Shown: piece after piece, positions 1 to 64,000 of the stretch
How positions within the stretch are numbered: position 1 is the first letter of the stretch
Layout of the letters: each line of letters opens with the position of its first letter
Origin: Asterochloris sp. CNOR1
Taxonomy: Eukaryota; Chlorophyta; Trebouxiophyceae; Trebouxiales; Trebouxiaceae
DNA length: 64,000 bases
Assembly (NCBI GenBank): GCA_963969365.1
Contig: OZ017752.1
Location: forward strand, 2,914,001 to 2,978,000
Direction: 5' to 3'
Translations under genes and position numbers: made by a program
The notes under the pieces: generated by a model
What the model saw: the letters and a program-made list of their open reading frames with translations, nothing else
The model's database searches: none
What the model was told of the DNA's origin: nothing

Positions 1-3000
1 GTCAACAGCCAGAGACCAGCGGGAAATGCAGGTCTCTGGTGATGCAAATGCAGCACTGCCATCTGAGGCTGCCATCCTGCAGCTGCTTGCCCCACATGAC
101 TGTCCTGACACAAGCTCAGCAAGCATGCTGCCAGCAGAAACCAGCCAAGAACTCCATGCGCTCTGCATGGCAGTCTCACACCTCATCCAGGATCTCCTGC
201 TCCAGCTCATCCATGAGGAGGCTGTGCTAGGGCTGTGTGCTGACAGACTGGGGTGCCCAGATGATGAGCGTGTCCATGAGCAGGTACACAGGCAGTGCAG
301 CACCTCACCCTGCCTGATACCATCCACAGCATCACCATCAGCACAACTCACCCACGACGCTGCCAGCCGGGATATCCAGGTTGACCTGGTCCATGAGCAG
401 GCGGTCGCCGTAGGACTTGCACACGCTGTCGAGGTGGATTACCTCATTTCCCAGGCGCGGCCCCTGGGGGATGGTGATCGAATCCAGGGATGAGTTCTCC
501 TCAAACTGGGCAGCCTGCACACGCGGAGCAGGCGGCATGACAGACTGTGTGGCACTGTGCAAGGCCCAAAAGATCAGAGCAGGCAGGCTGTCTCTGCAGG
601 CAGTTCGTGGGATGTTGTGGGATGACGATTCTGAGGATGTGGTTCCACAGATTGACGATGGCGGTTAGGGGTGCAAGGTCTTGACTGGGAGGCCTGCAGG
701 TAGGCAGCCATTGATGGCAGGAGAGAAGGGTGATAATCCGACAAGGGGGGGAGCAACCGCCAGATGCTGCCCCACACCATTTGCTACTGACCTGCTCAGT
801 GAGGTGTTAAAGCGCACCATGCGCCGAAGACTCTCTAAGGCATTCACATTGAGGACTTTTACCACTCCCCAGACGCAGCAATGACCCTACTCAGCCACCC
901 AGAGGATCTCACAGTGCCGCATGTGCTCCAGACTCTATCAGGCATTCAGCTTAAGGATCTTCACCACTCCTCAGTAGCAGTGACCCAACACTGCCACTCA
1001 CCTGCTCAGTGAGGTCTTCGTAGCGCCGCATGCGAGCCTTGCCCTTCTTTTGCTGCCCCTTGGCATTGGAGCGCACCCACTCCAGCTCGTTGGCAAGGCT
1101 CCTCTGCAGGGAGGCCTGCTGGCGGGACTCTGACTGCAAGCAGAGCAGCTAGGTGTCGGATCGCTGACAGTCTGAGCTGCAACTGGTACATGATGGCTGG
1201 CATGCTTCTGTAGCCGATGTCAGCCGGGAGAGCTTTGCGATAGGATGTGCTGCATGCAGCAGCACTGCTGCCTAGGGGTGTAGTGGGAGCTTGTAGGCGT
1301 GTGCTCCTGCTTTTCAATTTCCGGCATACAGAGCCGTGGGTGGGCTGGGGCTGGAAGTGCAGGGGTGTTTCTCCAGATGATGGTGCTGCTTGATGTGGCC
1401 TGTGCAGTATGCAGCAGCACAGCTTCTCACAGGACTGACTGGCAAGCATGACCAGCTGCTTGTGCTGCTGCTTCTGCCAAGCCAGCAGTTGCAAAGGCTG
1501 CCTGCTGTTGTGCTCTGCCTCATGCAGAAGGCATCGGCGCTCTCTGTTTGCTACAATGACTAGCACCAAAGCCCCTGATGCAGAGCAAGACCTAGCACTG
1601 CTGGCCAGGCAGGTACGAAAGCTCCCCCCTCTTGGTGCGCAATGTCAGCGGGGTACCCTTTCTCTCCCTTCTCTTTGTACCAACAAAAGGAAGCAGAAGC
1701 TGAATGCCCACCTCCATGCGCTTTGCCTTGGCCTCCAGCCAGGAGCTGTAGTTGCCCTCATGTGGCAGGCCCTGACCTGCACACACCAGGGCAGCGTTTG
1801 TGGTGCTGATGTATCAGCTGGGCAGCCGTGCTGCTTCATAGGGCCCCGTGCCTGCAGTCTAGATCTGTTCAATCCGTGCGTGCTAGGGAGCTGAAGCTGC
1901 AGATGAGCTGCATTCAGCCCTCAATGCTTTTGCAGCCCAGCGCAGCAGCATGGCTGCCAGATATGCACAGATGCTTCCTTCTGAATTCAAAATTCAGGGT
2001 TTGCTAGCCCACCTCTGTCCAGCTCCAAAATCCAGCCTGCCACGTTGTCCAGGAAGTAGCGATCGTGGGTGACTGCCACCACAGTGCCAGGGAAGTCTGC
2101 AAAGGCGAGCCATGTGTCAGAATGAGGGGTGGCATGCTTCCATGCTGCCAAGCCCAGCAAAAGCAGCCACGCAGGCAGCGGTGCAGCAGATTGCATGCTG
2201 GTGAAGACAGCACTCAGCATGGCATTGCTCAGGCAGAAGGTACTGCATGTGTCCCTGAGCAGCCTGCTGATAGACTTCTGGTGCTGGGCAGTGGGCCAGC
2301 ATGCACATGTGCAACGCCTGGACATCCTGATCTGCACATCCTGGACGACCAGCGGTAGGTGGGCAGCTTGCTGAGGCAGGACATCACACGGCAAGGCTGG
2401 AGACAACAGGACTGCCCTAATGGCTAACCAGAGCTGTTCCGGCAGAGCATTCTTACTGAGCCTACCTGCCAGCAAGCGCCCCAGCTACTACTCAATTTGC
2501 TCACAGGTATGCAAGGCAGGTGCCTTCACCTGCCAACAAGCGTCCGGGCCACTCAACATATTCAACACTATGCAAGGCAGATGACCCCACCTGCCAGAAA
2601 GCGCCCCAGCTACTCAACCTGCTCAAAGGTATGCATGGCAGGTGGCCCCACCTGCCAGAAATCGCTCCAGCCAGGCCACACTCTCGGCATCCAGGTGGTT
2701 GGTGGGCTCGTCCAGGCAGATGATGTCTGGACGCTCTAGGATGAGGCGGGCTAGTGCAACGCGGCGCCGCTCTCCACCACTGAGGTGGGCCACCTGCTGC
2801 TCCCCTGCGGAATGAAGGCAGCGGGTTGTTTGCATTGTCAGGTGGCACTGCATGGGAGTTTCGAGCCACCAGTCACCACTGCTGAGCAGGGGGGAACCTG
2901 CTGCTCCCCTGCAAGTTGCAGGCGCTAGATAGTCCACTGTTGTCTCGTGGCACCGCAGAGAAAGGACTGGGCCGCTGGTCAACACTGCTGAGGGGGCCAC

Positions 3001-5474
3001 CTGATGCTCCCCTGCAAGGTATATGCTGGTTCAGTTGACGTTGCAGGGTCATGCCCCTATCTCACACCGCTGGCGCACACCGAGCTGACCTGGAGGGCAC
3101 CTGAGGGCATCCATGGCCCGCTCCAGCTGGCGGTCAAGGTCAAAGCCGTCCACTGCATCAATCTGTGTCTGCAGGCGCTCCATCTTGTTCATCAGGGAGT
3201 CCATGTTGGCATCAGGCTCCCCCATCGCAATGCTGACCTGGCAGGGGAACAGGAGTCTGCCTGTCAGCAACTCCAAACATGCTGTTCACCAACTCCAAAC
3301 ATGCTGTTCATCAACTCAAAACATGCTGTTCATCAACGACTGCACATTGGGGTGAAGCTCCCCCACTGCCTGGCAGACCTGCGGGGCTGCAGACCTGGCC
3401 ATCACTGCTGCCTGACCACATGGGCAAGTACGCCAAGCAGCTGTGCAGCTAGCTGGATGCAGGGACCCATCTACAGCCGCAGACCCACCTCCTCAAACTC
3501 TTTGACCATCTGCTTGACGGGCTCCAGTGCCGGCTGGATGTTATCCAACACAGAGGCAGAGTCATCCAGCTTGGGTTCCTGGTGCAGTATCCCAATCTGC
3601 ACAGAGACAAAGCAGTACACAAATTTGGCTGCATTGCTTGGGGCTCGTGCTGCAGGAGGCTGTCTGCAGGGCGTGGGCCAGCAGTGGGGGTTTCTGGTCA
3701 GGCGCTGAATGCCACCACGCACGTCGCATTGTGTGGCATCTGGTGCAGCAGAGTCCTGCAGTGTCTGGCCAGCACTGCATCGCTGCAGACTTGATGCCTT
3801 GAGCTGATGGCCGTACTGTTGACAGAGTGACCAAAACCTCTGCCAGAGACAAAATCATGTCAGGGCTGACATAAAAAACCTCATCCTGTCCCAGCCAGCA
3901 TGCCTGTCAGGGCTGCATATGTCAATATTACCCGCCAACACATCAGTGGCCTTCCTAAATGACATGCTGCACTCTGTGACGCTGCCGCTCCCCCTCAAGG
4001 TGAATGTCACCTCTAAGGAGTTGCACATGCTGCTCACCTTTATACCAGGGGCCAGCTGCCGCTCCCCATCAAACTCCTTGTCCTCCCCGGCCAGAATCTT
4101 CATGACAGTGGACTTCCCTGCGCCGTTCTGGCCGAGGATGCCGATCTTGGCCCCCAGGTACATGCCCAGATAGACGTTTTTGAGGATCTGGCGCCCGTTG
4201 GGTGCCACCTTGGTGGCTTTGTCCAGCTGCAGGATAACCTTGCGGGTTTCCTGAGCATAGGCAGCGCTGCAGGCAGAGGAAAAGCCGTCAGCTCCACTGC
4301 TGAGGTTTTGAAGGTTGCGCTTCTCAGCCTCCAGCCCCTCCAGTGAGGCTGCGTGTCAGCAGCCCTGAAGAGCAAGTCAGCGGTGCTATCTACACCAATG
4401 CTTTTGGCCCCTGCAGGAGCCACCTTGAGGCGTGAAACAAGCTGCAGGATGATTTGCGGGTTTCCTGTTCATAGGCAGCACTGCAGGCAGGGGAAGCACC
4501 ACCAGCCTCAGTGCTGATGCGTTATAGGTGGCATCGCTGAGCCTCAGGCATGTCCACTAAAGTCCTGCATGTGGGCAGCCCTGGAGGGCCAGTCAGCGGC
4601 GCTAATCACACCACTGCTTTAGGCCCTGCCAGGAAACCACCTCAGAGGCGTGAATCCAGCTGCAGCATGACCTGGCAGGGGATCCAGCGCAGAGGCAGCC
4701 CTGCAGGCACAGTATATACTTCCCAGAACTCTCATGAGCCTGCTCTGGCACCAGCCTGCCTGCAGCCTCTCCAGTCAGGTTCTGCATGCGGGCAGCCTGC
4801 AGGCAGCCGTGGCAGCCAGACAGCCACGAACGTGCCACTTCAAGGCCCCCACCGCGGCTTTGTTGAGCTATCGTTCAACCGTGTAGGTCTCCATGCAAAC
4901 AGCTCTGCCGCAGGTAAATGCAACAGGCATGTTCATCACAATCTAGGCGGCACTCAAGGTGCAGATGTCCTTGTTCTGCAGGTGGAGCAGCAGCTGACGT
5001 CAGTCCAGGAAGCCAGTGAGATCACCGGGCATCAACAGCCATGCAGGAGGCAGCCGGCAGCATGTGGACCGACGTGCCTTGCAGGGTGATGTTGCTGCTA
5101 CAGTCCTGCGCTTGTTCTGTTTTCTTCTGGACCTTGTCTGCCACTGCGTGCTGCCCCACGCAGCAGCAAGCGCCCAGCACGCGGCCATTGGAGGCAGCGA
5201 GCCTACCCGTGTGACACCACTTCTTGTGTCACCACATGCTGCCTCACTGGTATCTGTGCTGCACATAGCCTTAATTGCCTCGGACCTTGTGAAATATCGA
5301 GACACACTTGGAGCTTGCCTGTTGAGGACAGGCGCCACTCAGGCTCACCCTTGTGACGCCTCCCTGGCTTGGTCTTTGACCGAGCGCTGCTGTGCTCCGT
5401 AGCTTGGAGCTCCACCTCCACCTCCACCACCACCGCCGCCACCTGTTTTGGGGGCCTTCTTTTTCTTGGCAGCC
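1..5474 (-). CDS. EttA-like ABC-F ATPase, C-terminal part beyond left edge
   Basis: Soluble tandem-ATPase ABC-F protein; the family acts on ribosomes during translation, not in transport. Exons in transcript order, phases agreeing where checked: 5474-5349, 4266-4038, 3596-3489, 3237-3090, 2814-2652, 2096-2013, 1776-1712, 1133-1002, 514-352. The first holds a lysine stretch, about 11 glycines and APSYGAQQ. Then Walker [10 protein letters not shown], signature LSGGERRR, Walker [17 protein letters not shown], switch [10 protein letters not shown], the inter-domain arm ([29 protein letters not shown]) and the start of domain 2 ([23 protein letters not shown]). The arm and the spacing match bacterial EttA (recalled, not searched) better than eukaryotic GCN20-type proteins. 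The second ATP site is off the window. A possible tiny first exon, MMWFLP, lies near 5690 with a matching phase; no clear transit peptide is seen, so location is open. Confidence 0.92.
790..1045 (-). repeat. Duplicated 3' end of an ABC-F exon with its donor
   Basis: About 40 bases around the donor of the exon ending at 1002 recur about 210 bases further into the intron (copies near 790-830 and 1000-1040; both read acctgctcagtgaggt on +). The flanking ggcattca...accactcc segment is also doubled (near 840 and 942). Confidence 0.75.
2463..2680 (-). repeat. 62-bp tandem repeat carrying a 5' splice site
   Basis: About 3.4 units of roughly 62 bases begin near 2463, 2528, 2590 and 2651. Each starts acctgcca on + and carries the exon end TTTCTGGCAG or a near copy followed by GT on the minus strand. 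The unit at 2652 is the real exon end; the others lie in the intron. Confidence 0.85.
2776..3020 (-). repeat. Tandem copies of a 3' splice site, ABC-F intron
   Basis: Three diverged units of about 105-115 bases, each with a ctgctgctcccctgc or ctgatgctcccctgc core on + (near 2804, 2900 and 3002). The first core is the real acceptor of the exon starting at 2814. The others repeat the acceptor and its exonic neighbour inside the intron. Confidence 0.7.
3268..3345. repeat. Short tandem repeat, unit about 22 bp
   Basis: Three copies of caactccaaacatgctgttc with small changes, in the intron between the ABC-F exons that start at 3237 and 3596. Confidence 0.8.
4201..4725 (-). repeat. Three 220-bp units repeating an exon start and acceptor
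   Basis: The start of the ABC-F exon at 4266 with its acceptor (near 4202-4280) recurs near 4421-4490 and 4636-4715. All copies keep the cacct start and a gcaggc acceptor block on +; the first two also keep the gcgggtttcctg core. Spacing is about 219 and 215 bases. The outer copies have lost the reading frame. Confidence 0.75.
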
Positions 5475-6560
5475 CTGCAGAGGTGGCACAGGAGTGTTCA
5501 ACGGCAGCAGGGCCTGTGCCGGCAACTGCTAGTGCTGTCTCGCCCCCAGATCCCTACAGGGTAGAGCAGGAAGCTCTGTGCCACTACAACGGTGACATAC
5601 CGGGGCAGTGCAGGAGCCCTGGCAATGCATCCTGCAAGTTTGGGCAACGTCGCAAGTTGTTGCAGATGAAGTTTCCGGTGCTGGTCTCACGGCAAGAACC
5701 ACATCATATGCAGCCAATGTACCCAAGCACATCTAGCACATTCACGGTCGGTCATCTGGCCCCGTTTTAGATGGCAGCCACAATGACAGTGCTGGATGAA
5801 GAGATGCCATACAGTGCAATCATGTTGAGAGGGACAACCTCAACTCACACTACATGAAGCGCCAGACGCCTCGGTCCCTTGACGGCAGCATGCCCAGCAG
5901 ATCTCAAAGCTTTGCCACAGCCACAGAAGTCTCCCTGCAGCATCATGGGTTCTGATCTGCACCCAAACCTCTGATCAGATTGCAGCTGCTAGGTCAAGAT
6001 CAGCATGAAGTCCTGCCTCAGTCTTTTATGCTCATTGATCAGACATGTGACCTCATCAAGTCAGCAATGAAGCTTGTCAGTGTAGCTCTAGAAGTTGAGA
6101 ACTATAGCTTAACCTGGCAACACTACCTGGCAGCAGCAACTCCACCTCTGCCTGCTGTGCAAGGAGCCAGCAGAGCTGCAACAATATATGGGTCTCGCAG
6201 CCCCTGCCTGTTGGCACCCCAGCACCACCCACATTGCCACATACTTTGCCCTGCTGCATTCCTGCGGCTCAAGTGGACACAGGCACGGCAGATCTGGCGC
6301 CGTGAGAGAGCTGCCTCACAACCTTTATGCACCCTCGCGGCTGTCAGCCCAACAACACAAAGCCTCACTGCTTTAGACATACAGCTTGTAAAGGCCAAGC
6401 TTCTCGAGAATGGCATGGCAAGCAAGATGCTCATGTCACTTGACCAAAGAGTTATGATGAAATCATTGCAATACAGCAGCGCACTTCCTCAGTCAGCTGA
6501 TGCAGAACGCTTGAACATGATACACTTGGGAGTCATTTGCACAGCAGCTCAGGACAACGA
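5475..6560. other. Between-gene stretch, no confident gene
   Basis: Lies between two minus-strand genes. It should hold the ABC-F 5' end: a minus ATG ATG TGG TTC TTG CC|GTGAGA near 5695 is a possible first coding exon in the right phase. A 194-codon plus-strand ORF (5980-6564) has no recognisable domain and ends opposite the zinc-finger gene stop, so I do not call it. Confidence 0.4.
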
Positions 6561-8933
6561 TTAGCCAGGCCCATAGCTTCCGCCAAAGCCGGCAAATCCC
6601 ACGCCTTCCCAGGTCTGCATGCCTGAGCCCTCAATGCCAATGGTGTCAGCATCCTGCAGGAGGAGATGTACAGCAATCACTCACTACTCGGCAGCCACCT
6701 GCAGCTCAATGGTGTCAGTATCTTGCAAGAGGAGATGCACAGCACTTGCATGCTACCCGTCAACACGACTGTGCAGCTCAGCGCCGCTGCCACCATGCAG
6801 GTCTGAGCATGCAGGCATGCACCCACTGCCCAGCACCCTGCAAGCATATGGAAGCAGGCAGGCTTGAAGTGGCAGGCACCATGCAGCCAGGCATTCCCTG
6901 CACAGCACCCATAGGTCCATGCAGGTTTGCACATGCTGCCACAGACCATGCAGTTCAGTTGATGTCCTGAGGTGCTGGCTGGCCGAACTCCAAAGGTGAG
7001 TGCATACACAGTGAAAGATGCTGCCGTACACAGCGCGCACCCACTCCCCAGAGCCATCAGCATAATGATTGAACGCCCCACAGGCCTTCCGCCGCTTCTT
7101 TGCGTGGGCTGGCTGAGTAGCCTCCATGGGGTCTTGTCCAAAGACAAGTACCTGCAGCAAGAGAGGCACAAAACTAGCAGAACGTAGCAACAGCGTTCTG
7201 ATCTATGAGCAAACACGGCCTTGGATTGTCTGCCCCACGACGAGCGCCTGCTGCAAAGCACTGGTTGACGGATGCAGCCAGAGGCCCCGCCGATTGTCAA
7301 GCACTTGTAGCCAGGCACCGCTTCACAGGTGCCACCAAAGGTGAGCTGTCTGACAGGGCCAGCATGCTGTCACCTGAGAGGTGTCTGGGGATGACTGAGA
7401 TGTCTGCAGCGAAGAGGGAGCCCAACCAGCACCTGATCAGCTTCATGGGTGCCTGCTCTGCAGCTGGCCCACCTGCGCTTGGTATTGGCCCTGATGGCTG
7501 CCTTGCTTGGGCAGTCTGTGTTTCAGCGCTTGTGCCCTTCTGTGCTGCTGCCCCGGCCTCATCTGTCCTGCCTGACCTTGAGAAGGATGGCGCCGAAGTG
7601 GACGTTGTGGGGCGACCTCTGCAGGACGGAGAGCCATGCTGCAGTCCTGTATGAGGCTGAACCAGACAGCCGCAGCTGACAGCCACACATCAGCATGCTG
7701 CAGGTCCACAACAAACACTGCACTGCAGACAGCCCACCCAATGACGATATTGCATACATGTCTGGGCAGAAACAAGTCGCACACAGCCCACCTGCCAGTG
7801 GGAAGCACTTGCAATGCTTGGTGTGCCACAGGTCTGCGTGCGACCTCGACTCACACTGCCCACCTGCATCTTTCGGCCATGTCTCATCCATCAGAGCCAG
7901 CTCCTCCTGCATGTGCTGCTGGACCTGAGACTCTTGCAACTGCAATCCGCAGATGCGGCACTTTAGTTCAGGCCTCTGCCTGATTGGTGCCTGCCTTGCA
8001 TCCGCACTGCTCTCAGCTTTTGATTGCTCTGGCAGGGGGCTAGCATGCTGGTGCCTGGCACTGTCTGCCGCACTGCTGCCCTGGGGCAGCCGCGAGCAGG
8101 TTGTGTGTGACAGGCCGTCTGCAGAGTCATTTTGTCTTGTCGCAGGGCAGCCAGCCCTGCTGCCTTGCTTTGCAGGCTGCCGGAGCTGAATCTGTCTATG
8201 AAACTCCTCCTTGGTCTGCCTGCTCGCCTGATTCAGCAGACCCAGCAGCGGCCTGTGTAGTTGATTGCGCTCTTCCTGCTGGGTGCTGGGGGCTTGTGCT
8301 GACGGCCTGCAGCAGTGTCAACACTCCATGCAGGCCAGCTGGCGCTGCCATACAGTACTTCAGCATGACGCACCTCTTGTCTTGCTTCCTGCTCAGTGAA
8401 TGCTGCAGACTCTGCTGGACTTTGGCGTCAGAGGGCATGCCCTTTGGAGTTGTGCAGCTGGTTACATTGCACAGGGGCCACAGTCTGCTGACAGGGGAAC
8501 GGGTCAACGCTTGACCTGCCGGAAAAAGGTCTGGCACTTTATCATGTGGCTTTTGTGATGGACAGTTCGGTTGCAAAACTCGTTGCACTGACGCCAGTCT
8601 TCATCAAGGGTTGCTCTTCAGAGCTCGCAGAGCAGCAGTCAATTTGTGCTGCTCCCTGACGGGTTTCAGGCAAGATGGTCGTCTCTTCGATCGATCCCTG
8701 GCAGATTTAGCTTGTCTTGATTGACCCTGGCCCACCCATGATCGATCCAAGGGAACGCCTTGTCTACAGGGCCCCATCAGAATGGCAAGCCTTAACTCAC
8801 TCAGTGCACTGGAGGTACAAAGACTGTTTTTTGGTCTTCTCACCTCAACACAGCGTGATGACCTGCCGCCGCACTTGATCTGCATGGCATCACGGAGCCC
8901 TGCATGGCCAGCCTGCAGCTGTACTGCAGCCAT
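6561..8933 (-). CDS. Unnamed protein with a CxxC zinc-finger-like motif
   Basis: Likely exons in transcript order: 8933-8844 (starts MAAVQLQAGHAGL), 8306-7864, 7618-7473, 7151-7008, 6653-6561. The last four agree in phase; the join from the first to 8306 does not, so a linking exon is missing. The long exon is hydrophilic (QQEERNQLHRPLLGLLNQ) and ends with KCRICGLQLQESQVQQHMQ followed by EELALMDETWP, a Cys-x2-Cys plus His arrangement that could bind zinc. The 7151 exon has a basic KKRRK patch. The protein ends GVGFAGFGGSYGPG. The finger and the acidic, glycine-rich tail faintly recall the central region of RNF220-type E3 ligases, but no RING domain is visible. Treat the function as unknown. 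Confidence 0.5.
6636..6752 (-). repeat. Duplicated acceptor of the last zinc-finger-gene exon
   Basis: The exon start and its acceptor (caatggtgtcagcatcctgc on +, near 6638) recur 71 bases upstream in transcript sense (near 6709), with AG changed so that the second copy reads cttgcaag on the minus strand. Confidence 0.75.
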
Positions 8934-9700
8934 CACTGGCGCCGTCTACCTGGATCCCCATAGCACAGTGGGTCGTGCAGTGCACCTCAATCATGCCATA
9001 TGGCGGCTTGCTACAGGGTGAGGATAAGACTCCCGGCTGGAGCTCTGTGGCAGACAAGCACAAGAAGAGAAGCACAACCGCTGCCACTGAGGCCAGGCAT
9101 GGCCTGGCCTGGCAGTCAGATGAGACGCCCAAAGCCTACCAGGTGCAGTGCAGTGCTGTTCACACTGCAGCAACAATTTGAGTGCTGTTGATGCTGGCCT
9201 ACTTGCGTTGCAGTCTGCCTGCTTACATGCTTTGCTGTCTGCATGCAACACCTGTGATGAGATACGACTGCACGCATGCTGCGCTACTTTTGGCTGGCAC
9301 CTGACCAGATAACAGGTGGTACCCGTCATGTTGCAGACCAGAGTTGTGCACGAGGGCCTGCTGACAAACGACTTTGATGAGGGGTAGGTGCCAGATACAG
9401 CACCCTGCTGTGCTGCCTGTTGAAGCCCCTGCCTTGCTTCAGCACCTGCCATGCCTCATGCAGCGCATGTTTTGCTGTATGCTGGACATGGTGCTTTGTT
9501 TGATGTGTCAATGGCCAAAGTCCATGCGTTGCTTCAGCATCAGCCATGCCACAGCCATGGCCTGCTTGCGACACCTTCTCTAGCAGCTCTGTGCAAAGGC
9601 CATGACACTGAGCTTGCTGCCATCCCGTTGCTGCCTTGTGCAGCTTGCTCCCTCGCTCTGCCTTATTTGGTGCGCGCCATGCTTGCTGTGTGCAGCGGGT
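8934..9700. other. Divergent intergenic region
   Basis: Lies between the start of the minus zinc-finger gene and the first supported exon of the plus hnRNP-Q-like gene. It probably holds both promoters and the unseen first exon of the latter. No clear coding segment or regulatory motif is seen. Confidence 0.35.
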
Positions 9701-9707
9701 AGTGTGC

Positions 9708-12700
9708 CTCCCAGGCACGCCTCAGGCTGCTGTGCAGGCCACATCTGCTGTGACCAGTGCGCTAGATGGGCACAGCAAGCCTCCAGCTGTGATCACCCAG
9801 GCCGCCGATGGGGCCGTGTCCACTCACCGGGGGGCTCACAGGCTGCTGCCGTCCCCTGCAGGTCTTGCAGCTCCCTGGCTGCAGCCTGGCCCTTTGCACT
9901 GCATCCAATGAGACATGGTAGCTGAGCGCTGACGCAGCTACATCACAGCCTGCTGCTCACCCCGCAGGTCCCGCACTTTCCTGAGGGCCCAGGTCCCTGC
10001 CATCCAGCTGTGCGCTCTCAAGGCGGTGGCTGCCAAGGAGTTGACAGGCATGCTGCAGAACAAGTCTGCCTACCTGGTGCAAGTGCTCAAGGTGAGGCCT
10101 CTGTACTTTGGGACCTGTTGTGAGCACAGCCGGGTGCTCTGCACTGCTGAGGTGAACACATCTGCCAACAAACAGAGCTGCCTGTTTGGCCCTGTTGGCT
10201 GTGTCGCTGGCGCAAGTCCGGCGCCTCAGCGATGTGATGGTAAGCATATCATTGACTGACGCCAGCATGCTGGCTTGCTTGCAGCTGCTTGCTGTGTGGG
10301 GCTCCAAGATACCTTCAAATATGGCCTCAGCAGCAACTATACCTGCTGCAGACACTGCGTGCTGAAGGACCCCGGGCTGCTGCCACTGTGATGGATTGCG
10401 GACTTGAACGGCGCCAGAGCAACCCGCACAGCGACACTGAGGCTGCCCACTTGTCCAGCAGTGACCCCTCAGACTACCAGGCAGCCTCTCAGAGGGCTGA
10501 CTTTGATGCAAGCAAATACAAAACTGCCTGGTGAAGCTGAGCACTTGATGGTGCTGCCCCGCTGCAGCTAGACCTATACCATTGTGACAGCCAGTCCTTG
10601 CTTGCAGGTGTCATTAGTATCCTGAAGGGAAATGTGAATATGGTGAGGGACTGCCTGCTGTCTGATGCCATTTCCGAGCCCATCACTGTGATGTGCAGCT
10701 TGCAAATGCTGCTTATTGCCACAGGCGTGGCCTGTTTGTATGCTCACTCAGATGCAGAGCTAAGGGCCTCTCAGAGGGCTGACTTTGATGCAAGCAAATA
10801 CAAAGCTGTCAGGTGAGGCTGAGCACTTGTTGGTGCTGGCCCTCTGCAGCTAAACCTTTGCAGTAGCCAGTTCCTTGCTTGCAGATGTCACTTCCATGCT
10901 GAAGGGAGGTGCAAATCTGGTGAGGGGCTGCCTGCTGTCTGTTGCCGTTGCACAGCCCGTCTCTGTGATGTGCAGCTTGCGAATGCTGATCATCGCCGCA
11001 GGTGTGGCCTGTTTGTTTGCTCACTCAGATGCAGAGCTAAGGGCCTCTCAGAGGGCTGACTTTGATGCAAGCAAATTCAAAACTGTCAGGTGAGGCTGTT
11101 TACTTGCTGGTGCTGCCCCTCTGCAGCTAGACCTTTGTGAGAGCCAGTTCCTTGCTGTGTCACTTCCATGCTGTGTCACTTCCATACTGAAGGGAGGTGC
11201 AAATCTGGTGAGGGACTGCCTGCTGTCTGTTGCCATTCCCCAGCCCATCTCTGTGATGTGCAGCTTGCAAATGCTGATCATTGCCACAGGTGTGGCCTGT
11301 TTGTATGCGCACTCAGAAGCAGAGCTAAGAGACAGGCGCGCCAGCAGGGTGGAGTCGTCTGCGCCGGCTTGGTGCAGGGCGCCTCCTGGGCTGACGAATG
11401 CACAAGTGGCTCTTGCAGAAGCTTGCACAGTGCCTGTACAGCGCAGCAGCAGCGGCAGCATTGTGCCTGCCTGTCTGCTTGCTATATACAACATGACAGC
11501 CAAAGCTTGACATCAGGATGCTATGACATGTGAAGCCTGCTCAGGTGGTGCACAGCAAGCAGGGCCTACCGGCAAGACAGCAGAGCTCTGTATATCTGTC
11601 TAGCTACCCGCTATGCAAACATACAATCCAGGCCTCCTCTGTACTTGGGACCTACAGGCGCCTGTTCCGGTGCAGATTCACAAACAGGCCCCAGTGTGCA
11701 TCATGTGTCCCACCGCCATGCAGGTCATGGATGCGGAACCTGAGCCTATCCCAACACCACCTCGCAGGCAGGCCAAACCTCAACCTCCCAAGGCTCCACC
11801 AGGTGCAGGCAAGCACTGATCCTCATTGCCCTCTTATCTCATTGCTTGTCGCCAGCAATGTTCCTTACCTGACAAAGCCAGCAATGCTTATCTAGGCGCG
11901 GCCATGCTACAGCAGCAGTCCTCAGGTTGGGCCAAGGTCACTGGGACACCTAGAACTGAGTAGCATGCTGTCACGCTCCTGCTGCATGTATCGTGAATTG
12001 TCAGCCAGTCATCAAAGTACTGAGCATTCCCTCTCACGCAGCAGCGCTCACGACTTTGAATAGCCCAGGCAGGACCTGCTGTAGCCAGCAATGACCCTCT
12101 ACCTATGCCGAAGCTGAGCCACAGGCAGTGGCGCCGTCTGTGAGCATGTCATGCAAAGGTGTTGCCGCTTACAGATTGGCGCCTTTGGACTATTGAGCTT
12201 GGCAAGCATATGTGCCTTCAGGCTTTGGAGACCTCATGGAGCAGGCAGCGCAGGAGCTGTACTGGCCAGCAGGGAGCGCCTAGTCAGCGTCACGGTGTCC
12301 CTACTGATCTGCAGGCAGGGCATGCGTGACCAGCCTCTACCAGAGTGGCAGTGGGTGGACCCATGTAGACCTGCTGAGTGTCTAAGATAGGAGTCGTCAC
12401 TCCTTACCTGCAGGCAGTGAGGCCAAAATTTTGAGAGGCCCTGAGCTGCTGGATACCATCTTAAGTGTTGTCATTCTTCTGCTGCAGGCAGCGGGGGCAT
12501 CTGCGATGAGGCAATGCACAAGCTGCGGCGGCTGTACACGACCCTGAGCATCATGCCAAAGGACATGGACGACACTAACAAAGACCTGCTGGCACAGTTC
12601 AGCCCGCAGCAGCAGGTGCAGCTGGTGTGGTACCTGCAATGTGGTGCTCAGCAGCATGTGCTGCACACCAGGCCTGCAGGAGCTTCAGGCAGAATTAACT

Positions 12701-15700
12701 TGCAGCTGCAGATAAGGCTCTCTGGTTTCTGAAGCCCTGTGCTGAGTGGTGTCATTGCACTGCACATCAGGCATGCGGGTGTCTCAGTCTAAATACTGGC
12801 CCGCAGCTGCAGGTATGGCTGCCGTGGTACCATGATGCTTGTGCTAAGCAGCGCTGGTGTCCTGCATACCGGGCATATTGCCTCAGAGTACAGCTTGGGT
12901 CCGCAGCAGCAGGTGTGACGACCCATCTGATACCTGCAAACAAGCACGGCTACCCTATGCTGAGCCACGCTTGAGCAAGTCTGGACTCTAAGTGGCTTGC
13001 CGACTGATGGATCTGTGCTCAGCAGAGCTGGCGCCTCGCACAGGCACAGTGTAGTTTGCTGCAACTGATTGCCATTGCCACAGGCATGCACACGCATCAG
13101 CATGCTTTTCATGAGCATGGATATGAGCTTGACTTCTTGACCTTCGGATGGACATTACATACCTGCACTTTGCATTGCTGCAGGTGTATGTTGGACGTCA
13201 CAGCAGCGGTCCGTGCTGACACCAGGCGTGCTGTGCTTGCCACCCTGCGGGCAGACCCCTTGGTCCTGAGAGCTTCTGGATGTCTGTGCCTGTAGGTGGA
13301 AATGGTGCTGCAGATCGAGAAAGAAGCTGGTACCCACAAGAAGGTGACTGCCACCTCAATGCTGCAAGAAGCCGTTGCCCATGAGGCAGATGAGACAGCT
13401 CAAACAGCAGGGCCTTGTTATGCCTGTGCTCTCCTGCTGTGGCCTCTGGTGCTGGCCACAGACTGGGAACCCACCATCTTGAGCACTTTTTGAAGCCTGC
13501 CTGTGGTCGCATGCAGCCTCCCCTGCTTGTTGTGCAAGCAGATGCCACAGCTAAATGTTGCCTTGCACTTTATGCATGCCCCATCATCTCTGCTGCTCAT
13601 CAATGACCCGACTGACTGCAGAACAAGCAGGGCGCCATCCAGCGTCTGCTGGCCAGCAGCTTGAGTGAGGCGGCGCAAGCAGCATGGCTGATGAATGGCA
13701 GCCAGTCACCAGATTCATTGCAGGCGCGGCGCTCATCAGGTTGGTCTGCACAGTCAAAAGCGGCATGCTGTCAAGCGCTAGCCCCAGCTTGTGCCATTTA
13801 CTGCCAAGTACTCATTGCCATGGCTTTGTTCCAGGACTCATCTCATGCTTGGCAGCTTCCTGTCAGACTGAGAATCGGGTCACACCAGGCCAGCTGCAGG
13901 CAAGGCACAGCAGACACAGCTGCGCATTAGAGATGTTTTCGGGCATGCCAACGAGTCCAAGAGGCAGCAAACAGGGCTTGGATGCCAGCTGCTATACTAC
14001 CTTTGGTCGCGAAGCAATGAGCCAAGCAACTACTTGCTTCTAGCAACAAGTTGCATCCTCCTTCCGCCCTTGTGCGTAGCAAGCACAGCGAAGCTACTAC
14101 CTTTGGACGCGAAGCAATAAAAGCAAAGCAAGACGCATCACTAGCAACTTGTTGATAGGAATTGATTGGGGCTTCAGAATGCCTCTGGGATGCCTCTAGC
14201 TGTGCACCCTCACAATGACGGCAGGCCAGATCTTTGGTACGCTTGTGTTGCTTGCTACGCATTTGCTGCAGGGCAAGGCTTCAACTACCAGGACTCTGAG
14301 CGTCAGGCAAGCAGCCCAGATCTGCATCTGAACATGACGTAACCCAGACCAAGCTTTGCCTCGAGGTGAGCACAGGATACTGAATACAGCGGCAGCTTGA
14401 GAAGATGCGCTGTCTGACATGAAATGCTGGTAGCCATCATCTGCGCTCGGCTGGAGGGAAACCCGACAGCTCTCGGGCCCGACGGCGATGCTCTTGTGTG
14501 AGCCTCGTCCTGTCTGGAGCCAAGCAGCAGCATGCCAGACTGTTCCTTGCTGGCATCTTTGCACACTCATATGCTTTTCAAGGTAGACGCCTTTCAAAGT
14601 TGTTTGCGATTTTGTAGACTCAAAACCGCACATGCCGCAACTGTCGGTGCACCTGCTTGCCAGTAGCTTGTACCACCTCTGTCAGTCTGATCTGCTCTGA
14701 ATGCAGGCCGCTGAGGTCCTGAGGGACCTGTACAACCACAAAAGGCTGCGCCGCGGGGACTTGGACGCCCAGGCCAGGAGCTTCGTCAGCACCATGCCCC
14801 CTGAAGTGCAACTGCAGGCGCGTGAGTCTCCAACATCCTCAGCACATGGCTGGCCATGGCGCCTCCAGTGTCACTTGAACAGCCAGCCATGTGCTGAGGG
14901 TGTCGGGTTGCACTGGCTGTGTCAAGCTGCGCGGACATCTGCAGCTGGCCTGGAGGTCAGACCGGTGTGCCTGCTCATACAGGTTTGGTGCGCCCCTATG
15001 TAGAAAGCTGGGGGCAGGTTCTGCTTGGGGGTTACATGTCCTTCCTCTGCCTTGACCATAAAGTGTGAAATCATTTCACTCTTTATGATCAAGGCAAATG
15101 AATGAAACATGACTCCCAAGCAAACCCCCAAAAATTTTAAACTTTTTGATGAGATCCCGCTGCCTGCTGAGCTTGTGCCGCGCCTGTCTCTCTAATTTGC
15201 GGGGCAGAGGGTGCCTCAGCAGCTCATGATGTCAGTGGTCTGACAGCTTGAGTACTTGCGAGCTTGGCAGCTTGGGCGCTTCGTCAGCTGCTCACCTGCA
15301 CGCCCCTGATTTGTGTGCATGCAGGGGGAACTTGATGTGCCACCGTGCTACTGTGCCACCACCAGAAATAAGACTGGTCGCTCCCTGTTGCTATGCTTGT
15401 CAAGCAGCCCTGTCTGAATGGCTACAGGTGTATAGCCTGTCCCGACCCCCTTGCTGGTCAATCCTAGTATGTTCCCTGACACAACACTATTGGATCCAGG
15501 ACTGCAGGTGCTCAGCACGCTGCTCTGAAACTCCAAGCGTGCAGCTGCATTGCACCCAGTAAGAACCAAGCACAGGCCCACACTTGAGAGCTCTGAAACG
15601 TCTCAAAGCTAGGTACCCCAAGAGGCTGCACCATCATTCAGGCAACATCCCTGTGTGCGGGCGTCGAGCAGGTGATCTGGTGTGCTGCAGGTGCTGAACC

Positions 15701-16902
15701 TCCTGTGGGGCTCCTCAAACCTGCGCAATCCCAGCGCCTACATCGTGAGCTCAGGCAACATCCTGCTTGACGAACACTATCGAGAGCAGGAGCAGCGGGA
15801 GGCGCAGGAGAGGAGCGACGCTGAGCTGGCCGCAGGCCTCATGCAGAAGGTTAGCCGGACTGTGTGTGTGGATGGCCCACTAGGTGGAAGTTGTGACACA
15901 CTGAGAAGTCCCAGTCTCTGGGAGCTGCCTGCAGCCCTCATGCAGTAGGTCAGCCTGGGCTGTTGCGTAGCAACTGCTGCTGAGCTTTGCCTTGCATGAG
16001 CCAGAGAGCACTGCAGGAGAACATCATCATCACTGAGCTGGCCGCAGCCCTCATGCAGCAGGCATCCACATCAGCCTGTTTGGGTGTGGGCCATGGCTGT
16101 GTTGAGGTTGCTGCTGTCTGAACTGCCAAGCCGACTGTTGTTGCACCAGTGCAGCAGGCTGCCCTGACTGTGTTGTGGCGAGGCCTGTATTGTCTTTTGC
16201 ATGTTGAGCTATGAAAAGCAGGAAAGGGCAGTGCTGATCCAGGGTGGTTGCAACCTCAACCACCCACCAGAAAAAAATTAAGCCCAGAGGTTCCCAGAGT
16301 CAATGCTGAGTGCAAGAGGGGCCCTGAGTGTACCTCGGCCTGGGTTCTGTTGTCTTTCCAGCAGCCCGCAACTTTGGGACCAATTCAGCATTGGCCATTG
16401 GCAATGTAGTCCGTGACACCCCCCTGCCATGCTCTGCATAGCTGCTGCCACACCCGCACAGCAAGCCTCGCTTCAATGCCTTACTCTGCACACAGGTGTG
16501 CCTTTCACTGGAGTCTGCCGGCTTGTCACCATGTTGCATGGACTGCAGGATATCACTCGCCAGGTCATGTCGTATGGAGGCAGCGCCACAGCAGAGATGC
16601 CGACTTTGACTGAGGCAACACAGAGAAACAGCATGCCTGCGGCACCCAGCCCAGGTCCAGACTTGGTGTCACAGGGTTCCATCTTGGGATATTCCAGCTT
16701 TGGGGGTTTGGGCCCACCAGCTCCCAGGCTGCAGGAGGCAGATTTGGGCAGCCAGGACATATATCGCTCCAAATGGGACGCTGCAGACAATATGAGGTGC
16801 ACGACAGAGTCTGCAAGGATGCACGACCAGCAGCGCTCACCCGCTGCTGACGTCGAGGAGGACTGTGATTCATGGGATGACCTCCTCAGCAAGCCGTACT
16901 GA
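9708..16902 (+). CDS. Protein with repeated hnRNP-Q acidic-type domains
   Basis: Likely exons: about 9708-9862, 9969-10091, 10352-10530, about 11727-11805, 12490-12614, 13298-13343, from 13622, 14704-14821, 15691-15850, 16496-16902. Three segments repeat the pattern of the hnRNP-Q acidic (NURR) domain, a Leu-rich helix, DLD and then an NKSA-like end: LTGMLQNKSAYLVQVLK; LRRLYTTLS with VEMVLQIEKEAG and NKQGAIQRLL; and LRDLYNHKRLRRGDLDAQAR with VLNLLWGSSNLRNPSAYI. In hnRNP-Q/R this domain precedes RRMs in RNA binding; no RRM is visible here. A proline-rich linker (PEPIPTPPRRQAKPQPPK) lies at 11.75 kb and the C-terminus is acidic (DSWDDLLSKPY). The start codon is not identified, several joins are missing, and the whole may be two genes. 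Confidence 0.65.
10488..11340 (+). repeat. 280-bp tandem triplication inside a gene
   Basis: Three units with period about 275-288 bases (anchor gcctctcagagggctgactt at 10488, 10769 and 11042). Two contain a 205-base segment, 10608-10812 and 10885-11089, bounded by AG and GT. Each keeps an open frame with a hydrophobic stretch (VMCSLQMLLIATGVACLYAH or close) and the tail RADFDASKYK. The third unit has lost its acceptor. Confidence 0.85.
13993..14122. repeat. Direct repeat, about 101 bp apart, with small inverted arms
   Basis: The segment tactacctttgg(t/a)cgcgaagcaat occurs near 13996 and 14097. The flanks hold ctagcaacaagttgc and, inverted, gcaacttgttg. It lies in an intron of the hnRNP-Q-like gene and could be a degraded foldback element. 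Confidence 0.5.
15023..15121. repeat. Near-perfect hairpin, MITE-like
   Basis: The outer arms gcttgggggttacatgt and acatgactcccaagc pair. The inner arms tgccttgaccataaagtg and cactctttatgatcaaggca pair around a loop of about 11 bases. It is a 99-base inverted repeat, AT-richer than its surroundings, within an intron. No second copy was noticed in the window and no target-site duplication is clear. Confidence 0.75.
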
Positions 16903-17089
16903 ACTGCAAAGCAGTTTCTGCTTCATGCTGAACTGTTTGTTTGTTGCCCTGCCGCCCAGCTTGTTGGCAAGCATGACAATATGGTATGTCAAGCACCACT
17001 GTGAGAGCTGCAGTAAGAAGGGGCTTCAGAGATGCAGTCATGACATTTTGTGACATGCATGCTGATCAAGTCTGACGGGTCAAGTCTAG

Positions 17090-17926
17090 GTCTCAGACGC
17101 CCCACCAGATGTCGTCCTCTCCAACAAGCGATGGATCCACGGACGACGAATGGCATCTGACCTGCACCTGTCTCACCCCCCATCCCCAGAGGGTGCTCGT
17201 CAAACTTCCATTTGGATATGTCTACCACAGTGAGTGTCGGTCTGGCATTCTTTGCTGATCGGCTGTGGCCTCGCTGATCTCAATATGTGTGTTCCAAGTT
17301 GCTATGCAGGGCTCTGCTTGGGTAGAACCTTGCTATATGGTCAATATCTCATTGGTGCCAAATCGAGTTAGAGGACAACAGCATGCTGATGCTGTCCTCT
17401 ACCACAAATCACATCAGTCAGATGGCGGCCTGGAGCTTCAGAGCCAAGTATGGACTTCTTGGTGTGGCACAACAGGTCTGTGAGGCAGACAGGTCTGTCC
17501 TGCTGACCCAGCACTGCTGTTTGGACACCCTGTGTGCACAGCTCAAGCCAGGCTTTGGCTACTGCATACTCTGACCTGCATCTCAAGCGGCTTTCATAAG
17601 GAGGTTGACAGCTGACAACTGACGTGCAGGCAGTCAGCTTAGCCAAGGATGCACGCAAGGTGGAGGCCAACAAGGGCCTAATTTCTGCAGACAGAAAGGG
17701 CAACTGGGAACACGAGCTTAGTACTGCGCTTCAGGCTGCAATGGAAGCCAACACCATTGCACCAGCCCTCGAGGCAAAGGAACGCATAACGCGGCTTGTG
17801 CTCGAAGCCTGTGGCAGTGATATAGGTGTGTCTCGGCATAGTCAGCCTGCATCGTACTGTTTCTGATCATAGCTCAAAGATTTTCATTGCATGCTTGCAG
17901 GAGCTGCAGCCAAACGCAGCAGCTGA
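17090..17926 (+). CDS. Possible short unnamed gene or exon group
   Basis: Weakly supported. A short exon ending near 17227 could read RVLVKLPFGYVYH between a consensus AG and GTGAGT. A better one at 17629-17826 is open, hydrophilic and helical (AVSLAKDARKVEANKGLIS, then ERITRLVLEACGSDI), flanked by GTGCAG and GTGTGT. Splicing to 17901 would give a short tail GAAAKRSS and a stop at 17926. The phases of the first and second exons do not agree, so an exon is missing or the first is wrong. No family is recognised. A TGTAA signal at 18316 could serve this transcript. Confidence 0.3.
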
Positions 17927-17954
17927 TGCTGAGGTTGCAGCGTACTGAGCAGAC

Positions 17955-18110
17955 ATGGCTGTTGCTGCGGATGGCCATACAGTTGTCAGCAACCAGTCAG
18001 AGGATGTTGCAGCTCTTGATGGAGTCCTGGAGGAGGCTGCTGCCTTATATCTAGCCGCCCGAGAAGGCAGCCTGGCCTCATCAGATGTCAGCTCCCTTCA
18101 GGAACTGTAA
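17955..18110 (+). CDS. 51-codon acidic ORF
   Basis: ATG to TAA, starting MAVAADGHTVVSNQSED and ending SSLQEL. It is acidic and alanine-rich, and lies 28 bases after the possible stop of the preceding exon group. It may be the true C-terminal exon of that gene through a different splice, a separate small protein, or chance. Confidence 0.22.
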   Translation: MAVAADGHTVVSNQSEDVAALDGVLEEAAALYLAAREGSLASSDVSSLQEL

Positions 18111-19175
18111 TGACTCAGAGAAAGCTTTGGGCTGGCAGCTCTGTACTAGCTCTGTCATCAAGCTCCTTCCCGCCTGGCCTGATGATGAGTGTTAGTCTTG
18201 CAATTGCACACTGCTCCTGGCTCATCTTCTGAGAGCTGATGCGCCAGAGGGTAGAGATGTTGCTCCATGTCAGCCCGGCCACAAGACAAAATGACTGGCC
18301 CAGCGCATCAGCATGTGTAACCCTATCTGCTGTCCTGCCCGAGACAGCTCTCCATCCATGGAGCGGTTAGCCACTGTGATGAAGATTGGGCACCCGGCAG
18401 TCATCTTTGTACAATCCTGCCATGTGCAAACACAAGCCCTGTTGTTCTAAAAGCAGAATATGCTGCCCCAGCAAGAGGTTAAGCCTTGAGCTTCCTGATC
18501 TTGCTGCCCTCTCAAATCGACGCTGTAAATGCCGACCATCAAACGGTGAGTGCATGGGCATGTCCCCTTGCAAGGTGGTAGACAATTGGTGAGCAGCACC
18601 GGAGTGCTGTAGGGCGCTTGTTGCCGCCATGGTGGCCTGGCCCTGGCCCTGAAGGTCTGGATGCCAGAACAGCTGACTTCTCTAGCAAGAGCTTGTGGCA
18701 CAGGACAGCCAAGAGCTCTGATGCTGCTTCTGTTCAGTTTTGAGACATCTATCCGGCAGGCTTCTGACTTCTAACCAGCAGACAAAGCCTCTGGACGTCC
18801 ATCCAGAGCTGCACACAGCACACTGAAGTTGCTTGAGCTGGATCACCAGCTTGGACGTGCCTCGGGGTGCAACACATGCTGTCTTCAAATGCATCAGGAC
18901 GCAGACAGATTCTGTTGTGTCATGGCAGTACATCCAACCTGTATTTCTGGTTCTCACAGCTGATGAGGCACTCACCACATCATGCGGCACCAGCACACTG
19001 CACCGACTTACGTCTCAGAGCGTTCAATGCTATGCTAGCGGTCTCACAACTCATGACAAGGTGATGGGCCTGGCGGCGGCATCTGCCCAGCCTGTGGCCC
19101 TGGGAACTCCAGCGGGCGCCAGCCTGCAGCATGCTGGTGGTGGTGCATGGCTCCCCAGGCTCCTACAGTCCCATG
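18111..19175. other. Gap with a TGTAA signal, no gene seen
   Basis: A plus-strand TGTAA at 18316-18320 resembles the chlorophyte poly(A) signal. The rest should be 3' flank of the plus exons and of the convergent minus GATA gene, which stops at 19176. Confidence 0.4.
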
Positions 19176-22100
19176 TTATGCCCGGAAATCAGGTGGCGCC
19201 ATCAGTGGAGGAGGCGGCGGTGCCACCACTGGAGGAGGCGGCGTCATCAGTGGAGGAGGCGGCGGCGCCATCAGTGGAGGAGGCGGCAGCGCACATCCTA
19301 AGTCCTGGTGTGCTTGACCTGAAGGGCCTGGCCAGCAGGGTGGGGCAGGTGGCAAAGGCCCTGAGCCCTGCCTCAATGGCGGTGACTGTGGCACGCCCCA
19401 GGTTGCTGTGGGCGTGCCACCAGCCGCTCCCCTCCGCATTGGGGCCACATGCGTAATCCCAGGCAGAGCTGCAGGCGGCAGCCTGCAGCAAGGCTGATCT
19501 AAGGGCGGCGGTGGCAGGGCAGGCGGCGGTGGTGGCAGGCCAGGCGGCAGTGGCAGGGCAGGCGGCAGTGGTGGCAGGGCAGGTGGCGGTGGTGGTGAGA
19601 CAGGGGGCGGAGGTGGGCTAGGCGGCAGTGGTGGCTGCATGCCTGCTGTTGCGCTACGGGCAGCGACGGCTCCATGCCGAACCTGCTCTGCTGCCCGGAA
19701 TCTGCCACCACGGCCTTGGCCCCAGTTGCTGGCGGCGCCCATCTGAGGCGTGGAGCAGCAGCTCTGCCCGGTAAGGCCCATGTGCAGCGGAGGCCCAGCA
19801 GGTGGGACGGCAGGCGCCAGCACCTGTGGGGACATCCCGCTGAAGGCCGGCCACTCTCCGTCATCCTGTACTGTACATTGGGGAGGCCAGTACTGTGTCT
19901 GCCTGCTTGGTGGCGGAGGTGGCAGCAGTGGTGGTCCTGGTGGTGGGTCAGCTCCTGCAGGGGCAGACTGTGGAGCAAAATTAGTGGCCAGGAATTTGTT
20001 ACGCTGCTGGCAGCTGGTGGTTGATGGCTGAGACATGCCAGTCACACTCAGTCACAGAATGTGGCTTTTGGTCAGGACTGCATGGCGCATGTTCCTGCCC
20101 AGAACAGTGCCCTGGCATGTTCAGCTCGGCAGCATGAGGCTGAGCATGCAGCGAAGAGCCTGAAGCAGGCTGCACTGCAGGGGATCAGCCGAAAGTGTTG
20201 CACTGCTTGACTCAGGTTGGCAGCTGCAGGGAGCATCTGCTGGGACCCTCACTGTGCTGTAAGCAGACCTGTGGGGGCCAGCACCCACCTGCATACATGC
20301 TCCCAGGCTGGCAGGGGGCGCAAGACGCTGCCGGCGGCACTCCAACTCTTCCCGGCAAGGCGGCCGGCTCAGGTGGCTGCATGAGGCCAGCGTGTGTGGC
20401 GCCCCCATGCGCCGCTCCCCACAGCTGTGGAGCTCCCCTGACTGCCAGCGAGCCCCCTGGGCCTGACGGACCACCATCTGCCACTGCGCCCTGCTGCTCC
20501 CTCTCACCGCCCGCCACTGCCCCTTCTGGTGGCTGAAGGCATGATGGAAACCCCTGCCTGTCAGGTGGCACAGGCCTGGCAGGAGAATCCCAACTGGAGC
20601 GTTTGCGCAGGGGCTGGGCGGAGGGCCGAGCCGGCTGGGGCAGAACCCTGGCAGGGTCTCTGCCCCTGGACCGTCTGTGCAGAGTCTGGCCAGCACGTGG
20701 GCGCATTGCCTGCCACTGGAGTCGCCGCTGCTGCTGCAGCCTCCTGCTCTCCAGCTGCAGCCGCGCGACGACACGTGCAGCATCCCTGCCTTGCTGCTGC
20801 TGCAGCCTCACGCTCTCCAGTTGCAGAACTGCAATGGGGCCTGCAGCGTCCTCATAATGCTGCTGCCGCGCCTTTCTAAGCATGCGCAGTGCCGCGGCAG
20901 CCTCACCACTCAGCCTGGCCCTCTTCTGAGAGCCCGTCTGCGCAGCATCAGTGGGCCCAGCTTTGGCCGCCTTCCTCTTCCTGGTGGCAGGCCCCGCAGG
21001 CTTGCATGAGCACCCAGCAGCCTCTGCGGCCCTGCCTACAGGCCTGGCAGCTGTGCTGAAAGCCATGGCGGCCGTGCCTGCCCCATCAAGGGCACTGCTG
21101 GCAGCCATGGCGGCTGAGCCTGTCCCGGCAGGGGCACTGCCAACAGCCCGTCCTGGACATGTCGCCGGCTCACAGGCTCTGCCCTCAGATGCCGGTGCTG
21201 CCGCCGTTGCCACTGCCACAGCACTGGGGCCTTCTACAGCCCCCCTAGCCTCTGTTCTTGGTGCCCTGGCGCAAGCGTTCAGCTCAGAAGCATGCCCTGT
21301 TGCCAGCTGCTTCGTGCTGCTGGTTGGCTGCCCCTCCTGGGGATGAAGCTCAGCAGCCGCCACAGGGACTGTGCCTGCCGTGCTATGGAGCGGGACAGGG
21401 GTTCCACCTAATCTCCAGGGAGGCACAGCGGTGGCAAGGACCTGTGCTGGCAAAGCAGCCTTGACAGGGCCACCATATGCAGCACCGTCTGGAAGTGCAG
21501 CGTTGAGGCCCTGTCTCCTGTATGGGACATCCTGCAGGTCAGCAGGCATTTAGGACTCTCAATGCAATCTCGAGCAATCACAACTCACATGACATCTTCT
21601 ATCCTCGAATGGGGACCCCTTTTTTGTGCAGCTGTTTCTGTTTTAGCAGCAGGAATGATGGGGACTGCTGCACCAAGGGGCAAGCCAGCTGCAGCAGGGA
21701 ACTTCTCCAACCTACATTGGAGGCATGCAAGCTCACAAAAATCAATCTGCCTGGCACCCCACCTGGTGATCCTGCACCAGCACAGTCTGCGGGGAGGCTT
21801 CCTGCTGCTCCACTGCAGCACTGTCCAGGGGGCCAGGCGCCTCTGCTGGGGCCCCAGGCAGCCCTGCCAGGGACTGCCTGCCTGGTAGGGCAGCAGAGCC
21901 TATGAGGGGAGAGAAGCTCCCAGCAGCAGGGTCCACCCCTGGGGAGTGGCTCCCGTCCTGGTCAGCAGAATGCTGCCTGCTTGTGAGCATGCACACAACC
22001 AGCTGCGCCTCCTGTGGGAAGGCAGTGCCTGCAGGAGTCGGGCCGGCAGCTAGCCGGCCTACCCCATCGCCAGTCTCCCGCTGCCTGAAGCAGCTGCCGG

Positions 22101-25100
22101 CCGCTGTGCAAGCCAGGGAGCGCTCACAGTCAGGCTGAGCAGGCCTGTGCTGACTCAGCGACTGGACGGCTGCAGGTTGTGCAGGGGCACAGGCAGACTG
22201 GCCGCCCTTGTCGTCTGCAGGCCTGCCCAAGCTCTTCGCTGCCAAGCCTGGAGCAGCAGCAGCCTGCAGACATGCAGGCAAGAAGCCATCACATCATGGA
22301 GTGCTTGCATCAACATGACCCAAAGGAGGCCAACCACTCTGGCCAGATCTCAATAGTGGGGCAATGAGGCACATATCTGACAGGCTGCCTGGTGACCTGC
22401 CGTCACGCACATGATGTGCACTTGGACAGGACTGCACGCGCAAAGATCCCAAGCCAGGCCGGCACGCCATGAAGCAACACAGCCATGCCTGGCGGCTCAG
22501 AGGCCAACACGCAAGCCGCAGAAGCTATAGCTGATGCTGGTCAACCCTGCCCACAGTCAACCGACTCACGTCTTGGTGTGACGTCGCTTGGGCCCGGTCC
22601 TGATGACTGCCTGCGCTGGAATGGGTGGGCATGGGATGTTCTGGCTTTGCGACCTTGCAGGGCCTGCAGGCAGAGCAAGACACAGCTGCAGACACCTGAG
22701 TTCACAAGGCCATGTAGCAACTTAAAGAGCACGACTGCCTCAACCAAGCTGGGCAACAAAACAAAGGGTGTTCACTGGTTATAGTGCACAAGCCACACAT
22801 TCAAGTCACCAAGCCTTCTGAGTAAATTTGTGGAGAGTAAGTGTACGTGCCATGCTTGGATTTTTTTGAGGCAGCACAGCTGAGCCCTGGAGCAGCCAAT
22901 GCGCACAAGGCACAGATCCCACAGAGACACGAGGTCGTCCACACTCTGTCGCACAGGGCAGAGGTTTCACAAAGATATGAGGACACCCAGACTCCAGTGC
23001 CCCTCACCTCTGCGCTGAGCTGCTATCCTCTGCCTCACGCCTGCGCTTGGGGCCGGCCTGGCACTCAGCTGCTGCCCCATTGCCGGCATGGCTGTGGCCT
23101 GAGGCACCAGGCACTGGCCCGCCGCTGCCAGCAGCGCCGCCCTCGGCCACGGCCCCACTGCCGGCATGGCTGTGGCCTGAGGCACCAGGCACTGCCCGGC
23201 CAGCGCTACTCAGCCCCAGTGCCAACCGCTGAGAGTGCATCCTGCAGCAAAATGTACTCCTCTCTTGCAATGTATCTCAGCCTCTGTTGCAATGTATCTC
23301 AGCCTGCTTCCCTGCATTTCACAGGCACTGGTGGAGCATTCCCCAGGTCCCCGCTGTTGCACCTGCTACCAACTCTGTGCTGCTCAAGACCACTGATCCA
23401 CATGAGTGACCAGGCAAGCCATGCGGGGTGGCACCTGGCTATGCTTCATTGCTCTCGCGCTCGCACCTGATGACCTGCTTCATCTGTTGGAATCCCACCA
23501 CTCCCACTGCTGCAGGCTGAGGGACAGCTTGCCGACCCCCTGCAGGACCAGCAGGCTGCTGGAGGTCCTGGTGCGCCCCAAGCTGCACTCCTTGAGGGGC
23601 AGGGTCCTGGAGGTCATGCTTTTGCGCAGCTGCCCCAGCTGCGCACCTGCCATCACTGCCCTCAGTGCCATCTGCGGGTGCACTCCCTGCAGCTGCGTCT
23701 GCAAAGCAGGGCAGCATCTTGTTGGTAAAGGCAGCATGTCAAACAGCAGGGGACTGGTGGCATAGTGGCAGTGGATTCTGTGCTGATGCAGCAGCCACAA
23801 AGGTGACCGTTGACAAGGAGGCTCGTTCAGGAAGTCTGGCCATGAGTCCTCACACAAGGATGTGCTGCACCCATGCCTCCCTGAGCCGCATACTGAAGGT
23901 GGTGTTTGTGGACTATAAAAGCGGCAGTCTCACTCAGCTGAGCTCACCGTGCAAGCTGCCGCCTAACTCCAGAGGCACAGCCCTCCCAGCCTTGTGGATG
24001 AAAGCTGCTGCTGGCGTCTCCAGGCCCTTCTTTGACCACGCCAAGGCTTGCCAGGCAGCAGCAGCTCTGGCCCCATTGCCAAACTTGTTGTTCGCCTTGA
24101 CCTCAACATCAAGGGGCTTGGCAGAATCTGCCGGTCTTCCGCCACTTGACTCGGCCGGACCTGCCTGCGGCTCATGTGCAGCATCTGCTGCATGAGCAGC
24201 AGCAGAGGCCTGCCTGTGCAAGTCTGCCGCTGTCTGCACCACCACAGCAGCAGGCTGGACAGCCACTGTTGGGCTGGGACACCTCAGCTCAGTGAGCTGA
24301 GCCGGGGCTGCCTGCTGCTGAGGTGTAGCATCTGCTGCATGGCCAGCAGCAGAGGTGTGCATGTGCAAGTCTACCGCTGTCTGCACCACCACAGCACCCA
24401 CAGCTGGGCTGGGACACCTCAGCTCGGCTGGGGCTGCCTGCTTCTGAGGTGCAGCTTCTTGTGCATGCACAGCAGCAGGTTCTGGTGAACTGGCACCTGG
24501 CGCCAGCCTCAGCTCAGCTGCACCTGCCTGCTTCTGAGGTGCAGGATCTGCTGCATCGACAGCAGCGGCGGCATGCTTGCTTGACCCAGGCGGGCAGCCT
24601 GCAGCGCGCAAGCTAGACTGGCTGGTCAGGGACTCCCCACACATGAGCTCAGACGAATCGCATCCGCTGATCAGCCCAGGGATGCGCTGGGGGCACTCTG
24701 TCCTGTCATTGACAGGACCCATGATGTCAGACTTGTCTGCAGCCTGGTTCCCTGCAACAGAGCTGATGCGCACAGGGGCAGAGCTGCCGCCAATGCCAGC
24801 TCGTCTGGCTGGCAGGAAGCCTGTGCTGCCAGCCTTGGGAGCTCCCTCACTGCAAGCAGCACAGCTGGCGCCTGGCACAGCAGTCCCGCTGGCATGGCCT
24901 GCCTCTGCAGCGCCCCTGGCCTGCCCCGCTTCCGCAGCAGCAGCCCCTGCTGGTCCCGCCTCTGCAGCAGACCCATCTGCCTGGCCCGCCCCTGCAGTGA
25001 CACTCCCCGCCTCCGCAGCAGTCCTGGCACAAGGGCCAGCACCAGCAGCACCGGTGCTGCCAACTGCCCCTGCCCCCAGGCCTGCTGGTCCTTCAATCTT

Positions 25101-28100
25101 GGCACCAAGCTGGCAGACTCGCTGGGCATATGGGGTGCCCCTGGTTCCACATGGGTCCCCGCGTGTGGCACGTGGCTTCCTGTCTGTTGCACGTTGGGCC
25201 GTTGAGGGCAGTGATCTTCGCGTTGAACCAGGAGGCATGACACGGACGCCTGAGATGGCTGACATGGTGCGGCTCAGGCGCTTCTGAAGCCAGCGCCAGG
25301 GTGCTGGCCGAGCCCCCCGAGGGCCGCACTGCTGTGGTGCGGACTGGCCGGACACCTTGACAGAGGCTTTGGGTGCCACCTGCTGCAGCAGTCGCCCTGA
25401 CCCTGGTCCTGCTACCGCCGCCATGGATAGGCCCGTGGCGGTGCCTGTCTGCACCGTCGGTGTGGAGGATTTGCCTGCTGCTGTGAGTGACGGCGGTGCC
25501 TGCTGGGAGCTGCCTGGCAGGGCAGCATGTTTGCCTGCTGCTGCAGCCAGAACTGCGCTGCTGGCGGCAGCAGCCACAGCTTGGGGCTGGGCAGGGGCGC
25601 CAGCTGGCTGCCTTGCCAGCTCAGTCGCAACCTCCAGCGCCAGCCTTGGCAGGGAAGCAGCAGCAGGAGGGCTCTGGCCGCGCGTCCTACAAGCATGGGC
25701 AGTGCCTGCCACACCCTCAGTGCCTGCTGGTGCTGGAGGCGTTGCTGTTGCTGGACACTGCTTCGAGCAGTTGTGCAGCCCACAGAGTTGAGCCCTCGCC
25801 TTGGCTTGCGATGTCAGTACAGCCTTGAGGAAACCCTCCTCAGTCTGCGGGCAAGCAGGCCATCACATAAGCCATGCGTGATGGTGCACAGCTGGCTAAT
25901 TTGACATGATCAGGAGAGGGCCTGCACTGCATGTGTATAAGGACAGGCATGCCATGCAAAAAGGACACATTAAAGAAATTGGAGAGACAGGGAGGCCCGT
26001 CCTGGCAGCCTGACAATGGCCTAACAATGACAACAGTTGGTTTAATATCTGTATCTACAGGCAGATCGCCCAACTGAGGTGGCTCAGATGCAGAGCCTTT
26101 CATGTCATCAGATGCAATCAACCTGCAGCCGTCAGCCAGCAGTGAGATCTGCATGCACCTGCACCTGCACCTTGGCTGGGCTGTTGCTCATGGCGGCGGA
26201 AGGCGATGGGGCACTTTTGCGCCGAGCGGCACCAGGCAACGGGGTGCGATTCTTCTGCCTGTGTCGCATAGTCCACTTGATGCCACAGGCATTGCAGAGC
26301 TCGTTGCGGCGGGTAGGGCCAGGGCGCCACGTTGGTGTATCTACAGGCAGGCCAGTCAACAGGGTGAGCAGTGGAATAATCTTGTCCCAACACATGGCGG
26401 CACATTACCCAATCAAGTTGCAGAGCAAAAGAGAAGGTCAACCCTCATGTTTGCAGGCTTCAAAGGGTTTGGTTGAGGGGGACCAAGCAGCAGACATCAC
26501 GTCCAATGTTCCCGACTTTCTGCTCGAGCAATGACAGCCTCAGCAGTGGCGCGCAATGAGGCCAGCCCCATTCAGCACACATTGGCCTCGATTTGTGCCG
26601 CTGTCCTACCCGCGCAAAGGCTGTCTGTCACATCGCAGGGGCAAAGCATGCGGGCAAAGTGTCTACCCACCTTCTAAGCCACACCAGGCACACACCCTTC
26701 CATGCCCAGCCTCAACATAACACTTGGTGGACTCCGCTGGGCTGGTTGCCACTGGGCTGGCAGAGCACTCTGAGCAGCTCTGCGCAGGCTGCTGCACCAC
26801 TGCCACAGTCGTCAGCGGCGCACTGGGTCTGTGCAGGGCATCAGATCGTCTCAGGTGCGTGGCGGCCATGCAGGGCTTGCCAGCTGCAGCGCTCAGCGGG
26901 GCATCCTCACTGCGCAGGGAAGCTGAATGCTCTGGCTGCGTAATGGCCTTGGAGGGCACGCCAGCCTGTGCTGATGCCTCATGAGGCACAGCCTGGCCCC
27001 CACTGGCTGAGGCAAGCCTGGCACTCCGATTTGGCATAGTTCGGGGCTTGGCAATGACCCTGCCAGCTGAAGTGACCACCAGCTGGGAGGCTCCCCGGAT
27101 GTTTGCCTGCAGCAGAAGAGTGAGCAGATCAGGCTGCTGCACCCTGCAGATGGCATCGGCGCGGGTTTGAGCTGGCTGTGTTGCAACAATGTAATCTTTC
27201 AGTACCAGTCAATGCAGCAATGAACAGCCTGCAGCACCAGATGAGGCGGGGCAACCAGATATGCAATTGATGAACAGGCTTTCGCCTGAAGCTCCCCCCC
27301 GCTCCCCCCCTCGCCGCCCCCGGCCGAGCTCTGGCACAATCTTCCCTAGCAAGACCCTCCAGCGCTGAACAAGGCCAAAAAGGATGTTTGCGATGACAGC
27401 TTGCTTTGGTGCATCCATCCTGAAGTGCGCCAATATACATACCCCTATATCAAGCTGAGCTGGCAACTGCATCAAGCAGGCCTGAGCTGCAAGTGGGTGC
27501 AGATCTAGCAAGGAACGCTGCTCTGCACACCTGATGCTGCAAGTTTGGCAAAGCCAGGGGGCCTGGGATGCTGAGGCAGAGTGAATCAGGCAGCAAGTGT
27601 TGCTGCGCAGCCCGCAGCAGGCTTGCCAGGCGGTTCCTGACCTTCCACGCCGCTTTTGGTTTTTGTGCCTGCCTAGTCTTCAGCGCTGTGCCCAGCACAG
27701 ATGGGATGAAGCCCACAATCGGCATCTTTAGCTTGCCTCGCATCCAGGCAATGCCGCAGGCATTGCACAGCGTTCTGAAGCCGTGTGGGCCCTGTCGCCA
27801 CTGTACGCTGCCTGCACAAGGTCGGGCAGTGTCAGTCAGAGGCAGGGCTATGTGTGGCCTCTTCGTGCTGCAGGGTGTCCGCGATCATAAGATGGGTGCT
27901 ATGCACTGTAACAGGCAGCCACCTGCTGGCTGCAAAGAAAAGGGGGACTATATGACAGGCCCAGGCCAGTCAAAAGGAACAAATGCTGAAGGCAGAGTGG
28001 GATCTGCTTTGCAATTGCAGTCCAGCAGCCTGCGCACCTGCACAGCCACAGTGACTGCAGCACCTTGGCCACTCCCTGTTGCTGCCCGCCTTTGAGCAGC

Positions 28101-29530
28101 TGTTGGTCCGTGGACACCCCTCTTTGCACGCTGGCCCTAACCATTCTGAGCGCTGCTGCTTGCTCACCCAGGGTGCCCCGCGGCCTGCCTGCTGCACAGG
28201 GGCTGTGCCTGCCTTCCCCTTAATGCCAGAGGCCAGCGGCCGATGCAGCAGCGCAAGTGAAGCCTGCCTCCAGCGGCCGGGCGACATCCAGGGCAGGAGG
28301 GCTGCAGGGTTTGTGCCCGAGCACAGGAGCCTGCGAGACGTGGGCCCCGAATGTGTGTTTCCCAGGGCTTGCCCAGTGGGTGCGACGGCGGCAGCAGGGC
28401 CAGCACCAGAAGACGAGGCGGCGGCGCCTGTACCCCCACCAGCAGGGGCTGGCTTGGACTGGCCCTGGCTGCTGCTGCGGATGGGGCCAGTGGTGCTGCC
28501 CTTCACAGTGCCTGCAGCTGGCGGCGACGGCACATGGCCTTTGCTGAGGTAGCTCTCCTGCGGCAGCTTCTCCCGCTCAATGGTGTGAGGGGGCTTTGTG
28601 GCCATGGTTGCCGGCTGCCAGGTGCGTCTGGGGCCGTCCCCAGGTGTGGCAGCTGTGCTGCTGGGCGCTGAGTGCGCAGGCACCGTGACTGCGCCAGCTC
28701 TGCTGGCACCCCTGCTGCTGCCAGCCCCACAGGTGTGCACCGCGCTCTCTGCGGCGGCTGACCGAGCCTGGCAGGAGGCTGGTGTGCCACCCTCAAGGAG
28801 CGAGGGTGCTCCCACATGGTCGGTGCCCCATCTGCCACTGCAGATGCGCGGCCTGCTGTTCAACAGCCCAGGAGCAGCCGTGGGGGCTGCTGGTGCAGCA
28901 GCGCCAGGCTGCGTGGCTGCTGCCTTGCCGCTGAGCAACGCGCCAGAGCTGCCGCCAGGTGGTGCCTTGGTGCACTGCATTGCTCGAGCCAGAGGGCCAG
29001 GGCGGGGCACCCGCAGGGGACTGAGACTGCAGTCCCAGGGCTGCCATGCAGGGGTGTCTCCCGTGTGGCTGTGGTCCTTCTGCCCCCTGGCACACCAAGG
29101 AGCCGTGCCTGAGCCTGACGGCGCCCCAGCAGGCTGCTTGCCGCGCTCTGGGCAGCCTGCGGGGCCACGATTTGACAAGGGCCGGGTTGCTGGTTCCCTC
29201 TGGGGGTCTGGGGGGTTCGCTGGGGCCAATGTGAGGCTCCAGGGACTGAGCAAGACAGCTTTCCGCCCCGGGACAGGCAGGGCTGGCTGCCGTTTCTTGG
29301 GCCCCTGCCTGGCCTTGGGCCTGTCCCGGCGCCTCTGAGCCGTCGAGGCAGCATTGTGGGCCCTGGTGGATCGCCTGACCTCCGGTAAGGGGTCCTGAGG
29401 CAACCCTGCTGCAGCTGCCTCCTGCTGCATGCAGTGCGGCAACGGTGGCCGCAACACTGCGCTTCGTCAGCTGCTGCTCCTGTTGCGCCTACATCAGGCC
29501 CCATGGCTCCACCAGCCCAGCCAGCTAGAA
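19176..29530 (-). CDS. Large low-complexity protein with two GATA zinc fingers
   Basis: Exons in transcript order, start uncertain: about 29.5 kb-28038, from 27811, about 27140-26671, 26340-26171, 25844-23948, 23698-23467, 23241-23008, 22663-22570, 22263-21763, 21531-20269, 20027-19176. Finger 1 is CSHCGCAG joined to SVQWRQGPHGFRTLCNACG (C-x2-C-x18-C-x2-C, plant-type spacing). Finger 2 is CAWCGLEG joined to DTPTWRPGPTRRNELCNACG (x19). Both are split by a phase-1 intron four residues after the second Cys. GATA fingers bind DNA, so a nuclear role is expected; PKRRRE and RKRK patches could be nuclear signals. The rest is Ala/Gly/Pro/Gln-rich, with a RRSTR motif near the start, about 42-residue repeats (PAELRCPSP, VVVQTAADLH) in the 25.8-kb exon and a polyproline end (PPPPPALPPLPPALPLPPG). 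Two neighbouring genes remain possible. Confidence 0.78.
23091..23215 (-). repeat. 60-bp in-frame duplication in the GATA gene
   Basis: A coding duplication giving VPGASGHSHAGSGAVAE and then VPGASGHSHAGNGAAAE. The nucleotide copies are nearly identical, so the event is recent. Confidence 0.85.
23262..23313. repeat. 24-bp direct repeat
   Basis: Two adjacent copies of tgcaatgtatctcagcctct or close, in a GATA-gene intron. Confidence 0.8.
27291..27325. repeat. Cytosine-rich tract
   Basis: gctccccccccgctccccccc and following C runs on +, within an intron of the GATA gene. It is a possible G-quadruplex former on the minus strand and a likely sequencing trouble spot. Confidence 0.7.
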
Positions 29531-30182
29531 TACCTGGGCCCCTGACAGACAGGGAAGCAGATGTCATTACTTCTTGATGTCAACGGCGGGACAACCATTG
29601 GCAGCGCCTGCGTGCAGGCTGGAGGACAGCACACACTCTCACCGCATGGCCTTTGGAATCCTCTCTCCCCATGTCACAAATTGATTGGAGCTGCAATCTG
29701 GATTGCCTCAACTGAGCTGACTCTCTTGGAAAGCATTTGCAATGAGTATTGAGTGTGCCTGCAAGAGCCATGTCATGGCTGTAGACCTAAAGGTGCCTTC
29801 CTCGATCCACTGTTGTCAAACATTCACCTTTAGTGCATTTTCTAACATTTGCAGTGTGAGATGAGGTGCTGTAACACTTTTCCTAGCTTGAGCTGATCTG
29901 CCACGGGCTGCCGTGAACAAACAGCTCGGTCAAAGTCTGGGTCACATCAACATGCAGATGGCTTACAGAGAAAACAAGCGAGGACTAGATGGAGAGCATT
30001 AATTCCAGTCATGTCTCTGATGTGCGCCGGTCTGCCATGGTTGCCTGGGGAACCACCTGCATGCAGAGCTTGGTGATCGCAGATGTCACTGATTTCTACC
30101 AGCAGCAGTCGATCGTGAGCAGCACAATGGGTGCACCCTCCCGGAGCACAACTATCAGGCAACATCATGAGACCATCACATC
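29531..30182. other. Intergenic stretch, nothing coding seen
   Basis: Between the GATA gene 5' end and the stop of the coiled-coil gene, both on minus. It is AT-richer than the neighbours (for example near 29820-29870). It should hold the GATA gene promoter. Confidence 0.4.
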
Positions 30183-31105
30183 TTAGGCCTCAGGACCAAT
30201 TGCCAGACTCACATTCTGGACTGCGGCCTCTGTGGACTCCAGCGCCGCTGCAATCTCCTGCTGAATCTGCACTGCCCTGGCTGCCAGCACCTCTGGCGGC
30301 GTCTCTGGTGCTACAATGTCTGCATCCTTTGACTCCTGAGCCTCACGGTGCAGCGACAGCTGGTGCTGCAGGCCATGCAGCTGCATCAGTTTATCCTGCA
30401 CTTGCTGGTGGGCGTCTGACACAGCTTCCCGGGCTTGCAGGGTGGCATCCACCACAATGTCCTGCATCACACATGGAAAGCTGGGGTGAGCAGACTTTGC
30501 TAAGCCAGTGTGTGTGGATGTGGAGCCCTGCTATGCAGACCCAACAGGGGCCAGACAGTCATTGCTACAGCATAGACCGGCCCCTAGCAGGCATGGAGAT
30601 GCATCACTGGGTGATCTATTGATGCTCTGAGCCGGGCAGTTCCTCAGCTCAGGCATGGCGTCATTAGTGCTTGTGCATGACAGTGCTGCTGGTAAGCTGC
30701 TTCCCCTGCTGCAACGGCGTGCTGGAGCATCATGGCCTGATGCGGCCAAGCTCATACTCGTGGCAGGACTTGCCCTGGACTCTGATGCAGACACCGTCTT
30801 GGTGAGCTTCTCATACTCCTTGCGTTTGCCTCTCTGAGAGCCAGTCACTGCCGTCTCCTGGACCTGGAGGTTGAAAACATTGGCTTGGCGCTGCACATGC
30901 TTTGCATGAAGGCGACCCAGTGCCAAGGCTCACATGCTCTCCACACATCAGCACACGGGATAGCAACACGACAGCAGGCATGCCGTAACAAGCTCTGCAG
31001 GGAAGCTCACCTTGTCTGCAATGTTGCTGACCTGCTTCTGCAGGGTGTTGCCAGTGCTGCTGATGGTCTGGCCCATGTTTTCGACAATGCAAAAGGGGTC
31101 TGTCC
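30183..31105 (-). CDS. Coiled-coil protein of unknown function
   Basis: Three exons, all phase 0: about 31105-31011 (PFCIVENMGQTISSTGNTLQ, then KQVSNIADK), 30890-30795 (RQANVFNLQVQETAVTGSQ, then RGKRKEYEKLTKT) and 30461-30183 (DIVVDATLQAREAVSDAHQQ through to SLAIGPEA and stop). The heptad-like, Gln- and Ala-rich helices predict a coiled coil. The start codon is not found; more exons may lie up to 31.3 kb. No family is recognised. A role in a cytoskeletal or trafficking complex is possible but unsupported. Confidence 0.5.
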
Positions 31106-31636
31106 AGCTAAAGGTATGGCGCTTGAAGCTTATCTGACAGGTATCATCAATCGCTGGACCGGGTGCATCTCAGCTATAGCTAGTCATCCTCACAGCTTAA
31201 AGGATTGCAGATCGAACTAAAGGTTTTGCAGCCAATCCGTTGAACGTGGCACATCAAGCGCCCTGACAGATGCAGAGCTGCATCCTGCTGAGGCCAACAT
31301 TTGCACCGAGAAGCTGCAGCTCTGTGAGCCGTAGCACAGTCATCAGGTAGATTTGGTGGGAGCTGCGCATCACCCCGCATGGCAGTGATCATGCCTGTCA
31401 TGCAAGGATATTCTTGGGATAATCCTGTACCAAAGCACGGGCAGCACCCAAAATAAGTACCATCCTGATTGTGCAATGAAAGATGCCTATTGCCGAGCGA
31501 GGCTCTGAGACATGGCTGTGTCTCACGCTGCAGGCAGTTTGCGCCTGCGTTGCACACCGCAGCAGCCTTTGCCACCTTTGAGCGCCCTGGTAAGGCGGCA
31601 GGCACCACGTCCAGCAGGCCGGCAAGCGTTGTGGCC
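31106..31636. other. Divergent intergenic region
   Basis: Between the coiled-coil gene (-) and the cupin gene (+). It may contain the first exon of the former and both promoters. No motif stands out. Confidence 0.4.
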
Positions 31637-32794
31637 ATGGCTGGGGAGCAGCAGGACGAGCAGCCCAAGAATTTCCCCTACACCCACCTGTGAGTGGCAT
31701 ATGGCTTCAACCCCGGAGGATGAGCAGTGACACAGTGCTGCTGCCACCCTCACTTTGCTGCCAGCACATGCCTGACATGCGACATGGCTCCATCAACAGC
31801 ACTGCAAGGCACACGGCTGGGCCTACTGCAGGGCTGGCTGCCTGACAGGCTGTTGCCAGCGCATATTTCAACTGCCCAAGCTTGAGCTGTAGCCCTGATG
31901 TGCCAAGATGAGGCCTGACTATCCGCGAGGGCCCATGCTGAGCTGAGCTTCTGCACATAGTGTTGCAGGTGGGTCTCCAAAGATGGCGAGACACACATTT
32001 ATGAGGGCAAGATGAAGGGGTTTGATCTCAAGTCATACGCCGCAGAGCCCCAATTTGTCAAGGAGATTGGCCATTCAGTGAAGAAGGTCAGGCATGACAG
32101 GTGCCAAAAGATCCACTGTACCACACGCAGCAGGCCAAGAACACAAGAGTGCCACCATGAGCTACTGGTCCAGTCAGCTCACCGCAGCTGAGTACAGCCA
32201 AGCCTGTTGTTGTGGGCTGTCTGCATCACTGGCTTGCAAACATTGCTTATGGAGGCGCAGTGAGGATACTGGAAGGGGCATGCGGTCATGTCTATCTGTG
32301 AAACTTAGCAGTTGCCTGCACACCTCTGCAGACAGTCTTCTCTGAGCTGGCTCCTGGGCTGAAAAATGACTACCACCCCTGCCCCAACACTCAGTTTGTT
32401 GTCTGTATCAAGGGTTCCTGGTAAGCTCAGGACGCTGATTCTATCAGTCGGCAACAATGCCTGGGCATGTTCTGCACGTCCAAGCCTTTTGTTCTGCTGT
32501 GCAGGATGGTGAAGACCACGGATGGTACTGAGCGTGTGTTCAAAGCTGGGGATGTGCTGTTCCAGGACGACACAGAGAACTGCCCCAGCGACAAGCCGCC
32601 GCAGCACTACTCAGGTGGGGCGCTGCGTGGTCATGGTATGGTATACTGAGTTATTGCAGGCTGCAAGGCCTCAGCTGCATCTCTTCTGACCCATGCTTTT
32701 GTGCCCAGCAGCGGTTGTTGGCGATGAGCCCAATCAGCAATTCATCATTCAGATTGACAGGAAGGAGGAGGTCGACAACCCAGGCCCTCTGTGA
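31637..32794 (+). CDS. Small cupin-fold protein
   Basis: Complete five-exon gene: 31637-31689, 31969-32086, 32332-32420, 32505-32614, 32712-32794. All junctions are GT-AG with agreeing phases, giving about 150 residues from MAGEQQDEQPKNFPYTHLWV to EEVDNPGPL. The middle reads YHPCPNTQFVVCIKGSW, RVFKAGDVLFQDDTENCP and QHYSAVVGDEPNQQFIIQI. This follows the two-motif beta-barrel pattern of RmlC-like cupins (glycine turn, GDV, then an H-containing strand). It is close to a bacterial-style single-domain cupin, but the metal-binding histidines are sparse, so activity is doubtful. No signal peptide is seen and the site is probably cytosolic. A TGTAA lies 144 bases after the stop. Confidence 0.82.
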
Positions 32795-32937
32795 CGATGA
32801 TGTCTCTGACTGAGAGCACAGCCTGTATTGACTGCCATACTGTGTTGGCCTTCCCCTCCTGAAAGTGTGCCTACCTGACGCCCCCAGAAACCAATGAATG
32901 ACCAAACTTCCCCTGCAAGCATTGATGTCAACTGACT

Positions 32938-32942
32938 TGTAA
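32938..32942 (+). terminator. TGTAA poly(A)-type signal of the cupin gene
   Basis: TGTAA within an AT-rich stretch (cttgtaattaatc), placed as in chlorophyte transcripts. Confidence 0.55.
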
Positions 32943-33096
32943 TTAATCATGACTGGGCTCAGTTCAAAATCGCAGGGGCAATTTTGAATTCTCAGATCTC
33001 GACATCAAGGTTGAGAGGCAGGACATTGCGTGTATCTGCCGATAAGTTGTTCACCAGCAGCGCCTTCTGTGACCACCAATCCACATCGCGTCCGCG

Positions 33097-36000
33097 ATGG
33101 CAGCTTTTATGTTGCGTATTTTGATCGCAATGGCGGTGCTTTTCAACGCAGTGGTGAGTCCTGGGTGTCTGTGTGAGGCTGCACCTTGAAGTGTTGTCCA
33201 AAGCTGGGCCCCTGCACCCGGCTGGAGGCCTCTCTCCCCCAAATTTTTGTATCTGCACCTGCCCCATACCAGCAGCGCTGATGCACTGCTGCATAGCTGC
33301 AGGCTGGCGTCTGTGGCCAGCACCTGCGCCAACAGCCTCGCAAGCTCCTGCAGAGCAGCGGACCCTGCAGCCTGCAGTATACTGTGCAGGCTGCAGACAC
33401 CATCCTCTCCATTGCAGCAAGTGTTGGTGGGCGCCTGTTGCAGCTGATGCTTGGCGCCCATGCACCTTTGCCTCCTCCGCAGCGACGCACGTTCAAACGC
33501 TTAGGTCTGACCTGCCCGTGCAGGTGGTGTGGGCACCACCATTGTATCTGCGTACAACCCCAGCCTGCCTGACGACACCAGTGCGCGGTTGAGCTCGCTG
33601 GCAGGCCAGCTGCTGACCATTCCCAACCAGTACTGCACAACAAACCCAAGTGGGTGCCACTGCGTATAGTCTCAGTCATGCTGCATCCAGACAAGGGGGA
33701 GCAACCCCTTCAGGTGGGCACCAGCTCGCTGCACTCTGCCTCTTCTAGTTTCGATTCCCACCTAATAGTTACAAATGGAAACTAATTGCTATGGGACACC
33801 ACTGCGCCTGCAGATGCTGGCTCTCCAAGCTCCTGTGCCATAATCTACACCTGGCAGCAGGGGGACTCCATCGCCCAGATAGCTGTCAAGCTCAGCTCCA
33901 GCGGGGCTTCAGCTGGCGAGATCCAGGCTGCCAATCCTTCGCTTTCTGATGCATCAGCTGTTCCCTCCAGCACGACCCTGCTTGTCCCTGTTCAGAGCAT
34001 CCAGTGCCCTCAGAGCCCGCCTAGCTCAGCCACTGCAGCATCCCAGACTGCAGCCCCGACCTCGTCAGCTGTGGCCATGCCAATGGCACAGAGCAGCACA
34101 GCTGCAGCCATGACACCTGCGCCAACAGCTGCAATAGAGGCAGTGGTGGGCAAAGGGGGTGTCTAATGCTGTTGCTACAGCAACAGGGCAGTTTAGTGAT
34201 GCTTGCGCACTACGTGCTGACATCACTGGCGCTGCACGTCCGTGCTTCGGTCTGTTGGGGGGTCTGGCCCCTGTGCTTGTGGCGGCAGCCTGCCACACCT
34301 TGCAGCTGTTCACTTTGTTGGTAGCCATGCACACACATGCACTATTGACTGCCAGCTGTGCGTCGATTCAGTCTCCCTGCCCTTGTGCAGGAGGTTCCAG
34401 CCACCATAAAGATGTGTGCCTCCATGGAGGGTCCAGGGCCCTACGGCTCAGAGTACGACTGCACAGACATGATCACCCTCAACTCCTATTGCTGTGAGCC
34501 CCACTGCTTGCTGCCTGACAGCTTGCTGCTTCATTGGAAGCCATGCAAGGCATGAAACACACAGAAAGCTTGACCCCACCTTGACCGCAGACAGAAGCCT
34601 TCTGACAGTGGGGCACCTGGTGCACTCTGCCTGCACCTTGCTGGAATGCCTGGCCTGCACAGTGTTCCCTGCTGCCGCTTTCTGCCGTGCCATGCTCATT
34701 GCTGGGCTCTGCTGACAAAGTAGTGTGGCCTGTATTCACATGCATGCGGCAGCTGAGAGCAACTGGCGCAGCTGCCTGCCCTGCACAAGTGCACTGCCTG
34801 CCAATGCTGTCCTGGCCTGGCTGCAGACCAGACACCAAGTGCATCGTCTGGCGATGCTGTTGCAGCCTGGCTGCAGACCAGAAAGGAAGTGCACTGCCTG
34901 CCGATGCTGTCCTGGCCTGGCTGCAGACCAGACTGGAACGCCGTGCCCTTGTCCCCATTTCCCTGGTCAGAACTGTCTATGCCGATGCTGTCCTGTCCTG
35001 TTCTGGCTGCAGACCAGAACTGGAATGTAGTGCCCTTGTGCCCCGACATCCCTGGTCAGGAGTACCTGTATGTCATTCGCCAGCGGGTGGGTGCTGTGGC
35101 TGTGCACCACAACTCCTGCATGGTGCACTGCTGGAGTGCGGCCTGCTCTGCCGGCTGTATGTAGCTTTGCAGCTCTGCCGGCCAGTTGCGGCAACTGGAG
35201 CGACCCAATGTGTAAGCCTATGAGTGTGCCCCTGCGTTTTCACAACTGGAGCCCTACTGCCCTGCAGAACAACATTGGGCCCATTGACTGGTCGGCAGTG
35301 ACGGAGCTGCAGGTGCAGAGCTGCTCATGCCTGTTGCCCATATACTGGGCCCTGCAATTGTCCCCTTTGTATAGTTGATGCAGCTTTTTGGCGTCTGTCA
35401 AGCTCTCAGCTTGCATGCAGCGATGCAGTCCACTAACGCACAACCAGTGCTCTGCAGATCTTCAATGAGCCCAACATAGCCGCCTACGTGCTGGGGGACT
35501 CAGATGTCTTCAGCAACGGCGCAGACGCCTGTGCACCCTATCTGCAGGTGCCCTGGTACTTCAAAGAAGTCACTGTGAAAACAAGATGGGTTACCGGGTA
35601 AACTGACAGGAAGGCCTGTGCAGCACCTAGATGCATGTCCGCCTGCCTGTTTCCAGTCCTGCAGCTGGTCTGCAAGCCACAACCCCTCAGCGTCAACAGC
35701 CCTGTCCCTCGCCTGCGTCACACCTGTTTTGCAGCCACCAAACTTTGGCTTCCTACCCTGCAGCTGCTGACCAACCTGCCTGACCGCTCAGCTGTGACAA
35801 CCGTGTCCCCTGGAGTGGCCTATTGTGTGGCCGCCCCCGATGGCAGCTTCTTCGCGCCCTTCTGCACCACCAACCACATCACCTTCCTGCAGCAATTCAT
35901 GGATGCTGGCTGTGCAGATGCGGTCGACGTCATGAACGTTCACATCTACCAGTGAGCTACCTCAGGGGCTGTCCAGTCTGTATGTGGTACAGCTGAACGC

Positions 36001-37372
36001 GTCTCCTGCACACCTTGGCAAGAGCCGCATGCCTTGATGGAGCACAGTGGAGTGTGTAGCTGGTTTGCATATACCCCAGCAGTTGTCAGCTGCCAAGCCC
36101 TTGATGCAGCAAGTTGCCTGCAAACGCGCATGTTGTGCTCCTGAGCCAGAGCAGGGGCAGTCTGCTGGCGCCTGCACCCTGATGATGCCCCTGTGCTGCA
36201 GGTGTGAGTGGGACCAGGTGACCAGCCTGGTGACCTCCGTCAATGCAGCATTCCCTGGGAAGCCCATCTGGATCACAGAGGTAAGCTTCACCCGCGATCT
36301 CAAATGTAAAGGGCAGGGGCCACGCGCAGCACTGAGGCAGACGCAGCACTGACCAAGACCCCGACGGGGGCTGAGCATGCTCTGTTTGCAATCTGCTGCA
36401 GCCTACTAGGGTTCAGGGCTGAGGGTGCTCCCTGTGGGCTGCTTCACATCCACTCTGGCAAGGCTGCGCCGCCTACTGCGCCAAGTCGTGTTCACCATCA
36501 CGTTGCCTTTCAGATGCTGCAGGTGGGCTGCAAGATGAGGGACTGCCCTGCCTGCCACAGCCAAGCCAACTCATGCGACTCCCACTGCCTGTGGTGCAGG
36601 CTGACTGCAACAGTGACAAGAGCAAGGCTGTTCTTTTACTGGGACTCTTTGTCCAGAGCGGCCCTGAGCAGGGTGCCTGCCGGCCTAGCCCCTCCCACAC
36701 TCACATGACAGCTGCTGCCTCTGCTGCAGACCGGCTACAGCACTGACAGGAGCTAAGCTGGAGTCACCCTGGCCTCCCGTTACTCTGCTGCCTGTACCAT
36801 GGGCAGGCTGCGCCACTGACAGCTCAGAGTTGCCTCAACACTGCCGCTTTCCATGCTGTAGGCCGGCTGCAATGATGACACAAGCTTGGCTGCGTCCCTG
36901 ATTGAGAACTACCGCACCTCCACGCTGCCTGGGCTGGAACGCATCTACTGGAAGAGCACCCGCACAGGCAATCCCCTGGTCAACAACATCACAGGCGACC
37001 TTACCACCTATGGAGAGATCTTCACAGGCAAGCCTGCACTGCCTGCTAGCTGTTGCTTGATGACGTGCTGCAATGGGCTCATGTATGTGGAGCAGCATCT
37101 AGTGCTCAGGCTTGCGGTGCTCTGCCTGGCAGCATTTGACCACCACTGTTTGCAGAGGGGCTCTCACACCTGTAGCTGGCTTGTGACATATCAGCATGAT
37201 TGTGAAGCTGCATCAGCAGTGTGGCCTACCTGCCTGTAGGTCAGCAGTCTGTAGCCCCACAGACTGCATCCAGGAGATGAGCAGCACCCAGGCTTCCAAC
37301 CAGCAGGCCCACGCTTCCCTCGACCACCAACTTCGAGCGCAACAGAATGAACCCCCCGTGAGAGCACTGTGA
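33097..37372 (+). CDS. Secreted LysM glycoside hydrolase, GH128-like
   Basis: Signal peptide MAAFMLRILIAMAVLFNAV at 33097-33153. LysM 1 spans 33354-33426 and 33524-33649 (YTVQAADTILSIAASVG ... YNPSLPDD ... LLTIPNQYC). LysM 2 starts at 33814 (YTWQQGDSIAQIAVKL ... NPSL ... LLVPV), followed by a Ser/Thr/Ala linker. Then 34391-34493, 35013-35086, about 35170-35310, 35458-35547 (IFNEPNIAAYVLG), 35764-35951, 36202-36280 (KPIWITE), 36862-37027 and 37263-37372. NEPN and WITE fit the acid/base and nucleophile glutamates of a clan-A hydrolase. With SPGVAYC and DVMNVHIY the module resembles the Asl1-like catalytic core (GH128, beta-1,3-glucanases). LysM binds N-acetylglucosamine glycans, so wall or extracellular glycan turnover is likely. 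The intron after 37027 seems to start with GC. The 35.1-35.3 kb joins are uncertain. Confidence 0.82.
34789..35068 (+). repeat. Tandem copies of an exon start and acceptor
   Basis: The block gctgcagacca recurs at 34820, 34870, 34920 and 35007 (spacing 50, 50, about 86). The last is the real acceptor of the exon at 35013. The copy at 34920 also repeats about 50 bases of that exon (tggaacgccgtgcccttgtc). Confidence 0.88.
36505..36895 (+). repeat. Five degenerate copies of an exon start and acceptor
   Basis: Copies of tgcaggctgactgcaacagt-like sequence near 36517, 36593, 36724, 36801 and 36855. The last is the real acceptor of the exon at 36862. Four of the five keep an AG. Confidence 0.7.
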
Positions 37373-37909
37373 CAGTCACTCTAGCACTGCAAAACCCGAG
37401 ACATTAGCCTGAACTCTCCCTTGAGCTCCGCTCCAAGGCAGCTCAGCAGCAGCCCTGCACACACCCTCAAGAACATCAGTCATGTCATTTGGACATCAGT
37501 TTTGGTCTGTAGTCTGCTCCCTCTTGTTTATGCTGACTGGTCATTGTCCGTTGCGGTGCCATGCTGCACCAAGTCCTGGCCGCCCAAGACCTGGTGCAAA
37601 GCTCCACCTTTGAACAGCTCGTTTCCTGCTTCCACGCTGCTGCTGCTTGTGAAACTGCATTTCTCGTCAGGTTGGACTTGTAACATGAGTGACGCACAAC
37701 TAGCTTTAGGTCAGCCGCTGTAGGTCAAGCATTCAGAAAGACGTAAAATTCCATATTGTCGCAGATCCCTCAGTTTGCGCAGGCGCAGGAGGTTCCTGCG
37801 TGCTGACTCGGGGATAACAGCAGGTGCGCCTTACCCCTACCTCAAGTTGAGCAAGACACAGCTGGCTCAGCAGAAAGCAGCGGTGAAGTAGGAACTTGCT
37901 GTCTGCAGG
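37373..37909. other. 3' flank of the hydrolase gene and RPS20 promoter
   Basis: TGTAA at 37679-37683 may end the hydrolase transcript. The rest up to 37909 should hold the RPS20 promoter and 5' UTR, possibly with a 5' UTR intron, since a CTGCAG precedes the ATG by one base. Confidence 0.4.
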
Positions 37910-39280
37910 ATGGCAACCATGAAGCCATCAATGGCTGCCGCGAGCAAGCCTGGCCTGGAGGAGGAGGGAGCCGCGATCCACAGGATCCGCATCACACTGA
38001 CAGCCCGCAATGTGAAGAACCTGGAGAAGGGTGAGGCATGCACTGGCCGCACTTGGGAGCAGCAGTGAAGGAGTCAGGCACTCTCGTCACCAGGATTGTT
38101 GTGCACGCATCTCTTCTCACAGTCTGGGTTCAGTTGCGCACAGCAGGCCGCAGCCTGCCTGTGTTGCTGCCTAGGCGCCAGACAGCATGCGCACTGGGCT
38201 TCATCAGCACGCACAGCAAGCTTCTACCCTCCCAAGCCATATAAGGGACTGCTTCTGCTGCTCAAGGCACAGTGCAGGCGGCGCATGCAACAGGCTCCAC
38301 GGGTTTCTGTTGCACAGAACCATGTCAGTAAGAAGATCTGTATCAAACTGCACCCTCTCTCTCTTATGCCTCCCTCCTGCCGGCTATATGTGCGGGGTTG
38401 CCGCTTGCAGCTGTTGGGGCGTACGCTTGTCATGCAGCCCTGGTGGTTCTCCTGCCTAGCCCCAGTTGGTCAAAACCAAATTTGATCCCTACCTGAAGGG
38501 TGCGTTGACTTGCTCACTGCAGCCTGTGAGGCGTCCTCCTGTCATGCAGCCCTGGCAGGCGGGTTGCCTCACCTCAGGCCATTCAACTGGCGCAGACGGT
38601 TCCTCCCCTGCCTGCAGTGTGCGCTGACCTGATCAAGGGTGCCAAGGACAAGCGCCTCAAGGTGAAGGGCCCTGTGCGCATGCCCACCAAGGTGCTGCAC
38701 ATCACCACCCGCAAGTCCCCTTGCGGTGAGGGAACCAACACCTGGGACAGGTGAGTGCCCCGCACCTGCTGGCAGCTTCTTTGAGTGCCTGCCATGCTGC
38801 TGTGGGCATGCTGCAGCTGCTGTAGTGGCCTCCTGCTTTTGCGGAAGCTGCTCGGCTGTGCACGTCTCTGCAAGGCATAAGACAGAGGCACAAGCAAGCA
38901 TTGCGGGCCCAGAACCTGCCGTTAGAGCAGGGACCTGCATGTGCTGCCTGCTGCTTGTGTTTGCGCTCCGTTTTGCCCCCTGTCAGGCATACACTGTGCC
39001 CTGCAGGTTTGAGATGCGCATCCACAAGCGCCTGATCGACCTGCACTCCCCTGCTGAGGTCGTGAAGCAGATTACTTCCATCAGGTGGGGGCCTTGCTGT
39101 TGACCCGTCCACATGTTCAAAGTCTCCGGTGCTCACATCCTGGCAGCAAGGGACACCAGCATTGAGCCTGCGCTCACAGCTCTTGTTGGCGTCCCAGTGC
39201 TCTTGTGCTGACTCCCTGCTCGTCTGCAATGCAGTATTGAGCCTGGAGTTGAGGTGGAAGTGACCATTGCTGACATCTGA
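37910..39280 (+). CDS. RPS20: 40S ribosomal protein S20 (uS10)
   Basis: Complete four-exon gene: 37910-38030, 38618-38750, 39007-39084, 39235-39280, all GT-AG and in phase, giving about 125 residues. It reads [113 protein letters not shown] and ADI. This matches eukaryotic uS10, recalled, almost residue for residue. It is a component of the small-subunit head that helps bind 18S rRNA near the mRNA channel. A TGTAA lies 64 bases past the stop. The first intron (about 590 bases) is long for so short a gene. Confidence 0.98.
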
Positions 39281-39343
39281 TCTTTCTGACGCCCACCTTA
39301 GCCTTGCTGACAGCCTGCAAGCTTGATGTGAAGGACCTTCTTG

Positions 39344-39348
39344 TGTAA
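39344..39348 (+). terminator. TGTAA poly(A)-type signal of RPS20
   Basis: TGTAA 64 bases after the RPS20 stop codon. Confidence 0.6.
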
Positions 39349-39465
39349 CAATTGCGAGGTCCTGTCAAAGACCCCATCAAGTCAGTGCGCAGCATGGCCA
39401 TAACATGATACATGTCAGAACCCGGCCACAGCATTACGGCAGAGGCAGGCGTGCACAAACCATTG

Positions 39466-42400
39466 TCAGAAGTCATTGTCATCACTCTCAAGCACATTGT
39501 CCAGTTCCTCGCCATCTGTGAGGTCTGTTGCACCATCATCCTCCTTGAACAGCTCTGCGTCGGAGGGGCCGCCATCGTTGATGCTGATGTGAGTGCTCTC
39601 GCTGCCTGTGTCATCCACAATGCTGTCTCCGGAGAGGTCAGAGCCAGCTCCTGTCAGCGTGCCCAGCACCTGGCCACCTGCAGGCAGCAGGTGCCAGTAG
39701 ATTTCTGGCAGTCTCCACCAAGCTCTGACCTTGGTTTTGGTCAGAGCATGTGAAGTGGGCAGGGCTCCGAGGCATGAGGGGCTCTCACATCATGCCAGGA
39801 TGGCCTTTGCATGGGCAGGGCCTGTCTGCAGCCCATGAGTGGACAGTTCTTTTGGAGCCTGTGAGGTCCAGCGAGCAGGGGGCTCCACCACTGGGTACCC
39901 TGCGGGCAAGGCGTCAACACCTGGCAGCCTCTCTTCAGCCCACAGCGGCAGCGCGCCACCTCTAGTGAGACTGCGTGGCGGCAGAGCGCTCCTGAAAGTG
40001 GCCTCATTTTTAAGAATGAGCAAGCCATGCCCCTTGCTGGTAAGCGTGCACGACTTCCCCTGGCCTCCAGAAGAGGACCCCGACGCTCCTCAAAGTCAGC
40101 ATGCAGCACCCTCACCCTTGTGTACCTTCGTTGGTGCTACCCGAAACGGCCCCACCCCCAAGGTAGGGAACCCCAGCCCACCTCCCTCAAACCCAGCCGC
40201 CAGCAAGAGCCCCCTCGTTCACCTCTGGTGGTGGTGCGCGCTTCCCCACCGCCCCCAAACGAGGGCCCGCGTCCAGCCGTCACAAACCCGGCAGGCGCCG
40301 TCTGGGCACCCTGCCCTGTGTCTGAAGGCGCATCCTCTGAGACTGCCGAGTCGTCGTCCACGTGAGCCTCATCCACCTCTGCTTCCCCTCTGAGGACGCG
40401 CAGCTCGTCCTCTTGAAGCCGCCGCTGCATCTTCTTCAGAGTCCTGCAGGACAGCAGGGCCTGACTGACAACTCGTGCTCCCGGGATCCTGCTGAGCTGC
40501 TTTCAGCGCTTAGTTATCTCTGTCAGCGGCTGGAGGTGCTGTTGCATCCACCTCTGCCTCACCCCCAAGAACATCCAGACTGTGCTCGTGCAGGCACTGC
40601 TGCACCTTCTGGATGGCCCCTGCAGGGCAGCAGGGTCCATTTGGTGCTCCTTGTGGCACTGAGCATGGCAGCACAGCACAGCTCATCATTGCAGTCTGTG
40701 ACCCTGCATAGCGGCAGCAATGAACTCTGCCAAGCACGCAGCATGGTAGGGGCCACGGGGTCAGGCACAGAATGGGCCTCTCCATCAAAAGCAGCCCAAA
40801 ACAGGCAGACTGAAGCATCAAAGCTGGCCTGCATACACAGCCAAGCTTGGCACACCAGAGTCACGCTTATTGCAGGCAAGACTTGACTGACAACACGCCC
40901 TACCGATCAGCCGCGTCCATTTTGCTACGCTGCGCTGAGTGGTGCGCCTCCAGCTGTCCCTCCAGGAACTCCAGATTCCTGCAGCATTGACAAAGAACAA
41001 TGCTTGAACATGAACAGCATCCAGCAGCTCAGCCTGGCACACTATAGGGCAGATGCACCAAGTTAGAGCACAGTGGGGGTTGCTGCCCGACATCAGTGCG
41101 CAGTGGGACTGCTGCACCAAGATTGGTAAACAAAAGCTTGCATTCCAGAAGCAGTTGACCCGCCTGTGAAAGCAGGTGCACATGCTGAGGGACCAGACCA
41201 GCAGCTTCGACCCAGACTCACCGGAAGCGCTGCAGGTAGAGGGTGAACAAGTCCTGCAGCTCCCCCTGCAGGCGCTCATACTCGTCCATGTAGGCAGGGC
41301 GCACCGCTGTCAGGGTGCTCAGCCGCCGCTCGGCGCGCTCCAGCTCTGACCGGCGCTTGTCCAGCTTGGCCTGCAGACCCCTGCAGGCGCCCCGAGACAG
41401 ATCTGGCAACATCTGCACATCCCGGATGAGAGTGCATGCTCTGTCCAGGCAGTGGCCAATTGCCTCTGGAGCCCCCTGCAGCAGTTTTGACTGCAGCCAG
41501 CCTTGGACCGGCGTTGAACGAGCGCTGCAGTTGGCATGCTCGGCTGCAACTCAGGGTGTTTTAGCTCTCCCCTACTGCTGCCTGCCTTGGCCTGCATGTG
41601 CGAGGAAGGTGCTTTGCAGAATGTTGCGTGGGGTCAGCACCAGGCAGCCAGCACCACTGCCTCTGTTCCCCCCTGCAGACAAAGAAAGGCGATGCAGAAG
41701 CTGCATGCTGGGGTGCAGGAGGCTGACACCAACCAGGATGGCATGATCTCCATGACTGACTTAATCGTGTGTGATTGCTCTGGCTGCACAAATAAAGGGA
41801 CAGCAACTCGCATGACACCAGCGCTGGGTGAGACAGGGCCCAGAGGGCGACCGACGCCCCTTGGGACAGGCCCCCTGCTGGCTGGGTTGAGAGGGCTGCA
41901 GACACACAGGGCTGCAGATTGCTATCAGCTGCATGGCTGCTGCTGCGGCCACAAGAGTTGGCACCAGCACTGCCTCAGAGAGCTGTGTGATTGGGCTGCA
42001 CATGTCCATGCACGCTTTGACCCGCTTTGACCCACTACCCACACAGGTCTCTGAGGCAGTGCTGGTACCGACTCCTGCAGCCGCATGGACATGTGCAGCC
42101 CAAGCGAATCCCAGCTCTGATGTGGGGCCTGCCGACTGCTGCTGACAGCCATGCCACCCGCTGCCTGCACGCTGCTGCTGCTGCTTTTTGGGACTGTCTG
42201 CTGGGAGGCCAAGGTAAAGCCATGATGCAGCACGCCCCACCTCAGATTAAGGCCTCCACTGGTCCAGCCTGTAAGCGCACCTGGCATGTTCGTCCAGCTC
42301 GCTGCTGAGGCGATCCACAGAGGCTGCATTGTCGTTGACCGCGGCTATGGCCTCCCGCACTGTCCTCTCAATGGTCTCCCCGTCCATGTTGTGCCCCATA

Positions 42401-44130
42401 GCCCTGCCGGCAAAGCAACAAGTCAGCGAGCTGTGGTCTGCTGCTTAGGCACTGGGTGAGCAATCTGTGAGTGGTAAAGGACTGTGCATGCACAGGCACA
42501 GCTTCACTCGCTGGACCAGGATCTGCGGCAGTGGGGGTCTTGGTGGTAAAGGCATGGCCTGACCATGTGCGCACACCTGGCTGTGTTCATCACAGCAAGC
42601 GTTCAGCAGGACAGCTGGGTAAGAAGCGCTGCCCTGTGCTCCTGGATGCTTCTGGCAATGCTGCAGGCTCACGTATGCATGCAGCGGTAGGAATCCTGGT
42701 ATCATTTCAGAAGGCGCACCTTTCACAAGCGTCAGCAGGGCTGATGTGCAGGTCTATTCCTGACAAACACCATGGCAGCTATCTGCTGTGTGTCACGGCT
42801 AGGTCCAGCTACCCCTCACATACAACACACCTGGCACAGGCGACTGCCTGCTCGGGGCACCCACCTCTGGCGCACCTCCCGGAGCTCACGCTCATGCTGC
42901 AGAGCGTCATACACGGCTGCGCCCGCGCGCGTGAGCTCCCCCGTCAGCTGGCGTGCTGCTTTGGCGTCCACATCCTGCAGACTGCGCTTGACGGCAGCTG
43001 TGTCGGCGCCCGCCTCCTGCAAGCGGCAGCTGTGCTCAGCCCTGACCTAAGTTGTGCTGCAGACACATTCAGGGGCCTTCGCGGCATGCCCTCTGCAGAT
43101 AAGGTTGGCCACCCACTGCTGGCCCTCACGTGGAGCTGATGTATACGGCCAGGCTGGCTGGCCTGCACAATTCTGAATGTTGCCTCTCTGCAGCAGGCTG
43201 GCCTACTTGAGCAGCTGTCTATAGCTAACACAGTGTGCCTCTGCTGCGCAGCGCCATGCTCATCAATGGCGACCACTGGTGCATATGTGACACCTCACAA
43301 GCCGCACCTCAACATCTTCTACTGGGACGGACATGGCACGATGTAGCAGGCTGGCCAGCTTGAGTAACTCCCGGACTGCGGCCCCATCTGCCTGGTACAG
43401 GCGCTTGATGTTGAGCTTCATGCGCGCCTTGACCAGCAAGCTCTGCGCAATGCTCTGCAGAAAGAGCACGCGGTCGCTTTCGGTGCTGATGTCATCCACT
43501 ACATCCGCTCCAGGGTCGTACCTGCGGCAGTGATGCATCCAGGAATTTGTGACACTCCTCTCAGGCTGAGCCTCGATACGGACCATGCTGTGCAACCAGA
43601 CGTGCCTGAGGCAGCCAGTACTGCCGAGGCCCAGCCAATAGAGCTATCTGATAGATGGTCGACACAGCTTCAGTGGAACATGGTATGCTGCTGGAGTATG
43701 GGAGTGTTGGGCCTGTGTAGTTGTCCAGACATTTGACAGAAATGTGACTGCCTTGACACATGCTTCTGGTCAACAGCAACGTGCAAGGAGCAGCCTGCAA
43801 AGCAGTGCAAAGGCCAGACTTGACCCCGCTGCCAGACAACATATTCCCAACATGCCCCCAAGCCTTCTGTGACCATTTGGACAAGGAAAGGAGCATGCTG
43901 CGCACCTCTGGAATAGCCAGTACAAGCAATCGGCCACCAGCTCAAAATTGGGTGCCCTAAAGCTCTCCATGGCTATGGGCCTTGGGTAGCCAAGGCTGCG
44001 CATGACCTCCGTGAAATCTGCAGACAGGATCATGTATCTTGTGGTATTATTGCTGGCAGACAGGTGTCAAACAGAGGATTGCCAGCAGTTTCATGACAGC
44101 AGGCTTACTTCGAAGCTCTCGGAAAGACAT
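39466..44130 (-). CDS. IFT38: Intraflagellar transport protein IFT38 (CLUAP1)
   Basis: An IFT-B subunit needed to build cilia. Exons in transcript order: 44130-44109 (MSFRELR), 44017-43906, 43521-43308, 43016-42865, 42403-42281, 41380-41222, 40978-40904, from 40443, about 40.1 kb (uncertain) and 39677-39466. It reads [76 protein letters not shown], then coiled coil [37 protein letters not shown] and [13 protein letters not shown]. An acidic tail ends LESDDNDF, like the DESDNDF end of human CLUAP1. The N-terminal part is the calponin-like fold of IFT38. The start is fixed by the conserved MSFR-LRNFT across the first intron. The presence of this gene argues for a flagellated stage. Confidence 0.95.
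40435..40625 (-). repeat. Duplicated IFT38 exon
   Basis: A 57-base segment 40619-40563, bounded by AG and GT, encodes [18 protein letters not shown], clearly related to the exon from 40443 ([19 protein letters not shown]). Both are followed by GEAEVD-like sequence and the period is about 176 bases. The upstream copy leaves in phase 1 while the downstream exon enters in phase 2, so both cannot be spliced in together without a frameshift. Confidence 0.8.
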
Positions 44131-45617
44131 GATGAGAGCCTCTCAGGCGGGCTGCTGTCAGGGCTGAGATCCACTGACGCTGGAAGGCCAAGGCGCAACT
44201 TAGGAGGTCAAGGCGTTGACCGGCATGGCCACTGCAAGCAACGTTCAATCTCTCTCTGAATCAAATTTAGATGTTGCCACTTGCGCCAGTATCAGCAACT
44301 CTGTGGGCCAGGCGCCATTTTCATAGGCCTGAACCTGCTGACTTGGTTCCTGGGTTGTGCCATACTTTTGCTGCAATCAGATCAATCACAGGAACTCCAT
44401 CGTTTCCTATGTCGAGAAGGGCTGGCAACTCTCACCTGTCTCACTTAGTGCCAACTGCCAGGCGATGAACTGGTGACAGTCGCCAACCCCTGGTATGCAG
44501 CTCGGAGCAGCTGTGGAAGCCATGAGTGAGGTAATACAGCCTTACGACATGTAAGGCAAGGAGGTGGGGGAACACAGACTTAAGGATGAGAGGAGAGCTT
44601 CGAAGTTCACGCCCTCCAAGGCCTGGAGCGCATTATGCTCTGAGCCTTGCTACCTTGGCAGCTGCAGCTCCACCTAAGTAGTCAATGAAGGGCCATGTAG
44701 TTGTCGCTGGTTTCTGGCCTGATAATACTGTTAGGTGGCAGCAGTGCACTTTGCCTTGCAGGAAAATTCAAGCCTCAGCTGCAGGGGGGGTTGCAGGCCA
44801 CCCCAGTTTGAAGAGGTCACCCAGCAAGTCAAAGTCTTGGTTGATGCAGTTTTGGCGATGGGGCTTGCCAAAGGCAGGAAAGGTGTGGTTTGGTAGGCTG
44901 GCGGCTGGTTTGCCACTGGCAGACTTTCAATCTGGGCTCACATGGGCACTCTTGGTCTACAACTGCATGTCCGCGTAACCCTTTTCTCTCGGCCAATCAA
45001 CTACTTCTGGCTTGCCATTGCACAACAAAGTTCCACTACACTTGAACTCCACTTGAAAGTATCAACCTGAAGCAGCTGGCGTGAGGCCCTCCATGTGCCA
45101 CCTCCCACAAGACATCTCTAATCTCAGTGAGACACAAATACACAAAGGACACAGTCTGCCAGGGCCTCAGCTGCTGGCAACAATCTGCCTGGGTGCCTGG
45201 AGCAGAATCATGAGCTTTTGCCAAGTGCGCTGGCTTATTTTGTTGTATCCTGTGTGTCCCATGTGTCGGTGCTTTGATCCCTCATCAAGAGCTCTCTCAT
45301 GGCCCACCAGGGCAAGCCCCTTGAGGCCTGTTCTCTCAGACTTGGCTTGATACCAGGCTTGGTCTACATGACTTACAGGGAAGTTGTCACAATAAACCCC
45401 TTGAAAAGCTTGCTTAAGCATCTCTGATGATGCAAGCTTAGCATTGCCATGTTGCAGCCCTAATTTGAACAGTATCTCTGTTCACATTGGCAGTCCTGCC
45501 GACACAAAAGCCCAAAGCAGTGTTGACAATTTGCTGGGTTCACAAAAAGAGTGGCATAGCATGCTAATCGTAACACAAAGGAAGCAGAGTTTGGTCCCAA
45601 GAGAGCTGAATAGCTCA
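44131..45617. other. IFT38 promoter and WRKY-gene 3' flank
   Basis: AT-richer than its neighbours. On the minus strand a TGTAA near 45373 could end the WRKY transcript. The remainder should hold the IFT38 promoter. ORFs here (for example 45167-45421 on minus) show no domain I recognise. Confidence 0.45.
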
Positions 45618-48600
45618 TCACTTCAGGAGTGGCGCTGTCTCTCCCACAGGATAATGGTTGTGTGTTCCAGTATAGCGGACTGCAACAGAGGCTGTGTCTG
45701 CCAGCAGCACCTGCCAAGCAGCATTTCAAGGTTGGTCAAACAGGCTGGTTGACAGGAGCAGGAATAAGACCTGCGTAACATGTAGAGTTTTGCATTACGA
45801 TCGATCCTACCTGAACGTGCTTCTTGGCCTGACAAGCCTTGTGGCTGCATTTGAAGTAAAGACGTGGAGCACAACTGCCCACCAGGCACTTCTCCCCGTA
45901 TTTCCGCCACCTGCACACTGGCACTTGGCCACAATCAGGCAGGTCAAAAGGGTCACTGACACGCTGCAGCTGCAGCAGCACACAAGCTAAGAGGCTCAGT
46001 CTCGCCAGGAGCCTTGCATAGCCTAGTTGGCTTGGTCTACATGACACCTCACAGAAGCCGCATACTGTTCAGCAGATCAGCACTCACGTGTAGCCATCGT
46101 CAGGCAAGTCAGACTGCTGCAAGTGGCGACTCCAGTCCCCAGACCTCTGAGCCGCGCTGCTGCAGAGCGGCTGGCCTGCAGGGGGCAGTGCAGGCATTAG
46201 AGTGTGGGAGGGCTGCTCATGCCACCAGTCTGACAGCTTCATGTCGATAGCACTGTCACTTCTGCTTGACACTCGAACCGGTCATGGGCTGTGGCATGGG
46301 TTGTGGCATGGGCTGTGGCAGAAGTCACATGATTCGAGCATCATCCCACATGAGTCACATGCACAATTGCTCACCGTCTGCAGGAGACTGTGTGCCGCTG
46401 TCTGCCGCAGCGGCCCCTGCGGTCTGGTGCATGGGGACCAGGGGGTACTCAGCACCTGCCAGGCCTGGCAAACTGTTGAGCTGCCTCTGGGCTGCAACCT
46501 CAGAAGCTGGCTCTTGCCCTGAAGCCTCCCCGCCTTCATCGTCAGCACTGCAGCTGCCCAAGGAGCCTGATTGTCGCTGCCAGACAGCTGAGCGGTGCCC
46601 ACCCTGCAGGCAGACAGGCAGATTGCGCTGTGCCACCCAGCATGCAGGACGGCAGCGCAGTCGAGCTGGCGGCAGCCTCATAAGTCAGCCTGCCTGTGCT
46701 GCTTGCTGTGAAGGAACCCCTTCAGGATGTGCATCCAAGCACGCTGGCACAAGCCTGCGACAGCACAGCCTCTTGCAGCTTTTCACTGCGGATTAAGGTC
46801 CATGGAGCATAACTGCTGGGCAGGTCGGCGCACACCCTGAGTTACGGGACAGTGAGATGCACCTGCCTCACCCTCAAGCGCTGCTGCTCCCAGGGGGCAT
46901 CAGAGGGCAACTCTGAGGCCGGCTGGAGGCTCGTCTGCGTCCAGTCTGCTGAGGCATAGCTGCCATAGCCGTGCAGCAGCTGCTGGTCCTCCTGCAGAGG
47001 GTCGGCCTTGGGCTGTGGCACAGTCTGCCCTGCCACCTGCTCATGCGCAAGCTGCAGCGTGGTACAGATGGCACGCCTGCGCTTGCTGTTAGACTGCCAC
47101 ATATCAAGCAAGCAGTATACGTGTGGCGCAAACTGTCCAGGACAAAGCTATGCTGTGTCAGGAATGAAGGCTTGACTCTCCAGCAAGATGGGCAGACATG
47201 CAGCCGTCCTCTGCATATGCCAGCACCTCACCACAGCCTCACCTGAGCTGGCACAATTGCGCTGGGGTCAATGATCATGGCGTTCAGGCTGTGGTTCCCC
47301 ATCATGAGGAAGCCATGCATCAGCCCATTGCACGCTGTCATCACCTGGCCTGACAGGGCCGCCCCCTGCCGGCAGGCATGGGCCTGCACATGGCAGGCAA
47401 GCTGCAGGGCCCCTCAAAGGTGGGTTAGGCACAATTGGCCCACGCCAGTTGCCAAATGTGTGTGAGCAGAGGTGCTTCACCCACTTCGAAGGCAAGAGAT
47501 CACAAAACGTGGTGACAGGCAGTGGCTGGCAACATAGAGATGGCCAGACGCTTCACTGCTGGCATTAATGAGCCTTGTGGATGAAAGCTGCATACAACCC
47601 AGGCTGCTGCTCACCGGTGGTTCTGAGCCGTCACTGCAGTACAGAATGGCCAAATGCGGCCGCCCCATCACCACCACCGACCCCAGAAATCCCAGGTCAC
47701 CACACTTCCTGCAAGTCCATTGCCACAGTTGGGCAGGCGGCCATGCACTAACAGCTCCAGGTCAGCACATTGCTTTGCCTGACGGCAGCCAGCAGTCAGG
47801 GGATGTAAAGCTGTGCAGGGACTGGGCACACGCTCCCCCCTGACCTGATATGCAGTGCCCCCACATCTGCGCACCACCGGACCTGCAGTGAGCATGTTCA
47901 GCGACTCACAAGCAGCAGCCACAGACCCAGCGCACCTGACCATGTGCCCCGTCACAGGCGTCAGTGGCATGACCTCGACGCCCTCCTGCTCGGCGCCTGC
48001 AGCAAAGGGAGCCACCACTCCCGCTGCTCCGTCGGCGCCTGGAGCTGTCCCAAGGGCCAGGACGCTGGTAGCCGCCGCACCCATCTGCAGGGAGGCGCCT
48101 GGATTGCTGCCAGGGAACTGCTGCAAGCTTGCACTGGAGGCTGGCGCGCCTTCAGAGGTGCCCTGAGGCTGGGTCACTGGCAGGATTTGGCTGGCTGACA
48201 ACAGGTAGGGGTTGCTGACTGCGCTGGCTGCAGCTGCCTGGCTCCTTACGAGGCTGCTTGGTGCCTGTGGGGCACACAGAGAGCAGCTGCAACTTCTCAT
48301 GGTGTTGGCTCAGCTTGCTGCTGGCAGAAACTTGGCAGGTATAACTCCCGGCTTGATGGCCACCAGCAAACAGCACCTATCGTTGTCACGTAGTGCAAGG
48401 CACAAAGAGGTGTCTTGTGCAGCGCTTCATAGCTTTGCAAATGGAAGGTTGCAGCTTCAAGCTCGGGCTCTGACCGGCCTGTCCTGCTGAAGATGACTCT
48501 CTGCCGGCCCTGCCTCCTGCTGCCAGGCGGAGGCCCGCAGGCGCTTTGCTGTGGGCGCCTGATCGTGGAAGCTGGATCTGAGGCTCATGGTCATGTCCAC

Positions 48601-48690
48601 GCTGCTCCCACAGGGGCGGCTGCTGTTAGCAGCCACTGCTGCAGCAGAGCCGGGGGCCGGCCCCACAGCATGGGAGGTGGGACTGTTTTC
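45618..48690 (-). CDS. WRKY-domain transcription factor
   Basis: The WRKY domain lies on the last two exons, 45963-45811 and 45710-45618, joined in phase 0: CRWRKYGEKCLVGSCAPRLY, FKCSHKACQAKKHVQ, VLLADTASVAVRYTGTHNHY. Ligand spacing is C-x4-C-x23-H-x-H, typical of plant WRKY zinc fingers that bind W-box DNA. The signature is WRKYGEK, not WRKYGQK. Upstream exons with compatible composition are 46603-46456, about 47110-46872 (SNSKRRRAICTTLQL, likely nuclear signal), 47365-47243, 47708-47615 and about 48250-47830, with a possible N-terminal exon near 48690-48460 (SVDMTMSLRSSFHDQAPTAK). The 47.7 and 47.3 kb exons (SVVVMGRPHLAILYCSDG; QVMTACNGLMHGFLMMGNHS) look folded and might be a sensor-like domain. 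The start codon is unsure. Confidence 0.82.
46283..46321. repeat. Short tandem repeat, about 12-bp unit
   Basis: Three copies of catgggctgtgg with small changes, in an intron of the WRKY gene. Confidence 0.85.
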
Positions 48691-49804
48691 TGAGGCTGCA
48701 CCCCTGCAGTAACCCAGCGAGGCTTGTAGCAGTCAGCTCAGGACGTAAGGCTTACAGACTGCTTGATTTGTTGCAGGCAGTTTCCGTTCTCTGTAGCACC
48801 GGCAGCTGCATGAGCTGGCCACCAGGAGGTGTGTTCTGGCAGGCAGCAGCCTGTAGCCAGCAAGGTCAGCACTGGAGTTCCTGCTGCCTCTGGCCGCCAG
48901 CATTGACGGTTGCAGCGCAGCAGTGCTAAGACAGAGAGCGTCTGTGACAGGCCCTCACCCGCCCTGACTGCCCTGCAGCTGCCACTCTGCTGGCAGCTGG
49001 CTCCAGCCGCACTGCACCTGCTGCTGGCAGGGCAGCTCTGGCCAGGCAGTGGGCTGCCCCTTAGGGAGCAGCTGGTGCACCTGGCTGAACGGCTGCTGCC
49101 GTGACACCCTGAATTGCAACTGCTGCCGATCCTGTGGGCCCTGCACCTGGCATGGTGGGGCAGTGGTAAGCCAGGTAAACACAGATACTCGTCCTGCAGG
49201 CTGTCACAGAAGCTGACATTGCAAGATTGTGTAGCAGAGTGTAAAGCAACTCTGACACTTGGCAGATGTCACTGTGCCGTATACAGCTCTACTGCTTTGT
49301 GCGCGTGAAAGCGCACAGAGGACTGCACCTGCTGTGCCTTTGCAGACACAGAGTGCTGAGGGCCTTCCAGGCTTGCTTGTCCAGCATTGCAAGTCAGTGG
49401 CATTGAAGACTGTGCCAGCTGATCCATGATGCAGGAAGCTCCTCAGCTAGTCCCTGGCGCCTGTCCAAGACTCATGCCTTTGTGGATGTGCACAGCGCTG
49501 TCAGATCACACAATATGAGCATAGGCATCTCTATGAGGTTTCCCTCTGGCTTTGCCTTGGAGTTGACCAGCAGCAGCAGTGTCTGCGATGGCTTGATGCT
49601 CAAGCTGCAGAGTGCCTTGAATCTGGAGTAGGTGCTGCAGCGGAGAAGCTTCAGCGGGCCTGATCTCTCAGATCCGGCTCTCTGGGCGAGCATCAGCGAA
49701 GCAGGCAGTAGTCGAGAGGCAGACTTGACTTTGACTTTGACTGCCGTTCGAGTCAGAGAGCTTCGAAAGTCTCAAAGCCTTCCTGATCTGACCCTCTCAG
49801 GAGC
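48691..49804. other. Region between the WRKY and FOP-like genes
   Basis: Divergent promoters are expected. A minus Gln-rich open segment, about 49150-48955 (VQGPQDRQQLQFRVSRQQPF), ends at a good GTGAGG donor and could be a first exon of the WRKY gene. A plus open segment, 49632-49804, just before the FOP-like start is probably 5' UTR. Confidence 0.4.
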
Positions 49805-52800
49805 ATGGATGAGATCAAAGAGGTAAGCTGCAGGGCCGCCCAACGTCTGCAAACTAGGAGCAGTGCTCAACAGGATGTGTGCTGCAGGTAGTCACCAGGA
49901 CTCTGGAGCGGCGTGGCGTGCTTGCGCAGCTGAAGGTACCCCAAGTGTTGAGCTTGGACGCTTGGCAAGCCCTCCAGCACTCTTAAGGGCATTCATGTGC
50001 AGGCTCAGCTGCGAGCTCATGTCTTTGCCGCCATCGATGAAGAGGAGGTCAAAACCTCTGGCAAAGGTACAGGGCACCAGCAAGCTTTGCTTTCTACGAG
50101 TCTATCTATGGCGCCATGCACTAAGCAGTGTACTTGCAGGCTTCTCACAGCAGATTCACAACCCATTCAAAGACAAGCTTCTCAGCAACAACGAAGGCTG
50201 GTCTCTTTCCTGCTCTGCCCTCCAATGCTGCACGCAAGCATGTAATCCCGCTGAGTCTGGTTGCTGTGCTTCAGGCATTGTGCTGGCCGGACTGGTGAAG
50301 GAGTTTCTGTCCTGGAGCCATCTGGCACAGACTGGCAAGGTATTCCTGCACTCAATACATGCTAGCATTGCACATACCTCGAGCAGCTCCCGGTGGCCAC
50401 TGCACTGCAAGGCCACTGAACTGAGCAGGCTTGCCCAAGCAGCCTCTGGCACATGCTGTCCAAGATGGAGCATGCAGGTGCTGCTTTGAGCTGGTTTATC
50501 TGGCTGTCTGTGGGCTGTTCGCTGCCCAAGGCGCACGTTCCACTCTGCAGTGCAACGAGCACGGTTGCCCAAGCTTCCTCTGGCCACTGCGTTACTGCAC
50601 TGCACTGTGCATCTGCCTTCTCAGTGGCTTTGCCCAGCCCCCTCCTGATGTCTGTGCCGCCCAGGCACTGCGGCACCACGGCCCCCACGCCTATCTGTAC
50701 TTCTGCAACTGAAGGTGTATGATGTGGAGGTTGACTGCAAGCAGATGCCGTCTCGGGAGCAGCTGCGCAATGAGCTGGTGAGTGCCCTGCATGCTGCTGT
50801 GTGCAAGGCTGCTGTCGCCAAGTGATTTCATGTCCAGTCTGTGAAACCAACTGCCATGTCTCTGCATTGTGCCTGCTTGAAACATGGAGAGCTGTGTGCT
50901 GGGTCAGATCCAACTTAAATGCACTCTGGCAGTCGCATGGCACCACTGGGCCGGGGCATGACTGCACCAGTGCTGAGTGCACATCCACTCGGCCCGATGC
51001 CCCTCATGTGCTGCAGGGGCTGGAACGTGAGCACGACGAGCCCCTGCTGCTGTCATTGCTGCGCATCCACCTGGCTGGCGGCAGAGCCTCCCCAAGGTTC
51101 AGCAGCGGGGCGGTGACGCGGAAGAACGGGGCGATGCCGGCCAAGCCTGGGGGTGAGTTGCTTCTGGGGTCACCTGCTTCATCAGGATAGGTGACAGATT
51201 GGCTAGCTCTCTCCCCTGAAATTGTGCGCAGCAGGTACGACCAGCTGCACGATGGTGGGCTCATCTGCGTCTCAGTTGCTGCGAGGAACGCTTTGGACAT
51301 GTCGCGGTCTGGCAACAGTATCGAGCATGCTGCGCTGCTGCGGCCTGCAGAGGGCTTGATAGTAAATCAGTACCCCTCTACTGCAAGGGTCTCATGGCCG
51401 GCCTGTAGGGCATATTCTCAACATAGCAGAAGGCATGCAAAGTTCACCAAGCAGCAGAATACAGCATCAAGGTGTGCATCTAGCTGCAGGGTGGTGCTGT
51501 CTGCCAACAGGGCACATCGTCAACATACCTGCCACGGGCATGCACAGCTCACCAAGCAGCGGTGACAGCGTCAAGGTGTTTCCATTCACCTTATTGGTGT
51601 CTCCGTCTGCCTGCAGGGCACATCGTCAACATACCCGCCACAGGCATGCACGGCTCCCCGCACAGCGGGGATAGCATCAAGGCGCAGCATGGAGGCAGGC
51701 CGGTGTCCCCAGACACAGTGGAGCAGGCTGCCGCGGCAGCTGCTGTGCTGCATGGGCCCGGCCACAGCAAAGCCCAGGACGCTGCAAAGGCACACCCCGC
51801 GCCTGCAGCAGCGTCCAAGGTGGGGGCCAGGTGGCCTGTGACACAGCACTGGGGACTGACTGCTGCAGAGCAGCTGCCATGTCAGCTGCGTGTGGCAGCA
51901 TGAATGTCAGCGTTATCTGCATCTCGAGCCGCCCGACCTGCCCTCAATTTAAGGGACATTGAGAGAAAGATGTGCGCCAGCCACAACACATCGGCCAGGT
52001 TCTGCCTGTACAGAGTTCAATTTGAGATAGTCAAGGCTCAGCAAGCTGGCAGCATTGTCTAACAGTCAGACATCCAGTTGCCTTCCACCCAAAACAGCTG
52101 CCAGCAGTGCAGCACAACTCCTGCATGTCAGTTATTTGCCCAGACCTGCAGCTTTGGGCAGGTCAACACTCGCAAGCGCCCTTTCCTCAGAACGACTGCT
52201 GTGATCCAGGCAAGCGGCCTAGGACCTGGTCTGGGGCGTCCTATGGAGCACTTGACAGGGGCTGAGCTGGCTGCAAGGGAGCTGCGCCCCACAATCTCGG
52301 GGGGGTCAGCCATCAGGTGAGGGGCCTTCGCCGCTTGCCCTGGCGTACGCTTATTACTTGGGCAGCCAGGATCTGGCTTAGCAAATACTTCTGCAGCCGT
52401 CTGCCCACAGTGCATCATTATTTGGCAGCTGTGAGCTGGGAGCTGGCCCAGCTTGTGCTGTTGTGGCCAATTGTACTGAGTGCATGCTCATGTGGCAGCC
52501 ACACACGCTGGCCCAATCTGTACTGTTGCCTCAGAGAAATAGGCTTTGCCACTGAGGGTGACCTGATTGGCACATGCTGACAGCGCCACAGGTGTTGCCA
52601 CTGCTGCTCGTGAGGTCTGCAGAGGACGTTCAGATTGAGTATGTGGTCATTGTACAGAGAGGACATTGAGACTGAGTGTGGTCGCTGTGCAGTGAGGACA
52701 TCGAAATAGAGTATGAGGAGGAGGGAGCTGAGGCAGGGCCACCGTATGGCAAGCTGGCAGGGCCTTCTGGGCAGCAGGTAACCCCAAGTTTTGTTCTCCA

Positions 52801-55405
52801 GCCAGATGACAGACCTGTTATGACAAGAGATGGGGGCATGTTGCTGAAAGTCTCTGGATCCTCAGCCCTTGGTTCTCAGCTGAGAACGATAGTTCGTAAG
52901 TAGCAAAGATCGTGTGTCAAGCAGGTGTTGCTCAACGCTTTCAACTCATGATGGTGGGCCCTAGGGCGGCGGTCCTCCAGGCTGCTGAAGGTACAGCCCA
53001 ATGCAAGTATCAGGCAAGAGGCCGGTCACTTGAGCACCTCAAGCACACATGCATGGGCAGAGAAAGCAGGAGGTCAGAGTTGCCACAGCTCATGGCTAAC
53101 TGTGCTTGCCGCCAAGGCCAAAGGGTACACCACAAGCACCAGGAAGGCCCCATCCTCAGCTGACACACTGCCAGCTTGGCACGCTGCTTGAAGGATGTGG
53201 AGGGTGCTGGCAGGCAAACAGGCCTGCAGTCGCCAGGGTCGCCAGCGTCCAGCAACAACCTGCTGTCCCCAGGAGCATCCCCCAGCGACAACCTGGTGCA
53301 CCCAGAGCACATGGGACTGTCTGTGAACGTCCCGCTCCTGGCCAATCGGGCTGCAGCGGCAGGTGTGCTTGCGCTGCGGCCTTCTTGTTGTCTGATCCGA
53401 CTGCAGCTGTCGGCTTCGGTGCAGCAGACTTCTGGCCAGGCTGGGCAGCAGCATTGGCAAATGTGTCGTGTGGCAGACACTGCAGCTGCCTTCCATGTGC
53501 AGTGCCTTCTTCAAAGTCAACGCAGACCCCTTCTGAGGCTCACACAAAGACCACCATTACAGCCATGCAGCAGCAGCAGCCTGGGAATTGCTACCCTCTG
53601 ACTCAAGCTTGTGCCGCAGCGTCCTTCTGCGACTTGACATGTGTGGGACCTGCTGAAAGCAGCGACTGCACATTGCTCTCATCTCTCAGTCCTCCTGTCT
53701 GGTGGTACAGATGCTCCCAAGGGGGCGTCTCTGGAGAAGGACCTTTCTCTAAAGATCCCAGAGCCTGTCAACCGAGGCAGCTTCTCACACCAGGGGCAGC
53801 TGCTGAGCCCAGAGCCCAGCGCCAACTCCTCCACCAACTACGATGCTGACAGGTGGGGCAGGTCTTTGCTCTCCTGCGGTGCGGTCGCTCTACAGCGGCC
53901 CCTCGCCCTGTCTGGAGCCCTCTGATGACGTGAGTCCACCGGCAGCAAGCAGTGCTCAGCAGGCTGCTTGCTTGCAGCACCTTGATGACACTGCCCGGCG
54001 GTGACAGTGAATGACTGGGTCAAATTGCCCCCAGCCTTATGAGCAAGTGGGCTGCAACAGGTTCCACTGTTGAAGGCGCCTATCCTGCCGACTGTACTGC
54101 CGCCCCAGCAGGGACAGCATGGACGGCTCCTTTTGTCATGTCTGCCTGTGTGATCCTGAGCTGCACACGATAAGCACTCAGCAGCACCTGGGCACGACTG
54201 CTTCTTTCGTCTGTCCAGCTCTACTGCACACAATGCCCATGAGCATCTCGTCTGACGCAGCCCCAGCAGGGACAGCCCGGACAGCCCCTCTGCACTCATG
54301 TGTGCTTGTGGAGTCTTGAGCCGCCCACAATAAACACTCAGCAGCACGTGAGCAGAACTGCATCTTATGTCTGTACAGCTCTGCTGCACATGATCCTCAT
54401 GCGCGTCCCATCTGGTGCAGCCCCAGCAGGGACAGCTTGGACAGCCCCTTGGCACCTACGTCACACGAGGTCACCTCCAGCCTCAGGGGCGGACGGATGG
54501 CGCTGCCCGAAGTTGGGTTGCTGAGGTGGGCTGCTGGCAGTGGCCCATATGCACTGCTGTAAAGCTGGTTGCTGCTCATCGCAACGTAATGAATGGCCCT
54601 CCAGCAGTAGAAGGTGCAGATGCATGTTTCTGATGCATGCACGAGCCTCACGCTGTGCAAATAGAGACCTGAACCCCCCAGCTCGATGGCGTTCTGCTGA
54701 CCTTTCAGCTTGGCTCCATGACTTGGCATCACACCTAGATGTCCTGGCAATCCCTCATGTGCAAAGGAGACCGCGTCATGCAGGCCAGCCAGCAAGCTGG
54801 CACCGCTGGGGGCTAAGCCCACCCTGGCCCCTCTGGGCGGTGGCAGCATACAGCGCAAGACGCCGGATCAAGTCGCGCAGGAGCTCAAGCAGCAGGCATG
54901 CACCACTTTCTGCCAACTTTGCCCTGCATTAGCAGTCTCTTATGCAGCACATGCATGCAGCCCAGCCATCAGCTCCTTTGTCAGAAGCACGGATTTAGTG
55001 TGTATTATAACCGGTGGCAGACACTGACTGCAGCTGTGCAGCACAGCACCTAATGCCCAAGCTGCCAATTGTCTTCAGCCCTCATTCAACCCCATACTGC
55101 TCTCTGCAGGGCCTGATACCTCAGGCGCAGAGCAAGAAGCCAGTCTCTGACAGCATGCAGGTTGGCACGCCTCTGCATGCTTGCAGGATGGCGAAAGTCT
55201 GATCCTTAAAGTTGGAGTGTGCCTGAAAGATTGCCAAGTGTTTCTGCAGGCGGTAGTCCGTGATGCCAATGTTTTTGCGGCAGCAGGGGCTGAGCATGTG
55301 AGCCTCTCATTTGAGGCTGATGATTTGTCATCCTCAGACTTTTCTGGCCACCTCACAGACCATGCAGACATCATTGAGGATGCCCAGGAGGCCCAGTGGC
55401 CCTGA
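49805..55405 (+). CDS. FOP/TON1-family centrosomal protein
   Basis: Exons: 49805-49822 (MDEIKE), 49888-49935, 50003-50066, from 50140, 50275-50339, 50715-50777, 51018-51152, 51617-51819, 52162-52316, 52693-52777, 53230-53362, 53711-53852, a missing piece, about 55111-55162, 55251-55405. The start VVTRTLERRGVLAQLKAQLR then AHVFAAIDEEE closely matches plant TON1 and animal FOP. IVLAGLVKEFLSWSHLAQTG is the LisH dimerisation helix pair and EHDEPLLLSLLRIHL the following conserved helix. A Ser/Pro-rich middle and an acidic C-terminus (SLSFEADDLSSSDF ... LTDHADIIEDA) resemble FOP. These proteins sit at centrioles/basal bodies or plant cortical microtubule sites. The ATG is chosen because it splices in phase to VVTRTLE. 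The exon from 50140 seems to end at a GC donor. Confidence 0.83.
51405..51690 (+). repeat. Triplicated exon start in the FOP-like gene
   Basis: Three copies starting at 51409, 51511 and 51617 (spacing 102 and 106). Each has an AG in front and encodes GILNIAEGMQSSPSS, GHIVNIPATGMHSSPSSGDS or GHIVNIPATGMHGSPHSGDS. The first two are followed at about 65 bases by AAG|GTGT, so they look like complete mini-exons. Confidence 0.9.
52620..52730 (+). repeat. Three copies of an exon start, period about 36 bp
   Basis: gaggac followed by ttcagattgagt, ttgagactgagt or tcgaaatagagt at about 52623, 52660 and 52695. The third belongs to the exon at 52693. The first copy also has an AG directly in front. Confidence 0.85.
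54103..54445. repeat. Minisatellite, unit about 159 bp
   Basis: ccccagcagggacagc at 54103, 54261 and 54421, with the sequence between (cactcagcagcac ... tctgct) repeated. It lies in a long FOP-gene intron. Confidence 0.85.
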
Positions 55406-55717
55406 CATGTGTTGACATATGATTGAATTCACTGAAACAGTACAGTTCAAATGAACTTGTCGACAATGCAAGCTGCTGTCATGCCATTCACTTTTGGGCA
55501 AAATCTTGGTGGGCATGAGCATGTGGGGTCTGATGTATTAGTATACGGGCTGTTTAGAGGTCCCAGGCTGCCCAGTCCTCATAGCCTTCCCAGCCATTGA
55601 TATTATCCTCGAGGGCAAGGACGCAAGCTTCTGTGTTAGATGAAGCTGGGGTGTCTGCATTTGCTACGTTGCTTCCTGTGGCGGGCTGGTCAGCACAAGC
55701 CTTTCTGTCTGCACAGC
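55406..55717. other. Short intergenic stretch
   Basis: AT-richer spacer between the FOP-like stop and the next plus gene. No motif is recognised. Confidence 0.4.
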
Positions 55718-56596
55718 ATGTATCCTTCGCTGCGCCTTTGGTGTGTGCTCCTTGCCGTGTCTGAGCAGGGGGCTGCGGTGTTGTTTGTTGTCCCTGAGCC
55801 CAAACCCCATCCCGATAGGCCTGTGTCAGACCCTGTACTCAACAGAGGTATGGTCAGGCCTCACTTTCATTCAGAAGGCAGACATGTGGGTGCAACCATG
55901 TTGATGCATAGAAGAGCTGTGACCATATGTGCGCACAGGACACTCGATACGCAGACTTCAGGCGCCATACAGTGTGTGCAGGCACCGACGCAGAGGTGTG
56001 CCAGTTGACCTGAAGAGTGGGCTGAAGGCCATGCTGCTGCAGGTGTCCACGGAGGGGTGCCACCTGATGCTCTGCCACAGCTGGTCCCTGCCTGCTGTGA
56101 GCAGCCATGCCGGCAGCCTGTGCAAAGGCAGCCAGCCCTGTGGGCAGGGCGCAGGCCCACTGACTGGCCAGGTTGTCCATGCTGCCCTCTGCTTGCAGCA
56201 CCTCCCTGCAGCAGTGGGCAGGTGATAATACTAAACCCAAACCACCAATTTCCACAGGCTTCAAAGCGTGCACGCAGCGAAGCTTGCAGGGCCATTGCTG
56301 CCAGAGCCCACTGGTGGCCTGCATACCAGTGACTCGCACTGATGCCTGTGTACTGCTGCAGTTCTGCGATGCTGCAGTTCCTGGACCAAGTGGTGAAGAA
56401 TGCGCAAGCCCACCTTGCCATGTCAAAGCATTCCAACAGTCCTGCCTGGGCCAGCAGGATGACCTCAGACTGCAGTGCAGCAGAAAGCTGCTCAGCACCC
56501 AGCAGAGCATGTCAGCCTGCAGTGCGGTGTCGATGCACAAGGCTGGTCTGGAGAAGGGGACTCATGCAGGCAAGCGCTGAGCCACATCTGAAATGA
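55718..56596 (+). CDS. Four-exon orphan protein, possible N-terminal anchor
   Basis: Exons 55718-55847, 55939-56042, 56258-56328 and 56362-56596 join by GT-AG with agreeing phases at every junction, giving about 180 residues. The first exon reads MYPSLRLWCVLLAVSEQGAA then VLFVVPEPKPHPDRP, a hydrophobic start that could be a signal peptide or anchor. It continues with a basic stretch VCRHRRRGVPVDLKSGLKAM, ASKRARSEACRAIAARAHWW and a helix FLDQVVKNAQAHLAMSKH, and ends with a Cys/Arg-rich tail. No family is recognised. The gene converges on the FANCJ gene, with only 130 bases between stops. The agreeing phases are the main support; a long minus-strand ORF overlaps, so expression data would decide. 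Confidence 0.5.
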
Positions 56597-56726
56597 ACAG
56601 CTCTGCTGGAGAGGAGCAGTGGGAACGTTGATCTTGCAGAAGGCCCCAGGCACAGCGCCAAGGTCACACAGCGCTGCCCTGCATCCACAAGCCCACCTCA
56701 AGCTTGATAATCACCCCAGGGCGCAG

Positions 56727-59700
56727 CTACAGGGGTATTTTGTGCAACCTGTACATGCGTAAGCCCACCTCAGCCTCCCCAGTGGCACGCACGTGCTCCG
56801 CAAAGGCCTGCAGGTCATGCTGCACCCACTGCTGCACAGTGGCCTTGGACAGGCACCCCATGACTGTGCCAGCCAGCGCCTCTGACCCCGCCGCAGGCGT
56901 GCCAGCCTCCGCAATTGCATCCACTGGGCGCTGCAGCATTGCAGAGGTTTGCTGGCCCTCCGGGGCTTCCTGAGGGGTTTCTGCCAGCACTGGCACATTC
57001 TCCTTCCCGTCAGGCTCTGCAGAGTGCTGCTGCTTGGCCTGTGCTGGCTTTGCAGAGGGTGAGCCAGGGCCGCTGCCATACGCTGTGGAGGCAGGAGGAG
57101 AGAAGCGACGCTGCCTCTTGACTGCTGGCCGGTCACTGGCTGCCCAAGCCTCCTCAGCGGGGGCACTCCCATGGGCGGCTGTCGGCTGCGGCCCAGCTGC
57201 AGCGGGCAGGCACTGCTGTGGGCTGCCGCGGCTGCTGCTGCCACTGCTGCCGCTGGTCCTGGCCGGCGAGCAGAACCCCGCCATGCGCTGCTGCAGAACC
57301 AGGTCAGCGCTGCCCGGGGGCGACGCCTTATGGGGCGTGCCCTCCCACAGGCTGGGAGGCAGCCTGCGCCGGCTCCCGCTTGCAGGGCTGGGGCCCCCAA
57401 CGGCAGAGTCTGCTGGAGCCAGGCATGGCAGCCTGCTCCCGCTGAGCCCCACAGGAGTTGCCCCCTGGCCAGCAGACTGCTTGGAAGCTATGCCATGGGT
57501 GCCTGCTGGAGAGGGCCTGCCTGCTGCTACAGCTCCAGTGCTACATGATGTGGGCTGTCCACAGGGCTGCACGCCCGCTGACGCCTCCTGCTGCATGGGC
57601 GCGGAGTCTGACTTCACGAGCACTGCAGGCTGGTGGAGGGCGTGCTCTCGAGACAGGCTGCCCTGGTGCTGGCAGGCTGACTTGCTCTGGGCTGGCGGTG
57701 CCTTGTCCCAGGCAGCTGCCAGCGTCTGCTGGGGATCTGTGATCTGATCTGCACCAAGCAGGGACACCTACACTGAGCTCTGCATGCGGGAGCCACACGA
57801 CTGCCAGAGTTCCACAACATGCTGAGATAACAGGAGAAGTGCAATGATGTGTGTCTGACCCAGCGGCATCAGCAATGCTGATCAGCTGCCAGTCACAACA
57901 ATGTCAAGCATCAAGCAGCACTGCACAACTGAAGTGACCCACAACATTTGCCGGCCTGATACTAACACCGCATGTGTCAGATTCCTTAGCAGCAGCTGCT
58001 GCAGGATGCTGTACGTGGGCCCCACCTGCCTTTCGCTTGCCCTTTGCCGGGGAGGCATCTGGGCTCTTTTTGCGGGCACCAGTCTCCTGCTTGGAGGCCA
58101 CAGTGGCCACAGCACCGGGGTCCTGCTTGAGTACCAGCTCCAGCTTGGGCGCAGCACTGACAGGAGCCGAAGGTGGCTGCCCAGGCGGGTCTGCTGCAAG
58201 GCGGGCAAAGAAGGCCTGCAGGGAGTGTTGAGCATTGCCCCAGTGGGGCTGCATGCGCAAGGCGCCCTTCACCCTGCAGGCAGAAGCATTTATCTGATGA
58301 GTGTTGAGGCTAAGATCAATGTCAGACCGACATGCAGCAGTGCCTAAGGGCGGCCATCACCTACAGGAAGCAAGTCGTATATACCAGTCACTGTGCAGGG
58401 TGGAGGCCTCAACTTGTGACAAGCAGGTGCAAGCTGCGTGCTTGCAGTCTCCATGTCATAGCAGTGCTCTCAGCTGTAAGATACGCCGAATTGGGCACCA
58501 GAACAACCAGGGAGCTGATAGGTTCCTGCGTGCCAGAGTTGTATGGCCAAACCCTTAGATGTCCAGAGTTGCACATCATCTCTTAGCAAACCTCCGCGGA
58601 CTGCCCAGTCAAAGATTCTGCCTGCCAGTAGCAAGGAGGCAATGTTGTTGGTACCAATTCAAGGTCGCACATCCATGTGACTTCAAAGCCAACTGGAGCT
58701 CACCACCGGGACAGGTTGAGCTGGTTGCGTGGTTGCTGGAAGCGTTCATCAATCAGCAGGATGGCGCCATAGTCCAGCCTGTGCCTGATGCATCTGCCGA
58801 TCGCTTGGTTCAGTGCCCTGCAGCATGTTGGAAGGGAATGCAGGCTGCAAATGTGGTTGCAATTCTGCTGCAGGTGCACTGGTGGTCAGTCAGGCTTGCT
58901 GGTCAACAAGATGAATCGCAGGCAGCATGCCAGTAGGTGACTGTGCACAACTCATTCTGGTGCCCACCAAGGAAGGCCACTCCCATCAGCAGGGCCCAGT
59001 GCTAGCCCTACTGGTCACAACTAGCAAGCCCCGACACAACCCAGACTGACCTGAAGGCCTGCTGGCAGTACCATTGGTCACCGCTGAGCAGGCCTCTCGT
59101 GCGCTGCCCCTGGTCATTGAACTTCTTCTTCAGGTTGACCTTTGTGTCCTGCAGGGCAAACTTGCTGTTAAGAGCTTTGTTAGACATGAATTGGACAGCC
59201 GCAGTTGACCAGATACCATCTATGATTGATGCAGCGCAATGCAGCGCATGTCCCAGGCATGACTGAGCCTGGTTCGTCTAAGCAAAGCCAGCTCAGTGTG
59301 CCGGCGCTCAGCCTGATTGCACACAAAGCCTCACCTTCACATTGGGAAAGGGAATGCCAACCAGCAGCACTGCTCGTGCATTGCCGTCGGTGAAGTCCAG
59401 GCCCTCTGAGACCTGTAAGGCACAACGGATCATTCTGGAGGCTGCATGCAGGGAGGCTGCGCAAGGAGATGCACCGTCTGAATGCAGTATGGCTGCATCC
59501 GTAAAATGCTGGGGCTGCAGCGAGAACTCCTCTTAGCACGCCCACATGCTGTGCCTTGCAGAGGCAGCCAGGCTCCCTGCCAGCAATTGCGATGACAGCC
59601 CCATCGTCGCCAGCACCTCGTCTGAGCACCAGACAGTGACGTACTACAACGTCTTGCAGAGACCTGCCCGCTGTGAACAGACCCACCTTGCCCCGGCAGA

Positions 59701-62700
59701 CTGCCATCATCAAGCCTCCTCTGCCGCTCTTGATGGCTGCATAGTACTCAGCCATGCAGCTGTCAAAGTTGTCTCCTGTCCCCCGCGGCTCAGAGACCAC
59801 AGTCTTGAGGGCGCAGATCTGGGCCCAGGTGCCAGTGGCCTGCAGCAGTATGGGGTTGCCAGCGTGATGATGTGCCTGGTGCCCTGGACTGACGCTATAT
59901 AGGGCTCTTTGTTGGTGTGCATACTTGCAGGCAAGGCACCAAAGCGTCATCCAGTGTGAGCTAAGCCGACTCTAGGCATGAAAGTAAGGGCTTACCTGCC
60001 AGCGGGAGCACAGCTTGTTCATGAGGCTGTAACTGGGCAGGAACATGAGGATGCCATCAGGGACAATCCTGCATGCGGTCAGCACCACCTGCAGGATTGA
60101 AGCCTACTTTGAGCCGGTTGCTGGACATGTGAACATACGTCAAGCGCAGTGAGGCCTTCTGCTGTGAGGCCAGGTGCATGTCTGGCCTGAAGAGCACAGT
60201 TCAGGAACTCAGACAGGCAGCACCCCTCCAAAGGTGAGCAGCACCTTCCACCAGCGGCAGAGGAATCCTGAGGACGTTGGAGACGGGCTTCAGCTCACAA
60301 AGCAATAGCTGTCACCTACGGTTGAACGAGCAGCAGCTTGCATCAAGACGATGTACTTACGCACCACCAGCAGCCCTTAGAAGCTGCAGTGCACCAGCAT
60401 GCAAATTACAAGGTCTAGGCTCACCTACACCCAATGCGCTGACATGCTCACCTGCCAATGTACTGACATGCTCACCTGCAGCCAATGTACTGATCCGCTC
60501 ACCTGGCCCAGGCTGTCTTGGAAGGCAGTGGTGTCTGCCACTCTGTAGGTGGCATTCAGGTTGCTGCCGTCCGGCCCAGCGGAGACAGCGCCTGCCCAGA
60601 CCTGGCGCTTCATGTCCACCACATGGGGCGCCTCCAGTGTCAGGGGGAACCCTGTGCCCAGCTGCAGCACACAGGGAAACTCTTCAGATCCTTTTGCTTG
60701 GTCTGCACCCGCTTTTCCCCACAGCTTTGAAGGCAGGCAGGGCGACTGCTGGCAAGGCTGCCCTTGGCTGCAGGAATCATGGAACGTGATTGTCAGGGAA
60801 TACATGTTTAATCACACAGGGCACCTGCAGGGCTATGCCCATCTAGAGAAGGGTTCAGGCGTGTCAGTGACAGGACACCCTGCACCATATGGAGCACATC
60901 CCTCCCGTACTTGTCTTCACAGGCCCACATGCAAGCTGCTGGTGGCCGTCTTGTGCTCCCCTGGTGCCGGCCAATTTCTGCCAACCAGCCACTGGGTGAG
61001 GCACTAGATCTGCCAGAGACAGGTTAGCAAGATACTTGTTATTGCTGGTCATAGTATGAAGAACCAGTGTGTCTCACCTCGGAGGCGAAGGTGTCCATGG
61101 GGGCCAGAGTCCCTGATGTGAGGACGACGCAGCGTGCAGCCTCGCGCACCCCTCTGAAGGCCACTGCAGGGTTCATGGACCACAGGCACAGCTGCACTAC
61201 CCAACTGGAGGCACTGTTCTGATCGTCAACCCGCCTGAGTATTCGAACAGACATGGATCTGTCAGTAGTGCTCCTCAAAAGCCCAGAAAGTCATGCGCTC
61301 CCCATGGTGAGCAGCGTCATCCACCTGAGGGTTCTACAGGGCCAATGGCAGGCAGGAACAAGCGTGTGCAGAAGGCTGAGACCGGGCGATGCTGCGCTAC
61401 GAATTAGTCGTTTTGCATACCTGAAGCGCCTGTCATTCCTGCTGCGACCAGCGTTCTGGCCCTGAGGCATCCACCGCTGCACTGCCAGGCGGTAGTCCTG
61501 CACATTGTCCTGCCCACTCTGCAGTATGTAAATGTCAGGTGGACGCTCACCAGGCATGCCAGGCGTGGACAGACTGCAGCCGCCAAGCTAGCTTTGCATG
61601 AAGTGCTGGCCACTCATGCGCAACACTTCGCTGTGAGCACACTTTGGCGCCAGCGCCACGTCTCAGTGTGAGTATTGTGCAGCAATGCTGGCGTTCCCAT
61701 GTTAGTGGGTCAGGCGTACAGGAATGCCAACACAGTGCAAGTTCAGGAACAGCAGAAGCTGACGTTGAACCATTTGGCGTGGATGTGTGCCTACATGCCC
61801 CTTTAAAGACCTGGTATTGCACACTGCCAGCGTCGTAGACTGAGCAATGTGTGCGGCAATTGCGCAATTTAGCCCAGCCAAGCAGCTGGCCACTTCGCTA
61901 CATATGCTGCCGGCACACTCACAGCATACATCAGCTGCAGGACCGAGAGAAGCCGTGAGATGACACTGAGTGCTGGGATCCCCTTGGCCAGGGCAGCTTG
62001 GCTGGCAGAGCCTGGGCTGCTGGTCGGCCTCTCCCCTGGCGCTCCTGAAGCAGCATAGAATCCTCTTGTCGTGCAGATTAGTGTGGCAGGATGACACAGC
62101 TGGATGCTGATGTCAAGGGCAGGGCATCAACAGCCTGGCTGCTGTTGCTTGCTCTTGGCTAAGCGGTACTAACCAAGAAGTTACTGCCAAAACGACAGGC
62201 TTGCATGGTGCTCAGCTCACCAGCTGCCCTCAAACAAGCCTGTCCAAGCCTACTGGCTGCTTTGAGTTCCTTGCCCGCCAGAGTGCTGTGTGGCAGTCCC
62301 ATCTGACTCTGTCCCTGCCGACTGCAAGCAGCTCACATCAGCGGCGCGACACCCACCTGGCTGCTGCCTCCTTTTCTCCTCTTCTTGCTGTTGTCGAGCC
62401 TGTTCATATGCTCTGTGCAGCGTCTCCACCTCACTGGGGCCAAGTCCTGCTGCCGCCAGCTCTGCCAAAGCCTGCAGCTTATGGGTGACGGAACCCAGCT
62501 GAAGACCAGATGCTTCACTGAAGCTATCTGCTGGCCAGGCGTTTTGCAGAAGAGGCTGTTCACCACGATGTGATGGGCACAGGTTAGAAATCTGAGGTGC
62601 TGGTGTTCAGTAAATCAGTATCCAGAGGCAGTGTCGCCTAGACTAGGTGAGGACTCTAGTAGAAGGTGGCAAATGCACAGCAACAGCACTGCTCGGCGCA

Positions 62701-64000
62701 GCTCAATGAGTCCCATGCTGACCTGCTTGCCCGCCCAGACCCCCTCAAAGCGCTGCGCTCCTGCCGGCTGCAGAGCCTGGCTGTTGGCTTTGTGCTGGAG
62801 CCAGTGCTGCATGCGCCCCACACCGCCAGCCAAAGTGAGGTAGATGTCATTGCCAGCTCCTGCATCATGGTTTGGGGAACTGAGTTGCTGCAGCATGGGT
62901 ATGAACGGCAGGGAGTCCCTTCTTGATTGAGACCATAGGGTAGGCGGCATGCTCTGGCGGAGCTGATTTGTCAAGCTCAACCTTGCTGGCTGAGCTGCTT
63001 CCTGCCTCTGCTGCATTACACTGCCGGGCTGAGCAGCACACACTACCCCTTGGTGCTGCTTGCATACGCAGCAGGATATAGACACCTGAGGTCATGAGGT
63101 CCAGCTTCTGCAAGGCCATCAGCACCTCCTGCAGCAGCGAGTGTTCCAGCTCTGCAGAAGCCGCCTCCCTGCAGGCCATGGAAGCGACTTGTTTGCCTGA
63201 ATCCCCCACGGTGCACTGTTAGAAAACCCAGGATGCAGCAGTGGTTGCCGTCTGCAAGCTTTGATATAGAGTAAGAACACTTAGCTTGGCACCATCAGAT
63301 GCTGACAGCCAACGTGACTGCTAACATTGCAAGCTGCGACCCCTGGAGCCTGCCTCAGGCAGCCCAGATGCTGACAGCTAGCAAGCAAGCTGCACAGCAC
63401 CAGGTAAGAGCCATCTCAACAGCATTACAGCAGCTGGCTTGGGGAAGGGATGGGGGAGGGGGTTTTGAATTAGATGTGACCACAGCACCCCCAGAGGCTG
63501 GTAGCAAGCACGCACGTGGTGCAGCACCAAAGCTCCTGCATGTGCATGGAGGCCAAGCTCACCTGCACACGTCCTCGATGTTGTGGGCCTCATCAAAGAT
63601 GAGGACTGCCTCTTTCAGGTCAACATCCATGGCCTGGCGGATGACTGGGTCCTGCAGAGTCAAAGCACCTCTGACAGCACTTGAGGAGAGCTGGGAGCTT
63701 GTTCATGTCAAGCACCATCCAATGCCATCTAGGTTAGCTAGCGACAGAGGCAGTTGCTCTGGTGCTGATACAGACTGGCAGCCATGTGTGGCTTTACAAC
63801 CAAGACAGGGCTGGCCATGGGTCACGACAGAGCAGCAGCGGGCTCACCAGAAGGTATGTGTACGGACAGAAGATGAGCTCAGCGCTTTCTGCATATGGGC
63901 ATGCGGATGTCAAACAGGGCATGCACTTCACTTCTGCTATTATCAGCAACAGCGCCAGTGCCGATGCTGCTGGCATTGTGGAGGACCCATTGAGGCTGCA
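56727..64000 (-). CDS. BRIP1: FANCJ/BRIP1 DEAH helicase, N-terminus beyond right edge
   Basis: Rad3/XPD-family iron-sulphur helicase of crosslink and G-quadruplex repair. Visible exons in transcript order: about 63888-63848, 63651-63563, 63168-63086, 62859-62723, 62555-62357, 62044-61923, 61518-61421, 61234-61078, 60661-60503, 60088-59996, 59839-59687, 59412-59335, 59148-59051, 58817-58704, 58273-58026, 57748-56727. It reads [29 protein letters not shown] (motif II), [84 protein letters not shown] (motif V), GIPFPNVK and [20 protein letters not shown] (motif VI). The order and extra segments match BRIP1, not RTEL1 or XPD. Walker A lies outside the window. A long Ser/Pro/Ala tail ([14 protein letters not shown]) ends [10 protein letters not shown]. 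Confidence 0.94.
60425..60512 (-). repeat. Repeated donors at a FANCJ exon end
   Basis: Three units of about 30-36 bases on the minus strand, each with a CAG- or TAG-GTGAGC donor followed by catgtcagtacattgg-like sequence. The real donor is at 60503; the others lie just inside the intron. Confidence 0.85.

Follow-up and report, generated by a model that had tools for sequence, protein, structure and literature searches.

Tandem echoes of splice junctions within introns of a 64-kb green algal window occur at about the repeat density of other non-coding DNA

Internal duplications, some of them containing splice sites, were reportedly present in many genes in one earlier study. In the human genome, small tandem duplications are the commonest short insertions (<100 bp), according to PMC8355091, which cites Messer and Arndt 2007. 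In fission yeast, 24-nt tandem repeats carry proto-splice sites, and the introns concerned are reported as new (PMC3629103). For Chlamydomonas and its relatives, PMC8226300 describes the advantage of introns well above minimum length as unknown and the driver of intron length as likely ancient. When a duplication spans a splice site, the intron gains the whole duplicated length, a simple route to intron growth that leaves the protein untouched, and junction-crossing duplications are one candidate contributor to intron length. Here we analysed such duplications in a 64-kb stretch of green algal DNA (the window), where sequence spanning exon-intron boundaries recurs as "echoes".

Adjacent direct copies in the window were far more frequent than expected by chance: we detected 76 local repeat pairs (ungapped, offsets up to 1200 bp) compared with about one in Markov controls (means of 0.75 in four order-3 and 1.25 in four order-5 sequences), and arrays were also found by TRF. 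Copies were 70–96% identical, and 70 pairs with a score of at least 17 were grouped in 30 arrays, a total that includes a low-complexity stretch at 19.1–20.0 kb. The share of bases covered by repeat copies was 7.6% in introns, 5.7% in exons and 8.0% elsewhere, the exon value dropping to 3.6% without the 19.1–20.0 kb repeats. Self-BLAST of this window (E 1e-4) revealed no introner-like elements or dispersed repeats shared among introns; only 2 of its 47 rows were far or inverted, both of them local palindromes.

Gene models were obtained with a home-made gene finder, whose first, over-fitted settings (600 exons) were replaced, and were partly checked against Pfam and PDB sequences. Exons predicted to start at 10600–11210, inside a 277-bp array, were excluded, as were introns of <40 or >1600 bp. 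The low-complexity model at 19.1–20.0 kb was left out of the junction and array counts in the density and null tests, and its introns were still included in the gapped echo test and in the comparison of donor/acceptor likeness. Introns were numerous, with a median length of 282 bp, and the GC content of third codon bases (GC3) was 74%. Pfam gave clear matches for ABC-F, the hydrolase core, Cluap1/IFT38 and S20e, placed the hnRNP-Q acidic domain barely over the cut-off (27.7 vs 26 bits) and FOP_dimer slightly under it (28.3 vs 29.4); FANCJ was identified by PDB sequence, and neither LysM nor zinc finger domains were detected among the scanned pieces. Scans of viral_contigs for related algal DNA returned 16 loci for ABC-F (50–54% identity), 3 for FANCJ (25–28%) and 0 each for IFT38 and S20e, and these loci were left out of the analysis; the first 25 kb of the window matched no phage record.

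Junction windows (60-mers, 500 bp searched on each side) recurred within 500 bp in 15 of 187 cases, 13 of them called by z>5 and the other two exceeding all 40 controls by 3. Although both sides were searched, all 15 echoes lay in the junction's own intron. They belonged to ABC-F (four), the "zinc-finger" gene (one), the hnRNP-Q gene model (three; 9967, 12624 and 15849), the hydrolase (two; 35012 and 36861), IFT38 (two; 40443 and the weak 40903), the FOP-like gene (two) and FANCJ (one). The initial annotation had described at least a dozen boundary repeats in these seven genes as a pattern common to unrelated genes; the count agrees, and each gene holds at least one case. Repeat copies reaching 4 bp or more to both sides crossed 10 of 193 junctions (1001, 2651, 2804, 4266, 6653, 12624, 15849, 35012, 51616 and 52692), the exon at 6653 having been added by hand after it was noticed through its repeat. 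In the gapped test, 19 of 176 junction windows gave z>4 (donors 9/88, acceptors 10/88). The individual features were as follows.

770..1018, minus strand: ABC-F (EttA-type) donor at 1002/1001 (repeat tests; z 13.7 in the gapped test); the exon end and GT are echoed at 770–823, ~210 bp inside the intron, and a repeat between donor and echo (811–878/913–980) suggests units of ~105 bp.
2457..2680, minus strand: ABC-F donor at 2652, 61-bp units, ~3.5 copies, best echo retaining GT (TRF, repeat tests).
2785..3018, minus strand: ABC-F acceptor at 2804, echoes near 2891–2912 and 2983–3015, best echo retaining AG (repeat tests).
4239..4797, minus strand: ABC-F acceptor at 4266, ~215-bp units, ~3 decayed copies through the intron (repeat tests).
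6637..6744, minus strand: acceptor at 6653 of the last, hand-added exon of the "zinc-finger" gene, echo 69 bp upstream with CAG changed to CAA (repeat tests).
9836..9967, plus strand: hnRNP-Q model, acceptor at 9968, gapped echo 9836–9893 with AG kept (z 8.4, z 4.7).
10483..11329, plus strand: hnRNP-Q gene model, 277-bp unit in three copies 86–92% alike, a good CAG|GTGAG donor in two of the three; possibly a triplicated (pseudo)exon (TRF, repeat tests).
12602..12852, plus strand: hnRNP-Q model, donor at 12624, echo 12799–12852 (repeat tests).
15819..16097, plus strand: hnRNP-Q model, donor at 15849, echoes 15922–15955 and 16031–16097 (repeat tests).
34786..35034, plus strand: hydrolase acceptor at 35013, 50-bp units, one copy in the exon and three in the intron, the latter up to 96% alike (TRF, repeat tests).
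36496..36861, plus strand: hydrolase acceptor at 36862, weaker echo 36496–36538 (z 5.8).
40369..40635, minus strand: IFT38 acceptor at 40443, echo 40585–40635, ~175 bp upstream within the gene (repeat tests).
51432..51707, plus strand: FOP-like acceptor at 51617, two copies of a 106-bp unit, AG retained (TRF, repeat tests).
52621..52715, plus strand: FOP-like acceptor at 52693, 35–37 bp units, ~2.6 copies (TRF, repeat tests).
60419..60505, minus strand: FANCJ donor at 60503, four tandem donors at 0, +27, +51 and +78 (repeat tests).

The previously proposed unit length was about 30–280 bases; where the case was clear, junction units measured roughly 24–215 bp, and the 277-bp array crossed no junction of the exon set used. 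As also proposed, copies often kept AG or GT: with four gapped-test alignments lacking a splice site inside left out, the splice dinucleotide was retained in 13 of 15 spanning echoes compared with 0.59 for flanking dinucleotides (p=0.023, weak), two of these alignments matching poorly beyond the motif (flank retention of 0.32 in one and 0.33 in the other), and this retention was not used as proof. Taken together, the 15 recurring junction windows and the repeat-pair surplus over Markov sequences confirmed the junction echoes as real. The EttA alignment was unbroken at ABC-F junctions 2652 and 2804, showed a two-residue gap beside 1002 and began just inside the exon at 4266, so that it does not cover this junction; the human FANCJ alignment was unbroken across 60503. 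These protein alignments indicate that the site in use in ABC-F and FANCJ is the exon-proximal copy.

Repeat density was even across non-coding DNA and lowered in coding DNA, with echo rates of 8.0% at junctions (15/187), 10.0% in intron interiors (132/1321 windows), 8.5% outside gene models (86/1016 windows; 95/1034 with the 19.1–20.0 kb exons counted as outside) and 3.9% in exon interiors (8/207). Circular shifts gave 8.4 ± 2.1 crossing arrays compared with 10 seen (p=0.31). A process aimed at junctions was not supported by these rates; the refuting result named in the initial annotation, an equal density in intergenic DNA, was obtained for raw density at the scale of the window.

We consider these echoes to be probably the product of untargeted tandem duplication of ~20–280 bp units, filtered by selection; the analysis shows the density, the intron side of the echoes and, by homology, the site use in ABC-F and FANCJ, whereas the mutational mechanism and the selection are inferred. 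Short tandem duplications (units of about 20–280 bp) would arise at random places in the nuclear genome, whether by slippage or by end-joining or a similar form of break repair, and their copies would then decay by drift. A duplication across an exon edge would leave the pair of exon end and intron start twice in succession (for an acceptor, the mirror image). Should the exon-proximal site still be spliced, the protein would be unchanged and the extra copy would join a longer intron; should it no longer be spliced, the allele would be lost. Such a survival filter would therefore leave echoes on the intron side, at a density like that of non-coding DNA and with few within exons. Consistent with this, densities were similar at junctions, in introns and outside models and low in exons, all 15 echoes lay in their own intron, the EttA and FANCJ alignments ran unbroken at three junctions, the exon and intron parts of echoes had diverged equally, median identity was similar for junction-crossing pairs (0.85, n=15) and other pairs (0.88, n=44; 11 pairs at 19.1–20.0 kb left out), and echo distances favoured no reading frame (a multiple of three in 4 of 15 cases, FANCJ being outside the 15). 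However, purging of duplications that break exons should leave junctions with fewer echoes than intron interiors, and nulls that preserve exons indeed predicted fewer crossings than were seen, which counts against this explanation. With the hand-added exon counted, the first such null gave 4.2 expected vs 10 crossings (p=0.004), the second 4.6–5.1 of 27 vs 10 (p 0.011–0.022), and the array-extent null 5.0 vs 11 (p=0.0045). This exon was left out of the other six of seven array-extent variants, which gave 10 seen vs 5.0, 6.2 and 6.5 expected (p 0.020, 0.051 and 0.068), 9 vs 4.4 and 8 vs 3.2 for better-supported exons, subsets picked after the first results (p 0.012 and 0.001), and 6 vs 3.6 beyond 6 kb (p 0.11). 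It was also left out of the junction/non-coding ratio, which was 0.76 (bootstrap 0.39–1.34) vs 0.30 and 0.35 simulated, the fractions of bootstraps as low as these being 0.005 and 0.016. Under exon-preserving nulls, junction-crossing arrays thus showed an approximately two-fold surplus (p 0.001–0.11 across variants). Slower decay of exon copies was rejected as its full cause, the simulated effect being too small; the equal divergence of the exon (0.733) and intron (0.738) parts of echoes, taken from 16 loose band alignments that over-extend, was also unlike that expectation.

This surplus is one argument for a rather unlikely alternative, in which duplication or its retention is favoured at exon-intron boundaries, through breaks at co-transcriptional structures or a benefit of a spare splice site, and raises junction echoes about two-fold above the neutral level. 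Echoes at the best-supported junctions (11/75) compared with interior windows of the same introns (48/538; p=0.14) point the same way, as does dinucleotide retention in spanning echoes set beside the 35 of 54 central dinucleotides kept in intron-interior repeats. Yet junctions showed no surplus over raw intron density, ABC-F alone supplied 4 of the 10 crossings, beyond 6 kb there were 6 crossings vs 3.6 expected (p 0.11), one case was discovered via its own repeat, and the better-supported subsets were selected afterwards. Slightly less probable still is the extended form, in which tandem duplication in this lineage, or survival of its products, would be about two-fold concentrated at boundaries, with introns lengthening as they take in copies of the splice sites they already carry and each gene keeping spare sites, such as those of the FANCJ donor tandem, for possible later use. 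That echoes are retained as alternative splice sites appears very improbable, even though several of them score like the actual site. One example is FANCJ, whose donors at 0, +27 and +51 have similar scores, with both extensions open and in frame, making this donor tandem a candidate for alternative splicing. Its frame-keeping distances are not among the 15 tested, and frame-keeping alternative sites were rejected as a general rule, only 4 of those 15 distances being multiples of three. Echoes are moreover not special, because introns contain other decoys of similar strength (per kb, 5.1 acceptors and 1.6 donors with scores of at least 5, echoes counted in). The generation of new introns, by doubling of an AGGT-bearing exon piece that supplies both intron ends, is a mechanism accepted elsewhere (PMC3443670, PMC4974935), but for this window it is the least credible reading and was rejected. 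Among 83 introns at least 120 bp long, donor and acceptor ends of one intron were no more alike than swapped ends (8.32 vs 8.61), and one intron exceeded the 99th percentile compared with 0.8 expected, its match being out of register with the splice sites. Both ends carried AGGT in 9 introns vs 9.3 expected, and echo distances were unlike intron lengths. The active and recurrent intron making suggested in the initial annotation is therefore not supported, and neither is a junction-directed, intron-making process.

Tandem repeats at junctions seem directed, yet random origin and filtering suffice to produce them. Untargeted, filtered duplication in this window resembles human short tandem duplications (PMC8355091) in its contiguous copies of tens to hundreds of bases, its spread over non-coding DNA and its gradual decay; it differs in that the host is a green alga and units often exceed 100 bp and occur in several copies. 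The FANCJ donor array resembles the fission yeast repeats (PMC3629103) in that each of its short tandem units carries a splice-like site, whereas the FANCJ intron gives no sign of being new. Internal duplications of the kind mentioned at the outset differ from the present ones, among which no intron creation was seen. A further parallel is a published duplication whose unit likewise joined an intron's 3′ end to the 5′ end of the following exon; a second, 83-bp duplication, inside an intron, left gene structure unaffected. In that case the outcome was a new intron together with a new exon, whereas here an existing intron absorbs the extra copy.

With GC at 52-64% in 2-kb steps, the window resembles nuclear DNA of a eukaryote. 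To model its genes, a small semi-Markov gene finder was built with the window as training sequence and rerun under 14 settings, and exons supported in at least 5 of the 14 were kept. The final set held 108 exons, one of them added by hand (the last exon of the gene called zinc-finger, acceptor 6653, noticed through its own repeat); the modelled genes had 96 introns of median length 282 bp, 93 with GT at the 5′ end. Pfam matches were clear for ABC-F, the hydrolase core, ribosomal S10/S20e and Cluap1/IFT38, marginally over the cut-off for the hnRNP-Q acidic domain and marginally under it for FOP_dimer, and PDB sequences identified the helicase as FANCJ-like (282 bits) and the ABC-F as EttA-like (498 bits). 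The gene names of the initial annotation held for ABC-F, hydrolase core, IFT38 and FANCJ, were marginal for hnRNP-Q and FOP, and found no match for LysM and zinc finger in the pieces scanned. The nuclear ABC-F gene (352-5474) was of the bacterial EttA type, eukaryotic ABCF1 scoring 171 bits. A small cupin-like gene (31637-32794; Cupin_2 E=0.0017, under cut-off) lay upstream of the hydrolase gene, the S20e gene at 38618-39280, and predicted exons at 45883-48084, with no Pfam match, encoded GYTWRKYGEK, a sequence reminiscent of a WRKY factor.

The window contained 76 ungapped repeat pairs (offsets within 1200 bp; identity 70-96%) whereas order-3 Markov controls averaged 0.75 and order-5 controls 1.25 (n=4 each); the best 70 pairs formed 30 arrays. 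A repeat copy crossed 10 of the 193 splice junctions, and gapped junction-centred tests were positive in 19/176 windows (z>4) and, with 60-mers, found an echo (a copy of the junction sequence recurring within 500 bp) at 15/187 junctions, in all 15 cases in the junction's own intron with 500 bp searched on each side. The repeats reported at splice junctions are thus real. Some units, such as that of ~215 bp at ABC-F acceptor 4266, were contiguous across the whole period, indicating tandem duplications.

Raw counts showed no concentration of repeats at junctions relative to intron interiors, sequence outside gene models or circular shifts. Echoes occurred in 15/187 junction windows (8.0%; 13 under a z>5 rule), compared with 132/1321 intron interior windows (10.0%; 118), 86/1016 outside gene models, where missed genes are possible and the DNA is not necessarily intergenic (8.5%; 80), and 8/207 exon interior windows (3.9%; 6). 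Among introns 260 bp or longer, 17/102 junction and 12/102 interior windows were positive at z>4 (Fisher p=0.42), and circular shifts predicted 13.1 crossed junctions and 8.4 crossing arrays against 10 observed of each. By raw density, and at the scale of the window, this is the outcome that the initial annotation had named as refuting its proposal.

Since duplications damaging an exon should be purged, a null that keeps exons intact is fairer, and it predicts fewer crossings. With the hand-added exon counted, 4.2 crossings were expected under this null versus 10 observed (p=0.004), simulating decay together with slower change in exons gave 4.6-5.1 of 27 versus 10 (p 0.011-0.022), and array extents gave 5.0 versus 11 (p=0.0045). 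Without that exon, 10 crossings by array extents compared with 5.0 (p=0.020), 6.2 (p=0.051) and 6.5 (p=0.068) under global and local relocation; better supported exons alone gave 9 versus 4.4 (p=0.012) and 8 versus 3.2 (p=0.001), and the part of the window beyond 6 kb gave 6 versus 3.6 (p=0.11). The junction/non-coding ratio was 0.76 (0.39-1.34), versus 0.30 and 0.35 in simulations, and the best-supported junctions carried echoes at 11/75 versus 48/538 interior windows (p=0.14). The two-fold excess over exon-preserving nulls is suggestive, resting on few arrays (four in one gene) and on the choice of exon set.

As the initial annotation had noticed, copies often kept AG or GT: the dinucleotide was retained in 13 of the 15 z>4 echoes that span the splice site, and several matched the real site in splice score. 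Comparable decoy sites were numerous in introns, and just 4/15 echo extensions kept the frame. The EttA alignment was unbroken at ABC-F junctions 2652 and 2804, with a two-residue gap adjoining 1002 and 4266 outside its reach, and the human FANCJ alignment was unbroken at donor 60503, indicating that at these aligned junctions the exon-proximal site is the one that preserves the protein. The FANCJ donor carried CAG/GTGAGC at 0, +27 and +51 with equal scores; extensions to +27 (VSGSVHWLQ) and +51 (17 residues) were in frame and open, and extension to +78 introduced a stop. Judged by sequence, this tandem is an exception among the echoes and a candidate worth testing for alternative splicing.

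The AGGT model of intron birth has one duplicated copy at each end of the intron. Donor and acceptor surroundings were compared within each of 83 introns (length 120 bp or more): the mean score was 8.32, versus 8.61 for swapped pairs, and AGGT stood at both ends in 9 versus 9.3 expected. One intron exceeded the 99th percentile of donor/acceptor likeness (0.8 expected), and there the likeness did not line up with the splice sites; no dispersed repeats linked introns of different genes within the window at E 1e-4. Intron creation by AGGT duplication was rejected for these introns, and junction-directed intron birth, which had appeared active, is not supported.

Other repeats were also present. 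The hnRNP-Q gene model contains a 277-bp unit in three copies (10483-11329), possibly an exon that was triplicated along with flanking intron, and GGC-rich repeats of 21-60 bp within a predicted open frame (19191-19635) are probably low complexity. An array with offsets of 90-147 bp and multiples (24150-24579) lay outside gene models, an inverted repeat of ~140 bp in an IFT38 intron (41944-42085) matched its own reverse complement at 73%, and a smaller one lay at 14830-14906.

None of the matches listed had a title about green-algal tandem repeats spanning splice junctions, which does not prove that the literature lacks them. Taken together, our results are most likely explained by ordinary local duplication and selection, with a suggestive two-fold residue beside them. 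Small tandem duplications are described as a common mutation with break repair as one possible source (PMC8355091), and tandem duplication as an accepted route to introns (PMC3443670, PMC4974935, PMC3629103).
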